DNA from: Asterias amurensis
Lineage: Eukaryota; Echinodermata; Asteroidea; Forcipulatida; Asteriidae
Direction: 5' to 3'
NCBI RefSeq assembly: GCF_032118995.1
Contig: NC_092654.1
Location: 744,001-808,000 of the forward strand
Length of the DNA stretch: 64,000 bases
Positions 1 to 64,000 of the stretch are shown one piece after another. The notes under the pieces were generated by a model. That model was not told where the DNA came from. It was given only the letters and a program-made list of their open reading frames with translations, and did no database searches. Both the position numbers and the translations under genes were made by a program. Within the stretch, counting starts at the first letter, position 1. Every line of letters begins with the position of its first letter.

Positions 1-2333
1 CCAACCCACCAGGCTTTTGTTCTAACAGAATCTGAAAGACTTGTTTTGTTTCGGTTCAAAAAGGACAGTCTGGGAAAAGCGATCTCTTAACTGTTGACTT
101 TTTTGTGTCAAAGAAAAAAAGTAGCATCTTCAAATAAATTATGTTTCGGGATGTTATTCAAAGTAGTCTAGGGTTATTTTTTTAAAGTAGAAGCGTGTGT
201 TGAATAGATCAATAGCCAACGATATATTTTCGCAAATTGGAATGACTTGATTTTGAAGCCCACTGACCTACATATACCGTTTTTCCCCTCCCAGTTTAGA
301 ATTGGTTGAATTGGATCATAATAGAAGAAAAACAGGATGAACATCATGTTATTTGTTTTGACATCCGACGTCATGTTTTGATATTTGCTCTGAAAGAGCA
401 AAATTAAATGACATTTTACATCAGTTCGACATCATGGACAACTTCATAGAGCTGCTTTATTATGGTAATACAGCATTTATAAGCAAACTCTTCTGTATAA
501 ACCATTCAAAGGCACCGGTGCTTCAGCACAAAAATTATCTATAAATATCTAAACTATTGCTGATTTCAACTCAACAAAAATTGCTTAATAAGCAAATTTA
601 TAATCTGTTATAAAGCGGCCTAGTCTAGATACCTTTTTAAAAGGCTCTATTTAAAAAATGAGCCCATCACAAACACTTAAATTGAATTGATGAGTTCTTC
701 TAACATTTGTTTTTTTTTTAAACACATCTGTATTCCCGTGAAGAATCCGTCTGACTGTAATGATTTTTAATTCTCAGTTCCTCATTACCAAAATTGAATT
801 TATTGATTATTTTCCACTCTGGTGCACGTTTAATTAACAAGGCGCCGGTGACGGGTGGTAAGCAATAATAATGAAATAGAATCACAGCAAATTACACTTG
901 GTAGTTATTAGAGTAATCCGTAGGATTAAAGGAATGTCAACATTGTATTAATATTCTAATAACTAGATTTAAGTTTTAACAAGTTAACATTCTTAAAGCA
1001 ACGTCTGTAATTACATTAGAGCATTGTTTCAACCAGAGGACTTCACATTTTTTGGATTTTCCTGTCATGAACAACAGATTGAAAACCTATGATATTGAAT
1101 TGTCAAAACATTTTCAAGGCTATGAACATGCATATCTGCTACTGACAAGAACATGAGTCGCAAATAAACTTCTTCGCTCTGTTTCTTCTGATCTACAGTC
1201 TTCAAATATCAAACCCTGCTTGTGGGTTCGAATCCAACCAAAGTAGTACGAATTTGTTCTCACAGGAGTCAGGAAGTACTGAGAAAGTGGTGCTTATCAC
1301 GTATCAGTGAATTTGTAAAACGCAAAAAATATGACTGCTAAATTTTTTAATCTGGCCATCATTCGCTTTCATGAATCAAGTTTGTATGCTACATGTAAGC
1401 ACACACGAAATTGGTGACCAGCCAATCACAACTCTGATGTACTCTACTTAAGATTGGTTCCCTGCAAAATTGTGTTCAGCAGATAAATTTGTTAAAAAAT
1501 GTTTACCAGTGAAAAGCTTAAAGAAACTGGGTCAGAGACTGTTTCCAATTGCACACCTTCCCTTTAAATTGACAGGAACCCCAGGTGAGAAGAGAAGTGT
1601 TATTAAGGGATTACGAGGCCTTCAGAAAGTGTTAATGCAATTCCTGTATAATAAATAATCCTGTCAGAGTACGAGAGTTGTAAATAATCACAGGATTGTG
1701 TGTTTATTTACTTTGTGAAGGCATGGGTTCTTCATGGCAAATGGCTGATGTAGCATACATGTTTGGACACAGAAATTGCCCAACACACATCGGTGCAGGC
1801 CTTGAATTTGTTTCTTGAAGGGACACAGCAATTTACCGCTAGTAAGGGGCACTTCTATGGGGAAATGTTAACTTCTATAGGGTTAAAAACCACACAATGA
1901 ACTTAAAGCCCACAACATGAGCCCCCCAACATCACACAAAGTTCAGTCAGATAATCAATTTAACTGTGAAAGATTTCAGTCAGTATTTACTCTGCAATTG
2001 CCGGCCATAAAGAGAGTCAATTAACTTGGCTATTCCAATGTGTTGACCCATCAACCCCTTTTACCACAACTTATGTTTACAATGTGCAATAAAATACTAA
2101 ACACAAATGCTATCCAATAATCTTTAATGATCTGTAACTTTCAATGCATTTTTAAGGGCATACATGTAGGAGGGCACAACCGCTTTGATGTATGCATGGT
2201 TGGTGTTCTGAAAAACTGTGAATATCTTTGCTTTCAAGAGATTTCACAAACTTATAGTGAGTGTCCTGACACATATCCATTGGTGATAAGAAAACAACAA
2301 CTCTAGATGATGGAAGTTGTAAGCTAATCTTAC
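1..2333 (-). other. Trio/Kalirin intron 3 (partial)
   Basis: No further Trio exon was found on the minus strand. The stretch is AT-rich. It holds a tRNA-like B box (GGGTTCGAATCC, near 1225) from a decayed SINE, and a GGCCTTGAA..GGGCAC-type repeat fragment near 1795-1890. Confidence 0.6.
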
Positions 2334-2448
2334 CTTGGTATAGTGCTGAGATAGTATACCACTCTGCGTAAGTCCTCTGGTTTGACCTTGTCCAGGTTGG
2401 GTCTGGATGGGAAGGTCAGGATGGGACCTCCTCTCTTGTCTCTCCCTC
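2334..2448 (-). CDS. TRIO: Trio/Kalirin exon 3, SEC14 domain
   Basis: 115 nt between ATCTGTGCAG and CCAAG|GTAAGA. It enters in phase 1 and leaves in phase 2. It encodes GGRDKRGGPILTFPSRPNLD and continues KVKPEDLRRVVYYLSTIP, the signature opening of the Trio/Kalirin lipid-binding domain. The exon after this one should carry the conserved RGFTVI.DMRG block and is beyond the left edge. Confidence 0.93.
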
Positions 2449-5400
2449 CTGCACAGATAAAAACACTTTTTTTTTTAATTCAAGTCAATAGTCAATATAG
2501 ACAGCGGGGAAAACAAAGACACAGCAGCATCAAAAATTAAAATGGGTATATTGGATCCCCCTCCTACCCAACCCAACCAGATGTCTTTGATCCCCCTCCA
2601 ATCAAAATGGGTATCTGCGATCCCAGTGATTCCTAACAAAGCAGGTCTTTGATCACTGTCACACCAAAATGGGTAATTTGGGTATATTTCCAATGCAGAT
2701 GGGTATCTTTCATCCCCTTCCTACCAAAATGGTTGATCCTTGTCTCCCTAAACAGAGAAGAGAAACAGAAAAACTTCCCCTTCCCCCCCCCCTTCCCACA
2801 ACTTGGATGCTCATTGTCCCTCCACCCTAATGTGTTATCTCTCTATCCATATTGGTGCCCATTGTCTTCCCTTTTAATGGGTTTTCTTTTACCCCCTAAC
2901 CACCCAAATGGGGACTGTTTTTGTCTATCCTCAGCCCTATAACATCTCATCTTCCCCAAATGACATGTAATAAGGCCTCTCCAATCCACGTACCTGAGCA
3001 ATAGGCAATCTTTTCCTTCAGAATGGGTAAAACATCAGAAGCCCTCAGCCCATCACAGTGGAAGGCACCTGTTGAAATTAATGAAAAATACATTTTTATT
3101 ATTATACGACTCCCAAATGCTACCTCAAGCTGAATACGTGAGGGAAAATAACACTATTGTAAAAACATGCTCAGTAGGTAGTGGTTGCTCACACCAAAGA
3201 CAGCTCTGTCGCTTGAGACCTGCGCATACATTGGTCTGCTTAAGCAGCAAAAATTGCCTAACATATTTCTGCTTAATTCACTAATTATTTAACCATTTCA
3301 CAGTAAGTATGTTTAAAATATTTAAACGTTGGTACCTACATTTGTTGCACTGGTAACTCATTCCAGATACAAATTATCCCAGAAAAATACACGCGTCGTC
3401 TTCCACCACTCTCATCAACGAAGTATGAAAATAAACATCCCATATAACCAGGCTGTCCAAGAAAATGCTGACAAATTACACATCACACTAGAATCACTAA
3501 GTCAACCAGTGCCATTCGAGAGCAAAGAAAACGCATGGTGCACATGACAAGTCAGAAGCAATTCCATTCTCGCCTTGTGATGTTAACGACTCTTATGCCA
3601 CTGATACGGCAAGATACTCTAACGTTGTGAAATCTAATGTGTATATTTACAACAAACCCAAACAATAACACGTGCTCCTTTACAAGTTCTCCTGGTACTA
3701 CAAATCTTACACTACCCACTTTAGCTTTCTCCCCAAGCCACATCTGGGGAAACAAGGTTGTCACTTAACAGCTCCGAAGCCTCTCTCTCTCACTTTGCAC
3801 TGGGGTGCTTTAATTGGCTCTGTCCACCCAATAAATTATTAGTGTAGACAAACAACATCCTGAGCTTTCAAACCTATCCTTTAAGATTTTCACTCCTGTT
3901 CTCCCAGATGTCTCATTACCCTTTGATTACCCATAATGCAGGGGTTGATACTTTTGCAGAGTGGTGACCTGCCATGGGACCAGAAAGAAAGCCCCGATTT
4001 GGGATTTATAATTGTACCACAAGATGATTGATTTAAGTAGCTGTGAAACAGCCTGGAATTCCAAAGGTTTAAGTGTCCGCACCATTTTTCATTCGAACAT
4101 CGCACTTCTTTGCTAACAGCACCCAATAATGAGAAGTTTCATACCACCGGAGTTTAAACACTGAGATTAAAATTCTAATGTAAGAAAAGACGATGCTTCT
4201 TCATGCTTAACGAGACACCTTGAAGATGCAGGGGAGATGCACATCAGTTATGGTGAGACAATTATTTTCTATGCATGAATCTTGCATCAAAACCTGCTTA
4301 AACTAGACCCATCTAAATTGTCTTTCTTAGTAACACATAACTAATTGAGATAAACTAAATGCTTTTGGAAACATGTCTAGTTTCTTGAAACTCAAGGCTA
4401 AGACAGCAACAAACAGCAACCAATGATGTAAAAACACCTTTAAGTTCTCTCCAAGGCTTGGTTTTGCCATCATACTATGTCTTCAGAGCAACTTGTCTGA
4501 GTTAATTTGAACACATCACTGGAGACACATTACAGTAAGTTGATGGATTGTCATGAGACATCCCTGTTAATATATTTTCAGTGCAGTAACTACATGTTAT
4601 AGTCTTCATAAAAACCTTGCAAATGTCCTTGAAGTTATACTTACAATACACAGGTACTGCAGTAAGACTACCAGCATAATAACTCATTTTAACTCCAAAA
4701 ACAGTTTTCATTGAAGCATCAACAATAAATTGGTTATTACATTTTCTATATTTAAATACCCACAGGTCTTCTGAAGAAAACAGAACTGACAGGAACTTAT
4801 GGTGCAAATTAGTGAAGTAAACATTTATTGTGATATAAATTGTAATTTTTGGGTGTATCAAGGGCAATACTTTGTGAATATTTTATGTTAGCAAATTAAT
4901 AACTCACAATTTACATGGTGAAATATTGTTGCCTAAAATGCTAGTTTTGTAGAAACAAGTAAAATAATATAGTTCTGTCTGAACAGCCCAAAAACATAGG
5001 TTCCTACAGTATGCTTGAAAATGTATCACTTCAAGGAAGATAGAGTGTTAATAACAGGTTCTTCTCGAGATTGTTAAAAAATTTGAGCAGAACCCTAACT
5101 GTACATAATTAAACATTTAATACCAATACATAGAACAAGCTTAGCGTCCCTGGCATTTTTTTTATTCTTGGTTTGTCAAAGTGGAACTAAAATATATAAC
5201 ATATCTTAATCGATTTGCCTCACTGTGCCACTGCTAAGTTGCTGCTTATTTAACGTGAGTGGTGATATTGATACCAAAAGAGACTTCCCATCTGGACCAT
5301 TCATCTTCACATTTTTCAAGGAAAAAAAACAGCTTGGTAATACATTAAATACTTCATCTATTTTTAGTTGTTTATGTATATTTTTAGAAACAAATATTCT

Positions 5401-8400
5401 GCAAAGAAGTGTATGTGTGTACTTTTGTGAACTCACAATGCAAAACTTTCACACCGGCCTTAGTTTTGCCAAAGTGTTCAACCAAATACTATCACCAACA
5501 TGGCCTGACAGCTTTCCATGTTCACTACGCATCCGATCAAGAATTTGCCAGGCATTAATTTTTCATAAATCATTCTGATCCGGCTGGTGTGTGTCTCTTT
5601 TCTGGCCAGTAATGACATTATGCAAGCATGGATTGCCAAAGTCAAGGACCAAACCCTGGGTAGTGTGATGACATCTGATACCATTAGAGAGTGACTGTGT
5701 ACAAGAACATTGTATGGTACACTGTACACCACCAATCAGGGACAGCCCTTCAGGATGACTGGTGTCCTCATAAGGTAACTCACTACCCCTAGCTGTCCCC
5801 TTGGGACCAGTGATTCATGCTTGGGGTAGAAGTAAATAAACAGGGAGTGTGGATCACTATAGGATGCTACTCATGACCTGGTTCCTCCAGCCATTATAAC
5901 AAGCAAAGACATCTATTCTACCACCAATATGTGTAAATTTGCTTACATTTCCTACATCTCTATTGTAAAAAAAAAACAGCGGTAATGCATTTTCTGAATA
6001 GCGGAAATGTTCGATGTAACTGTTGTAATAAAATTGTCCACTTGGCTGGCACCCTTGGAGATCAACTATACAGTATTGCTCACTGTATAAGAACGGATCG
6101 TCAGATGTAAGCTATACTGCTTACACGGCAAGAATGAAAGCTCTTTACTTTCTGGAGACAAACAAATATATTCAACTTCCTGCATGGTCAATGGTCAAAC
6201 CCAGATTGATAAAAAATCTTCAGTTTGTACACAAGACACAGACGCCTAGTTCTAGGGCAAGGCCAATGACACTAAAAGGTATTTCTAACATCAACACAAC
6301 ATGTCCCCTGTAGTACACTACATCCATAAACAGCCTGAGGTTTAAGACAGCATGCCCCAGCCCTACATCACAGCTCCACTGGATTATGTGCAAGCTACGC
6401 ATGACTTACATTTCTCACTTAATGAGAATGGCAATGATTTCCATGCCTGTAGACAACTGATCATATCTTCTAGTCAGTGTCGTAATATTATTAACATAAA
6501 ATACTGACGATTGAATAGCTTGAATTAATGATCTTTCCATTTTACAGTCCTTAATGGCTACAGTACAAGAGAATTAGAGCAAGCCTGGAGACTGAAAACT
6601 TCTTGTTTTAAAAAAACACCAAAACATATCGCGGCCATAAATGGCCAGAGCGTTTGACCCTTATGTTTCATTTGGCCGTTCTATGTTACCTCTACGATTT
6701 GGAAGCTCATTATGGCAAAAGAAGTCATCGCACAAATCACTTTCCAATTTTTATTTGATTTTCTCTTTACTTGATTCTTTCTTTATAATGTATAACTTCT
6801 TCATTCTCTTCTCTGACATTAAAATCAGACAACTATTTAACCAAATCTGTGAAATCAGCCATGCCTTTGGTTTGGTGATGAAATGAATGCTCTAAACAGA
6901 CACCCCTTTATTCTGAAAACCCTATAAAAAAAATTATTTTGAAAACCCTTGTGATTTACATGTACACAATAGGGTTAGAGTTTTTGTTAGTGTTAAGGTA
7001 AGCGGTAAGGTTAGGGTTAGGAATAGGGGTAGGGTTAGGATTATGAAAATAAACTTGGAGTTTCAGAACAAATGGGTGTCAAAACATACATGTAGAGGTG
7101 TAACCAGAATTAGTAAACAAATAACATACATGTAGTCTGCTGGCAAAAGGGAACACTGGTGGTCACCCAAACTGATGGAAAGTACAATTTCGCCATACAT
7201 GTTTTTGTTGGATTATAACAAAGTATCTTATGAGAGTTCATGTTCTGACATATCCAGGTACATGTAGGGGATGAATAAAATGGTGTACTGCATGTTTGTA
7301 CATCTACCATGCAATTCAATGAACCAGTACCATGTTTGTGCAATAACTTAATACTGTGTTGTTGACTACACTTATCAGATTTGAAAGATCTAAAATCCAA
7401 TTTTGGTTTGATACTGTATATTTTACAGGTAACTGCACTATATATTAGACAGTATGGCACTAGTTCATTGTACTGAAAATCTCCATGTGATGTACAACCA
7501 TGCAGATGTATGTACCAAACCTGAGCGCTTTAAGTACATTACTTACCCCCAAAATCCAATTGTCAATGTGTACATATGTTTTTTTTTACATCCTAAAAAT
7601 ATATGTTTGGTCAGGGTTGAACTTGAAGCACTTTCAGTTCAAAGGACAGAGTCATAATGGTTTTTTAAAAAAGGATCTTGCTAAAGGACACAAATGTGAC
7701 AACTGGGACATACATTGTAAACCCATACTCTGGTGATCAGAAACACCAGAGCTTGAAGTCCAGTGTGTTTGACCGTTTGGCCACGACACAACACTAAGGC
7801 ATGAACAAGAAAATAAGCCCCGATTTTCTTCACATAGAAGTTGCACAGATCGTTCACTGCCATCTGCGCAAAATTATTTTTTGTATTCTTCCGTTGAGCT
7901 GTGATTCTGTGAACACTTTTTTACTGTAAGAAGTCCAGCTTTCGGAGCGCATTTGGTAAACATGTGGTGTCATAAGTCACTTGGTTTCTAGAGTACATAC
8001 AAAAAATGTTCCCCAGACCCTATAAATTACAATTCAAATACACTTGTGATTCAGCACGCTTTAAAACCTCCAAAGATTCTGCATCATTGTACAATATTGG
8101 CATTCGCTTGGAGTAGCAGCATCCCACAATGCCTATTTGTTGCGATTATAACTCCTTGTGGATGCTGTCGATAAACTGAACTGGATCTTCATTTCCTCAA
8201 TGTCTCCCCACCTGCCTACCTTGTATGAGCATGTTGGTTTCTCGGTCATGTCACTATTTTCACTCTATGTCAAGTCACTGACCATCTTTTTCTCTCTCCA
8301 AAGGGAGCCTGTGGAGACTTTCTCACTCACACATTCACAACAAATTGTTGGCATTAAAATATCAAAAACCAATTTCATAAAATTATCTGTGTATGAAGAG

Positions 8401-11400
8401 GTCTTTGGCACATCAGCAGGCCTCGAAATAATCCACGGCACCAACAGCAATTACTGAGGTGCCCTTGCTTTTGCTGTGGTGCCCTTTGCAAAGTTTCAAT
8501 AAAAATTTACATTTTTCCCCCTAGAAGTACCCCTCAAAAGCGGAAAATTTTATTTGGCAAAAACAAAGTTCAAGGCCGGCATTAGGAAACATTTCCCACA
8601 GTTTTCATGTTCAGAAAGAGATTTCTCTCATCAACTTGATACCACTATGTACCACATGCACATGCACCTTAACCACAAATGTCGTAGGCTGTACTTTCCC
8701 TTTAATACTGGCTACTATCTCAACTCTTGGAAACATTCGTTGGTGATGAGTGATCTATTAAGAAGGTAGGCACTGCTGCATCTCCCTGATTAGAAACCGT
8801 ATCATCGCAGGGCATTGACCTCTTGCCATTCCTATTAGCAGATGAGTAACTAGACAGCTAGTAGCCTACCACCAGACCACACTTAAAGCATAGCAATGAA
8901 CGATAGATAGAGACAGTATTCTCATGGTGTTCCTAACCAAGTATGTAGTTCTTACATTGGCCAAAATGCTAATTAAAATGACAGTGAGTAGTCAAGATAC
9001 TATTGAGTGGTTGAGTATCCAACTGACTAGAATGTATGTTAAAAGTCTTACTCATCCAAATTCTCCCAGCGAACCCAACCATCCAGAAGAAATTAAATAT
9101 TCTGTAAAGTCGGCATCAAATATCGTATTATTTCATTTCAGAGGCGCATTCATATCTGGGTCAAATACCCAGAGGGATTACCGATTGCATGAGCCATTTG
9201 TCGTCTGTCTCTGGCGAAATATACCAAGTGAGAGAAGGCACAACAGAAAGGACAGACAGGGGGAGGGAAAGCCTCTCTGGTTGGTCAATATTATTGTTAT
9301 GACATCATCGGCAGATCGCTTCCCTCGCTGGCTAGCATGATATGGATTGTGTGATGTAGGTCGTTTCCATTGACAGTGTTATATTGTGGATGGGAGTTCA
9401 GAGCACTCTGTAGTATTACACTTGGATGATGACTGTTGTACTGAATGGGAATCATGATTATCTGATTTAGGTGATTTAGAGACAAGAGCAGGGTTCCAAA
9501 TACCCACTGTCTACCACTGGACGACTGGACGACTTAACTATTCTGGGCCACTGGACCAATGGCTTGCTTGACCACTGGACCATTGGACTGGTGGAGGTAT
9601 GGCGAAGTCCAAAAATCTTTAGCACTGGGCCAGTAAGCTCGTATTTGAACAATGCAATTTAGTGTTTTTCAACACATTTTTGTTAAAATTTAATAGTGCA
9701 TCTAATCAATTTTTGTTTTTTTCTCTCTTAATGTTCAGCAAATATAACAAGACATTTTTTTTTTTTGAGTCTTGGTAAGACACACATATTATAAATTAGT
9801 ACACTGCTATACAAATATACACAGCATTTGTTGAAAAAAAAGAAAAATAAGATTGCTTGTTAGAAACTGTTCAGAAAACAAATACACACAGGAACATAAT
9901 TGGCAATTTCAAACTGACTGGATCCTGGGGAAAACAACAACAGCTAAACCAATTACTGTTGCTGAGAGCTCTGTTTTTCCCGGCATTAACAAATCAGGCT
10001 GAAGATTACTAAAATAGTTCAGTACTGCCATCAGCCGTTATCATTTCCCCTCCATTATGGATGAATACCGAACATGAAGAAGCTTAGGGCATATTCACTG
10101 ACGCTACACTACTGGTTATAAACAGGTATTATCATAACAAGATAAGCGCGGCAAATCCGCCAAAACTTGCTCTTTATGAAGGGTGCTCGGGAGGAGAAAT
10201 AATCAGTATGCGTTGTCCTTCGTAGCCTTTAGGGGAAACGACAGGGTGGGATGCTCTGTTTTTAGGATTAGTGGGAGTGTATGGGCTTTTAAAACATGAA
10301 GAGTTTTATGATAAATTGGTGTAGGTGCAAGCTGGAATACCCAGTGGGATTTGAGTTGTTTGATTCAGAGAATAGACTTCTGCTCTATAGCTAATTGAGA
10401 TCAATGACTTGTGGTTTGCACTTTACATTGATATTTTAATCTCATACGCCAACAACTACTTTGCATTTATTATGTATCTGTTTATTACAATCATGCATCC
10501 TCGTTTACAAAAACTTTGACCTCAAAAAAATGTGGTAAATTCCTGGCAATCAATATACCTATTGTTGCTCAAATAATAATAATATGGACGCTTGAATTTA
10601 AGTGTCCTGGCAAAGCAGTCAAGCACACTGGACTCAAGCTCTGGTGTTACTGATCAGCAGAGTGTGGGTTCGAGTCCAGGTCTTGACACTTGCACCCTTT
10701 TATAGTACAAACCATTACTGTACACAGACAACTGCACAAAACGTAAACTTAATTTTGAGTTTCTCTTCCATAGAGCACTGTACACTTTCTGCCTGCCAGA
10801 AGGCCAAACTTAAAGACTCTTCTACAATAAAAACACAAGATGTTACTCAATACTTGGTCAAGATTTTTCTTCAAATTGTCCTTCAGTTCGGGTAAGTGTG
10901 TGTATGCACAAAGCATTATACTGAGCTACGGCCATACCTCAACCTGTGAACAGCCCTTTTTTAAAGGTTACACATAATCATAATGCCCAGACAAGTAAAC
11001 AAACAAGTGGGATCCTCAGTTCTTATTATTACAACTTCAGATGAAGAAGGGGGCCACAGTTTCACACAATACGCACCCAGAGGCTGTGCTTTACCCAGTG
11101 TAAATCTGCCACGAAGAAACGCAAAATCTATTCTTCCATGATTTTCAGACCAATTTGATTTTTTCAAAGGCTTAGTTGTACCGCAACAAGCCCCCCTACG
11201 GGTTCTACTTTTTTATTGAGCAAAAAAACTCCACGGGTATTCGGTTGTACTTTCTTCGCAGGGGTGTGGGTCTTGAGTTGTCATTGTCCAAACTATTGTC
11301 GCCAGTTTGTGGATATAGAATGTCTTTGTTGAGATTTAACACATGTTTGTATTTTACAATACAACCAACAGGTACTTCAATTTTTTTGAGAGTGGGACTG

Positions 11401-14400
11401 AAACTGAAATGAAGTTGTCTCAACAAACATTCACTGTGTCATAATATGTTCACACAGGCTCCTATGAAAATCTAGTTAATTTGGACCCCTGCAGAACATG
11501 TACTGTACTGTATAGCTTCACTAGTTTTACACTTAATGTTTTGCTATGGGTGTCAGCAATACAGGCCTGGTATTTCACAGAGACTCTGTCAACCCTGGCT
11601 CACTGCCCTGGTCGTACAATTTCTTCATAAAAGAGGTGTCCTTAACCAAGAAGAAACACGTTCCCTTGCGCTTTCAAAAACGAAGCATCAATCATATCAT
11701 GGGACTGAAACAAAATACACACTGTGTATTTAAATTATTTCACATTGACTTTGACTTACTTACAAGGACACTTTTAGCGACAAATTTACACCCCTTAGAA
11801 ATAATACCCACATCAACAGGAACATATACAACCCCCAAACATTGGCACTCAATAACATCTCAAAGTAAATGGTTCAAGACAGTTTTTGTGTCCTGAAATT
11901 TGGCAGGAATGTCCCGTAATTGGTTTGCCAATCCAGTGTCAAATCAACTCAGCGCTTGCCTCGTAAAGTTTTAACGTTCATCAATCAGTGCCTTCAAGGT
12001 TGTCAAGAGAGGGCGCTTTGACTGGTTCCTTATTGTCTACATGTACATGAAGTATCATTTCATCTAAGATTTTGAAAACTGCCCTATGATGCAACCAAAT
12101 GAAACTAGATAAAGTAGGGCATCACATGAATGATCCCTCCCATTATTTTTATTTTGGTATAATTGAAAAATATTGTGTGAAGTTAACTAGATCCATTGTA
12201 TTAACCCTGCCCTTGGTAACATTTTCAAGAGAGCTGACCAATCATTTGAAACCATCCAACTGCATGAGTTCTGTATGGCGGCACATTGGTACATAGAAAT
12301 ATCTGAGCATGCCTACCATTGATTTACAAGCTACTCATCAACACAAATAGCAAGTTACTGTGCATGTCCTTCCTAGCTTTGTTGCAACCTCACCACTTTC
12401 ATGGGCAAAGGGAGGTCTTCGGCAAAAACTTAAATAAAGAAAAAAACTCCTGGAAGATCTCAGGCCTGATGGATGTTATCTTTTGCCATGGAATGTTCTT
12501 ATCCAATGACAAGTCATCAACGTTCAACAGTAAGACATTGCACGCCCGCCAAGAACGTTAGGGGACAAATTTCCCTTCTACCGTGTCGTCATGGCTAGTC
12601 ATTACCAACAACGGACCCCCATTACATTAAGAATGTTCAAAATGTCCAGCCATTCAATATTAGAAAGAAAAAAAATTGACAGCATTACAATCAATCAAGG
12701 TGGACTACACTACACAATATTTTCCGTGGTAGTAAAATGTCAGAAATGCTGAGTCCTGCCGAGCGTGCATGCACACACGTGCTGGAGGGCCAGCCAAAAA
12801 CCTGTCTGTAACGTTAAAATATCACAGGGTACATTCGAATTGAAACACCAGGGTCCATGCCTGGAATTAGTGGATTCTGAAGGGTACCATCCCAAAGGGA
12901 TACAGCTCAGCCTGGGATGTACCTCAGCGTAGTCAAGAGGGACAGTGGTGACATTTGGTGTTAGGATTTAGGGAGGCAGACACCAAACTCCTTTTTTTTG
13001 TAATTGCTACAAAAAATAAGGCAATTGGGAGGGGGGAATCGGGCAACTATTATCTGAGCAAGATTTTGGTAAAAATCCACAAAAAATGTATAAGTCAAAT
13101 AAATAATTACTGTACATAATAAATGGATGGTCTGTTTTAAAGAAGTTGATTTGGTACATGTACAAGAATTCACAACTGAATGAAATTTTGGAATTTTGTA
13201 AGTGTTAGCAGCAAGCAGGATAAGGCCCTGCCTAAATTGTATCAATAACCATTATGTGGAAACAACTTAAACTTGTAACCACCAGCCAAATATTATCCTC
13301 ATCTCATGGCACTCTATAGAAAAAAAGAGCTTTACAATCACTGTACATATTTTTCATTTAAAATTCTAGTCTGGTCTTAACGTTTAAAAAATCTTCTCTC
13401 TGAAGCAAGTTAATGCTCAATTTGTGTGAACAGGCGGAAGAAACTGTAAAATAATATCCAACTTGAGTTGCAATTTACACACTGAAATTCCTTACATTGT
13501 TTGCCCAAGTATGTACTTTCTGTTTTGCAATGGGTAAATATGTATACTTGAGCTGTATGTGCATCAGCATAGCATAGTGAAAATGTACTTTTGCTATTTT
13601 CCTATGGAAATTTATTCATCACAATAAGGAAAGGTAATGTATAACAACAGAAAAACAAATGCACTGTGGTACTGCACATGTAAGCCACAACCTATTTTAA
13701 ATTGAGCTGTAATCACATCGACTTTCATACCTGTAGCTGCTTAGATATTAACAAACAACAATTGTGCTTAATTTTAAAAACGTTACCAGCCAAAGCAATG
13801 TGTCATATATACCATTTTGACTGGTTTCCTGCTCATTTTTGCTAAGCTTTTACAATTTTAAGCATCATTTACAGCTCATAAAGCTCTTTGAGGCCCTCGG
13901 AAATAAGCAAGATCTTTTGGCTGGTATAAAATGGTTCTTTTTGCTTGGCATTTGTGTTTCACAGCTCTATAAAACTAAGCCAAGTCTAGACACATTAGTT
14001 TTTATTTCAAATTTTTATTTGACCCACACACATTTTCTTTCAAAGAAAAAGTGATATTTTTAAACACTGATAAATCTGACTGGCCCCTTAATCCTGATGA
14101 TGAGAATCCAGTAAGTACCATCAGTTTATCAAACCTGTCATCTGTTATATGCTAATTAGTGGATTCAGCTGTATATACCTGGCTTGCCTGTATAAGCCAA
14201 TGGCCCTTGATCATATCATGATAATGTTTGAACTGTCTACTTCCATCTACTGGATAGTGTGGAACAGACATCAAATTAAAGAGCGGAAGCAGTTTAGTTT
14301 CACCATAATTTGACAAACTGCACATTGTTAAGTTTGTGCCCTGGTTTATTTAAAAAATATTGAATTGGTATTTTTTTAAAGCCTATTGTTGTTTACAATC

Positions 14401-17400
14401 TGTATAGTCTTCAAAAAACTTCCCATTTGAAGTGAAGTATCAGAACACTTTATGTACAAAGTCATCCAATACATTTTTTCTTAAAAACCAGCTTCCAATT
14501 TATTAAAAAACTATCAAGGTCTTGCAACCAAAATAAGTAATTTATCATCGTTCCTTTTCAATTTATACCAATCGGAGGAGAAGTGTTTTTGTACTGTTTG
14601 GAACCGGTCCTCTTAGTAATTTTTGCTATTTAAAGCAGAAAACTTATACAACACTCTAATCCGCTTATGCAGCTTCATTGTTCCCTGAACATTCTTCCGA
14701 GCAGCATCAAAGATTGTCCTGCGCAACAGAACAACTCAAAACACAACTTGAGACATCTTTTAACCTCCAGAAGTGCATACCGTCTTTTGTTATAAGAGCC
14801 AGACATGTTAAAGAACCATTTATTACCATCTTTATGTTATTCACTGGATCTTGGTGCATTTTATTGTGGTAAAGGTAAATTGCCTGGACATCCCAAGGAA
14901 ACTTTAAAATGCCAACAGATAAAAGTTAATTAACATGCTTTGCCCATGGATTATTCATGGATCATTCCACCTCTTGGTGTTTAGCCTTTAAAGGTTAAAT
15001 CTGCATTGATATTAAGGTTGTCCAATTTTACCCAAACCCTGAGCTACTGTTCTCCAAATCCTGTTCTTAATACAACATAGGACCATAATTGGACGGTTTG
15101 AGTGGGGATCCCTTATGGGCTTTTAGAACTTTGGTACCACTACCCTAGCCTTCGTGTTGGGTCCTTGCCAGTAATCAGACTGCGTTATGCAAAAGGTAGG
15201 ATGTGTTGTGATATCACAGACGAAGGATGAGCCTGGAAACCCAAGTAGCTTTATGATGGAGATTAGGGGTTTGCAAGCGAGTCAACACAGGTTTAAAGGT
15301 CCATTCTCTATGGTTTAACCAGGTCCGGTTTAACTGTGTACAAGGTTATCCTGTGCACAGTAAAACAGAACTACATGTATGCACTGTGGTAATTTACTCT
15401 TATCCATGGTATAACCTTTCATAATATACTCACTGGTTTACTTTCATAATATACTCACTGGTGTGTGTTTTGCTGTACAGTGAGAAATTGAAGAGTCTGT
15501 AAAAGCCTACCCTCCCCTTCCTCCACCCAAATGCACCCACCCTCTTTATCTTTATTTTAAAAATAACACAATTTAGACTGGCCCAGTGGACTTGAACCCA
15601 ACCACTGTTTCCACTCACATTTGGCAAGCAGGTGACACAGCTAACGTCAAGTTCTATATAATACATTACCAAAGGCAACGACCCAAAACTGACCCCAAAA
15701 GAAAGAAAAATAGCGCCAGTAGCTCCAAAAGAAAAATGACACCAGAGTCAAGAAGTTCAAATCGATACTCTCTCAACCTTCCTTTCTCATTTCTTAAAAC
15801 TTTGTTACATCGATACATCTAGACCAGTTCAAGGGTCCAGCGCCACAGCTTTTAAGATTTCACAGTATCCAGTACTCGGTTCCTTTGTCTAAAAGTAAAC
15901 GCAAACTAGAAGCACCTGGTCAAGATGATTTGTGTCTATTGGAATTCTAGTGGAAACGACACCCGGCAGTCAGCCCAAGAATAAAAGGCTTAGTAACTCT
16001 ACCTGACATGGATTCTGGCGCTCATAAAGCCAACATTCTCCTGCATGGCTTTGATTACAGGGAACCATGTAAAAGATCGCCAGTGAGATTGAACCAGTGA
16101 GGAGGAGGGTATACATTAATGAGGCACTATGCAGTCTATGGCCTCTTTTCTCTATCCTGGCCACCCCATCCTGCCCCTTTGCTGTTGTTGTAATGTTTGC
16201 AATTCTTAGTTTCCAAACAAATGCTTTGATTGATTGGAAGTAATTGGTTATAATGAAGCCACAACTCAGCTTAACAAAAATGCAAAATGGGGATCTTACT
16301 TCAAGTTAACAGTTTTGCATGTAACATTAATAACAAATGATATATTTTTCCAATTACATTACACAGTGTCTTTATAATAAAAACTACTGATAAATATCAA
16401 GAACATAAGTGAACGATTTCCTATAGTAAATTCTCACAAAATGTACCAGTTGATTCAAACATTATGTGCTACTCAATACATCTATGAGCGTTCAGTGTGT
16501 ACAAAAAATGCTCAGTCCAAATATTTCCCTGTGCAAAATTGCTTGAAAGTCCCGTATAACAGTATAATTATCTATGAAAAAAAGGCTGCTTATTTATGTC
16601 AAAATTTACAGTACACATAGAACTACATGTAGAACTGCAAAAAATTTGCTGTGTACCGGGACACCAGAATTATGCGTGTTATCCTCCAAGCCTAGTAGTA
16701 ATGACACATCTTTCAGCCATTAACCACAGATGATTGTGCGCATATAACTGTACATGTAGGCCAACAGAAGAAATTACTAATTCACCCAAATTGGCCTGGT
16801 GCACTCTGAACAAAACATGGAGCGAGTTAATGTAATGTGCAGCAGGCTTCCTCAGAATCTCCCCTGCTTCGGTCTCGTCTATTGACACCTTAAGACAGAC
16901 AGACAATTCGCTGGATGGCACGCATTGCAGTTGCAAACCCCTAATGGAATTAAACCAGCAGACGAACATTTCGGTCAAATCAACCCAAATATTGAATGAG
17001 AGTGTCAGGACATTCTGGCGAGTGTGAAGACTGCTCAATTTTTCCAGTTTGCATTATGTAAACGATGTGTAGACGGCCTTTTAATTCAATTGTTGCAATT
17101 ACGGCTAGAAATGGAGTTATTACACTGATTAAGCCATTACCGTACATGTACATGTACGTACATACCCTCTGTAGTATACGATGTGTGTTCAAGACCATTG
17201 GTAGTAATGGATGTTGTATGTAACCCATACAATATCTTAACCGTTAATGTACAGTACCTGTGTTTACTGTACTTGTATGTTCTGCACACAAAAAATTAAT
17301 TATTCAATGTGTGACTCCTATGGCTGTACATAAAGTGTATGCACAAGGTCACACTACAGACGTCTACACTTTCAGCACTTAATTAAAATACATTCACTCT

Positions 17401-20400
17401 CAGACTTTAAAATATTCAACCCTTAGTGTTTAATGATAAACATTTTTACAAACAAATTAGGACTCAATTAAGTTCAGTGCCTATTACAAACTTACTGCTT
17501 TCATAGAATTAGAAATATTGGGTTGATTTTTATCTGATCTATTTTAAGTAGTGTTGCTTTGCAAGGCAAGGGAACCCTGCAAGCAAGCTCAAAACTGTAA
17601 AATACACTGTCAATTTATAAACAGATTTACTGTATTCAGTTAATACAAATTGTTCCTATAGCAACTCATAAACTGTTTAACATCAATTGAACTTTATTTT
17701 GTCCCCAAACAAACGATGAAACACAAATGTCAAAACTCCAATGTAGACCCTGAACTTCGCACTTGACATGGCAAAGCAACTTCCCTCTGGTAAGGGGCGC
17801 CTCTATAACGAAAATGTAACAGCGCTATGGGTTATTTTGAGGCCTTCCATCACTGTTAACCGTCTCTTTAAAATTGAGGATGCATCAAGACTTTTTACCA
17901 GTGTCTCCAACCGCCATAAGACAACAAAATGAATCTTGAGCATAATTCCAAAGGACAGTACTCCCCGAGAGACATTGCCAAGGAGATAAGACACCCAGCA
18001 GCAGGTCGTCAACCCCACCTCAACAACAAAGATGTTACTTCATAATGCATGCACCTGCAATCTCATCCTGAAATGTATTGGCTGAAATGACAGAGCTGGA
18101 AGGTCAGGTCTGCAACGATGGACCAGATATGTAGTGATGACAGATCTCTTTGAAAAGTAGGACATGATTTAGGACAAGAGAGCTAAGACCGACCTCTCAT
18201 ATCTAGCAGAAAACCTTTCGCATCAGCAGCCCTACTGAAGCTGACTTCACAACATCATTAATTCGTTATAATAACTAATTCATCTTTCTATCAAATATTT
18301 TGATTGTGTAGGTGTACATTGTATAGTCTATTCTCATATTAACACAAACATACAAGACAAATTTCACTTGTCTCAGAAACTTCCTTCAACCTGTTCTGCT
18401 CTGTGAACACTTCGCACAGATTTTTTTTCTCCCACAAATCCATGGGGTATGTACACAAACAGTACAAATGTATAGGGCCTACAAACAAAAATTTAATAAA
18501 TAAATGAATAAAACAGTTAGCTTCTCAAGAAAACGATTCCGTCTTTCAGAAAAACAGTGTACGATATTTTTAATGATTGAAATCTACAGAGAAGAGCTGC
18601 CAACAATTGCATCTTGCAAACGGGGAGATTTCAGACAACAACGAGGCATATTTGTTGGATTTACATAAAAACACAAATGGGGAAAAGTTTCCATAATCTA
18701 CAATAGAATAAACATGAACCTCAAATCTTTTTTATCAACACAATAACACAAGGCATCCCCCAGCTGGCCCTACCTCCCAGTAAATGTAGATAATATAAGG
18801 AGACCCAGGACTACCCTGGTTTTGACCTTTGACATCAAAGAGCTAAGAGGTCACTGGGTAAGGACCTCCTTTGAATCCTGAGTAAACAAACAGGCTGGGG
18901 TTTGGTTTCAACATTGTGAGGCAGAATAATGTGCGGTTTGAATAATAGCAAATAAATAATGAAATGCATCAACCATAACAGACCGGGCAAGTTCAAGCAC
19001 TGAACTGGTTGTACATACCTTGATGAGTAGGCCTTACTAAGTTCAAAATCATTTCATTTCAAGACCACATCCCTAGATTAACAAATGAAAGTTTATTGTA
19101 CAGTGAAAATCATTCTTGAGCACGTCCATTTGTACAAATATTTTAATTTGAGCCATCAAATGAATGCAGTGCTAAACCGAAAATCATTAAAAATGAGGTT
19201 GTAAATAAATGAACAACATTCGTGATTCCTTTTTCAATACCATGTATAGGATAGCAATCTAATGTTTATGTACATGTATGTTGAATATGTTGACTGAAAG
19301 TTATGCTCAATTTTCAAGTACATTGAATTATGTTCTACTATATAAGATTAATTCTATGTTGTGTTGTATTTTGGCCTTTGAAAAAGACTCCAAGGTTTGA
19401 AATGTGGGCCATTATCATTTTTGTTGGCATTAATTGTTGTACGCAGGAATTCAAAGATGCAGTTTTGCCATTGAGCTGTTTTAGCCAGCTTTCTCTGTTG
19501 TCAGATGGGAAACCATAACAGACAGGGAATCAGCCTACTTCACCACTAATTGATTCTCTAAGCAGGAAGTTATTAAATCAATGAGCTGTGTGTCCAACCG
19601 GATGTATTTGGCAACTCGCATCCTAAAAAGGAAATATGAAGCAGGAATGGTCCAATTTTGCTCATTGTTTTAGGCTTGTACTACACATTTTTAATACATG
19701 TAGGTGCTGGTCATTTGTTGTATGAGAGTCATTCTGTGTCAATTTAAAACACTTTTGCGGATCTGGTAACATCTAGTATGAATGCCACAAATAAACTGTG
19801 AAATTATAATGCAAACTGCTTGAATTTGCTCATGCTAATCCATAATTCTAACTTGCTAACCCATGCTAATGCAGCTCTTGAAGTTCCAAAACATCCGAAA
19901 GGTTAATATTTCATCTGTGGACTTGACAGTCGGCCGTGGCTCTTGATTCAGAGAAAAATTAATGACTCAGGATATTGGTTAACTCAGGCATAGCTGGAGC
20001 CAAGTGATGAATGGTGATATGCGTGTGTTATACTCCGTGCACGCACACGCACATGACTCCACGACAATAACTTGCATACATTGTACTGATGACTCAAGTC
20101 CGTAAACAAGCTGTGTTGGTTGTGCGTTCAAAAGTCATTGACTGGTTTGCTTGTTTGGTTTAATTTCTGCGATCTTGTTTTTTAATTTTGATAACAGCTC
20201 CCCGTTGTTGCATTTGAGAAAGTCAACTAAACTCATTAAACAAATCGGATGAGTCAAGGAATATATTAGCAATTGTTACTCTGAATTATGGATGAGGTCA
20301 ATTGGCAATGTGATTACTTAGTGGTTAATAAAACCAATAATTTATTCTGTTCTTGAAGAGGTCTTGAGAATAGAGGGCAAGTGTGATTTGTTTCAAACAT

Positions 20401-23400
20401 GGACATGTGTCAGAACAAGAAGACTTCAGCCTATAACTGAACTCTCGAATTGAGGGAAAATTCAGTGTTTGTCAAAGGCCAAGCTTGGGTTCGGGTATGG
20501 ACAGTACTTGGTCTGAATTATTTCTGAGGTTCTTTTTTACTACAGGTTTTTACATATTTATAAGATATCTTGCTCTGCCTTTTTCACCTAACACCAGAGG
20601 CAAGACTACATAAGTCCATACCTGATTAAGCGAAAAGCAATTATTTTTAACATTTCTTCACTGTCATCTCTACGCAGGTGTCTTCAGACCATGGAAGTCC
20701 TTCCTTCATTATGTTCAGACCTTGAAGGTTACAGCGCTTAGAATCTTATTGTTTCATTACCACCAGCCAGGTACTAAAACTCTTGGATCCAATGTTTCCC
20801 TTATTGTGCAAGAGGTGAGTCAAGAGCTTTACGAAACAGTGATTTATAAACTGACAGATTCCCTAATGACAGGAGGAAAAGTGTTTCAAATCATTGGTCT
20901 AGCTACACTAAAAGCTTTTTGGCCCAGAACTTTGTTTGCACAGGGAACATTCAAGTGAGTGAATGTCAAGTGTGGACCTAAGAAAACACAGAGAAGTGTA
21001 ATATGTGACAGTAAATTGGGAATATAGGTCAAAGTAAGTTTTGTTCAGGCATTTATAGGCATTATAGACCAAAAGAGCAAATTTAAAATGAATCCATGAA
21101 CATGAAACCGACTCAATTTTCTATCTGCTCCATTAACCCTAGCTATGCTTGGGACTAAGGATAGCCAGTGGGTGGCCAAGGCAGTCTAGTCAAACAAGTT
21201 GCTGTTTGGTTTTTGAAGGTTATTGCTCCAAGGTTTGAAGGGAATGTTCTCAATCTCAACATATACGTGTACTGGGGGGTTGTGCAACTCATAGGGTAAC
21301 TCATTCTCAACACAGCACCAGGGTTAACCACAGTGTACAAAAAGCAAGTCTGGAATCATCATGTGGTTTAACTGCAGGATATCCTTGGGTGCTTTTCTTA
21401 AATATCAGGTTAAACCCTTTAGGGACCATTCATTTCTTTATAATCATCACCATAGGCCCAGACATTGCTAATCTTGTTGATTCCACATCCCCCCCCCCCC
21501 CCAATTTTTTGTTAAGGAAAAATGTAAGGAAACTTCTCAAGAAACAGAAATATATGATTTTATTTTTTAAATGAATAGTACATTGTACCAAGCCTTCCTT
21601 CCTTTATGTTAGCATGGGATACAATTGGAATGTCAACTTTGTCCTATACCTTTTCTTTGGCCCTCTTGGTCGATTGGAAGTACAACTGCTCGCTGTATAA
21701 CACATTTTGATCATGTTGAAGGTGTTTGTTAAAATGTTGTGTGTCCTTGCCAATCGCCTCAGGCTGACAAGTCAATTTCTACGCATTGTTTGCAAACCAC
21801 CACAAAACTGTTTTCGTCATTTCTGCATGAATCAAGGACTGTTAAATAAATAGAAGGTCTGTATTCATTGTTGAACAGTATTGTACTTTTAAATGATCAT
21901 TTTATAAGGCTTTTCTTTTGTTTACAAACATTGGCTGCCGTTTTTTATCATGGGCAGCCTTGAGTAGCACCAGATTTGCCCTAAACTTTCTTTTTTTGAA
22001 CTGCGGCAGGTACAAAAAACAAATTTGGAAATGGGTTCAAAATTGTCCCTTCTAGAGCAGACAGAAAAATCACAGTTTAAAAAATTACACTCCTTTCATT
22101 ACAGCCTACATGTATCTCATGTGGTTTATTTCTAGGGCCAACATGTGTGCACAGGAGCAAGTAAGTGGTAGTTCCTAACAATAGCCTAATGGAGACTGAA
22201 CAACAACACTGTGACCAGTGGTGTCTGCCCCCCATGTGCAGTACTCAGTAGCACAATAGATTGTAGTTCGGTAGGCAGTGTATGGGAATTGAATGGTATG
22301 AACATCTTGCAAAACTACAAAGGAAAATACCTCAGTGTACTACATTCACACTGGACACCAAACTGTGTATGCAGGAGAAGTAAACACAAGGGTGTCAGTT
22401 ATATTACACTACAATTTTTCCATGTTAGGTCTATAGATATTTGTATTACATTCACTACTCTGTGGATCAATCTTTTGGACAAATTTGATTCAAACCCATG
22501 TTGAAAAAAGGTGTTTTAAACACCCACTTTGTGTCTCGAGCTTGATTCATAAACAAAAACTCCCTGAAATATTTCAGAAAAATTGTGAAGTTTTGGTGAT
22601 CTAGCAAAATTAATGTTAGAAGTTCAAAAATAGTTTTTACTGTACCATACCAATGAATATGGTACACAATATTACTGTGCAACAGACAGCAGCAATATAA
22701 TCAAACTGATTAAATTTCCAGGAATGATAGGCTCTTAAAGGTAACAACCTAAAAGAAGTATGCTGCCTTTATCAGACTAGTGTCAGTTCTAGTCTACGAC
22801 CATTATTCACAAAATTGCATTTCTCATTAACCATCATCATACAGCTAACATCAAATATGGGACAGGTTGCACAATATCATGCGTATGTCCACATGTCTTA
22901 ATTGGTACAAAGTGCATCTCTGGGCTTATGGAGGAAATCCAGTTAATGTAAGGTGTATTCTGTACAACACAGTCTGCATGCTGTCTAGGCGTGCCTATCG
23001 TCCCCATTTAATGAAAGGTCAACTTGTCAGTCTGGAGATGGATGGTTTTTCTCACTCTGCTAATAATTCTGTGCAGTAAATTTAATATCGTGAGTACGTT
23101 TTCTGTTGTATCAATATTACTTGTAAATGTACGTCATCACATCATGTACGTGCAGCATAAGGGTGCAGCATAAGGGGGCAGCAAACAAACTCTTGTACGT
23201 GTAAATATATGCAGGCCTGAAAATGTATTGATCAACAAAGTAAAAAGGGTTACTCTACAATTAGTAGAAGGTAAAATGTAAATGAAATAGAGTTTTGCAC
23301 CTAACACCTCCTTTTAAATTCCAGTTAATCTTGGATTTCAAATGGAGACCAATTGCCTTTATTGGCCTGAGTTTCAAAGACCCTTTTAAGGGCATCAAAA

Positions 23401-24602
23401 GATATTGCTCACAAGCATGAAATCAGTTTTCTCTTAAATATCAACAAAAGGTCACCCACAAAAATACCATGCTTGTACACGTACATGCTTGTACACGTAC
23501 AATAAATTGATGTAAACAAGTGGAAAGTTTACCTTAGTTGCATAAAGCCAAGTCTGGAAAAGTGTGTACGTAAGAGTGTATGTGTTTTTCCAAAATAAAT
23601 TCATAGTGGTTAGGCCTACTTCAACACTGACGTTAAAGTGTCCTGTGGAAAAACTTAATGAGCTTGCCAGACTGGCCTTCACAATCACAATTGATTAAAC
23701 TCCATGCCTTAACTTAAATTATTCAATATTTTAAGGCCAGAACTAGGCCCTACATAAAGATGAGCTTTCTTTTTTTTAAATTTAAAAGACATTCTATAAT
23801 AATACTTCAAACTGGTATTTATTATGCAATGAATGACCTTGACGCATAAGGCTTGATCATCCCGACAATCGTATACGGGACCTTGTACGTGTAGATAAAA
23901 ACATGGCAAAAATCTCAACAAAGAGGAGAGGTAAATAAACAGCTAATGAGAACATTGATACAATGAAGTATTGCCATAATTATTGCATCCCTTCTCCTAC
24001 TTTTCTAAATAAAAAACGAATGCTTTCACTTTGTCCTGTTTGTCATAAGGTTTACTTTATCGCGAATAGCAAAATATTGAACCCACACAAAGGTATCCGT
24101 ATAGGCGTTGTGTGCGCGAGTCGTATAAACTGCATAGAAACCGCCCTGGAAGTTCCAGGGCAAAAAGGTCGCAGACAGAAATATGCATTTAAACGAAGTA
24201 AACAAATCTGCCCCTTGATTCCTTGAACAAGATGGTGCTTTTCGGTTCCTTTTTTGTGGTCCTTCACATTTACAAATACAACCGAAAAACTAAATATAAT
24301 TTGAACAATTTTTACCTCTATCGTGTCCTTAGATAGCAATACTGTGAATACCTTAGTACAAATAGTTTGATAATATAATGCCAAGAGTAAAAATGGTATG
24401 TGCCTAGCCCTACAAAAACTAAATTAAATTGACTGTACAGTACGTGCCGTGTGTCATGTGTATACGTTTCGTCTGGATTTCTGAAAACATTTTTAATTTA
24501 TGAACCTTGTTTTTAATGATTGCCAAATCACTTACCCAGTCCGCTGGACGTTGAAGAGTCCCCTCCACTTGCAACAGAACCTTCTAAATCATCAGAACTC
24601 AT
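2334..24602 (-). CDS. TRIO: Trio/Kalirin-type RhoGEF, N-terminal part (three coding exons, gene continues off left edge)
   Basis: Trio and Kalirin are large multidomain exchange factors for Rac and Rho GTPases, with an N-terminal SEC14 (CRAL-TRIO) domain, spectrin repeats and DH-PH modules. They act at membranes and in axon guidance. Three minus-strand exons join in frame. The joined product has a Ser/Gly-rich start, then DVLPILKEKIAYCSGGRDKR, GGPILTFPSRPN and PEDLRR..YYLSTIP. This closely follows the start of the vertebrate Trio and Kalirin SEC14 domain (DVLPILKEKVA..SGGRDKRGGPILTFP). About 63 residues are present, and the SEC14 domain breaks off at the last donor. The next exon is not seen in bases 1-2330, so it lies outside the window. 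Invertebrates usually have one gene for both vertebrate paralogues, so the symbol covers the Trio/Kalirin pair. The two SEC14 exons are secure; the remote first exon is less so. Confidence 0.88.
2460..2960. repeat. Degenerate minisatellite in Trio/Kalirin intron 2
   Basis: Recurrent degenerate blocks of the form ACCAAAATGGGTAT..TTTGATCCCC, about 30-50 bp apart, degrading rightwards into C-rich sequence with a run of about ten C near 2785. The short ORFs on both strands here are products of the repeat and not exons. Confidence 0.6.
2994..3068 (-). CDS. TRIO: Trio/Kalirin exon 2, start of SEC14 domain
   Basis: 75 nt between TTTCAACAG and CAG|GTACG, phase 1 on both sides. It encodes (G)AFHCDGLRASDVLPILKEK then IAYCS. 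Kalirin has the near-identical block GLKASDVLPILKEKVAF at its N-terminus. Confidence 0.92.
6970..7042. repeat. Telomere-like degenerate TTAGGG tract
   Basis: Interrupted GGTTAGGGTTAGG, GGGGTAGGGTTAGG and GTTAGTGTTAAGG words on the plus strand. It is too irregular and short for a telomere. It resembles an interstitial telomere-like microsatellite. Confidence 0.55.
7665..7790 (-). repeat. tRNA-derived SINE copy (minus strand)
   Basis: On the minus strand it reads GTGGCCAAACGGTCAAACAC, ACTGGACTTCAAGCTCTGGT, then GATCACCAGAGTATGGGTT. It matches the copy at 10602 in the same order, but its B box is disrupted after GGGTT. It ends with the AGGACACAAATGTG-type body. Confidence 0.6.
8415..8535 (+). 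repeat. Dispersed GGCCTTGAA/GGGCACC-family repeat
   Basis: It contains AGGCCTCGAAATAATCCACG, GAGGTGCCCTTGCTTTTGCT and GTGGTGCCCTTTGCAAAGTTTC. Related fragments occur at about 1795, 17785, 30114, 39225, 41505, 42410 and 50850 in either orientation, so it is a dispersed repeat family. No coding capacity was seen. Confidence 0.5.
10602..10705 (+). repeat. tRNA-derived SINE copy (plus strand)
   Basis: A-box-like TGGCAAAGCAGTCAAG is followed by CACTGGACTCAAGCTCTGGT and an intact B box GGGTTCGAGTCC at the expected distance. There is no cloverleaf 3' acceptor stem, so this is a SINE head and not a tRNA gene. Confidence 0.65.
10706..24535. other. Trio/Kalirin intron 1, proximal part
   Basis: No exon could be supported on either strand. 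The DNA is AT-rich with scattered repeats: a 23-bp tandem duplication (TTTCATAATATACTCACTGG) at about 15418-15462, a GGGGCGCC-type fragment near 17785, a C14 run near 21487, and a 17-bp tandem (CATGCTTGTACACGTA) near 23469. Conserved non-coding elements may exist but cannot be recognised from a single sequence. Confidence 0.5.
24536..24602 (-). CDS. TRIO: Trio/Kalirin first coding exon (candidate)
   Basis: An ATG opens 22 codons reading MSSDDLEGSVASGGDSSTSS then GL, followed by a strong donor (G|GTAAGTG) in phase 1. The SEC14 exon 21.5 kb downstream needs exactly that phase, and joining the two gives ..SGLG-GAFHCDGL. The low-complexity Ser/Gly character resembles the Ser/Gly/Ala-rich N-terminus of vertebrate Trio. 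A GC-rich promoter-like block lies just upstream. No other gene in the window needs this exon. Assignment rests on phase, context and composition, not on homology, and another first exon cannot be excluded. Confidence 0.6.
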
Positions 24603-24739
24603 CCTGAGACTGAGTAAAGATTCCTTAATTCACAAAAATAGTCACATATTCCCGGCCAAAAGAGTCCATGGCACAAAACTGGGCAGCCATGTTTTCAGTA
24701 TGAAACCTCAGTATTATTATTTTCCAAAAGTGTAGATAT

Positions 24740-24895
24740 TGAGGGCGCTGTGCGCGCCTTTTTGTTTTCGTCTACGGTCGTCTGCTCGCGGTCGTCTGCT
24801 CAAATGTGTGGCCTTTTCTGAGGCTGGACTTGGGAGGAGCATGGGCGGGGCTGGAGCATGGCGGGCGGGGTTTGGGTGGGGCGAGAACAAGTGCT
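24740..24895 (-). promoter_or_regulatory. GC-rich promoter-like block upstream of Trio/Kalirin exon 1
   Basis: A CpG- and GC-rich patch in otherwise AT-rich DNA, with several CGCG/GCGC steps and two GC boxes (GGGCGGGG near 24843 and 24863). It ends about 140 bp upstream of the candidate first ATG on the minus strand, leaving room for a short 5' UTR. No TATA box is evident. Promoter function is inferred from composition and position. Confidence 0.45.
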
Positions 24896-24902
24896 GCAAA
24901 AT

Positions 24903-26165
24903 GATTTTAGTTTTACAGAATCCCTAGATAAAGTTTACTAGTTATAAACTGTTTGGTCATTTTATTGAAGTTAAAATAAATTGCCAAGCTTAGGAAGTCT
25001 AAATCTGAAAGTCAAAAAAGTTAATAAACATCTCTAGAAACTACAAAAACAAATTGAGGACAAGAAAACAATTAAACAGCAAATAGTTTTAAATCAGTAC
25101 TTATACTGTACATGTACATGTATGTATACATGATTCTTTATTAATATTATATCCAACTATTGGTTCATTCTATAACAATAATTTTAGACAATGTAAAAGA
25201 AAGGCAAGTTTTTGAGACAACTTTGTGTGGCACCCCCCCCCCCAAACGCACAACCGATTTTAGGTTGAATTAACGAAAACTATTAAAATCATTGTAAGAA
25301 AGTGTTTTATTGGACTTCCCTTTTACAGGTGTAGGTCTAAAAATGTAAAGCAATTGAAGTTTGCTTTAACAATCACATCTTAGATACATCTTTGAAAAAC
25401 CTAGATATTGATGAAGACCTTTCTTCAACATCTTCTCTTCATTAGTATCTTGAGGTCTAACGGTTACCGTTCAAAACACTATTGAGGGTTCTTTGTTTCA
25501 TTACCATAGATTGTTTGAATAATACTAATAATATAAGGCAAAGACATGGACCCAATTTCATAAAGCTGTTTAGCCAAAAATTGTTTGCTAAGCAAGAAAC
25601 GAGTTGGGTAAGCAAGAGTTTAATGTGCTTTTTGTGCTTAAATACTTTATGAAATTGGACCATGTTAGCAAGGTTTGTGCCAAATTCATTTTAATTTATT
25701 TTCTTTTTAATACATGTCATGATTTTCAAAAATTCATATTTGAAGCTTACTCAAATGAATCGGAACAAACAAAATAACATACTAACAATAGCGTAAAATA
25801 TAAATAATGAAATACTTCTAATATAAATAAAAGTACACAGACAGAGTTTTTATCTTGAGTTGATGTGACAGTAGAGATGAATGCAAAGTCAGTGTCATTT
25901 ATTATATTTTGTCACCATAAAATAATTGTTAAAATAATTGTAACCCTCACTTCTTTTATAACAGCTCCCCAATGAGTGCAGTTAACTATTGCTTATGGTA
26001 AAGAAGAGGGGGTATGAGAGTGCAATTCACTGAAACGGTTTTGAAAAGCTAAGCGGAACATCACTTTGGTGAGCGCAAGAAATATATGCATGCAAGAAAC
26101 TGGTTTGTGTCTGGTTTACAAAACAAGTTTATGCGTAGTGGCTCAATAAAACTGAGTGCAGGTTA
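24903..26165. other. Intergenic region between Trio/Kalirin and IKZF
   Basis: AT-rich, with no exon seen. It holds a run of twelve C near 25234 and the small inverted-repeat element at 25545-25664. The two flanking genes are transcribed in the same direction (minus). Confidence 0.55.
25545..25664. mobile_element. Small inverted-repeat element (CCCAATTTCATAAAG family)
   Basis: About 120 bp bounded by CATGGACCCAATTTCATAAAG-like and complementary CTTTATGAAATTGGACCATG ends, with GCTAAGCAAG words inside. Related fragments lie at 33183-33330 and 61020-61105. No coding capacity, so a MITE-like or foldback repeat. Confidence 0.6.
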
Positions 26166-26445
26166 TTTAACTATAATTTATTTTCAACCGCAATTGGTGA
26201 TGTCAAACTAACTGTTGATGTCAACTTAACTGCGGATGTCAACCCAACTGTTGATGTCAACCCAACTATTGATGTCAACCCATCTAGTGATTTCTCCTGT
26301 GTATACATCATCTGGATAATCTCAATAAAGTCTTATATCAAAAACATGCCTGTAAAATATATCTGCAAGATATAAGTATGTGCATCTTAGAAAAAATGCA
26401 TAAACAAGATAAATAGCACTACGGTTTTAAAGTCTCTCATCCACT
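26165..26445 (-). other. IKZF 3' UTR region with candidate poly(A) signal
   Basis: On the minus strand, AATAAA (plus-strand TTTATT at 26177-26182) lies 264 bp past the stop codon and could be the cleavage signal. The interval also carries the 21-bp tandem repeat at 26196-26292. If the signal is used, the repeat is transcribed in the 3' UTR. Confidence 0.45.
26196..26292. repeat. 21-bp tandem repeat, about five units
   Basis: Successive units of the form GATGTCAACCCAACTGTT plus three bases, with slight variation (AACTAACTGTT, AACTTAACTGCG, AACCCAACTATT, AACCCATCTAGT). It lies just downstream of the IKZF stop codon. Confidence 0.8.
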
Positions 26446-27237
26446 CTACAAGTGTTTACCTCTTGCAAGATGCGAGGCAAACTCATAACGATCCTTACAC
26501 TGGTGTCCGCAAATATTGCACTCAAGCGCATCTCGGAAACCATGGCAACCCATATGAATAGTGTACATGACGTGATCCAGGAAAATGATCTCACAGTGTT
26601 CACATTTGAAATTATCCGTTCCGGAGACGTCTCGTTTGCAGTTGGCACAGAGTCGGTCGGATTCATCCTCAGCAAGAGATCGTCTGGAACTCCGATGCTG
26701 GGGCGAGTCAAAGGCAGGAGATTTCCTCTCGGTTGAGTCTGCTTTATCCTGGGTTTTGCTCAACCGGGTTGAGCTGTGAGGTTTCTGTCTTGAGTGACCG
26801 TGTACAGAGGAGGATCCAACCGAGTCATCATGGTGACTCACACTATCGTTCGACTCACTCGTCTCGCTCTCAATCTCATGGCAATCCAGTGATGCTACAA
26901 CCTGAGGACCTCCAGCTGAGTTATGAGTCACAAGCAAGTTCTTACTCATGAAGTCTCTTGTTTTGTTGAGGTCGATAGAACCCCTAAACCTGGCCGACTG
27001 ATGGTCGCTTTGTTTGTTTGAGGAGGGGGAGATCTGACTCATGGGTGGGGGTTGGTTCTGGGGGAGTGTCTGGCTGTTCTGTATGTCCCTGTCTGAATCT
27101 AATGGAGCTTGGGAATATACGGAGGTAATGGTTGGTGTTACGTGAACGCCTCCGTCGAGACTCGGACCGGCTCGGCTATTCAAGCAGATCTCCTGACCGT
27201 ACATCTGCATGACGTTAGATATCGCCTTCTCCAAGTC
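26446..27237 (-). CDS. IKZF: IKZF last coding exon, dimerisation fingers
   Basis: It enters after TTTGAATAG in phase 0 with [14 protein letters not shown] and runs 263 codons to TAG. After a long Ser/Gln/His-rich region comes an extra CANC motif, then the two C-terminal fingers, ending HLARGKHL. A single large 3' exon carrying the dimerisation fingers is the normal Ikaros arrangement. Confidence 0.95.
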
Positions 27238-29357
27238 CTATTCAAAGAAACAGATTCATTATTACAACAATACATCACCATGGAATCTAACGTCTGTGAA
27301 TATTCCAGTTTCTAATGTTGACTACAAGTATGAGCAATATGACTTATCAAATAATAACATGACTTGTAATATGTTAAACAAATTTAAACCATCAATTGTC
27401 AGAGTCAAAGTATCAGGGCCTTATTTCATGGCAATGCTTACCACATTATTCTGACAGGGTAAATTTCTAGAATAGCAGTGGAAGTGTAGAAACAAAACCC
27501 AAAGGTAAAACATTTCTCTAGGTTCAAACATTTCATCAAAAGAAATATAACCCTAAAAACAAGGACATGTTCATGCTGTACATACCTCATTGCTGGCTGT
27601 ATCAGTCAGTCCACTTGCTCTGTCTTGGCTAGAATCATGTGAAGAATCTTCATCTGTAAGATTAATGCACATAAAATAAAGGTGTTAAACAAGCCAAATC
27701 TCAAGACAAAAATCATACAAATTTCTGCGCTACCTGTGTAAGCGAATTGGAGAACGCAAGCGCACAAGCAATTCTCTGCTAACCTGTGAAACACGTTTGA
27801 CAAAAGGTTGGAACTCCCTGCTTCTCCAAAAGTGCCAGTTCTTTGTTCACAGTAAGCAAGGCCATAAAATAGGGCCAATGAAAACCTTTTACGCTCTAGT
27901 CCTAAGGGAGACCTTTTACCTGGGTTTAGCTTTCTCTTCTTGCAATGCTCCTTCTCAATAACTTCCACCTCTGCATCAGAGAGTGACCTCAAACTATCTG
28001 AGAAGGTCAACCCTCCGCCATGCTCACCTCGCATCCCTGTGGATTAAATGGATCTTAATGATCAACAATATTTACCCTTGTGCCAAAGTTAATTTTAGGT
28101 TTATCTAAGAGATTTAACTTCAGAGGTACTCAAGTTTCATGTCAGACTTTCACTGGAAGATTTGTTGCCTACAGTTCTATTAAAACATTGAAATTTTGTC
28201 TTAAGTGCACCACACAAAAAAATAACTGTTTAAACATCTGTGAAATGTTTATCACATTTAATGCTCAGTTTGGGTGAGGAATACAAACTTAACTGTATGT
28301 GCAACCGAAGACTGAACTAGAGGTCCACCTTGCTGGTGTCAAATGGTCAGGATTTGCTTATGTGAGCCAGTGTGACACTGATCATTCCAATTACACCAAA
28401 GTGTTCGGTAGAAAGAAATGAAACCTCAATGTATGAATGAGGAAAACAATTGACAGAATGTTGATGGATGAATTACCTTCATATAAAGAGAAAGGATCTG
28501 ATGACGATGACCCATGACCTTCTATCGGGTGAGTACCCATCTTCTGATAACTACACCTCTTCATGTGATACTTCAATGATGCTTTCTGTTTGTACGCTGT
28601 GCCGCAGTACGGGCAGATATTCAGACGTTCCTGTCTGTGCGTTTCCAGGTGAGCAATGAGGGCGTCCTTCCTTCGGCCACTGTAGTGGCAGATAGGGCAA
28701 CGATATGGACGCTCGTCAGAATGGGTGCGGAAATGACGAGTAAGGTTGCCTTTTTGTGAGAAGGCAAAGCCGCAGATAGTACAACAGAATGGACGCTCAC
28801 CTGAGAAAAGGTAGTGGGGAAAATACAATATTGCAAGGTGAACCAATGGCGACAGCTTATTTGGTTTTACTCAAACAATAATACATGTTGAGCACTATAC
28901 TCATTACAATCATTCCTAACTCTTGTGAAACAAATCTTACTTGAGTGGGATTCAAACCAGTGGTGGTTTAACCATTCCTCCAAAGCTCAACTAAGTGTTG
29001 GAATTGATTGTTTTCAAGTATCAGTTGCCTCCCAAGTTACTTTTCAAAATTGTCTTGTAAAGAGGCTCTAAAACCCCTAATAATCTTTCATTTCTTACCA
29101 GTGTGTGTTCTGACATGCTTCTCAAGCTGATGAGAGCTGTCTGATCTGAAGTCACAATCTGAGCAGTGAAACCGAGCCGATTCGCCCACAAGGCTCAAAG
29201 GAGGCTCTTCAACCCTGCTCTCCTTGTTTGACTTATCTTCTTGATCCATCCTCCCTAAGGCTGGACTCCGAGGTTCTGATTTAGGGCTGAGATGACAAGG
29301 GTCTTCATCATCCTCTAAGATGACACATGGGGGATCCTCAACATTGTGGACTTCCAT
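26446..29357 (-). CDS. IKZF: Ikaros-family zinc-finger transcription factor, five coding exons, 519 aa
   Basis: Ikaros proteins are nuclear DNA-binding factors with a central block of C2H2 fingers that binds GGGA-type sites and a C-terminal finger pair for homo- and heterodimerisation. The five exons join in frame to 519 residues, close to the usual 500-585. Finger 1 (about 65-85) is followed at once by TGERPF, finger 2, finger 3 and a CCHC finger 4 (ending near 171), as in Ikaros. Finger 3 has RRKDAL and finger 4 YKQKASL, matching Ikaros RRRDAL and YKQRSSL. The C-terminus (466-519) has [18 protein letters not shown] then [14 protein letters not shown], almost identical to the vertebrate dimerisation fingers. 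The middle is Ser/Gln/Asp-rich and disordered-looking. It is not possible to say which vertebrate paralogue is closest; a pre-duplication orthologue of IKZF1-4 is most likely. Confidence 0.95.
27586..27653 (-). CDS. IKZF: IKZF coding exon 4, linker
   Basis: 68 nt between AATCTTACAG and AATGAG|GTATG. It encodes [20 protein letters not shown] then NE. Frame and phase fit both neighbours (phase 1 in, phase 0 out). It is Ser/Asp-rich with no recognised domain. Confidence 0.85.
27920..28036 (-). CDS. IKZF: IKZF coding exon 3, linker
   Basis: 117 nt between ATCCACAG and CCCAG|GTAAAAG, phase 1 at both ends. It encodes [20 protein letters not shown] then an acidic helix-like stretch ending CKKRKLNP, which could serve as a nuclear localisation signal. 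It joins ..SLYEG to the next exon in frame. Confidence 0.85.
28477..28800 (-). CDS. IKZF: IKZF coding exon 2, fingers 2-4
   Basis: 324 nt between TTTTCTCAG and GAAG|GTAATT, phase 1 at both ends. It encodes [20 protein letters not shown], then fingers [16 protein letters not shown] and [16 protein letters not shown] with the terminal KRC of a CCHC finger. This is the core DNA-binding unit of Ikaros proteins. Confidence 0.95.
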
Positions 29358-29446
29358 CTTATCTTTCTCTTCAAGATTATTTCATGGTGAGAGCTTGTGG
29401 GGCCAGATCTTATCATTAACTTAAAAACTGCGATTTTCAAAGTAAC
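29099..29446 (-). CDS. IKZF: IKZF coding exon 1 with part of 5' UTR, finger 1
   Basis: The acceptor TTTTTCTCCAATAG precedes a short 5' UTR, and coding starts at 29357 ([10 protein letters not shown]). A two-codon upstream ORF (ATGAAATAA) lies 30-40 nt before the start. The acidic N-terminus leads to finger 1, [18 protein letters not shown]. The exon ends CACTG|GTAAG in phase 1. The splice acceptor implies at least one further non-coding 5' exon that was not located. Confidence 0.9.
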
Positions 29447-29534
29447 CTATTGGAGAAAAAGTAAGAAATAAATTTAGGAACAAATGCCAAAAAATATTTG
29501 AAATTTTGCCTCACATTCTTCCAAACAACAAAAT

Positions 29535-29663
29535 GGAAAAGTTTCCGTATGGCGCCACCACTTTTTCATTCGATATGAAATAATATAGTATCTAATTTAC
29601 CTCAATGAGATATCCCTTTTTGTAAAAATGCGTGAAAAAGTGGTGGCGCCACATGGAAAGTTA
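29535..29663. mobile_element. MITE with GGCGCCACCACTTTTTCA terminal repeats, copy 1
   Basis: About 129 bp. The left end GGAAAAGTTTCCGTATGGCG and following CCACCACTTTTTCA face an inverted copy TGAAAAAGTGGTGGCGCC..GGAAAGTTA. The centre (GATATGAAATAATATAGTAT) is shared with the copy at 52138. No ORF. It sits flush against the left arm of a large foldback. Confidence 0.8.
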
Positions 29664-30091
29664 GCCCACCTTGTTGAGCTGTTAATGGCTCCGCTTTTAA
29701 CATCGGTCTCATCACTGTCACCCTTACAGCCCACCTTCAATACATGTCTTAAACGCTAAGTTTTCAAAGGTCGCAAAATGCGAGGTAGTTTGATTGCAAA
29801 TTTCTCCCATTTAAAAAAGTCCTATACTACTCCAACATACCTCATTTTATTCCTTACATTTGTGGAATTACTATAACACATAACAGGGCTTACTAAATTA
29901 TGACTTTGTCCAGATATGATGATTTAAAAATTGGTCCAAAAAAACGTGTACAAAAATTACATTTATTGTGACATGTTCTTGGGCGCCGCCATGTTTTAAT
30001 GATTCTCCTCTTGTTGGACGTGAGAAGTCAGGGCACCAGGCAAATCTTGCAAGTCATGAATATCCAAGAGGTAATGTCACGTGACGCGGTA

Positions 30092-30580
30092 TGGCTACGC
30101 CATAGAGTTATATCAGGCCTGATACTTCACGGAGGCAATGGAGGCGATTGCCTCCGTTGCCCCTGGTCGTTGCCTTGGTGCCCTTGAAATGCTCCAGTAG
30201 AAATTTACAATTTCCTCATAGGGTGCCCTTTACCAAGGAGAAAATGCCTTGGTGCCCTTGCCTTTTCAAAAACAAAGCATACAGGCCTGTTATATACAAG
30301 AACTAGAGTGCGCACTGGCCTATATACGCGCCCCGGTATGCGAGCAGGCGGCCATTTTCTAAGTTGACAAAACAGCTATCTCACAGCGTGTGTTTGTGCG
30401 GCCATTTTGTAAGTTGAACAAACAGCATCGCGTGAGCGTCCAATAAAAAAAACTCAAACGTGTATTTCATATTCAACGCGCGTGCAGAATGACGCGCTTT
30501 TCATCTTGCGGTCCTGTGGCGTTTGTGCACGAAGCATCACTCGTGCGCCCTCTAGTTCTTATATATAACTCTATGGGCTA
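30092..30580. mobile_element. Inner inverted-repeat element nested in the foldback
   Basis: CGCCATAGAGTTATAT on the left and ATATAACTCTATGGGC on the right are inverted, as are AGAACTAGAGTGCGCAC and GTGCGCCCTCTAGTTCT. The left copy is split by the insert at 30114-30289. Between the arms are two degenerate copies of GCGGCCATTTT.TAAGTTGA.CAAACAGC. Confidence 0.7.
30114..30289. repeat. GGCCTTGAA/GGTGCCCTT-family insert in inner element
   Basis: It begins and ends with CAGGCCTG and carries GTTGCCTTGGTGCCCTTG twice in diverged form. It interrupts the left arm of the inner palindrome, so it is younger than that palindrome. Confidence 0.6.
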
Positions 30581-31414
30581 CGCTGATTTATCAATTTGTG
30601 TGGTGTGCAAAGTAAGTATGAATATGTATGAGGTGACATTGCGCGGTTGTAGTTTTCAGATACAGCGCATCGCTACGTCACCTTATACATATTCATTTTT
30701 TACTGTACACACGTACATAAGCTTAGCGATCATGACTTCACCTTATGGATATTCATGACTTGCAAGATTTGCCGGGCGCCCACGATCAACAGGGGGAGAA
30801 TCATTAAAAGATGGCGGCGCCCAATAATAGTCACGTTAAATGTAATTTTTGTACACGTTTTTTTGGACCAATTTTCAAATCATCACATCTGGAAAAAGTC
30901 ATCGAGCCCTGTTATGTGTTATAGTAATTCCACAAATGTAAGGAATAAAATGAGATATGTTGGTTGGAGTAGTCTAGTATAGGACTTTTTTAAATAGGAG
31001 AAATTTGCAATCAAACTACCTCGCATTTTGCGACCTTTGAAAACTTAGTGTTTAACTAGACATGTATCGAAGGTGGGCTGTAATGGTGACAGTGATGAGA
31101 CCGATGTTAAAAGCGGAGCCATTAACAGCTCAAGAAGGTGGGCTAATGGAAAGTTATCCGTCAAAATTTCAAAAAAAGGAGTACAGCGCGCACCCCAGAT
31201 GAGATACTGGGTCTAGACTCTAGGTTTGATTAATTTTTTCAGGTGAAAATATGAATGATTGAAGTTGGATTGAACAATCAGAGTCAGACATTTAATTTAA
31301 TTACATATTTACCCAGCGGATTACAACAAACAATAGTCGCCTAAAAGAAAACTCAACCAGTTTTAAATTAACGCTAACTGCCTATCACTTCATCAGCCAG
31401 AAGCGAGTACGAAC

Positions 31415-31606
31415 ATGGATTTTCTAAATATCTGGCAAAATCAGAATAACGGTGACGACAACGAATACGCCGATATCCCTGATATTAAAACACAATCTCT
31501 GAATGAACTTTGGGAAAACTTTGTACTCACCCACCGAACTATTCCTCAAACATTGAGCATCAACGATTTCATGGAACAAAAGGGAAGTTATGACGGTTTA
31601 AACTAA
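31415..31606 (+). CDS. Orphan 63-codon ORF, hypothetical
   Basis: The ATG has good context (ACGAACATGG, A at -3 and G at +4). The product begins MDFLNIWQNQ and continues with Asn/Asp-rich sequence, LNELWENFVLTHRTIPQTL and DFMEQKG. There is no signal peptide, membrane segment or recognised domain. Its amino-acid mix (Trp, Asp, Glu, Gln) looks more protein-like than other ORFs nearby. No poly(A) signal was seen close downstream. It lies between the foldback complex and the MPP gene. It could be a small gene, one exon, a transposon remnant or chance. Confidence 0.25.
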   Translation: MDFLNIWQNQNNGDDNEYADIPDIKTQSLNELWENFVLTHRTIPQTLSINDFMEQKGSYDGLN

Positions 31607-32434
31607 TGAGAAAGATACTAGATAGCGCATTATTATGAAGAACAAGTTAATTAATGGCAGGAAGCTGTAGCGCCCTCAATTGTCCAAACACGGTTATGTC
31701 GGTCTGGTGAATTATTTTGTTGGCTCTACAGAGCCCTCATTTATCAATGGAAATTTCCTTATTTTTTAGGAAGTTAATATAAGACCTTTTAATGAGGGTC
31801 AAAAGAAAATAACTAACACTGAAGTATAATTATGAAAATTTCACATGAAAAGGGCTCAATAGTCACTATGAAACTATTCTCCAGTCAAGTTTATGAAAAA
31901 GACAAACTGTGATGCAAAACAAACATTGAAGGTGTCGAAATAATAACTAAATCTTTTCAAAGAAAATTGAATTTTAAAACTATTCAATATTAATTTTTGT
32001 CACTCCTGCCCAGAGAAGTCTCCATACCCTATGATCTCAAAACTATTAATGTTAAAATCAATCAAACAAACAAAAGAACAAACAAGCAAACCAGAATCTT
32101 TCACCATCGGAAATTTTTTAATGCACATGCATAAGATAGAGTAATACAAGTACTGTGCTATGTCTCTGTGTTTAAATTTGTATATTTTGATGGCCAGTAA
32201 ATGCACAAGTAGCACTCAAATTGTCATAGTTAAACCAATCAACCATAGTCTTTTCTATCATTCTTATCACAAACTTTAATGAACAATTCAGTTTTGATCA
32301 GAAAACTTAAATGAGTTAAATGAAACCCTAGTTTGAGGAATAGGTTTTTCAACCACCCACCTCCTCCCCCCCCCCCATAACCATACTATATTTGAACTAT
32401 GTTCGAACTTACACTTATCATACTTTGTGTAAGT

Positions 32435-32701
32435 TTAAAGGCACTGGCGACTTTGGATATTGTCAAAGACCAGTCATTTCACTTGGTGTATCCCAACATT
32501 AAATAACAAATCCGTTTAGAAATTTGGACTCAATTGGTCATCGAAGTTGCAAGAGATTAAAGAAGGAAAAAGACACCCTTGTTGCACAAATTTGTTTGCT
32601 TTCAGATGCCTCAAAAAGTCTTTTAATACTCAAGTGAGAAATTACACCTTTTCCCAACAAAGTTTTTATGCTAACAATTATTTGAGTAGTTACCAAAAGT
32701 T
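32435..32701 (-). mobile_element. Truncated copy of GGCAGTGGACAC inverted-repeat element
   Basis: It starts TTAAAGGCACTGGCGAC..GTCAAAGACCAGTC and later has CACCCTTGTTGCACAAATTT, GCTTTCAGATGCC and TTTGAGTAGTTACC. These are the same blocks in the same order as the minus strand of the full copy at 39961. The ends are incomplete and the middle is shortened. Confidence 0.65.
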
Positions 32702-33182
32702 TTCTTGAATAAGAAAAACAGAGCAGGCAACCAGTTGCAGATGGTACATGTGATATGATATCTTGGCTGGTAACACTATGCTGGAAACCATTATTGGTTG
32801 TGCTTAGCTACTTTGTGTGCTTAAAGCAACTATATGACTTTGGGCTTCGGTAACTTTCATTCCATCAATGGTTTTCTCTAACTGTTCAAGTTTATAGCAA
32901 GAACAAAGACAACCTTGTCACACAATATTAGAAAACTAGTGTAACCAATTTATCACAACTACGGAATACAATCTAACCAATAACTGAAACTCACTTGTAC
33001 AATCAGAGTATAAATAGTATAAACAAATACAACTATTCAAATATAAATGAACATTCTCTGTCGTAAAAACCTGAATACATTTTTGCAAGTGAACAATTAC
33101 AAAAGCAAAGAATAATAAGACTCTTGTGGAAATAAAAAATGCTGTTTGGGAAAATAAAAATGATAGTACAATCCACTCGAAC

Positions 33183-33330
33183 TGCCCTGGACTCAATTTC
33201 ATAAAGCTTGCTTAGCAGACAAGCCAAAATGCCATGAAATGTATACAGCCTGTAACTAGTTTTTGCTTAATGGAAAAACTTGCTTAGCAGAATTCTGTTT
33301 AATAGCTTCATGTAATCGGGTCCAGATATA
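33183..33330. repeat. CCCAATTTCATAAAG-family repeat fragment
   Basis: GGACTCAATTTCATAAAGCT opens it, TTGCTTAGCAGA occurs twice, and CTTCATGTAATCGGGTCCAG closes it as a diverged inverted end. It is related to the element at 25545. Confidence 0.5.
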
Positions 33331-35097
33331 TATTTGTTTGAACATAAAGGGGTTAACTTTAAGCACAAAAGAAATCTGCTAACCACTGAGAAATCTTGTG
33401 TAGCAAAAACCGTTAAAAAGCTGATTGAATATGAATTGCTTGTGGCTGTATTCACAGGGAATTTTGCAGCGCACTACGCTGTATAAGGCGCCTGAAGCAG
33501 TTTGTAATTTTTACTGCTAGATGTGGACAGAAGAAACAGGGAAAAAAAATTTTTTGGAAGAATTCTGAATGTGAGACATGGAAATAAAACAATTATTAAT
33601 CCAAACAGATCTAAAGTAGATATTGCATAATATATATTTATACAAAAAAACTAAAAGCTAATTGTTCATATAATGTTCAATAGCACTATTCAGTAAAACT
33701 AAAAATGTAATTGACTTCACATTTTTGTAAACCAATTTGACTCTCTAGTTCCACTATTCAAGATAAATGTTGGACATAAACAAATATGAAACGAAAGTTA
33801 AATATTGAAACAAAAATGGGCAATAATATAAAATTGGTATAACTTTTTATTTGTTTCTTCTTTCATATTTTTTGTTGGTGTGAAATATGTTAGAAGAAAA
33901 CAAAATTTAGAAGAGCCCAGTTTTCAATGTAACTGGTGTTTTGACGGGTGCCATAATTGTTACAAGTTTCCCAAACTACGGTTTAGAAACAAAAATTGTT
34001 TATAACTTACTGCTGGAATAAATGTGAAAATGTTCTCATTTTGCACAAAACGAGACCGTAGTACTGTCATGGGATACATCTATGGAACTAAAACAATAGA
34101 GGAAACTATACCCATTGTGAAAAGAGGGCAAAGCAATGTGTTAAGATAACTAAGAAATTGCACTTGATTTGGGGTAATTATTGAAGAAAACCACCCACAG
34201 CTGCCAATATAGACACAGCCTAAGATTGCCTCAAGATGAAACTTGACACCGCCTGAAATCCAAGCCCAAGACATGTAAATATTTCATAAGTATTAGAGAA
34301 TGATAAAGCATAATATAGCATGCAGCAATGTACCGATACATGAGCATGCATAACAGTAAGCCAGTGGTAGCTGGACGCGAGTAGTTTAGATCTTACTGAA
34401 TTGTCCTGAGAAAAAACATGCTAGCCTGGTATATTGAAATACATCAGCATCATTCAAAATACAAGTACAACTTAGCTGTGTGAATGCGAATCAAATATAA
34501 TGCAACGTTGGAGATTTATAGTTACCGGTAAAGCTCACCCTAATTTGTGTGGTATGTGGTTTGCTACCAACTTCTGAGGTCTTTTCACTGGCTAGATAGC
34601 CTACTGGCATCTTAGAGTAAATACTTATAAATAAATAACTACTAACACTTTAATTAATGCAATGTAGTATTAGGGAATATTAAAAAGAACAGTTTTCTCC
34701 CAACCCTGTTTAAGATAGCAAAAGTAAAGACGTACTTGTATATTTAATAATCAGAAGCTTTTTAAAATCTCATAAATACAATTTCATCATTTGCTTTTGG
34801 AAACACACAGGAAAAGCCAGCATTTCTTTTTTAGATTGATAAAAGATTAATTGGTTGTTTCAAATATCAGGATTGAATCCTTCCACACAGAGAGAAGGGA
34901 TTATATGTATAACAAGTTATCTTTAAAAACTTCTCTCATATTGTAGAATCAAATAGCATTCCACACTAAGATGGACAAATGTTTTGAGTTTCCAATTCAA
35001 TTATTACAATTCATCATTCTTACATATGTTTTTGTTACAAACCAAGTCCTTTTTTAAATAACCTTTCAGGGACCATAGAGGCTGCTAGTAGTTTGCG

Positions 35098-35103
35098 TTT
35101 ATT
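35098..35103 (-). terminator. Candidate poly(A) signal of the MPP gene
   Basis: AATAAA on the minus strand, about 315 bp past the stop codon at 35419. It is the first canonical signal noted downstream. The cleavage site is not defined. Confidence 0.4.
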
Positions 35104-35418
35104 TAGTGGTTGACTGAACTGTCTAATTCAGCTGAAATTCTTATTAATTTACATAACATTATCTGATCGCCAAAAAAACTCTAAATCATGTTTGTTTTCA
35201 GTCATTGGATACAAACAATTTATAAAGAAAGAAAAATCATGAAACATACACTAGGGGCGTACGGCATTGGTTGTGCACAAAGTGGTCTCATCCCTCCTTA
35301 TACACATTATCATGTAGCTTGCAGCACTAAAAAATACATCTTGCATCAATTTTGTAAAGTAGAGGTATAAACCTCCACATGAATAATTCCACTCCCCTCC
35401 CCACCACACATTCTCATT

Positions 35419-35628
35419 TTAAAATGACGTCATTGGATTGATCATGGGCGAGTCGTACACCCAATCTACTGGAACCCATTGTCGTTTGGAAGACATCCCA
35501 TCAATGGCCTCTCTGAGTTTATTGAACGACTCCTCTAAGTTACTGTTGACGATGACGACATCGAAAAGGTGATCGTACGTCTGCTCCATCCGAGCGCTCT
35601 CTTTGACCGTCTTCTGAAGATCATCATC
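35419..35628 (-). CDS. MPP2/MPP6 (vari): MPP last coding exon, GK C-terminus
   Basis: It enters after CTCTTTTGCAG in phase 0 with DDDLQKTVKESARMEQTYDH, includes LFDVVIVNSNLEESF, and ends QWVPVDWVYDSPMINPMTSF then TAA. Vertebrate MPP2/6 proteins stop at WVY, so this protein carries an extra tail of about eleven residues. Confidence 0.95.
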   Translation of the reverse strand, partial: DDDLQKTVKESARMEQTYDHLFDVVIVNSNLEESFNKLREAIDGMSSKRQWVPVDWVYDSPMINPMTSF

Positions 35629-38600
35629 CTGCAAAAGAGTTGGCATATCCGTCAACAAGGTCATCAAAATTAACAAGCCTTCTGCAAGTTATTTTTGTAT
35701 AAATGTCTGATCAATGATTTATAGTCGCAAGTAAACTGCTATGAAGCTTTTATATAGTTATGTAAGAGGCAGTGAACACCCACACCCCATACCCCATTCT
35801 GGAAGACTGTTGGCACAGCGGAACCAAGATTTGCTCATCTGGAGGTTGCTATACAATAACTTGCCCTGAACCATGTGAAGGTGCAACACTGTCTTTAGTC
35901 TGGGGAATCCAAAGTTCATTTGTAATCCAAATATCCACAGGCAAATCACTCGAGTGGGGTTTATCCGTGATGAAAGAATTTACATCAATTATATCTTGAT
36001 TAGTAGGATTTGAAACTTTGCATGGTGGAAAAACGATATGGAAAGGTTTGCGGTAACACCATGTAATGACTATCTCTAATGAGTTGGGGTGGTTCTGAAA
36101 AGAACCGTTGGTTTTGACTCATTAAATTTTGATTGTTGTTATTACCGTTACATGTTTCTCTAATTCTCCAGGTACTTTGGCTGCATCATGGATCTGGCGG
36201 AGTGTTTCTAACTCGGGAGCTTTGATGAATACAACCAGGGGTAGAAACTCACTGTTCCTGAGAAGCTTCAGTGACTGTCAAGAAGAAGACAGAGACACAG
36301 ATAAAGATTGTTTTTAGCAGAGGGGATTATATTTGATGAACTTTGTGAGCAAACTCAGACTTGTCCAGAAGAAAAGAGAAAGAAAGATTATTTTCAGGAG
36401 GGGCAATAAATTTGATGAAATTTGTAAGCAATTTAACAAGAGTCCATGAAGTTTCTAAGATACAGTAACATAAACATATGAACTTTGATCCTGTTTGTTT
36501 TATTTATTTATTTTGTGTTATTTGATTACACGTCCAACAGCACAACTAGCGCAAATAATAGGACGAATAGGAAACAAAAAGAATTAATCAGTTTCACATG
36601 TGGGAGGAAAACTTTAGCTAGGGCTCCAGCTCCAGGCTTCGTCTGCTGATGTTCAAACTATCATGTGCAAAATACACACTGCTCCCATAATGAAGAAGCC
36701 TGAAAGGCAGGTTCATACTCGCTGCATATCCACTGCATACACAGCGTGCAGAGCCCAAGCGGGAGCCCAAGCTGAGGCCCCTTGAATAATAACTACCTGA
36801 GGATTGATGTCCAAAACACACATCTTGCCCGATTTGTTCGTCGTCCGTATTGCGTCAAACGTTGTCCCGTACAGATTCTCAGCGTACTCCCCGTACTCAA
36901 GGAAGCGATTCTGGCGAATGTCTTCCTCCATGTCTAGACGCATTGAGAAGCAATAATCCAGACCATTCTCCTCACCTTCCCTGGGCGGTCTTGATGTATC
37001 TAATCAACAAATAACAACATTCTAAAAGTTAATTATAGATATTTGATTTGAAGGACTTTGATACCTTTTGTAGACCATTGTTTTGCCCATGACATGAATC
37101 TCTACTCACTATGAATGAAGATGTAAGTAATATAATTTACCTTTTGTAGTGTCAGTCTCTAGGCCTGGGCTAATTATTCGAATATCCGGTTAATGGCGAA
37201 TAGGTTTTCCTATCCGTAACCGCGAATGCCTTTTTTTCCTTAACCGGATATCCGCATAAGCCGCGAATAGCTATTTATAAACTGGATAGTTCTGTAATTA
37301 CAACCAAATAACCGAATATTCTTTAATATCCGAATATCCGCAAACATCGGGCGACAACAGACATGAATAATTTGTCTGAATCCTAATGAAACTTCTATTA
37401 AGACAGCATAAAACAGCATTAATTAAGTATTTAACTATGCTCACCTCCGTGAGGAGTTAAAACAATGACATTTGTGACGTAATTTGTTCAAAGATTACAA
37501 AAGTTTTCCTTCACGTAGAGTCATCCACGATCAAAAGAAAAAGCAAATCGCCATCTTTAAATTAGATCCGGTCATTTTTATGAATGAACCGAGTGACACT
37601 GTCTAAAACTAATATCAATCCGCCCAGGAGATCTCATTCACAAACGAACAGCGCCCTCTACCAAAAAAAAAAAAAAAAGTTGGCCAGTGGTATCCGAATA
37701 ACAAAATTTCACTATTCGCCCAGCACTATCAGTCTCGTTAGTCATCAAGTTTTTGAGAAAAAAATTAACAGAGCAATGTTTACTGGAGAGTCGCATAAAT
37801 CCCCTATACATGCTAAACACTTGAGCAGCTGGTTTATAAGAGGGTGGAAAGAACCATTAACTCTACACCAAACAACTCGTTCATCTGACTTCAAATAAAT
37901 CAAGAGTTATGTGATTCCCAGTGACGTGACTGACAACATATCAAAGGATCCTGATGCTAAATAAATGAGAGTTAAACTCACGAGCAACAGCAGTGCCATA
38001 TCTCTTCAGGTCACTATCGATGAGTTTATTCTTGAGTATTCTCCGACCTACTCCCTGAGCGCCGAGTAACACCAATGTCTTCCTCTGAAACGGCGGCATT
38101 TCCTGAACCTCCTCGTAGATCACGATGTCACTGCGGTCGAACTCGTAGTTCTTACGCGTCTGATAACGCTCATGGCGTCGTCTTTTACTCTGTATAAGGC
38201 CGCAAGCCACTGTTTCAAAGGGACATTAAAAAGTTAACTGTGAGGATCATCAATGCAATTTAAAAAGACAAGTTCTCATTAGTCCAGATTCTGGAAACAA
38301 CAATAACTTTGCACCTGTCACCTCTGGGTGTACCTAGACTGTCCCTTGACTCAAACAGATTTAGGAAAGGGACTAACTACTGTTATCAAACTAAAAACAA
38401 CTTTCACTCACTTACCCCCAACTGAAACCCATGGTCTCAACATGTTTAGATTCGATTTCTTGTCTCACCTGTTTGTCTTGTATAAACGTTCTCTTTTGGG
38501 ACAAAAGCTCGCCTCCGCTCCTCCAGCTCTACACTGGGTATAAGACCTGTTGCATTGTCACCGCCCACAATGTATGCCTGTTTACAAAACAATAACATCA

Positions 38601-41600
38601 TTAAAAAACCAAGGCAGTAAGCAGCATCAGCAACAAAGTCACACAATCTCCTGAAGACAATCAGAGCATACTGATCAAAATATTGAGTTATCAACCATCC
38701 ATTCTTTTCAGAAACAACACTACTCAAAAAAAAAGAAATTCACATGGTGTTACCACAAACCTTCATCATGCAAAGTTTCAAATCAAATTAGAGTTGATAT
38801 CCAGGCTTAGATCAGTCTTGGCACAAGACGACGACAGTGATCGATAATGGATAGTGAACTGCAATCGGTTTAAATCGTTGTGGAGCGACCTCTTATGGCA
38901 GTATTTAATCAAGAGCCAGTCGAGTTGGTTAATTCATGCCATAAGAGGGTGCACTATAATGATTTAAAACTGAGCGCAGTACACTATCCACTGTCGATCT
39001 CTGTCAATCTCTGACGTCTTGGGTTAAGACTAGGCTTGCATGAGTCTACCCACCTGCCACCAGTTCTGGTCCTCTCTGTCCACAATGCATAGGATATCTC
39101 CTCTCTGGAAGGACAGCCCGACCTCAGGGCACGGTATCAAGCTGTCATGGTCAGGGTTGTAGTCGAAGAAGGCTCTGACGTACACCTACACAAAATAACA
39201 CCAGAATTTAGTACAACAGACTTGGCACACACAGGCAACTTGGAGGCAACCAGAGGCATAACATTGGGTCCAGGCCTGATGACCACAAAGGCGCATCTGG
39301 TTGCTGCCTTGGTGCCCATGGAACTGTAAATTTATTATAATTAATATTATTATTACACAAAATTCAGCTCAAAAGCTTATTGAAGGTCAAAGGTGAATCC
39401 CTGACACCATTGATGAGGCCAGTACATTGGGCTTGTCATGCAGCAATGTGCAAGGATGACAAATTGGGGTGTTGTTTGCGTGCATCGGGGCATGCATGCA
39501 ACAGGAGAAGGCTTAGCCCAAAAAGAACCAAAATAGTCTCCTTAAATACCACCACTGTAGTAAAACTTTGGCAACTGCTCAACGGTAATTTATTCCATTC
39601 AAAGTTAACAGCAACCCAATATTAACACAGGAGGAGAGCTCTTTGCAAAACTGCACACAGCCAAACCAATATAAGTGCTTGTCCATGATTGCCAATTCAG
39701 TTCATTTAAAAGGCAGTGTAGTTTAGAGCAAGCTTACAACCCTAGAATAAACATCAATTAAATTATATTTGAGATACAGAATCTATTCATAAAGCGAGTG
39801 CAAGGACAATGGGTGCAACATGCTCGGACATTTCTACTGAGTACCCTTAACCAATGTTATAAACACATACCAGAAGTATCCAATTCTGAAAAACATAAAT
39901 TTGAACAAATACAAAAGAAAGACAACATTAACATTTTAACAATACAATTTTCTCATATATTAAAGGCAGTGGACACTATTGGTAATTACTCAAAATAATT
40001 ATTAGCATAAAACCTTTCTTGGTGACAAGCAATGGGGAGAGGTTGATGGTATAAAACAATGTGAGAAACAGCTCCCTCTGAAAAGGCATAGTTTTTGAGA
40101 AAGAAGTAATTTTCCACGAATTTGATTTCGAGACCTCTGATTTAGAACTTGAGGTCTTGAAATCAACCATCTAACAAACACAACTTTGTGTGACAAGGTT
40201 GTTTTTTTCTTTTATTATTATCTCGCAACTTCAATGACCGATTGAGCTCAAATTTTCACGGGTTAGTTATTTTATGCATATGTTGAGAAACACCAAACTG
40301 TGAAGGCTAGTCTTTGACAATTACCAATAGTGTCCACTGCCTTTAAACACTGTAGTTTTGAGAATAAATAAACTGGTCCATTGAACCACACAAATATTGT
40401 GTTTTTATTGGTCCTGAGCTGTTTAACTTGTATTAGGCCATCAGCTTATGTTAAGGGAGAATGCTGAAACAGATCATCAAACACACAAGACTGAACATCA
40501 ATGGTGTCTTGTCAACAAAACGTTTACCGATGATAAAGTGATCCATTCATGCACAAATGTTTTGGTAGGTTAGCGTGGTCCAGTGGTTAGACTGCAGGAC
40601 TTGCAATATTAAGGTGGTTGGTTCGAATCCCCCAAACTAACTGCTGATTTCACAATGACTGAAATAAATATTGTCGTCTAGTTACTAAATCATAATTTCT
40701 TGATTTGTGTAATCCATAATCATAGACGTTAAACCAATGTTTGTATGAGAGATTGGCTGTTGTCAGCTTGGTGTTTCTATCCCCTTGTAGGAGTTTGCCA
40801 TGATCCCTTAATGGGAAGATCATCTAAACAAACAAACAGGTTTTTTTATTCATGACTTACAGGTAGGTTGTGATAATCGTTGTGATAGCTTGGAATAATC
40901 TTGAGTGTGACGTTACCGGAAGCCATCTTCATATGTTCCTGCAATGCATCAGGGTCATTGGTCACATCAAGACCATTAACCTCCTTAATGATATCACCAA
41001 CATGCAAAAGACCTGGATAAATAAAGAGGACAAAGGGTCAAACATTACCTCGTAAAGAACTGTATAACACAACATTGTTCAATAAACAGTTGCTTTGCTA
41101 AGACCTGATTCAACCCAAGCAGAGTATTTCTTAGCCTTTGAGAGAGACTCTGCTAAGTTAAAAATCTCAGCTCTGTTCATATTTATGTAGAAAACTATGG
41201 CTCACCCTGTTTCTCAATAATGCCTCCATGAATTACCCTGGCGACGACTACTTCTCCATGCTCCTGTTTCAATGTTATACCCTGCAGAAATTCCAAAAGA
41301 AATCACAAAAGAAAAGTTGTCAGATTAGTAGGACTACAGTGGTTTAAATGTCTCTGCAGTCTTTATCAACAAACCTCTCACACTTTACTTCATGGAGCTG
41401 CTTAACCAAGAATTCTGCTCAGTAAAGCGCAGAATATTGCCAGTAAGAACACGATTTCCAGGTAAGTAGTGCCATGATCGTTGGCCCTGATAAAGGTCTA
41501 GGAGGCCTTGAAATTCCCTCTTGAAGGGGCACAGGAATTCTGCTCTGGGGAGGGGCACCTCTTTGAGGAAAATGTAAATTCTATTTTTATTGAAACTTTG

Positions 41601-44600
41601 CAAAGGGCACCACAGCCTGCCACACCACTGGGCGCCATGGCAAACGCCTTGGGTTTCATGGGTTAATTCAAGGCCCAGTTAAGAGAGAGAGGACCCTGTG
41701 GATGATTTCTTACCAAAGGCTCATCTTTTCCTTTCCTGATTCCAACCATCCTGATGGCGTCTCCGACAGCGTTGAACTCATGAGGGGGTGGATAGGCTGG
41801 ACGTGTACGATCCAAGAAGACTGACGGCTGCTCAAAGTCACCATTAGCGATACTGTCATGGGTCTTGGTTAAGGACTAGGAAAGGAAAGAAAAGAAAATG
41901 AATATCACAAAATGTTGAAGACTTAACTGTTCAAAGCCCTTTAATTTGTTTCTTTTTGATTCGTTATTGTTCAGTGCCTTGATCTAGTGTCTAGGGTATG
42001 TGCGCTTTATAAGACCTCTTTAATAATTTAACCATAATAATAATAGTGGCTTCTTATATAGCACGCATGTCCGTCACTCAGTGACGCTGCTGGCACTGTA
42101 ACATACAGTATTTCCTGCAAGATGTGGGACTTGGTTTGAATTATGAGACATAATCCTTAAATGGCACCAGGTAATGTATTATTATTACTTTAGAGTCAGA
42201 CACTTACTGTGAAGTTGAGATCATCCAGAATTCCTGCCAGTTCAGCAGCACCATCATCTTCCGCTATTAACGGACCGATGTCATCAATGACCTCATTGAG
42301 GAGAGAAACACCATCTTTCCTCATTGGTTTCAGTTCAATCTCCTCCAGTGTGTCATGCGCCTGATGAAATGAATGGAGAGATGGTTACTTATAAGGCCTG
42401 GAAGAATTATACAAAGACCAAACAGGCCTTGGTTTCTGTTGCCCTGGTCTTGGCCCTAATGGAAATGCCCTTTGATTGGGAAATGATCTAGTGAGGTTTG
42501 TGGTGACACCACATACAAATCATAAACTTCATCATGATATTTGGAGGTTCTGAGAAGAACCAGTGGTTTGACAACTCAACGTTTAGATAAGTATGCTCTG
42601 ATCGTCAACATGCAGGCCTTCAATTTCAAACAGCAATTTCCTCCGACGGTCCTGGAGCTTTGCAAAGGGCTTCACAGCATAAGGCCATTGTAATTGCTGT
42701 GGTTGTTGTGGGTTAACTTGAGGCCTGTACATGGCGTCATTATGAAAAATGCAAAAATCAGGCAATTCTTGGAAACAGGGAAGTTGAAACATCAGCCATG
42801 TGATTTGATGTCAATCTAGGAGTGAATTACACTGTAATATTATAGGCTTACTTGAAAGCTGTTCTTCTCATGTATTCAAAAAGGAAATAAACCTAGTTGT
42901 TTTGAGTTTTGACAAGAGGTGTATGGAGTGATTTGGGAATGGAGAGTCAGAATTTGTTCTCTAACTCAATAAAATCAGATGTATCGGTTTCACTCTTCAC
43001 ACAGTCACACGTATAGCTTTTACATGTAGGATTGCGTGACTGAATAAAACTATGACATTTTATTTCAGGAATTCCATCAAAACTAAAACAGGAAGCATAA
43101 AAAGTATTTAGTTTAGAATAACTAGTAACATAATCTAAATATATTGCAGCAATGATGAGAGATTTGGATTTCAAATATTGCATGCACTCTGCAATTAAAA
43201 AAGAAATAAACGATTTTTTTGTAATGCAAGTTCGCCCCTTGAAACAAGGCTAAAAGCCATTATTGGAATGGGGCTACAAGAAGAAAACATTTAAGATGAA
43301 AATATCTCGAGTGGAGCTGAAGGTAGGAATTGATATTCCTCTCAAAAAAAAACATGCACCAGGCAAGGAGATCCAAAGAGCGTGGAATAAAGCTGTTTGA
43401 ATGCCTTTTTGTTCTGCATCTCAGCAATGCATGAGTGTGTGGCTTGGGTGGGAACAAACAGAAAGCCTGGATTTCACGCTCAAACACCCCCAATAGGAGG
43501 AACTAGGTCAGACACACTGGTGGTGCATTTACCATGAAAATATCTAAAGAACAAGGAAAATGGTGGCCTTGCCTTCCACCTCTGGGACCCAAGTTCAAAT
43601 CCCACCGAGGGCACTATGTGGATTGGTTTTTCAGTCCCTAACTGAGAATAATCCCTGGAATAATTCTCCAGGGATTTCATCACACATCTAAAACTTAAAT
43701 TTTCTTCTTGTCTTCTCTCCATTCAGCCATTCTGTTCTTGGCTATTGCCGTGATTAAGTTTGCTTTTCTGAGAGTCTTCCTTGGCTTTTAGACAACTGTA
43801 GAGCTCTAATAAATAGCCTGAAATACAATCTTGTATTCTGTACCTTAACCAGATTCTGCAGAACTCTTCCTTGCATGACTTCCTTGAGGAATAAGAGGTC
43901 AACGCTCTGTGCTTCTGCAGAATTCCCGATGTTGTGAAGATTGTCAACAACAGTATCCATGGCTTCTGTAAAGAGAACCATCGAGAATTGGATTACTTCA
44001 AAATATTACGTTTGAAAGAATGCACTATTAGGAGTGCACCCTCTGGTTTGGGTGTATACAGATAAAGATTACCCAGACCTTATTAGTGTCAGAGTGCAGC
44101 TGTCCATCATATCTCAAAATGGCTTAGATAGTATTTCTACAGCCTGCAAAATTACATACAAATACAGCACTTTACAATGTCCCTACAATGTGGTATAATA
44201 TGTGGACTAACAGTACACTCTGCACCAACATTATCAATGTGCACATAATCCATACAGTTCAATAAGTAGTCTTGCTCTCAAGACCTTTGTCTTCGTTAAT
44301 CCAAAGACCCTCGAAGAAGAAGCCTTGAGTTGTGTATTGTATATCTTGGTCATAATGAAAACAACTGCGGCTACAGTTGGTACTGGAAAATCATAATGTA
44401 TCATTTGATAGTATCGCTTGGAGCTAAGACTAATTCCACCGAGTCTGTTTGTATCATTTGATAGTAACGCCTGGAGTAAAGACTAATTCCACTGAGTCTG
44501 TACAAGTGCACAAATGCATGTACTAGGCCTACCTGTCTACATACACTGCATAGAGATCAATAATTTGTATGGATTTTACGCAATAAAACCTCTCGCTTGA

Positions 44601-47600
44601 ATAAGCATTCAGGAAGACATGTTTTGTTTCTAAAGAACAGGTGTAATATCTGTGTGTAATTAATGTAATTGCTGTTGACTCTGTGAAAACAATCGCTTGC
44701 TACTTCTGGTACAGTAATTAAAGTGAAGCTTTCTCAACAAAGGTAAAACGGAGACGTTGTGATGTAATGAAAAAAGTCTTACTGTACATCTTTAAATGTA
44801 CATTGTACATGTAGGGCTTCAAGTTCGAAAACACTTAATTTTAGAAAAAGGAATTGCTATTTCTTTGAAAAGATTCACAGTCTCCTGACGATGACTAGAG
44901 TAAGCTAGTCGAAAAGTTGAGACCAATTCATAACTAACTCAGCGGCAGTACAGTTAATTACGATCCTATAAGCTACAGTAGTAGTCCAGTCTATTTTCTA
45001 TACCATCCGTCCTGGTAATAGTTAAAAAGCAGGACAATTCTTTTCAGAACTGAGAAGTCTCCCGAACCTCCGATTATCTACTCCATGGCAGTAGAACAAA
45101 GGAAGACAGTTCTCTAAGAACAAACTCTACCTGGCAGGTAGATACACACATGGTGTTACCGCAAACCAAATATACAAGATTCATAATGTATAAAAAGAAA
45201 TACCGTCTACAAATGTAGGGCTTCAATTAAAGGCACCTTTTTTTTCAGAAAAGAAAAAAGAATGAAGACAAAAAAGGAATAATTCTTTTGACGTTATATC
45301 TACATACATCGAACAACATGACATGCAACAAAGGATTTGGGTTAATTTCAATATTTAAACATTCAATATTTATATTAGGGAACATTAGATATAACTTTAT
45401 GCCAACAAAATAAACCTGAACATCAGGTACAAATATAAAATTTACATTTTTCAGCAAAAAGATGTATAATAGAAATATCTTAATTTGGATGCATGAATGA
45501 AATTCAATATCTATGAATCAGTTTCCAGTATTCCAGCTTTACAATTTACGATTCAGATAAACAAAGTCCTGCCAAGGAAAGATGTAATGTGTGTCAGACA
45601 AACAATCTGTGATTGATCTTGTAGCAGGGATGGGAGATGTCAATAAATGGTGCATATTGCACAGAGCAAGGGAAGAGACTTCAAGGGGATGGGGTTTGGA
45701 ATGTTCACACACTGAGCTGCAGCATAACAGGCGTTTGATGGACAGGTTCATGACTTATTGCCATCTTTTGTATTATAGATTTTTTTTCGCCTGCATATTA
45801 CAGACATATTTTCTCTAGTATAGTTTAGCAGAAAGTCAGCTACATCTGTGACAATAAATAATGTTCGCATATGCAATGGTACATCAAATACGTGGGCCTT
45901 TCAACAAAAGCCTGATAATTGGGCAAAATTAAATACTGAAAACCTACATACATGTAGGCCCTAGACCCAACTGTTTTGGAGATTATTTTTACAAACTTTA
46001 CCCTGCTATTTTAAATATTTGGTTGCTTCCCACTTTGCACGAAAGTTACATTTAAATTAATTTCACTATAATATTCTATAATGCAGTTTGTGTTCCTCTT
46101 TTACCATTGAATTTGATTGTATCTTTGTTTGAGCTGGGACACATTATATAGAATAGAAGACCCAGTTGAAATATTAAAATCACCCAGTTGAAATATTAAA
46201 ATAAATAAATAAATATATAAATAAATAAATACCAGTAGGCCCTAAAGTACATGTAGGCCTACTGTACATATGCAAACAATGTTTATTTTTATGTCTACAA
46301 AGGTGAACACACTTTTTCTATAAATAAAAACACTGGTACTTGATACCATATGCTGATAAAAAATTAACATTCCATACAAACTGTTAATACAAAATGTACC
46401 CATAAATTTCCTTTCTGTATATTGTGGACTGGCATCCAGGGACCGGCTGCCAGTAAATACACCAGCAGTACATTAAACAAGATATACAGTGTATTTAAAA
46501 CAATGTGGACCAGCCATACAGTAGGCAGTGTGGACATACTGTACACAAACAAGATTCAGTGTAAAAACATAGTCATAAAACCATCACAAGTACTTGGTAC
46601 TCAAACACAAGGCCCAGTGATGTGAATGGGAAATGAATTGTTAGGTTGTGGTATGACCAGAGTGTATGCACCCCTGGATTATTGCAAGGTCAACCTTAGG
46701 TGCTTTAACCCATACCAGGAGCAGCAACCATTAAGCCTGAATGGGCGCTTTATAAATGGGTCTCATCATTCAAAATAGCTCTTCATACCTATTGTTAAAG
46801 TACTGAGTGCTTTGAGACGCAACACTGTAAGAACTACATATTGTACCCTTTTATGCACAAAGTATTGGCCAGTTGGCCTACATGACATTAGGAAGTTTAA
46901 ATCTGAAATCTCTCATGTGTAAGGAATGTACTTTTTACAGATATTGCGCATTATTTAAGTCTACTATTTCTATTGTATTATAATTACATGTAATCATCCT
47001 TGACGTGCATCATATACTGTCCATGGAAACAGTAATTTAAATGTACTTTGTATCCACATGTTCACATACGTGTAGGCAATGTGTACATATGTGTAGGCCT
47101 ACACACAAAAATGTTCAGATGCTGTACACAGTATATTGTACTTGTAAATGAAAATCTAAACAACAAACATCTCAATACATATTATTATGTCCACACGATG
47201 CACCCATACATGATTACATCACTTGGACACCAGTCAGAGCACATTATGCACTTATTGTATACATGTGGTTTACAGTGTGCGCTATAGGTGTACACTACAC
47301 AATTATTTGCCACTGCTGATACCTCATTTATTGTTCCTCGTTATTGAGGAAATCACTACCCGCCAAAATTACACTGTTTTCATTGTTGTGACTGGTGCCC
47401 CACTCAACGTCTGCAAAGCAGAGAAAGCTGTCAAGCAGTATTTCCTGCTTAAAACAACTTTGAAATGAAATTTAGCCCAGGGCTAAAAGACTCGATGCTT
47501 AATCTTATCATTGTAGTGTTCATCAGATAAACCAAATGAATTCTTTACATGAGCTCAATCAGGCAAAAACAAATTAGCCAAATGTCTGGCTAGTGGCAGC

Positions 47601-49046
47601 ATGTAATGAAAGTAGCCCTTCGAACACCTGAGGCTGGTACATCAGAGTCCATTAATGTTATTAATAATGTAGCTCTATTCTCCATGTTGTTACAAGCTGT
47701 GTACTCGGACCAATTGACAAACTTAAATGAGCAAATGAATTAAATGAGCTTGCTGTTATTTAAGTGTCCTTTTTATTCTAATTACATTAAGTGCAACAAT
47801 TAAGAAACCTCAGACTTAAGTAAACAGGGCTCATACAACAATGGACTGCAGGCCCCAGCCAGTGATTTTAGCATCAGGCCAATAAACTTACCACTGTACA
47901 AGTCTGGAGGTCTTGTGTTTTTGAATAATTACACATTCTTATAATTATGACATTACCTTTACCCATAAGAAATTGAGATGTCTTCTCTTAATCTTAGTGC
48001 TTATTCCCAAAACAGCTCAAATGTGAAACTGTGTAGATAGTGTTCTTCTCATTTTGATTCCAGTCTTGTCACAAATTCTACTGGTTCAGTAGAAGTTTTG
48101 AGCTACAATCGCTGCAGAGTCCAGTCTTGTGTATTTTTTCACTTGGAATGTACATTGCAGGGGAGTTTAAATTGCGTAAACAAACTGCGTATCCTTCTCA
48201 AATGTTGATACTATTTTATCACTCATCATGCGAGAGCACTTCATGCGCATGTTACCCAGTATACACCCACATGCTTCCATGAGTTATCTGAAATATTTTC
48301 TTTTTGTTGCACCTTACCAAGAGTGGCTTTTAGCCTTGTTTGGTGCAAACTTGCATAAAAGAGAAGGAAAAAAATGAGGAAAAAACCTGCACGAATAAGT
48401 GCTACTAAATGCAACACTGGATGGCACTATGCTTAACGCGTATAATGTGCGAAGTAGGTACTCCAAAATGGCTGACCTCCCGCATTGTTGCAAGAGTACT
48501 CACACCCGCGAGCCACCCACATTCTTTACTACAAGAATATCAATTCCTGTATCTTCAGCTCCCCCGAGTTACATGTAGTTTTATATGAAATGTTTTCCTC
48601 TATTAATAGCCCCTTACCAAGAGTGGCTTTTAGCCTTGTTTGGGGCAAATTTGCATAAAAGAAATATATAGCAGGTGCTTTTAGCTCAGAACTTTTACTG
48701 GACCAGCATCAAAATGAGAACTCGGTTCTGGTTTAATTTTATGAAACACCAAGAGAAGATCTCTCTCTTTTGTCTTATGATGGGTTAGTAAACTTTTATA
48801 CTACACAATTGCAAGATATTTATCAGGCTCAAATTTAACATTCAAACATCTTTTTTCAAAACAAAGATATTTAATTGAAAAACACAAGATAACCGGATTT
48901 GCCTTGTCCTGTGAGCTTACTGGCCTGACGCTGAAATGTATCAGTGACATGTTAAGAGGTTTGACCTTTGACACTAGGTTCTGATTGGTTGTTCGAGCCC
49001 TACCTGGGTTGCGTTGATCACTGGGTTCCTCCATTGCAACAGGCAT
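35419..49046 (-). CDS. MPP2/MPP6 (vari): MPP2/MPP6-type membrane-associated guanylate kinase, twelve coding exons, 572 aa
   Basis: p55-subfamily MAGUKs are scaffolds at cell junctions and synapses. L27 domains bind LIN7- or CASK-type partners, PDZ binds membrane-protein C-termini, and SH3-HOOK-GK forms an intramolecular unit. Twelve exons join in frame. Order: L27N about 18-70, L27C about 71-118, PDZ about 146-226, SH3 about 237-303, basic HOOK about 318-341, GK about 357-560. Diagnostic matches to vertebrate MPP2/MPP6 are GLLHVGDIIKEVNG, FDYNP..DSLIPC.E.GL, MPPFQRKTLVL.GAQGVGRR, LEYGEY..NLYGT, CVLDINPQ and QWVPVDWVY. Length fits the 540-576 family range. The P-loop-like GAQGVGRR lacks the catalytic-kinase lysine pattern, as is usual for MAGUK pseudokinases. 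This looks like the single pre-duplication gene, equivalent to Drosophila varicose. Confidence 0.95.
36146..36274 (-). CDS. MPP2/MPP6 (vari): MPP exon 11, GK domain
   Basis: 129 nt, phase 0 (TCTTGACAG, GTAACG|GTAATA). It encodes SLKLLRNSEFLPLVVFIKAP then ELETLRQIHDAAKVPGEL. Vertebrate MPP6 has LKVLRTSEFMPYVVFIAAPELETLR. Confidence 0.95.
36797..36999 (-). CDS. MPP2/MPP6 (vari): MPP exon 10, GK domain
   Basis: 203 nt (TTGATTAG, CCTCAG|GTAGTT). With the split codon it gives HTSRPPREGEENGLDYCFSM, then RFLEYGEYAENLYGT and KMCVLDINPQ. The HTSR.PR.GE.NG.DY stretch keeps the nucleotide-site pattern of true guanylate kinases. Confidence 0.95.
37160..37728. mobile_element. Non-autonomous hAT-type element with 8-bp target duplication
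   Basis: It sits in the MPP intron between exons 9 and 10. The ends are TAGGCCTGGGC and, inverted, TAGTGCTGGGC. A perfect 8-bp duplication TCAGTCTC flanks it (37152-37159 and 37729-37736). The interior is rich in CCGAATAT / CGAATATCCG words and has an A15 run near 37662. There is no transposase ORF. An 8-bp duplication and YAGNGNTGGGC-like ends are typical of hAT elements. Confidence 0.85.
37982..38209 (-). CDS. MPP2/MPP6 (vari): MPP exon 9, HOOK region and GK start
   Basis: 228 nt (TTTGAAACAG, GTTGCTC|GTGAGT). It encodes ACGLIQSKRRRHERYQTRKN, YEFDRSDIVIYEEV, then MPPFQRKTLVLLGAQGVGRR. A second AG (TTATACAG) lies 21 nt inside the exon and would remove seven residues in frame. Homology to the vertebrate CGTISSK segment favours the outer site. 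Confidence 0.94.
38469..38577 (-). CDS. MPP2/MPP6 (vari): MPP exon 8, SH3 end and SH3-GK linker
   Basis: 109 nt (GTAAACAG, AAACAG|GTGAGA). It encodes AYIVGGDNATGLIPSVELEE then RRRAFVPKENVY. The GLIPS..LEE.R.AFV run is diagnostic of MPP2/MPP6. Confidence 0.94.
38650..38765. repeat. Dispersed repeat (CTCCTGAAGACAAT..CATGGTGTTACC family)
   Basis: It contains TCTCCTGAAGACAATCAGAG, AACACTACTCAAAAA and TCACATGGTGTTACCACAAA. The same blocks in the same order recur at 60415-60540. Fragments are at 36030-36120, 42480-42590, 44873-45172 and 58145-58290. No coding capacity. Confidence 0.55.
39054..39185 (-). CDS. MPP2/MPP6 (vari): MPP exon 7, SH3 domain
   Basis: 132 nt, phase 0 (TTTTGTGTAG, TGGCAG|GTGGG). 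It encodes VYVRAFFDYNPDHDSLIPCP then EVGLSFQRGDIL and DREDQNWWQ. This is a typical p55-subfamily SH3 with the WW motif. Confidence 0.95.
39961..40345. mobile_element. 385-bp inverted-repeat element (GGCAGTGGACACTATTGGTAATT family), full copy
   Basis: The left end TAAAGGCAGTGGACACTATT and GGTAATTACTC face CAATTACCAATAGTGTCCAC and TGCCTTTA on the right. Inside are GGGAGAGGTTGATGGTATAA, CAGCTCCCTCTG, GATTTCGAGACCTC and ATCTCGCAACTTC. Other copies lie at 32435, 52072 and 55086. It has no transposase, so it is a non-autonomous TIR element. Confidence 0.85.
40569..40845 (+). repeat. tRNA-derived SINE, near full length
   Basis: A box GCGTGGTCCAGTGGTTAGAC and B box GGTTCGAATCC occur at tRNA spacing. 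They are followed by a unique body (GAGAGATTGGCTGTTGTCAG, TAGGAGTTTGCCATGATCCC) and an AAACAAACAAACAG tail. It inserts in MPP intron 6. Confidence 0.8.
40861..41012 (-). CDS. MPP2/MPP6 (vari): MPP exon 6, PDZ domain end
   Basis: 152 nt (TTTATCCAG, CTACCT|GTAAGT). It encodes (G)LLHVGDIIKEVNG, then ALQEHMKMASGNVTLKI and a short SYHNDYHNLP linker. The LLHVGDIIKEVNG block is identical to vertebrate MPP2 and MPP6. Confidence 0.95.
41206..41281 (-). CDS. MPP2/MPP6 (vari): MPP exon 5, PDZ domain
   Basis: 76 nt (TTTCTGCAG, AACAGG|GTGAG). It encodes GITLKQEHGEVVVARVIHGG then IIEKQ. With the preceding PL it forms the PLGI carboxylate-binding loop of the PDZ domain. Confidence 0.93.
41505..41680. repeat. 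GGCCTTGAA/GGGCACC-family repeat
   Basis: GAGGCCTTGAAATTCCC, AAGGGGCACAGGAATT, GGGGCACCTCTTTGAG, TTTGCAAAGGGCACCACAGC and TTCAAGGCCC occur in order. It lies in the MPP intron between exons 4 and 5, and a related copy is at 42410-42735. Confidence 0.5.
41714..41875 (-). CDS. MPP2/MPP6 (vari): MPP exon 4, linker and PDZ start
   Basis: 162 nt, phase 0 (CTTTCCTAG, CTTTG|GTAAG). It encodes SLTKTHDSIANGD, a Pro-rich linker, then AIRMVGIRKGKDEPL. MPP2 has SLLETHDSVA and AVRMVGIRK in the same places. Confidence 0.93.
42208..42360 (-). CDS. MPP2/MPP6 (vari): MPP exon 3, second L27 domain
   Basis: 153 nt, phase 0 on both sides (TTTCATCAG, TTCACA|GTAAGTG). It encodes AHDTLEEIELKPMRKDGVSL and later AAELAGILDDLNFT. 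The vertebrate counterpart has AHERLEE and AELAHILQEPHF. Confidence 0.93.
42361..43843. other. MPP intron 2
   Basis: Contains GGCC-family and GGTTTGTGGTGACACCA-type repeats (42410-42735) and a tRNA-like B-box remnant (AAGTTCAAATCCC near 43591). A GCCCCTTGAAACAAGGCTAAAAGCC fragment near 43235 is related to the pair at 48313 and 48611. No exon seen. Confidence 0.5.
43844..43965 (-). CDS. MPP2/MPP6 (vari): MPP exon 2, first L27 domain
   Basis: Acceptor TTCTCTTTACAG, donor GTTAAG|GTACAG. It encodes MDTVVDNLHNIGNSAEAQSV then DLLFLKEVMQGRVLQNLVK, aligning with vertebrate MQQVLENL..DLIFLKGIMENP. The internal ATG at 43960 (GCCATGG) could be an alternative start giving 556 residues. Confidence 0.92.
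46194..46231. repeat. (ATAA)n microsatellite
   Basis: Short run of ATAA units with one ATAT interruption in MPP intron 1. Confidence 0.8.
48313..48665. repeat. Direct repeat pair flanking about 250 bp
   Basis: A block of about 52 bp, CCTTACCAAGAGTGGCTTTT then AGCCTTGTTTGG.GCAAA.TTGCATAAAAGA, occurs at 48315 and again at 48611 in the same orientation. A shorter inverted relative is at 43225-43260. It could be the flanks of a small element or a local duplication. Confidence 0.6.
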
Positions 49047-49120
49047 AGTGGTTGCTATGGTAACTGTTCAGATCTAGGCTAATCTTATCTTGGAAGTGTT
49101 GAATCTTAAGCCTCTGTGCG
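49004..49120 (-). CDS. MPP2/MPP6 (vari): MPP first coding exon with 5' UTR part
   Basis: The acceptor TTGTTTATTTCATTCGCAG opens the exon at 49120, and the ATG is at 49046. It encodes MPVAMEEPSDQRNP and ends CCCAG|GTAGGG in phase 1. That joins to the next exon as E-A-M-D without a stop. Human MPP2 also begins MPVA and reaches AMQQVLDNL a few residues later, which supports this start. The acceptor means a non-coding first exon lies further right and was not found. Confidence 0.75.
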
Positions 49121-52071
49121 CTGCGAATGAAATAAACAAGATGAAGTATAAAATGGCGAATTCAATTATTCCAATCCATACAAGTATTTTCTGAAACAAG
49201 ACTTTAAAAACAGTAGAGAAATTGTCATTCACTTTGCAGAGAGCTGCCTCTATGACTACATGTAATAATGGAATGTATTTACAGCCACAATCACACTTTT
49301 TGTTACAAAGACACTATGTGACCAAATGAACAACAGTACATATTGAGTGACTCTTTGCAGATCTTGTATTTGACAAACTCACTTTTTATTATTGACACAG
49401 CGATGATAAATACAATATATTATACTAATTGATATAACTGCTACATTGTACGTCTGAGGTTTTAAAACTGCTGTTCATAAAATGGATACAAAAAGAATGT
49501 ATGATTGTGGCTGTGTACATACGTATGTTCAGTGCATGAAATTATGTTTACTTATGATCAATTTATGTTTGCACAGTCTTCACAGAAAGGTTAAAACCAT
49601 AAAGCAATCATTTTGTATGGCTCCATGGTTAGAAAACGATTTCGGAACTACTGTGGGCAAATCACAGCAGCTGCACAGAATTGGAAAACAAATTGTATTC
49701 ACAGTGCATGTAGTTCAGGTTAAAGCACAAACACTTGAGAAGTGTGTATTGTTGGATTGTACATGATGTTGGACACTTATATCCCACAATATGCACTATT
49801 CGAAGGTACGTTTACTGACCTGAACTACACGTTCTGTACTTCACTTGACAAGCCCTCATCAACACTTCAAGAAACATTCGTGGATGGCCTAAGCAATTAT
49901 GATAGTCAAGTGATTGTTAATGTCTTACATTTAAGAACAATCGTCAGGCTCTTGATTGCCCTACAGGCATGGGATCCGGATGGATCGCTTAGTGTATTGA
50001 ACCCTTGTACCAATGTTACATGCAACTAAGCTTCCGCTATATTGCATTTTTTAACCCAAGATATATCGTCAAAAAATATCCCGATATTAGATGATATCTT
50101 AGATAATTATTTTTTGAGCCTAAAATTCTGACATCTCACGAAGGTAGAAAGCATTTTAAACATCATATTGGGGAAAAAAGTCAAAGAATGGCGTAAGCTC
50201 GGAGCACAGGATTGGCCAATGAGCAACTGAGGGCACCCTACTCAATTGACGTCCTGAGCATTATTAAAACAGAAACATCTGATGTCGAACTTGCCAAGCA
50301 CTTCATTCTGTGGCATTCTATGTACTTGCTCCCAACTTCACAAAATTAGTCTTGGTCACGACTGACAGATCAAGGCACCTGTGTAAACTTAAAATGTTGT
50401 AGGCCCTGTAGTGCACAAACTTGAATATCCAGGTGGGATTACACACAAGCATGAGCAACAGGGCAAATATGGTGTCAGAAGTGGGATTACTCCCTCTTGG
50501 GAACATTAAGCCGGAGCATCGAGCTCCATAGTTTGAGAGGCTGCTGATTGTAAAGGTCCCTATACAATGCAAGATCTGTAAAACTACACAATGTAGACAC
50601 TGTTTAATTCATGACAAAATGTCAGTAAAGACACAATACACAAGAAAACTTGTTGGATTACAAATATCAATCCAAAGGCACCAATAAATCAAACTATATT
50701 AAGGACGTTTTCTTTTGCTATAATAATTAATGTATTTTTTTCTGACTTTTGATATCATAGCCTAGCTAACTAAAAATTTGTTGTACATTTCCATTTAATT
50801 AAGTAGATTTCTCTTTCCACTTAAAAAAAAAACAAACACTGCATTGTGCCCCTTACCAGAGAAAAAATGCTGTGCTCCCCTCGAGAACTAAATTCAAGGC
50901 CTGCGGTATGGTCGGATATTAAAAAACACGAGGGTTTTCTGTGTACACAACAAAAGCCTTTTTTGATTAGAATGCAAGGGAAGTACCCAACCTCACCGCG
51001 CATACTCAATAATGCATGATATCATTACTGTAGAAGCTTAACTAGCTGTAAATTCTCCAGGTTTAATGGTCAGTACAAGAGTATGTGTGAGATTTCTATA
51101 ACCTCTTGATAACCCAGACCCAATGTCATTGGCAGGTGGACAGCTTAAAATATCTAATTGACTGGGGCTGAGTGAGGTATTCCATGAATAATCAGAATCC
51201 AATGACTGCGTTTCACACACAATCATCATCTCAAAATAATTTGGGTACAGTAGAACAAATTACATGTAATCATATTTCTTTATCATATTTCTATATGTAC
51301 AAATTGCTTTGCACATATTTGGTATCCTTACAGTAGGCCCTACTTAAACCAGGTTCATACTTCCTGCGAATGCTTCGTGCGATGCGAATTTCATTGCGTC
51401 ACTATGGGAAATGGTGCGTGTACGGGTTGTCGCTGGAAGTATGAACCGGGCTTAAATAGGATTATAATGTGTCTTGGATCATCAAAAGGTGTTAAAAAGA
51501 CCTGGTAATCTGCCTGGTATGAAATCATCGCATTCTACCTCCATGAAAATACCATAGAAAAAGGACTTCAAAAGACATGGTAGGCCTACAGGCCTGGCAA
51601 CAGTGTAATATCGATAGTGTAGCTCTGAAATAGGGCAATGGTTTGACCATGGAGCTATAAACCAAAGATAAGATTGTACATTATAAACCTTGATTACTTA
51701 AATAATGAAATATCAGGCCTCGAGGCACGCCTAAATGTCTGATTGAGGCCTGCTCCATATTTTCCACTCGGTCTTAAAACACAAACACCAACAGTACCCT
51801 AAAAAACATCCAAGACAACTTAGCAAATAACTCCATGATAATTCATACTTTTCTTCATCAATGCATGGAGGTAGAACTACCTCCATGATCAATGCTTGTA
51901 AGTTGTAGGGCAAGGCCTGTTAATCGATCGTGGGGTAGTCATTCCATAAAACAGAGGTTTAGTCAAGTATTCATGATAGTAAAGGAATAACTATTAAAAT
52001 AAAATAACAATTTTAGAGGCTAATCAGCTTACTTTAAATGCAGCTGAGAAGCTGAATTGTGAATGATGTGG
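49121..52071. other. Region upstream of MPP coding exon 1
   Basis: No exon recognised, although a non-coding MPP first exon must lie in this direction. It contains a GGTGCC/GGCC repeat fragment (50850-50905) and the TTAA-flanked element at 51344-51455. Confidence 0.45.
51344..51455. mobile_element. Small inverted-repeat element bounded by TTAA
   Basis: The left end TTAAACCAGGTTCATACTTCC faces an inverted right end reading TTAAGCCCGGTTCATACTTCC. Total about 112 bp, no ORF. TTAA borders recall piggyBac-type target sites, but this is only suggestive. A CAGGTTCATACTCGCTGC-type relative occurs near 36710. Confidence 0.6.
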
Positions 52072-52487
52072 ATGATGCAAGATAATAATGAAAGAAAAAA
52101 CACCCTTGTCACACAAAGTTGTGTGCTTTCATATGCTGGAAAAGTTTCCGTATGGCGCCACCACTTTTTCATTTGATATGAAATAATATAGTATCCAATT
52201 TACCTCAATGAGATATCCCTTTTTGTAAAAATTAGTGAAAAAGTGGTGGCGCCATACGGAAAGTTATCCCACATGCTTGATTTTGAGACCTCAAATTCGA
52301 AAAGTAAAATTGAGGTCTTGAAATCAAACTTGTGGAAAATGACTTCTTTCTCGAAAACTATGTTTCTTCAGAGGGAGCCGTTTCTCACAAGTCAATATTT
52401 TATAATATAAACAGCTCTCCATTAATTACTCGTTACCAGGCAAGTTTTTTATGTTAATCAAAATTATTTGGAGTAATTACCAACTGC
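52072..52487 (-). mobile_element. Diverged GGCAGTGGACAC-family copy, split by a MITE
   Basis: On the plus strand CACCCTTGTCACACAAAGTT..GTGCTTTCATATGCT is interrupted at 52138 and resumes at CATGCTTGATTTTGAGACC. It runs on through GAGGGAGCCG, TTACTCGTTACCAGGCAAG and GGAGTAATTACCAACTGCC. The order matches the minus strand of the copy at 39961. Confidence 0.75.
52138..52270. mobile_element. MITE with GGCGCCACCACTTTTTCA terminal repeats, copy 2
   Basis: 133 bp with long inverted ends (GGAAAAGTTTCCGTATGGCG / GGGATAACTTTCCGTATGGC). It is inserted inside the older element, with an imperfect 8-bp duplication CATATGCT / CACATGCT on its flanks. It is about 90% alike to the copy at 29535 by eye. Confidence 0.85.
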
Positions 52488-53013
52488 CAATGAAGCAATA
52501 CAGACAGAGCTATAAATCATCACAATGAATCAGCCATTTTCAAATGAAAGTTTCACATACACTGGCGTTGGTCACAATATGACTAGATAGTACCCCGTGT
52601 CGAAATGAAGACAGTACACATTGATTGAGGACCAAAACCTCCAGGGCTAGATGAGCAGAGATGTGTATCTGCTGGGCTGTAATAAAACGTTAGTGTCTTG
52701 AGTGAATTCAGAATGAATGACCTCCAATCTCATTCAATTTCATGTCACCCTCAACTCAATTTGTTTTTACCCAACAAATGGCTATATAAAACATGTGTTG
52801 TCTACAGAGGTATTTCAAATCTTATTTGTAGATTTACACTAAATAACAAATACGATATCTTACCTGAAAATAACCCCATCTACTCAACACACAAAGAACT
52901 TTCCAGCGATTTTCGACGCACTAATCCTGGGACTTCGAGCTTCAATCAAGAACACACTGCAGACTTGGTTACGAGTCGTACAGTAATTTACGTGTATCAA
53001 TATTTTTCTTCAA

Positions 53014-53117
53014 AGGGGGCGCACTTCATAGTTAACGGTAATGAAAAATAGGGGCCAATCTTTTTTTGCAAGAGGGCGCACTCCATAGTTAACGGTAATT
53101 AAAAGCGGGGGCCAAAA
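53014..53117. repeat. Short tandem duplication (GGGCGCACT.CATAGTTAACGG)
   Basis: Two units of roughly 55-60 bp, each GAGGGCGCACTCCATAGTTA then ACGGTAAT.AAAA..GGGGCCAA, next to one another. Confidence 0.65.
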
Positions 53118-53259
53118 ACAAAAACTCTTGCGTTTTTAAAGTTTCTGAAAAAAATGTTAACCTTTACCGTTTTTTACGACCTCCTTTACCCTTTTGCGTT
53201 TTTAAATTTGTAAAAGGAAAATGGAAAAAACAAACCCTGCACCCTTTTAACATGGGCGT

Positions 53260-53370
53260 CAATCAGGGGGGAGGGGGGGGGGGACAGGGGGACATGTCCC
53301 CCCCCCACCTTTTGGAAGGTGGGGGACACAATATCAAATGCCCCCCCCCCACCTTTTTGACCACCTTTAT
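53260..53370. repeat. C/G-homopolymer inverted repeat
   Basis: Runs of G then C surround GGGGGACATGTCCCCC and CCACCTTTTGGAAGGTGG, a self-complementary stretch able to fold as hairpins. It is part of the larger repeat field at 53-56 kb. Confidence 0.6.
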
Positions 53371-53469
53371 CATGAAGCCCAAGTTTTGCACTGTGTAAGA
53401 CGAAACCCTGTGTCCCTAAATGGGCATTAATCCTGTGGGCAAAGGATGACACAATATCCCCTCTCTTGG

Positions 53470-54830
53470 CCCTAGATTGCACATCACAGAGCATCTAAAA
53501 TGCAAAATTTTACCGGGCCCTTAATCGGGCCCGCACCCCGAGCCGTTAAGGCTTCTCACACGCATGCTCCATCGTTGACAGATTTGCACCTCCCCCCTTG
53601 AAAGAGTGGAAGGGACGTGTACCCCACCCCACCCCACCCCACCCCACCCCACCCACCCCATTTTCGAAGAGTGGGGGACATGACACAGTATCAATGTTCC
53701 CCGTGTCGTTTGACCACCTTTATTGTGAAAATCGTGTTTTGCACTGAGGAACTGCTGGAGCACTTGAGCACAAATATTCATACAGCTCATTGTTCTGTTT
53801 CGTTTGCCATTTGGCCGCTAAATGGCCTAAAGATTGCACCACAGAGCATCTAAAAATACAGAATTTTCCCGGGCCCTTCAGCGGGCCCGGACCCATGCCG
53901 GAAAGGTTTCACACTCACGTGCTCACTATTTGACAGTATTTTACCCTAAAACTTGGTTCATAGAGCCGCACTTGAAGATGCTGTCAACCCAAAAGGTTCT
54001 TCTGCTGCTTACATTTTACAGATGTTCTGTTCCGTTCTGTAAGATTGCACCACAGAGCATCTAGAATGCAAAATTTTCCCGAACCCTTAAGCGGGCCCGG
54101 ACCCTTCGGCGGGCCCGGACCCATGTCGTAAAGGTTCTACATTCGCGTGCTCACTCTTTGACAGATTTTCCCCCTAAAATTTGGTTCATAGATCCGTACT
54201 TGAAGATGCTGTCAACCCAAAAGGTTCTTCTGCTGCTCACATTTTTACAGATGTTCTGTTCCGTTCTGTATGCCTCTTATTGGTCTATTTAGATTGCACC
54301 ACAGAGCATATAGAATGCAAAATTTTCCCGGACCCTTAAGCGGGCCCGGACCCATGCCATAAAGGTTTCGCACTCGTGAGCTCACTCTTCGACAGGTTTA
54401 CCCCCTAAATCTTGGTTCATAGGTCCGCACTTGAAGATGCTGTCAACCCAAAAGGTTCTATACTGCTGCTCACATTATACAGATGTTCTGTTCCATTCTG
54501 ACAGATTTGCCCCATAAAACTTGTGTCTTAGGTCTGGTGATGATAGGGATGAAACGCCGTCTGAGCATTAGAATGCAGAAACAATATTGATATAACGAAG
54601 CTATAATTGAGTTGCTTTTTAGGTACAATAACCATAATAGCAAGAACAGGTGCATCATAGCTTGAAATAGGCATTAAATTCCAACATCTGAGAGGGGGGG
54701 AACATCACCCCTCAGATTCACTAGATTGCACCAGAGAGCATCTACGGGCTAAAGAAAATTCCGGGGCCCTAAAGCGGGCCCGGACCCCACGCCGTAAATG
54801 TTATGTCCCCCCACACTTCATAAATTACCG
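53470..54830. repeat. Irregular tandem array of GGGCCCGGACCC units
   Basis: Five copies start with AGATTGCACCACAGAGCATC at about 53473, 53832, 54041, 54291 and 54724. Each runs through TGCAAAATTTTCCCGGGCCC, AGCGGGCCCGGACCCATGCC and GTAAAGGTTT. Three continue with TTGGTTCATAG, GCACTTGAAGATGCTGTCAA and CCCAAAAGGTTCT. Spacing varies (about 209-433 bp), so units have different internal lengths. No protein is encoded. Confidence 0.8.
53620..53661. repeat. (CCCCA)n microsatellite
   Basis: Eight CCCCA units then CCCACCCCA. The minus strand (TGGGG)n could form G-quadruplexes. It lies between two units of the GGGCCCGGACCC array. Confidence 0.9.
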
Positions 54831-54837
54831 TTTTTTA

Positions 54838-55820
54838 ATCTTCAAAAAGAAAAAGGGAAAACAAACCCTTTTCCCTTTCCGGTTTTTGATCTTCAAAAGG
54901 AAAAAGGAAAAACGGCCTTCTATACCCTTTACCGTTTTTAAATCATCAAAAAGGAAAAAGGAAAAACAAACCCTTTACCCTTTAAGGAAGAGGAAAAACA
55001 AACCCTTTACCCTTTACCGTTTGTTAATCTTCAAAAAGCAAAAGGGAAAACAAACCCCTTTACCCGTAACTATTGTTTAATCTTCAAAGGCAGTGGACAC
55101 TCTTGGTAATTACTCAAAATAGTAATTAGCATAGAACCTTACTTGGTAATGAGTAATGGGGAGAGGTTGATGGTATAAAACATTGTGAGAAACGGCTCCC
55201 TCTGAAGTGCCGTAGTTTTCGAGAAAGATTTAATTTTCCACAAATTTAATTTCGAGACCTCAAGTTTAGAATTTGAGACCTCGAAATCAAGCATCTGAAA
55301 GCACACAAAAGTCACAACTTCGTGTGATAAGGGTGTTTTTTTCATTCATTGTTATCTCGCAACTTAGATGACCAATTGAGCTAAAATTTTCACAGGTTTG
55401 TTATTTTGTGCATATATTGAGATACACTAAATGAGAAGACTGGTCTTTGACAATTACCAATAGTGTCCAAATTCCCTTTACCCTTTATCGTTTTTTAATC
55501 TTGAAAAGGAAAAAGGAAAAACAAACCCTTTACCCTTAACCGTTTTTTAATCTTCAAAAAGATAAAAACGAAATATGAACCCTTTATCCTTTGCCGCTTT
55601 TAATCTTCAATAAGGAAAAAGGAAAAAACAAACCCTTCACCCTCTTCCGTTTACAATTTTTAAAAGGTAATAAAAGGGAAACCAAACCATTTTACCCTTT
55701 ACCGTTTTATTTTTCTTCATAAGGAAAACACAAAGAACGATCCCCTTTACTTTCCGTTTTTGAAAAATTTCAAAAGAAAAAAGGAAAAAGCAACCCTTTA
55801 CCCTTTACCATTATTTTAAA
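54838..55820. repeat. CCCTTTACCGTTTTT..GGAAAAAGGAAAA minisatellite, split by a mobile element
   Basis: Repeated units of about 45-60 bp: ACCCTTTACCGTTTTTAATC, TTCAAAAAGGAAAAAGG, AAAAACAAACCC. They run 54838-55083 and 55470-55820, with an outlying unit at 53150-53245. The gap is filled by an inverted-repeat element. Each unit pairs a C/T-rich with a G/A-rich half. Confidence 0.8.
55086..55469. mobile_element. GGCAGTGGACAC-family element inside the minisatellite
   Basis: It begins AAAGGCAGTGGACACTCTTG and ends CAATTACCAATAGTGTCC, with all interior blocks of the 39961 copy in order. Minisatellite units continue on both sides, so the element inserted into a pre-existing array. Confidence 0.85.
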
Positions 55821-55834
55821 AATCTTCTAAAAGG

Positions 55835-55916
55835 AATTCGCGCCATATCTCGCGCCACCTCGCGAGCTCGTGTTGCATTCTGGGAAGCACGTGTGAGTCT
55901 CACAAAATTTGCAAAC
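55835..55916 (+). promoter_or_regulatory. PA2G4 core promoter, TATA-less and CpG-containing
   Basis: Just upstream of the start codon are CGCGCC twice, the palindrome CTCGCGAG (55859-55866), ATTCTGGGAAG, and an E box CACGTG (55888-55893). There is no TATA box. CTCGCGAG-type and CACGTG motifs are common at housekeeping and ribosome-biogenesis promoters. Transcription start is not defined, and the 5' UTR must be short because minisatellite repeats end at about 55820. Confidence 0.55.
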
Positions 55917-56007
55917 ATGGCGGACAGCGAAGTATCCGAAGATGAACAAACTGTGGCCCAAGATAGCGTGGTCACAAAGTATAAGACCATCGGAGAAATT
56001 GTCAACA
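55917..56007 (+). CDS. PA2G4: PA2G4 exon 1
   Basis: The start context is AAACATGG. It encodes [20 protein letters not shown] then [10 protein letters not shown], ending ACA|GTAAGT in phase 1. The human protein has EDEQQEQTIAEDLVVTKYK. Confidence 0.95.
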
Positions 56008-59000
56008 GTAAGTTTGGTTATGCTTGAGAACACCTTGGTTCGATTTTCTTTGTTTTAGTGTGATTTGTCTTTCCGTTATTGGAAAGAAACCGACCCAACT
56101 TCATGACAGCTGGTCGTGTGTGCGTGTGTGTGTGTGTGTGACTTTTTTTTGGACAATAAACTTTGAAACGTTGAATTATCAGAGTATCACATAACAAACA
56201 GACAGCATTAATTAACCATAGAGCAAGGAAGAACCTTAAATAAACAGACTGTTGTGTGCGTAGAAAAGCATTTTCTGTGAAAATATTTCTTAGTTGGCAG
56301 TTGTGTTCAATCGATAATTTGAAAATGCCCTTTTTAATAACAAAACAAAATTCAAATAATAATGAAATAAATAAAGTCGATCATCTGGTTGGCATGGAGT
56401 GGATTTATGAGGTGATTAAATTAATCAAATTGACCCCTATTGGTTGCAACACCTCGTGCAATAAATGCATGGTACTAAAATAGCATGGGAAACAAAAAAT
56501 GAACATGTTGAATTGTTAAAACGATTATGACTGAATTGATTAATCATAATATTAAATTAAAATATCTCACCTCATCAGGGACAGGAATATCTCTATTTTT
56601 TATATCGAAACGAATGAAAAAGGGGTCTGTGAAAAAGTGGTGGCAGGATATGGGATTTTTTTGTGATTTTTCATAAAAATCATAGGCCTAACTGACAACG
56701 TCTATCTATGCCTTGTTCACTAATTGAGTGATAAAGTTGGTAAATTATGATTTTTATGAACAACACCATGCCATGGTTACTAATACTTAGTTGCGATAAC
56801 GTAACCCTCCTGCCGACGGCGTAGCCGGAGGGTTACGAGTCGCTTCAATCAAAAAACGGCGAAATACTTTAGTCAACAGATTTGCTCATTTTTTTACCAC
56901 TTTAATAAATAATGACACAAATTCTGTGAACACGAACGTCATCCTCAATGTCTAATGATTAAGATTCAAAAACACAATTGAGAAAATATTTTGAAAAAAA
57001 AAGGACAAAAACTTACCAGATTCCGGGAGCGAAACAGTCACAAATTTCCCAGGTTCTATTTTTGAACCTGTCGCTGGTTACCATGCGCAGCCCCAAGCGC
57101 TGAACCCAACCGCAGGTACCAGCCGACCGAGCCGCAGCTGAGTTTGACTAAACCATTCTGTAAAAAGGGGTGTTACAAGGTGTGCTGCAGTGCGGCAGTG
57201 CTTTAAGTGAGTGAACAGCGGGCATAGTAAACGGACAACGCACACGCACTGCCGCGCTGCCTTATAACACCCCTTTAACAGAATGGTTTAGTCTTACAGC
57301 AATGAACATCGGGAAGTCACAAAATGGTGTAGCGAAAGGTTCAAAATAGAACCTGGGACTGTTTCGCTCCAGGATCTGGTAAGTTTTTGTACTTTAGTTC
57401 AATATACTTTCTCAATAGTGTGTTAAGTGTTATTCATTAGATATTGAGGATTAAGGTCGTGTTCTTAGAACTTAAGTCATGATTTTCGAAAAGGGAAAAA
57501 ATCGAGCAAATCTGTTGACTAGCTGTTGAAATTGTACGTGTTTGACCATTTCGCCGTTTTTCGATTGAAGCGACTCGTAACCCTCCGGCTCCGCCGTCGG
57601 CAGGAGGGTTACGATATCCCAACTAACTAATACTATGCTGAAGATGAATGTGTGCCGACCAGTCACTTGGTTGGTTTCCATGGCTTTGTCAGACCAACCA
57701 TCAGGGACTTGACATTTTTTCACTGTTTATATCATTAGACATGATCATGTGAACATTTCCAAAAATGTACTTATTAGGTGTGTCTGCTGTCACCTATTGT
57801 CCCAAAAGTCCCCCCTGATATAGGTGTATCATGTAATTATTGTAAACCTTGTTCCATGATGTTCTTACAGAGGCCCTAAAGCTTGTAGTTTCCAAGGCAG
57901 TTGCTGGGGAGAAGGTGCTGTCGCTTTGTGATGCTGGGGACTCCTACATTGAGGAGGAGACGGGCAAGATCTTCAAGAAGAACAAAGAGATGAAGAAAGG
58001 TGAGGAAGAGGGGACGGAGTAGATTGTCAGGTATACACATGTACATCAGATTTAACTGCAAATCTTGGCAGATCTCTGGCGTAAGTTCGGGAAACATCAA
58101 TGGAAATAAGGAATAGATTTGCGGAGACACAAAGTAATATCTCTCTTCAGGATCTGAGGATTGATCCGCAGCGTTTCAAACAGTATGCTCTGTTCGTCGT
58201 CTTCTGATGCCTTGCCCTTCAAAAGATGAAACTCCAGGCCACAAATATCTCAAGAGATTTCACGTGGTTTCACTGCAAACCTATTCCTTATTAACTTAAC
58301 CGCTGGTATTGCAATACTAAGATGAGCTAGCTTTGATTTTGTGATTTACTTCAAAGAAACCTTTTTTTAAAGTGTTATTTTCTTCTTGGTGTGGTGTTGC
58401 AGGTATAGCGTTTCCTTGCTGTGTGTCAGTCAACAACTGCGTCTGTCACTTTTCACCGCTCAGAAGTGATGCTGATGTTGTCCTCAAGGACAATGACGTT
58501 GTCAAAATGTAAGTGGAAATAGATAACTGCAGAACTTGTTCCATCATTTATCAGGGATGCTTGTAGACATTGTATGGAATACATTCAGTTAAAAAAAGCA
58601 TGATGACTAGGTTTATCTTTATCACTGATATACATGTAAGGTAGGAAATTCGCGTGTCCATCAAACATTCATTGTGCATAGTGTGTACAAAACAAAAAGC
58701 ATACCTGGCTATAAAAGATACTTGTAAAACTTGTAAAATTAAAACACTCCAGTAATAGATGGATTGCAAATAGCATCGTTGACCGCAATATTAGATGATA
58801 AACAATGGAAAAGTGTAGGTGCTGCGCACAACAATGAAAGCCTTTGATGGATTCACGTTTCATCAAAGATGGTGTTCAATGATGTCATGTGCAATCTATC
58901 TCATGAAATGGACGAGTGATCAGATACAATGAAGATAAGATTCACAACCAATTGTGTTGATTGTTTGTGTTCCTCCATTCAACACTAACATCGCCAGGCA

Positions 59001-61432
59001 CATCTCCAGTTTTAGTTTAGTTTTTGTACTGATGTCATATTGAATGGTTCTATTTCAATGCACAGTGACATGGGTGGCCACATTGATGGTTTTATTGCTG
59101 TAGTAGCACAGACGGTGGTTATCGGAGCCTCGGCAGAGAATAAAGTAACTGGGAGACTAGCGGATGTAGTCCAGGCTGCGTACACATGCTCAGAGGCTGC
59201 CCTCAGGAAAATCAACCCCGGAGTACAGGTACAATACTACAATGTCTGCTGCTTTGTAGCGTCCCCAAAAGTCTTGCAATGCGTAGCATGTCCGGCTGTG
59301 GTAGGCAGTAGCCTCTGTAAAAATTATGAAAGATTTAGTACATGGAGTTGATCCAGAACAATGGTTATAAGGGGCAAGTTTTATTAAAGCTGCTATAACA
59401 ATGCTTAATGAATAAGCAACATTTATCCCATGGCAGGATAGCTAGTAACCCATCTAAGCTTCTTTATTGTGCTTAGCACATTTGTCACATGGTAGATAGG
59501 CTTGTTACCTGTCTTTACCCTCAGCACATTTGTCTGCCTTAGAAATGTGCCTTAGCTCTAAGAAAAAAGGCCTTAAAAACACACAAACAAACAAGCATGT
59601 GAGTGTCTGTACAATAAATGATCAGTAATATTGAAATTTGTTGTCTTTTCCCCCCGTCTCTAGAATTACGACATAACAAAGGTATTCCAGACCGTCTCCG
59701 AGACGTTCAAATGCAATCCGGTGCAGGGTATGCTATCCCATCAGCTGAAACGTAACGTCATCGATGGAGAGAAGTCAATCATTCAAAATCCAACGGACGA
59801 ACAGAAGTAAGAATATTGTTCTCTGGCAAATTTAGTTGCAATTTAGTTTCATAAAACAAAAAAACACCCTGTTTTTTGCAGACTTGTTAAACAAAATTTG
59901 GAGCAAGTCTATGTGAACTGGAGTAAGAAACATTGTTCTCTGGCAAATTAGTGCATTTATGTTTCTTAAAAGAAAAAAAACTTGTTCAGTTCTTGGAGCA
60001 AGTTCTATGTGAAGTGGACATGTTTTATAAAGGAACTGCATCACACTGCCCAGTTTCTTGAATAGTTTCTTCATGTCTTATTATAAATTTCCACTATTCA
60101 TAATCAGGAAAGACCACAAGGCCTCCGAGGTGGAAGTTCACGAGGTATACGCCATCGATGTCCTCGTCTCTACCGGTGACGGTAAAGTGAGGGAGCGAGA
60201 CACACGCACCACCGTTTACAAGAAGACAGAAGTCGTCTACAACCTCAAGATGAAGGCCTCTAGAACTCTGTACAGTCAAGTTGAGAGCAAATTCTCACCC
60301 ATGCCTTTTACACTCAGGTAGGTTTTCTGGGGCATTGATATCTTCATAACCATTATATTCAAGAGTATATCTCTCATTAAATATTTGACAAAACATTTGT
60401 CAAGAAATGTCACTTCTCCTGAAGACAATTGAAGCTCTGATCGATCGAGAGCATTTTACTGATCAAAACATTGAGTTGTCAACCGTCGGTTATTTTCAAA
60501 ACCAACACTACTCAAAAAGAGATTTTCACATGTTGGTTAGTTGTAATTTTTATTTTCCATGAGTAAGCAGATTTGTACTGGAGATTAGAAGAATGTCATA
60601 ACTCACAAGATTTTTGTTCTCATTGATAGGGCCTTGAAGGAAGAAGGCAAGGCTCGTATGGGTATCGTGGAGTGCTTAACCCACAAAGTGATGGAGCCAT
60701 ATCCAGTATTGTATGAGAAGGAAGGCAAGGTGGTGGCCCAGTTTAAATTCACCGTGCTCATTATGCCCAATGGACCTCTGCGAATCACACAAGGGGTACA
60801 TCACCCAGAGTTCTACAAGTCAGAACACTCAATCAAGGATCCTGAAATCAAGGTGGGTACCAAAGCCGCAATCTTCCTTTTGTTATTTGGTTTGAATCCC
60901 TCCCGAGTAATTTGCCTGTGGATTTTTTTTCACAGAACTCGGGAAAAGTATACAAGTAATACAAGTCTGTGTAAGGGTAAAAACAAATGATATTCTAGTG
61001 CACTTGTTAGACTCCACCTTGTAGCCCAATTTCTTAAAGCTTTGTGCGTAATAAATTTCTGCTAAGCCAGATTTGTCCTTGCTCAGCAAGATTTTGTAAA
61101 GTTTGGTGTTGGTGATAGATAAGTTAGTAAAATGAAACTAATTCCTGTGTTTTGATTCCTTGATTCTTTCCAGGCTCTTCTACAACTTTCGGCCAACCGC
61201 AAGGCAGCTAAGAAGAAGCGAAAGAAGGTAAATTATTTTAATGGGTATTTCCCCATTGCATATATTTTGCATTTTGATGTTCTTTTAATCCCATTTGCAT
61301 TCAAACCTGTGTCACATTGAAATTATCAGTGTTTCTTTCTTCCTTGACTAGGCTGCAAGCAAAGCTGCAGATGCTGCAGGAGCGACTGAAGATGCCGAGC
61401 CTCCAGAGCTCGTTGAAGATGCGGCCAAGTGA
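55917..61432 (+). CDS. PA2G4: Proliferation-associated protein 2G4 (EBP1), nine coding exons, 399 aa
   Basis: PA2G4/EBP1 binds ribosomes near the tunnel exit, takes part in rRNA processing, and in vertebrates interacts with ErbB3. It has the M24 'pita-bread' methionine-aminopeptidase fold but is not an active peptidase. Nine exons join in frame to 399 residues (human 394). Matches to the human protein include [82 protein letters not shown] and MPNGP.RIT. The C-terminal KKKRKK matches the lysine-rich RNA-binding and nucleolar-targeting tail. The second metal-ligand Asp of aminopeptidases is Val121 here (Asn in human), consistent with a non-catalytic protein. It is transcribed away from the MPP gene. 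Confidence 0.97.
56114..56140. repeat. (GT)n microsatellite
   Basis: An almost perfect GT run with one GC interruption in PA2G4 intron 1. Confidence 0.9.
56580..56660. repeat. Decayed fragment of the GGCGCCACCACTTTTTCA MITE
   Basis: ATATCGAAACGAATGAAAAAGG and GTGAAAAAGTGGTGGCAGGATA resemble one end of the MITE at 29535. The other end is lost. Confidence 0.45.
56787..57626. mobile_element. 840-bp foldback element in PA2G4 intron 1 with target duplication
   Basis: It is flanked by CTAATAC on both sides (56780-56786, 57627-57633). Ends TTAGTTGCGATAACGTAACC and, inverted, TTAGTTGGGATATCGTAACC. Nearly the whole element is palindromic: GGAGGGTTACGAGTCGCTTC, GTCAACAGATTTGCTC, the AGGTTCTATTTTGAACC region, and GACTAAACCATTCTGT each recur inverted. 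Each end also forms its own hairpin (CGTAACCCTCC..GGAGGGTTACG). No ORF of note. Confidence 0.9.
57871..57999 (+). CDS. PA2G4: PA2G4 exon 2
   Basis: 129 nt (TTCTTACAG, AAAG|GTGAGG), phase 1 at both ends. It encodes [20 protein letters not shown] then [16 protein letters not shown]. Confidence 0.96.
58009..58402. other. PA2G4 intron 2
   Basis: Contains a CAGTATGCTCTGTTCGTCGT and TTTCACGTGGTTTCACTGCA repeat fragment of the CATGGTGTTACC family. No coding signal beyond the flanking exons. Confidence 0.5.
58403..58508 (+). CDS. PA2G4: PA2G4 exon 3
   Basis: 106 nt (GTGTTGCAG, AAAAT|GTAAGT). It encodes [20 protein letters not shown] then [19 protein letters not shown] is identical to the human protein. 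Confidence 0.97.
59066..59228 (+). CDS. PA2G4: PA2G4 exon 4
   Basis: 163 nt (TTCAATGCACAG, GTACAG|GTACAA). It encodes [20 protein letters not shown] then the [12 protein letters not shown] and [10 protein letters not shown] helices. It holds the altered metal-ligand region. Confidence 0.96.
59229..59663. other. PA2G4 intron 4
   Basis: AT-rich, with GCTTAG-rich remnants of the CCCAATTTCATAAAG repeat family. No exon seen. Confidence 0.45.
59664..59806 (+). CDS. PA2G4: PA2G4 exon 5
   Basis: 143 nt (CGTCTCTAG, CAGAA|GTAAGA). It encodes [20 protein letters not shown] then [20 protein letters not shown]. Confidence 0.96.
60108..60317 (+). CDS. PA2G4: PA2G4 exon 6
   Basis: 210 nt (TTCATAATCAG, CTCAG|GTAGGT). 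It encodes [20 protein letters not shown] then STGDGK and MPFTL. EVHEVYA.DVLVS.G.GK is shared with the human protein. Confidence 0.96.
60415..60540. repeat. CTCCTGAAGACAAT..TTCACATG family repeat in PA2G4 intron 6
   Basis: CTCCTGAAGACAATTGAAGC, ACTGATCAAAACATTGAGTT, AACACTACTCAAAAA and TTTTCACATG follow the copy at 38650 block for block. Confidence 0.6.
60630..60852 (+). CDS. PA2G4: PA2G4 exon 7
   Basis: 223 nt (TCATTGATAG, ATCAAG|GTGGGT). It encodes [20 protein letters not shown] then [20 protein letters not shown] and PNGPLRIT. Confidence 0.97.
61174..61227 (+). CDS. PA2G4: PA2G4 exon 8, lysine-rich tail
   Basis: 54 nt, phase 0 (ATTCTTTCCAG, AAGAAG|GTAAAT). It encodes [18 protein letters not shown], matching human ALLQSSASRKTQKKKKKK. 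Confidence 0.96.
61352..61432 (+). CDS. PA2G4: PA2G4 exon 9, C-terminus
   Basis: It enters after CCTTGACTAG and encodes [20 protein letters not shown] then VEDAAK and TGA. This is an Ala/Glu-rich acidic tail, poorly conserved as in other species. Confidence 0.92.
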   Translation, partial: AASKAADAAGATEDAEPPELVEDAAK

Positions 61433-62660
61433 TGCACCCCTGACCTGCCTCTCTGATTAACTCCCCCTTACACCAAGGTGGACTCCTGGTCTGTACAGTT
61501 TACAGTAACACCAGCAAACTACCGTCAAGAGGGTTTACATAGTAGAGAACTTTATTGACAGATTTCAGACAAAAACAACAAAACCGACAGGAAATGAGAT
61601 GCCTAGTAGAGCATATTGGTCAAGAGACTAGATTTGAAAAAATATTTTTGAGAAAATGAGTTAAGCTTGGCTTGCTTTTCAGTTTGAATACGAAAGGTTG
61701 ATTCACATTTTGTTTGAAAGTGAGGACATGTTTTGTTTAATCTACAGATAATTACTTTATTTTGTTGCTTTTAATGTGAATTGTGAACAGTCTCCAGACA
61801 TTTACAGAGTAATTGTTGTGTCTACCTGAATAAAATTAAAGAATACATCAAATGTTTATCATCCTGCGGGATAAAAAAAAAGTAATTTTGAAAGTTTATT
61901 AATTCTTTTTTGCTTCCACTAAGCTAGTCTGATGCTGTTTAGACATTGTAATCTGCAAGTCGTCTTTTGACTTATCCATGCATAGTTGATGTTTACAGAT
62001 TTCAGTTTGTGTTATTTTAGAATTTGATGTCCCATTGTCTAAAACCGTTGATGCTTTTGAGTAATGCATGCGTTATCATTTTGATGTAATAATCATGTTT
62101 TTAATTTGTTTTGTACAAGTTGGAAAAAACTAGGAGTGATGGTCTGGAAGTAATTAGTTTTGTTGGTATCTTAACAAAAAATCTGTCGTCTTAGATTTCT
62201 TTCAGTTAAATTCAGGGTTGACTAAACAGACAATCTCTGCTTCAGTGTGATGAATTATTATTATTGTTGTTTGCTTAGTCTGGCTCCCCAAAACCTTAAT
62301 AATTTTGTATTAAAAGTCATTTCTAATTAGGGCTACAGACCAGTTTTGTTTGCTTCATATTTTGAAACTTTTTACAATTTCTGAAAAAACCCATGTAGTC
62401 ATGATATCAGAATTGTATTACCCTTTCATCAGAAAATCCTCACACATTGTTCATATTTGTAATTTGGGCTCCTCAAAAAACCCTGTTGGTGCTAAAGATT
62501 TGTGTCAAGAATACAGACTTTAAAGACAATTATTTGTCTTCATCAGCTAGACTGAAAATTGCGTCAGTATGAATGATATATGCATTATTTGTCAATCTTT
62601 TTTTCCCATTTCCATACCTTGATGGAATTTGTCTGATAGAGAAATAAACATTGAATCTCT
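61433..62660 (+). other. PA2G4 3' UTR with two poly(A) signals
   Basis: AATAAA occurs at 61829-61834 (about 400 nt past the stop) and at 62643-62648 (about 1.2 kb past it). Alternative 3' UTR lengths are possible. The interval is T-rich with no coding exon. Confidence 0.55.
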
Positions 62661-63206
62661 AAAACTGTTGTTGTTTCACTTTTATTTCTACTTGGTAGAA
62701 AACCTTTATTAACTACAATACTTTGTCTGATGCACAAATCCTTTGAATAATTGTGAATCTAACTCATAAATACACTTCCAATGTCTTGAAATACAAGCCC
62801 AGTGGACATTAATGAAACAACTCAGTGGAACATCATCTAGGCCTATTCATTGTGATATTAACAAGTGAACTTTACATTGAATCTACCCCACAAGCTTGTA
62901 TGTATTGTGAGCTAATGACTAAAAAGTGCCTATGTTTATCAAGCTAAATGTATGGACAATCATCTAGAAAAATGGTGCTTTGTATGCCGGGATCCAAAAC
63001 AGCTTTACAACTTCAGCAATGAAGGAAAACGACCTACAATACTGTCCTTTGTTTTCACACTGCTACTTATTATAGGATTCACGCTGGCCAAGTTCGGTGG
63101 CTCTTCAACACAGAAGATTGAAAGTTGTGAATCCCATTAAATATGTCTTGGGCCAACAATTCAAATAAAGGTCTTAACCCCTCATGCAAAACTTGCGTAA
63201 ATTAAA
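62661..63206. other. Intergenic gap between convergent genes
   Basis: About 550 bp between the PA2G4 distal poly(A) signal and that of the minus-strand gene to the right. It includes a 62-codon plus-strand ORF (62952-63140) with a hydrophobic stretch SFVFTLLLIIGFTLAKFGG but no homology I recognise, so it is not called a gene. Confidence 0.45.
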
Positions 63207-63440
63207 TTTATTTTTACATTCAACAAAAATGCAAGTATACCAACCTCAAAATTTCACAAAAGTATTTAAAAATTGCACATGCACATTGTCCTTTATTTCA
63301 CCTGGACAACACTGTAACCCCCTGAAGTCACATTCAAAATGGTATCTCCTAGCATGCTGACCCTACGTAAGGGTTACCTCTCGCAGCTGAACCACTCATA
63401 AATGGGGGTGGTGATCGGATTGGTGAGGGCATTGGGCGAC
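63207..63440 (-). CDS. Last exon of an unidentified minus-strand gene (partial, enters from right)
   Basis: A strong acceptor (TTTCCCCCTCAG) is followed by one base to complete a codon, then SPNALTNPITTPIYEWFSCE R and TAA at 63374-63376. A minus-strand AATAAA at 63207-63212 lies about 165 nt past the stop. Acceptor, ORF closure, pyrimidine tract and poly(A) signal together make a good terminal exon. The gene is not recognised. Everything upstream of this exon is beyond the window or in the intron to the right. Confidence 0.6.
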
Positions 63441-64000
63441 CTGAGGGGGAAACACAAAGTAGGAAGGAAAAAAGGTCAATCAGAATTTGGTGTGTATCAA
63501 GGGGTTTTAATTTGGCTTAGGAATTACTTAAATCTTTGAATCTTGTTGAGCTAGGCCTTTTCACAAAGTTCTCTTTAAAATATCCAAACTGTAACATTTT
63601 GTGTTAAAGGGAAGCAGACAAAATCTTAACTTTTCTGGCCCGAAACTTCAAGAGGTTAGTCTATTTTAAAAACTATGACACATTTGAGAATACACAGAGG
63701 GCACGTAAGCCATAATTCAGACCAATGAGGAGGAAAGTAACTGTTGGAAAATGATGCTTTATGGCAAGAGTCCAACTTGGAGGGACCCTGGAGTAATGTT
63801 GGTTATTTAGGAAGAATACTTTCCTTCTGATCTTCTAGTTTTGTAGACAGAACCAAACTAACAATTTCACTGAAAAAAATATGCTTGTATTTGGATTATG
63901 ATAAACCAACAGGAGTAAAAAAAATTAGCTAATATTTGGATTATGATAAACCAACAGGAGTAAAAAAAAAAATTACGAACAGAAAACCAGAACAAATGAA
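63441..64000. other. Intron of the unidentified right-edge gene
   Basis: AT-rich. It includes a 51-bp tandem duplication at about 63882-63975 (ATATTTGGATTATGATAAAC then CAACAGGAGTAAAAAAAA, twice). No other exon was seen before the edge. Confidence 0.5.

Follow-up and report, generated by a model that had tools for sequence, protein, structure and literature searches.

The gene content of contig C7 of the sea star Asterias amurensis supports a resemblance of this chromosome to the vertebrate HOX-bearing chromosomes that goes beyond chance. IKZF, MPP2/6, PA2G4, ERBB, three Sp genes and RNF41 lie together on C7, but in this genome the Hox cluster lies on C5. The window, by which we mean the whole 64,000-nucleotide stretch that was analysed (C7:744001-808000), is therefore not an ancestral Hox neighbourhood, and its genes are instead part of the vertebrate HOX paralogon. 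Furthermore, with Hox on another chromosome here, the vertebrate HOX link was probably acquired later, via chromosome fusion. We thus consider it highly likely that the window represents part of an ancestral chromosome that has been conserved, and that the vertebrate HOX link arose by fusion of the linkage groups B1, B2 and B3.

Genes in and around the window

The assembly comprises 491.5 Mb in 23 contigs (C1-C23), with C7 making up 5.0% of it. C23 has 16,427 bases, and the ten measured among the 22 other contigs (C1, C3, C4, C5, C7, C8, C14, C15, C19 and C22) span 13.4-38.0 Mb; the chromosome number given for sea stars in passages of PMC11310086 and PMC11175523 is 22. All comparisons were made from this one genome, and the human reference sequences in the alignments are working versions rather than database entries. 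The window contains no N bases, and there was no sign of the misassembly that, by the preliminary description of this DNA, would have undone its proposal, because the gene frames are intact. Spliced alignments, Pfam and PDB searches bore out the presence of three genes within 35 kb, namely IKZF and an MPP2/6-type MAGUK on the minus strand and PA2G4 on the plus strand, and two 5' exons of Trio lie at the left edge of the window on the minus strand. Over most of the remaining window, Pfam gave only four weak matches (E 0.016-0.046), in a scan that covered the plus strand outside 26.4-44.6 kb and all but short pieces of the minus strand.

PA2G4 (EBP1) occupies 55917..61432 (+). Its spliced alignment covers 55929-61408 in 9 exons, and 232 of its 389 columns are identical to the human PA2G4 reference. 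The open frames carry on past the alignment at both ends, with the ATG at 55917 and the last base of the stop codon at 61432. When the protein was searched against the PDB, PA2G4 chains (E 2e-158, 530 bits) were followed by a putative curved DNA-binding protein (4ipa, E 6e-56), whereas MetAP2 reached 94 bits (E 1e-25). Thus, the gene encodes a full-length EBP1 of the M24 fold and not a methionine aminopeptidase 2.

For IKZF (-), the exon encoding finger 1 (ZF1; 29091..29381, aligned part 29099-29314) gave weak Pfam C2H2 matches below the cut-off, and the exon encoding fingers 2-4 (28394..28870, aligned part 28448-28800) matched Pfam zf-C2H2 in three stretches (E 9e-18). Both exons belong to the spliced alignment, and the N-terminal array shows the pattern GERPF..QKGNL..RRKDAL and is ungapped with the human IKZF1 reference. 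In the PDB, many other C2H2 proteins scored higher than Helios and Ikaros (84-88 bits), and the fingers alone therefore do not decide IKZF identity. The last exon (26449..27237), a 263-aa open frame, encodes the C-terminal dimerisation finger pair, over which 53 residues (including [18 protein letters not shown]) align without gaps with the human IKZF1 reference; Pfam found no finger in this exon, and its matches elsewhere in the gene are to generic C2H2 only. Resolution is poor in the middle part of the gene.

The MAGUK gene (35419..43960, -) aligned in 12 exons over 35455-43960, one of which, of 13 bases, is doubtful. The alignment takes in residues 1-540 of the 540 of the human PALS2/MPP6 reference, with 274 of 545 columns identical, and the last frame runs on for 11 more residues to a stop at 35419. 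Pfam placed L27 and PDZ above its cut-off and the Guanylate_kin exon below it, and the PDB search returned GUK and SH3-GUK matches. Compared with solved structures, the PDZ domain alone was closest to human MPP2 (96 bits, with CASK at 81, MPP1 at 74, MPP7 at 58 and MPP5 at 56), and the whole protein matched MPP5 best (270 bits), with no full-length MPP2/6 among the structures listed. The L27-PDZ-SH3-GUK order and the full-length homology identify the gene as MPP2/6 (PALS2), an assignment made from alignment, Pfam and PDB rather than from a tree. MPP4 on human 2q, which had been put forward as a counterpart of MPP2/6, is probably not the ohnologue of these genes. A histone 3' stem-loop match was also observed inside an MPP intron, with no histone gene tied to it.

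Trio was confirmed as the next-door gene: its two exons in the window (2334..3054, -; 2994-3054 and 2334-2448) are continued by the remainder of the gene in the left flank (C7:724001-744000). Across the window and C7:734-744 kb of the flank, where the aligned exons lie, 330 of 626 columns are identical to the N-terminus of the human TRIO reference, the last three exons of the alignment being doubtful, and a SEC14-like N-terminus is followed by spectrin repeats, as in Trio/Kalirin. Pfam, run on the window, matched no Trio domain there. In the right flank, a long open frame had no Pfam match, and tblastn with a neurabin/spinophilin working sequence gave none either.

Positions of the Hox cluster and of HOX-paralogon families

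A homeodomain search of the genome returned 34 matches, 11 of which lie within C5:25.92-26.37 Mb. Ten of these were typed from their letters as Hox1, 3, 4, 5, 7, 8, 9/10 and three Hox11/13 types, and the eleventh, which is partial, sits in the Hox2 place. By the same typing, C5 also has Engrailed, Gbx and Mnx types, and two ParaHox types are on C4. The location of the Hox cluster, a check set beforehand, went against the Hox linkage implied by the preliminary description, the cluster being on C5 and the window on C7.

Eight marker families were sought and seven gave a match. All three matches of the ERBB-specific domain PF14843 are on C7, at 23.74 Mb, and so is the single match of the RNF41 domain PF08941 (15.8 Mb, E 3e-79). 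The three best Sp matches are likewise all on C7, scattered along it at 1.08, 22.68 and 23.53 Mb, and were typed from their letters as Sp6-9, Sp5/btd and Sp1-4. NAB and Hedgehog lie mainly on C5, the same chromosome as Hox. GRB7/10/14, presumably a neighbour of IKZF/ERBB in human, is on C16 and glutaminase is on C17, and therefore not all paralogon families are on C5 or C7. The STAT domain had no match in the genome's contigs, from which its absence does not follow; the exon-wise search misses genes, and the 12 matches of an M24 search did not include the window's own PA2G4.

Three of the seven matched families (ERBB, Sp and RNF41) are on C7 (binomial P 0.004) and five of the seven on C5 or C7 (binomial P 0.0002), for markers that were picked as families on HOX chromosomes and from a list altered while results arrived. 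Thus, C7 carries further HOX-paralogon families above chance, as a component of the vertebrate linkage group CLGB would, and the HOX-paralogon character ascribed to the window is upheld at the level of its chromosome.

Alternative explanations of the linkage

A further explanation, compatible with that of a conserved chromosome, is that IKZF and PA2G4 form a micro-block and have stayed a few genes apart since the deuterostome ancestor, perhaps via regulatory elements in or near each other. Here the two genes are about 27 kb apart with one identified gene between them, and a 12q13.2-q13.3 deletion table in PMC6262175 (SUOX, IKZF4, RPS26, ERBB3, PA2G4, RPL41 ... SMARCC2, RNF41; read as map order), has RPS26 and ERBB3 between IKZF4 and PA2G4. 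By a rough estimate, not a computed one, the chance for two genes of the same chromosome to be so close is <1%. However, the closeness was noticed post hoc, in two species, ERBB is 23 Mb from the window on C7, and in human MPP is not known to adjoin IKZF or PA2G4 and the relative orientation differs. We regard such a block as possible but somewhat unlikely; the IKZF-PA2G4 pair, close here and in human, alone may be a candidate for it, and the tight IKZF-MPP-PA2G4 linkage is mostly as expected anywhere on such a chromosome. No earlier report of this local block was found among the open-access papers searched, as judged mostly from titles and abstract openings.

Much less probable is an ancestral Hox-linked neighbourhood from which Hox or the window block later moved to another chromosome in this lineage. 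All four human IKZF genes and SP1-4 are on HOX chromosomes according to passages of PMC2235844, and an ancestral Sp-Hox linkage was proposed from Nematostella and vertebrates by Schaeper et al. (in passages of PMC3087555), but the reconstructions in passages of PMC7269912, PMC11175523 and PMC11310086 assign Hox to B2 and have B1-B3 as separate groups outside vertebrates. This explanation is already disfavoured: Hox is with NAB and Hedgehog on C5, and a lone move would not carry IKZF, ERBB, three Sp genes and RNF41, all of which are together on C7. Least probable of all is chance, in that a reader of the human map could match any three adjacent genes to some vertebrate paralogon: the triple was picked after the fact and the neighbouring Trio is, as we take it, on no HOX chromosome in human, but ERBB, Sp and RNF41, markers from outside the window even if hand-chosen, are also on C7 (3/7, P 0.004).

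A probable ancestral chromosome outside Hox

We therefore favour C7 as an ancestral chromosome distinct from that of Hox. From the literature, C7 probably corresponds to bilaterian linkage group B1 or to B3, the latter fused with O2 in sea stars, and C5 would derive from B2+C2. In passages of PMC11175523 and PMC7269912, the deuterostome ancestor still had B1, B2 (with Hox) and B3 as distinct groups, which came to be fused in the line to vertebrates, and such a fusion, before or during the genome duplications, would have linked the genes of C7 to HOX. The linkage would last because genes rarely change chromosome, while order within the chromosome scrambles, and the IKZF-MPP-PA2G4 adjacency would need no functional reason. 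The proposal that the window's neighbourhood had been kept since before the vertebrate duplications may thus hold for the chromosome, but with B1-B3 separate it does not extend to Hox. Our result resembles the B1/B3 groups and vertebrate CLGB (Simakov et al. 2020, PMC7269912; Lin et al. 2024, PMC11175523) in that homologues of the HOX chromosomes lie apart from Hox; those passages describe chromosomes, whereas here the genes are named (IKZF, MPP2/6, PA2G4, ERBB, Sp and RNF41).

The co-duplicated groups of the HOX paralogon given in passages of PMC2235844 (2007) are GLI/HH/INHB/IGFBP/SLC4A, ERBB/ZNFN1A/IGFBP, HOX/SP and ITGB/MYL. ERBB and IKZF (ZNFN1A) are together on C7 and so travel together as in the second group, unlike the members of the HOX/SP group, with Sp on C7 and Hox on C5. 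We rejected the idea that each of these discordant groups was one ancestral chromosome, Sp being on C7 without Hox and HH on C5 with it. The trees of Hox and ErbB agree in topology (Lynch and Wagner, in passages of PMC2622764), yet here the genes lie on different chromosomes, which also argues against that idea. As in the ancestral Sp cluster-Hox cluster linkage proposed in passages of Schaeper et al. (2010, PMC3087555), three Sp types are on one chromosome, though spread, but this chromosome lacks the Hox cluster. The presence of Sp, IKZF and ERBB on a chromosome without Hox thus speaks against this proposed ancestral Sp-Hox linkage.

More tentatively, the vertebrate HOX paralogon could be a composite at the level of genes, put together from two chromosomes, IKZF-ERBB-Sp-PA2G4-MPP-RNF41 and Hox-NAB-Hedgehog, that were joined only in the vertebrate line; the close Sp-Hox and IKZF/ERBB-Hox linkages of vertebrates would then be derived and the IKZF-PA2G4 micro-block >500 million years old. 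The named genes illustrate that vertebrate HOX linkage need not imply ancestral Hox linkage. ERBB, IKZF and Sp, which have been used to study HOX-cluster duplications, are on another chromosome than Hox in this animal, and their history before the duplications may therefore differ from that of the Hox cluster. Their positions also provide, for one echinoderm, an answer to the question raised in 2010 of Sp-Hox linkage in invertebrate deuterostomes.

Gene content of the window

Gene modelling on the unannotated sequence, with human sequences as guides, gave four genes: Trio, IKZF (Ikaros family), an MPP2/6-type MAGUK, and PA2G4. The MAGUK (35419-43960, minus strand) and PA2G4 (55917-61432, plus strand) were readable end to end, the former with one doubtful 13-base exon. 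Searches against solved structures made the identity of PA2G4 clear and placed the MAGUK in the p55/MPP class; its top match was MPP5 over the whole length and MPP2 for the PDZ alone. Spliced alignment with the left flank gave two 5' exons of Trio within 2334-3054 (minus strand) at the left edge of the window, and spectrin-repeat and SEC14-type exons run on from these at 734-744 kb of the window's contig, C7. Pfam scans of the window did not detect the Trio exons, which were clear only when the left flank was included. The IKZF model (minus strand) comprises a finger array and a C-terminal finger pair, the pair aligning ungapped over 53 residues with human IKZF1. The spliced alignment of the entire gene (176 of 496 columns) is unreliable outside the fingers. 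With the finger array as sole query, many other C2H2 proteins outscored Helios and Ikaros in the PDB, and Pfam detected no finger in the last exon. Thus, the IKZF identity leans on the comparison with IKZF1.

Within an MPP intron there was a match to the histone 3'-UTR stem-loop (36066-36111, minus strand; Rfam RF00032, 35.7 bits, gathering 34), and no histone gene was seen adjoining it. Two tandem arrays lie upstream of the PA2G4 start: in one a 228-base unit is repeated about 2.9 times (53831-54500), in the other a 53-base unit 6.7 times (55474-55836). A degenerate TAGGGT array at 6970-7043 (about 12 copies, 66% matches) is telomere-like sequence in an interstitial position, and two dispersed repeat pairs, 39962-40172/55086-55296 (87% alike) and 29534-29677/52137-52280 (93% alike), may be mobile-element fragments. 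To the right of PA2G4, a putative gene (C7:840470-842365, plus strand) has an open frame that runs for some 630 aa and resembles coding sequence in its codon use; a Pfam search gave no match.

Paralogon markers and the Hox cluster

The assembly comprises 491,506,623 bases in 23 contigs, with the window at C7:744001-808000. One contig, C23, of 16,427 bases, is of mitochondrial-genome size, and the ten of the other 22 with known lengths span 13.4-38.0 Mb; sea stars are described as having 22 chromosomes in passages of PMC11310086 and PMC11175523. Along with a Hox cluster that includes a Hox4-type and three Hox11/13-type genes, this chromosome number points to a sea star.

Eight marker families, chosen by us and partly after earlier results, were sought by six-frame genome searches, which detect exons one at a time and overlook some genes; seven gave matches. 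All three ERBB matches, the single RNF41 match and the three best Sp matches (86-91% identity; 150 scored out of 1020 candidates) were on C7. The Sp types there were Sp6-9 (box CDCPNC), Sp5/btd (box CRCPNC) and an Sp1-4-type exon. The last is a finger exon that lies beyond the right edge of the window, some 0.27 Mb away, and is followed within 10 kb on the same strand by two divergent Sp/KLF-like finger exons (all three at C7:1.081-1.091 Mb). Three families that we take to be HOX-paralogon markers from their human positions lay elsewhere: NAB on C5 (2/2 matches), GRB7/10/14 on C16 (one match) and glutaminase on C17 (3/3). Hedgehog was on C5 in two of three matches, the third and weakest being on C21. 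STAT gave no match in this exon-wise search. An earlier M24-domain search returned 12 matches with none on C7 despite the presence of PA2G4 there, showing that such searches miss genes. The human positions of ERBB, IKZF, SP and Hedgehog were taken from parts of PMC2235844 and that of RNF41 from part of PMC6262175. Three of seven matched families on C7, which is 5.0% of the assembly, corresponds to a binomial P of 0.004, an indication rather than a clean test because of how the families were chosen.

Of the 34 matches to an Antp-class homeodomain query, 11 lie at C5:25.92-26.37 Mb. Ten of these were typed from their letters as Hox1, 3, 4, 5, 7, 8, 9/10 and three Hox11/13 types, and the eleventh (25.98 Mb) is partial and in the Hox2 place. 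The single match on C7 (22.64 Mb, 47%) is partial and isolated. Thus, the window does not share its chromosome with the Hox cluster; the preliminary description had proposed this test. ParaHox-type homeodomains, of Xlox and Gsx types by eye, lie near each other at C4:15.31-15.39 Mb.

Spacing of IKZF, MPP and PA2G4

The preliminary description had read the linkage of these genes within 35 kb as a fragment of an ancestral neighbourhood matching the vertebrate HOX-bearing chromosomes. The correspondence with those chromosomes holds, and linkage to Hox itself goes one step too far. The 35-kb spacing adds little if the human homologues of most C7 genes lie on HOX chromosomes, since three adjacent genes taken anywhere on C7 would then show this pattern. 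An exception is IKZF and PA2G4, which, with one identified gene between them in the window, may be a retained micro-block, two species being compared: a gene table of human 12q13.2-q13.3 in PMC6262175 has RPS26 and ERBB3 between IKZF4 and PA2G4. Against this, ERBB sits 23 Mb away on C7 in the sea star. No report of the local IKZF-MPP-PA2G4 block was found in the open-access literature searched.

Ancestral linkage groups

Conserved macrosynteny of these linkage groups is already published. According to passages of Simakov et al. (2020; PMC7269912), the Hox-bearing vertebrate linkage group CLGB has its counterpart in three chromosomes of amphioxus, each of which pairs with a scallop chromosome of its own. 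Passages of Lin et al. (2024; PMC11175523) assign the bilaterian Hox cluster to ancestral group B2, fused with C2 in ambulacrarians, and describe two further fusions, one in sea stars that joined O2 to B3 and one on the way to vertebrates that united B1, B2 and B3; for echinoderms, sections of a brittle star paper agree (PMC11310086). C7 would be a component of CLGB that lacks Hox, representing B1 or B3(+O2). In this one genome, the window fits the published B1/B2/B3 fusion history.

Gene-level placement also bears on two older papers. An ancestral Sp-Hox linkage was proposed by Schaeper et al. (2010), who, in passages of that paper, did not settle the matter for sea urchin and amphioxus. In the present genome, three Sp types are on C7 and Hox is on C5. 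Portions of PMC2235844 (2007) group ERBB with IKZF, apart from HOX, and SP with HOX. The first grouping resembles the sea star, where ERBB and IKZF are both on C7, apart from Hox, whereas the second misfits a chromosome-of-origin reading, with Sp on C7 and Hox on C5.
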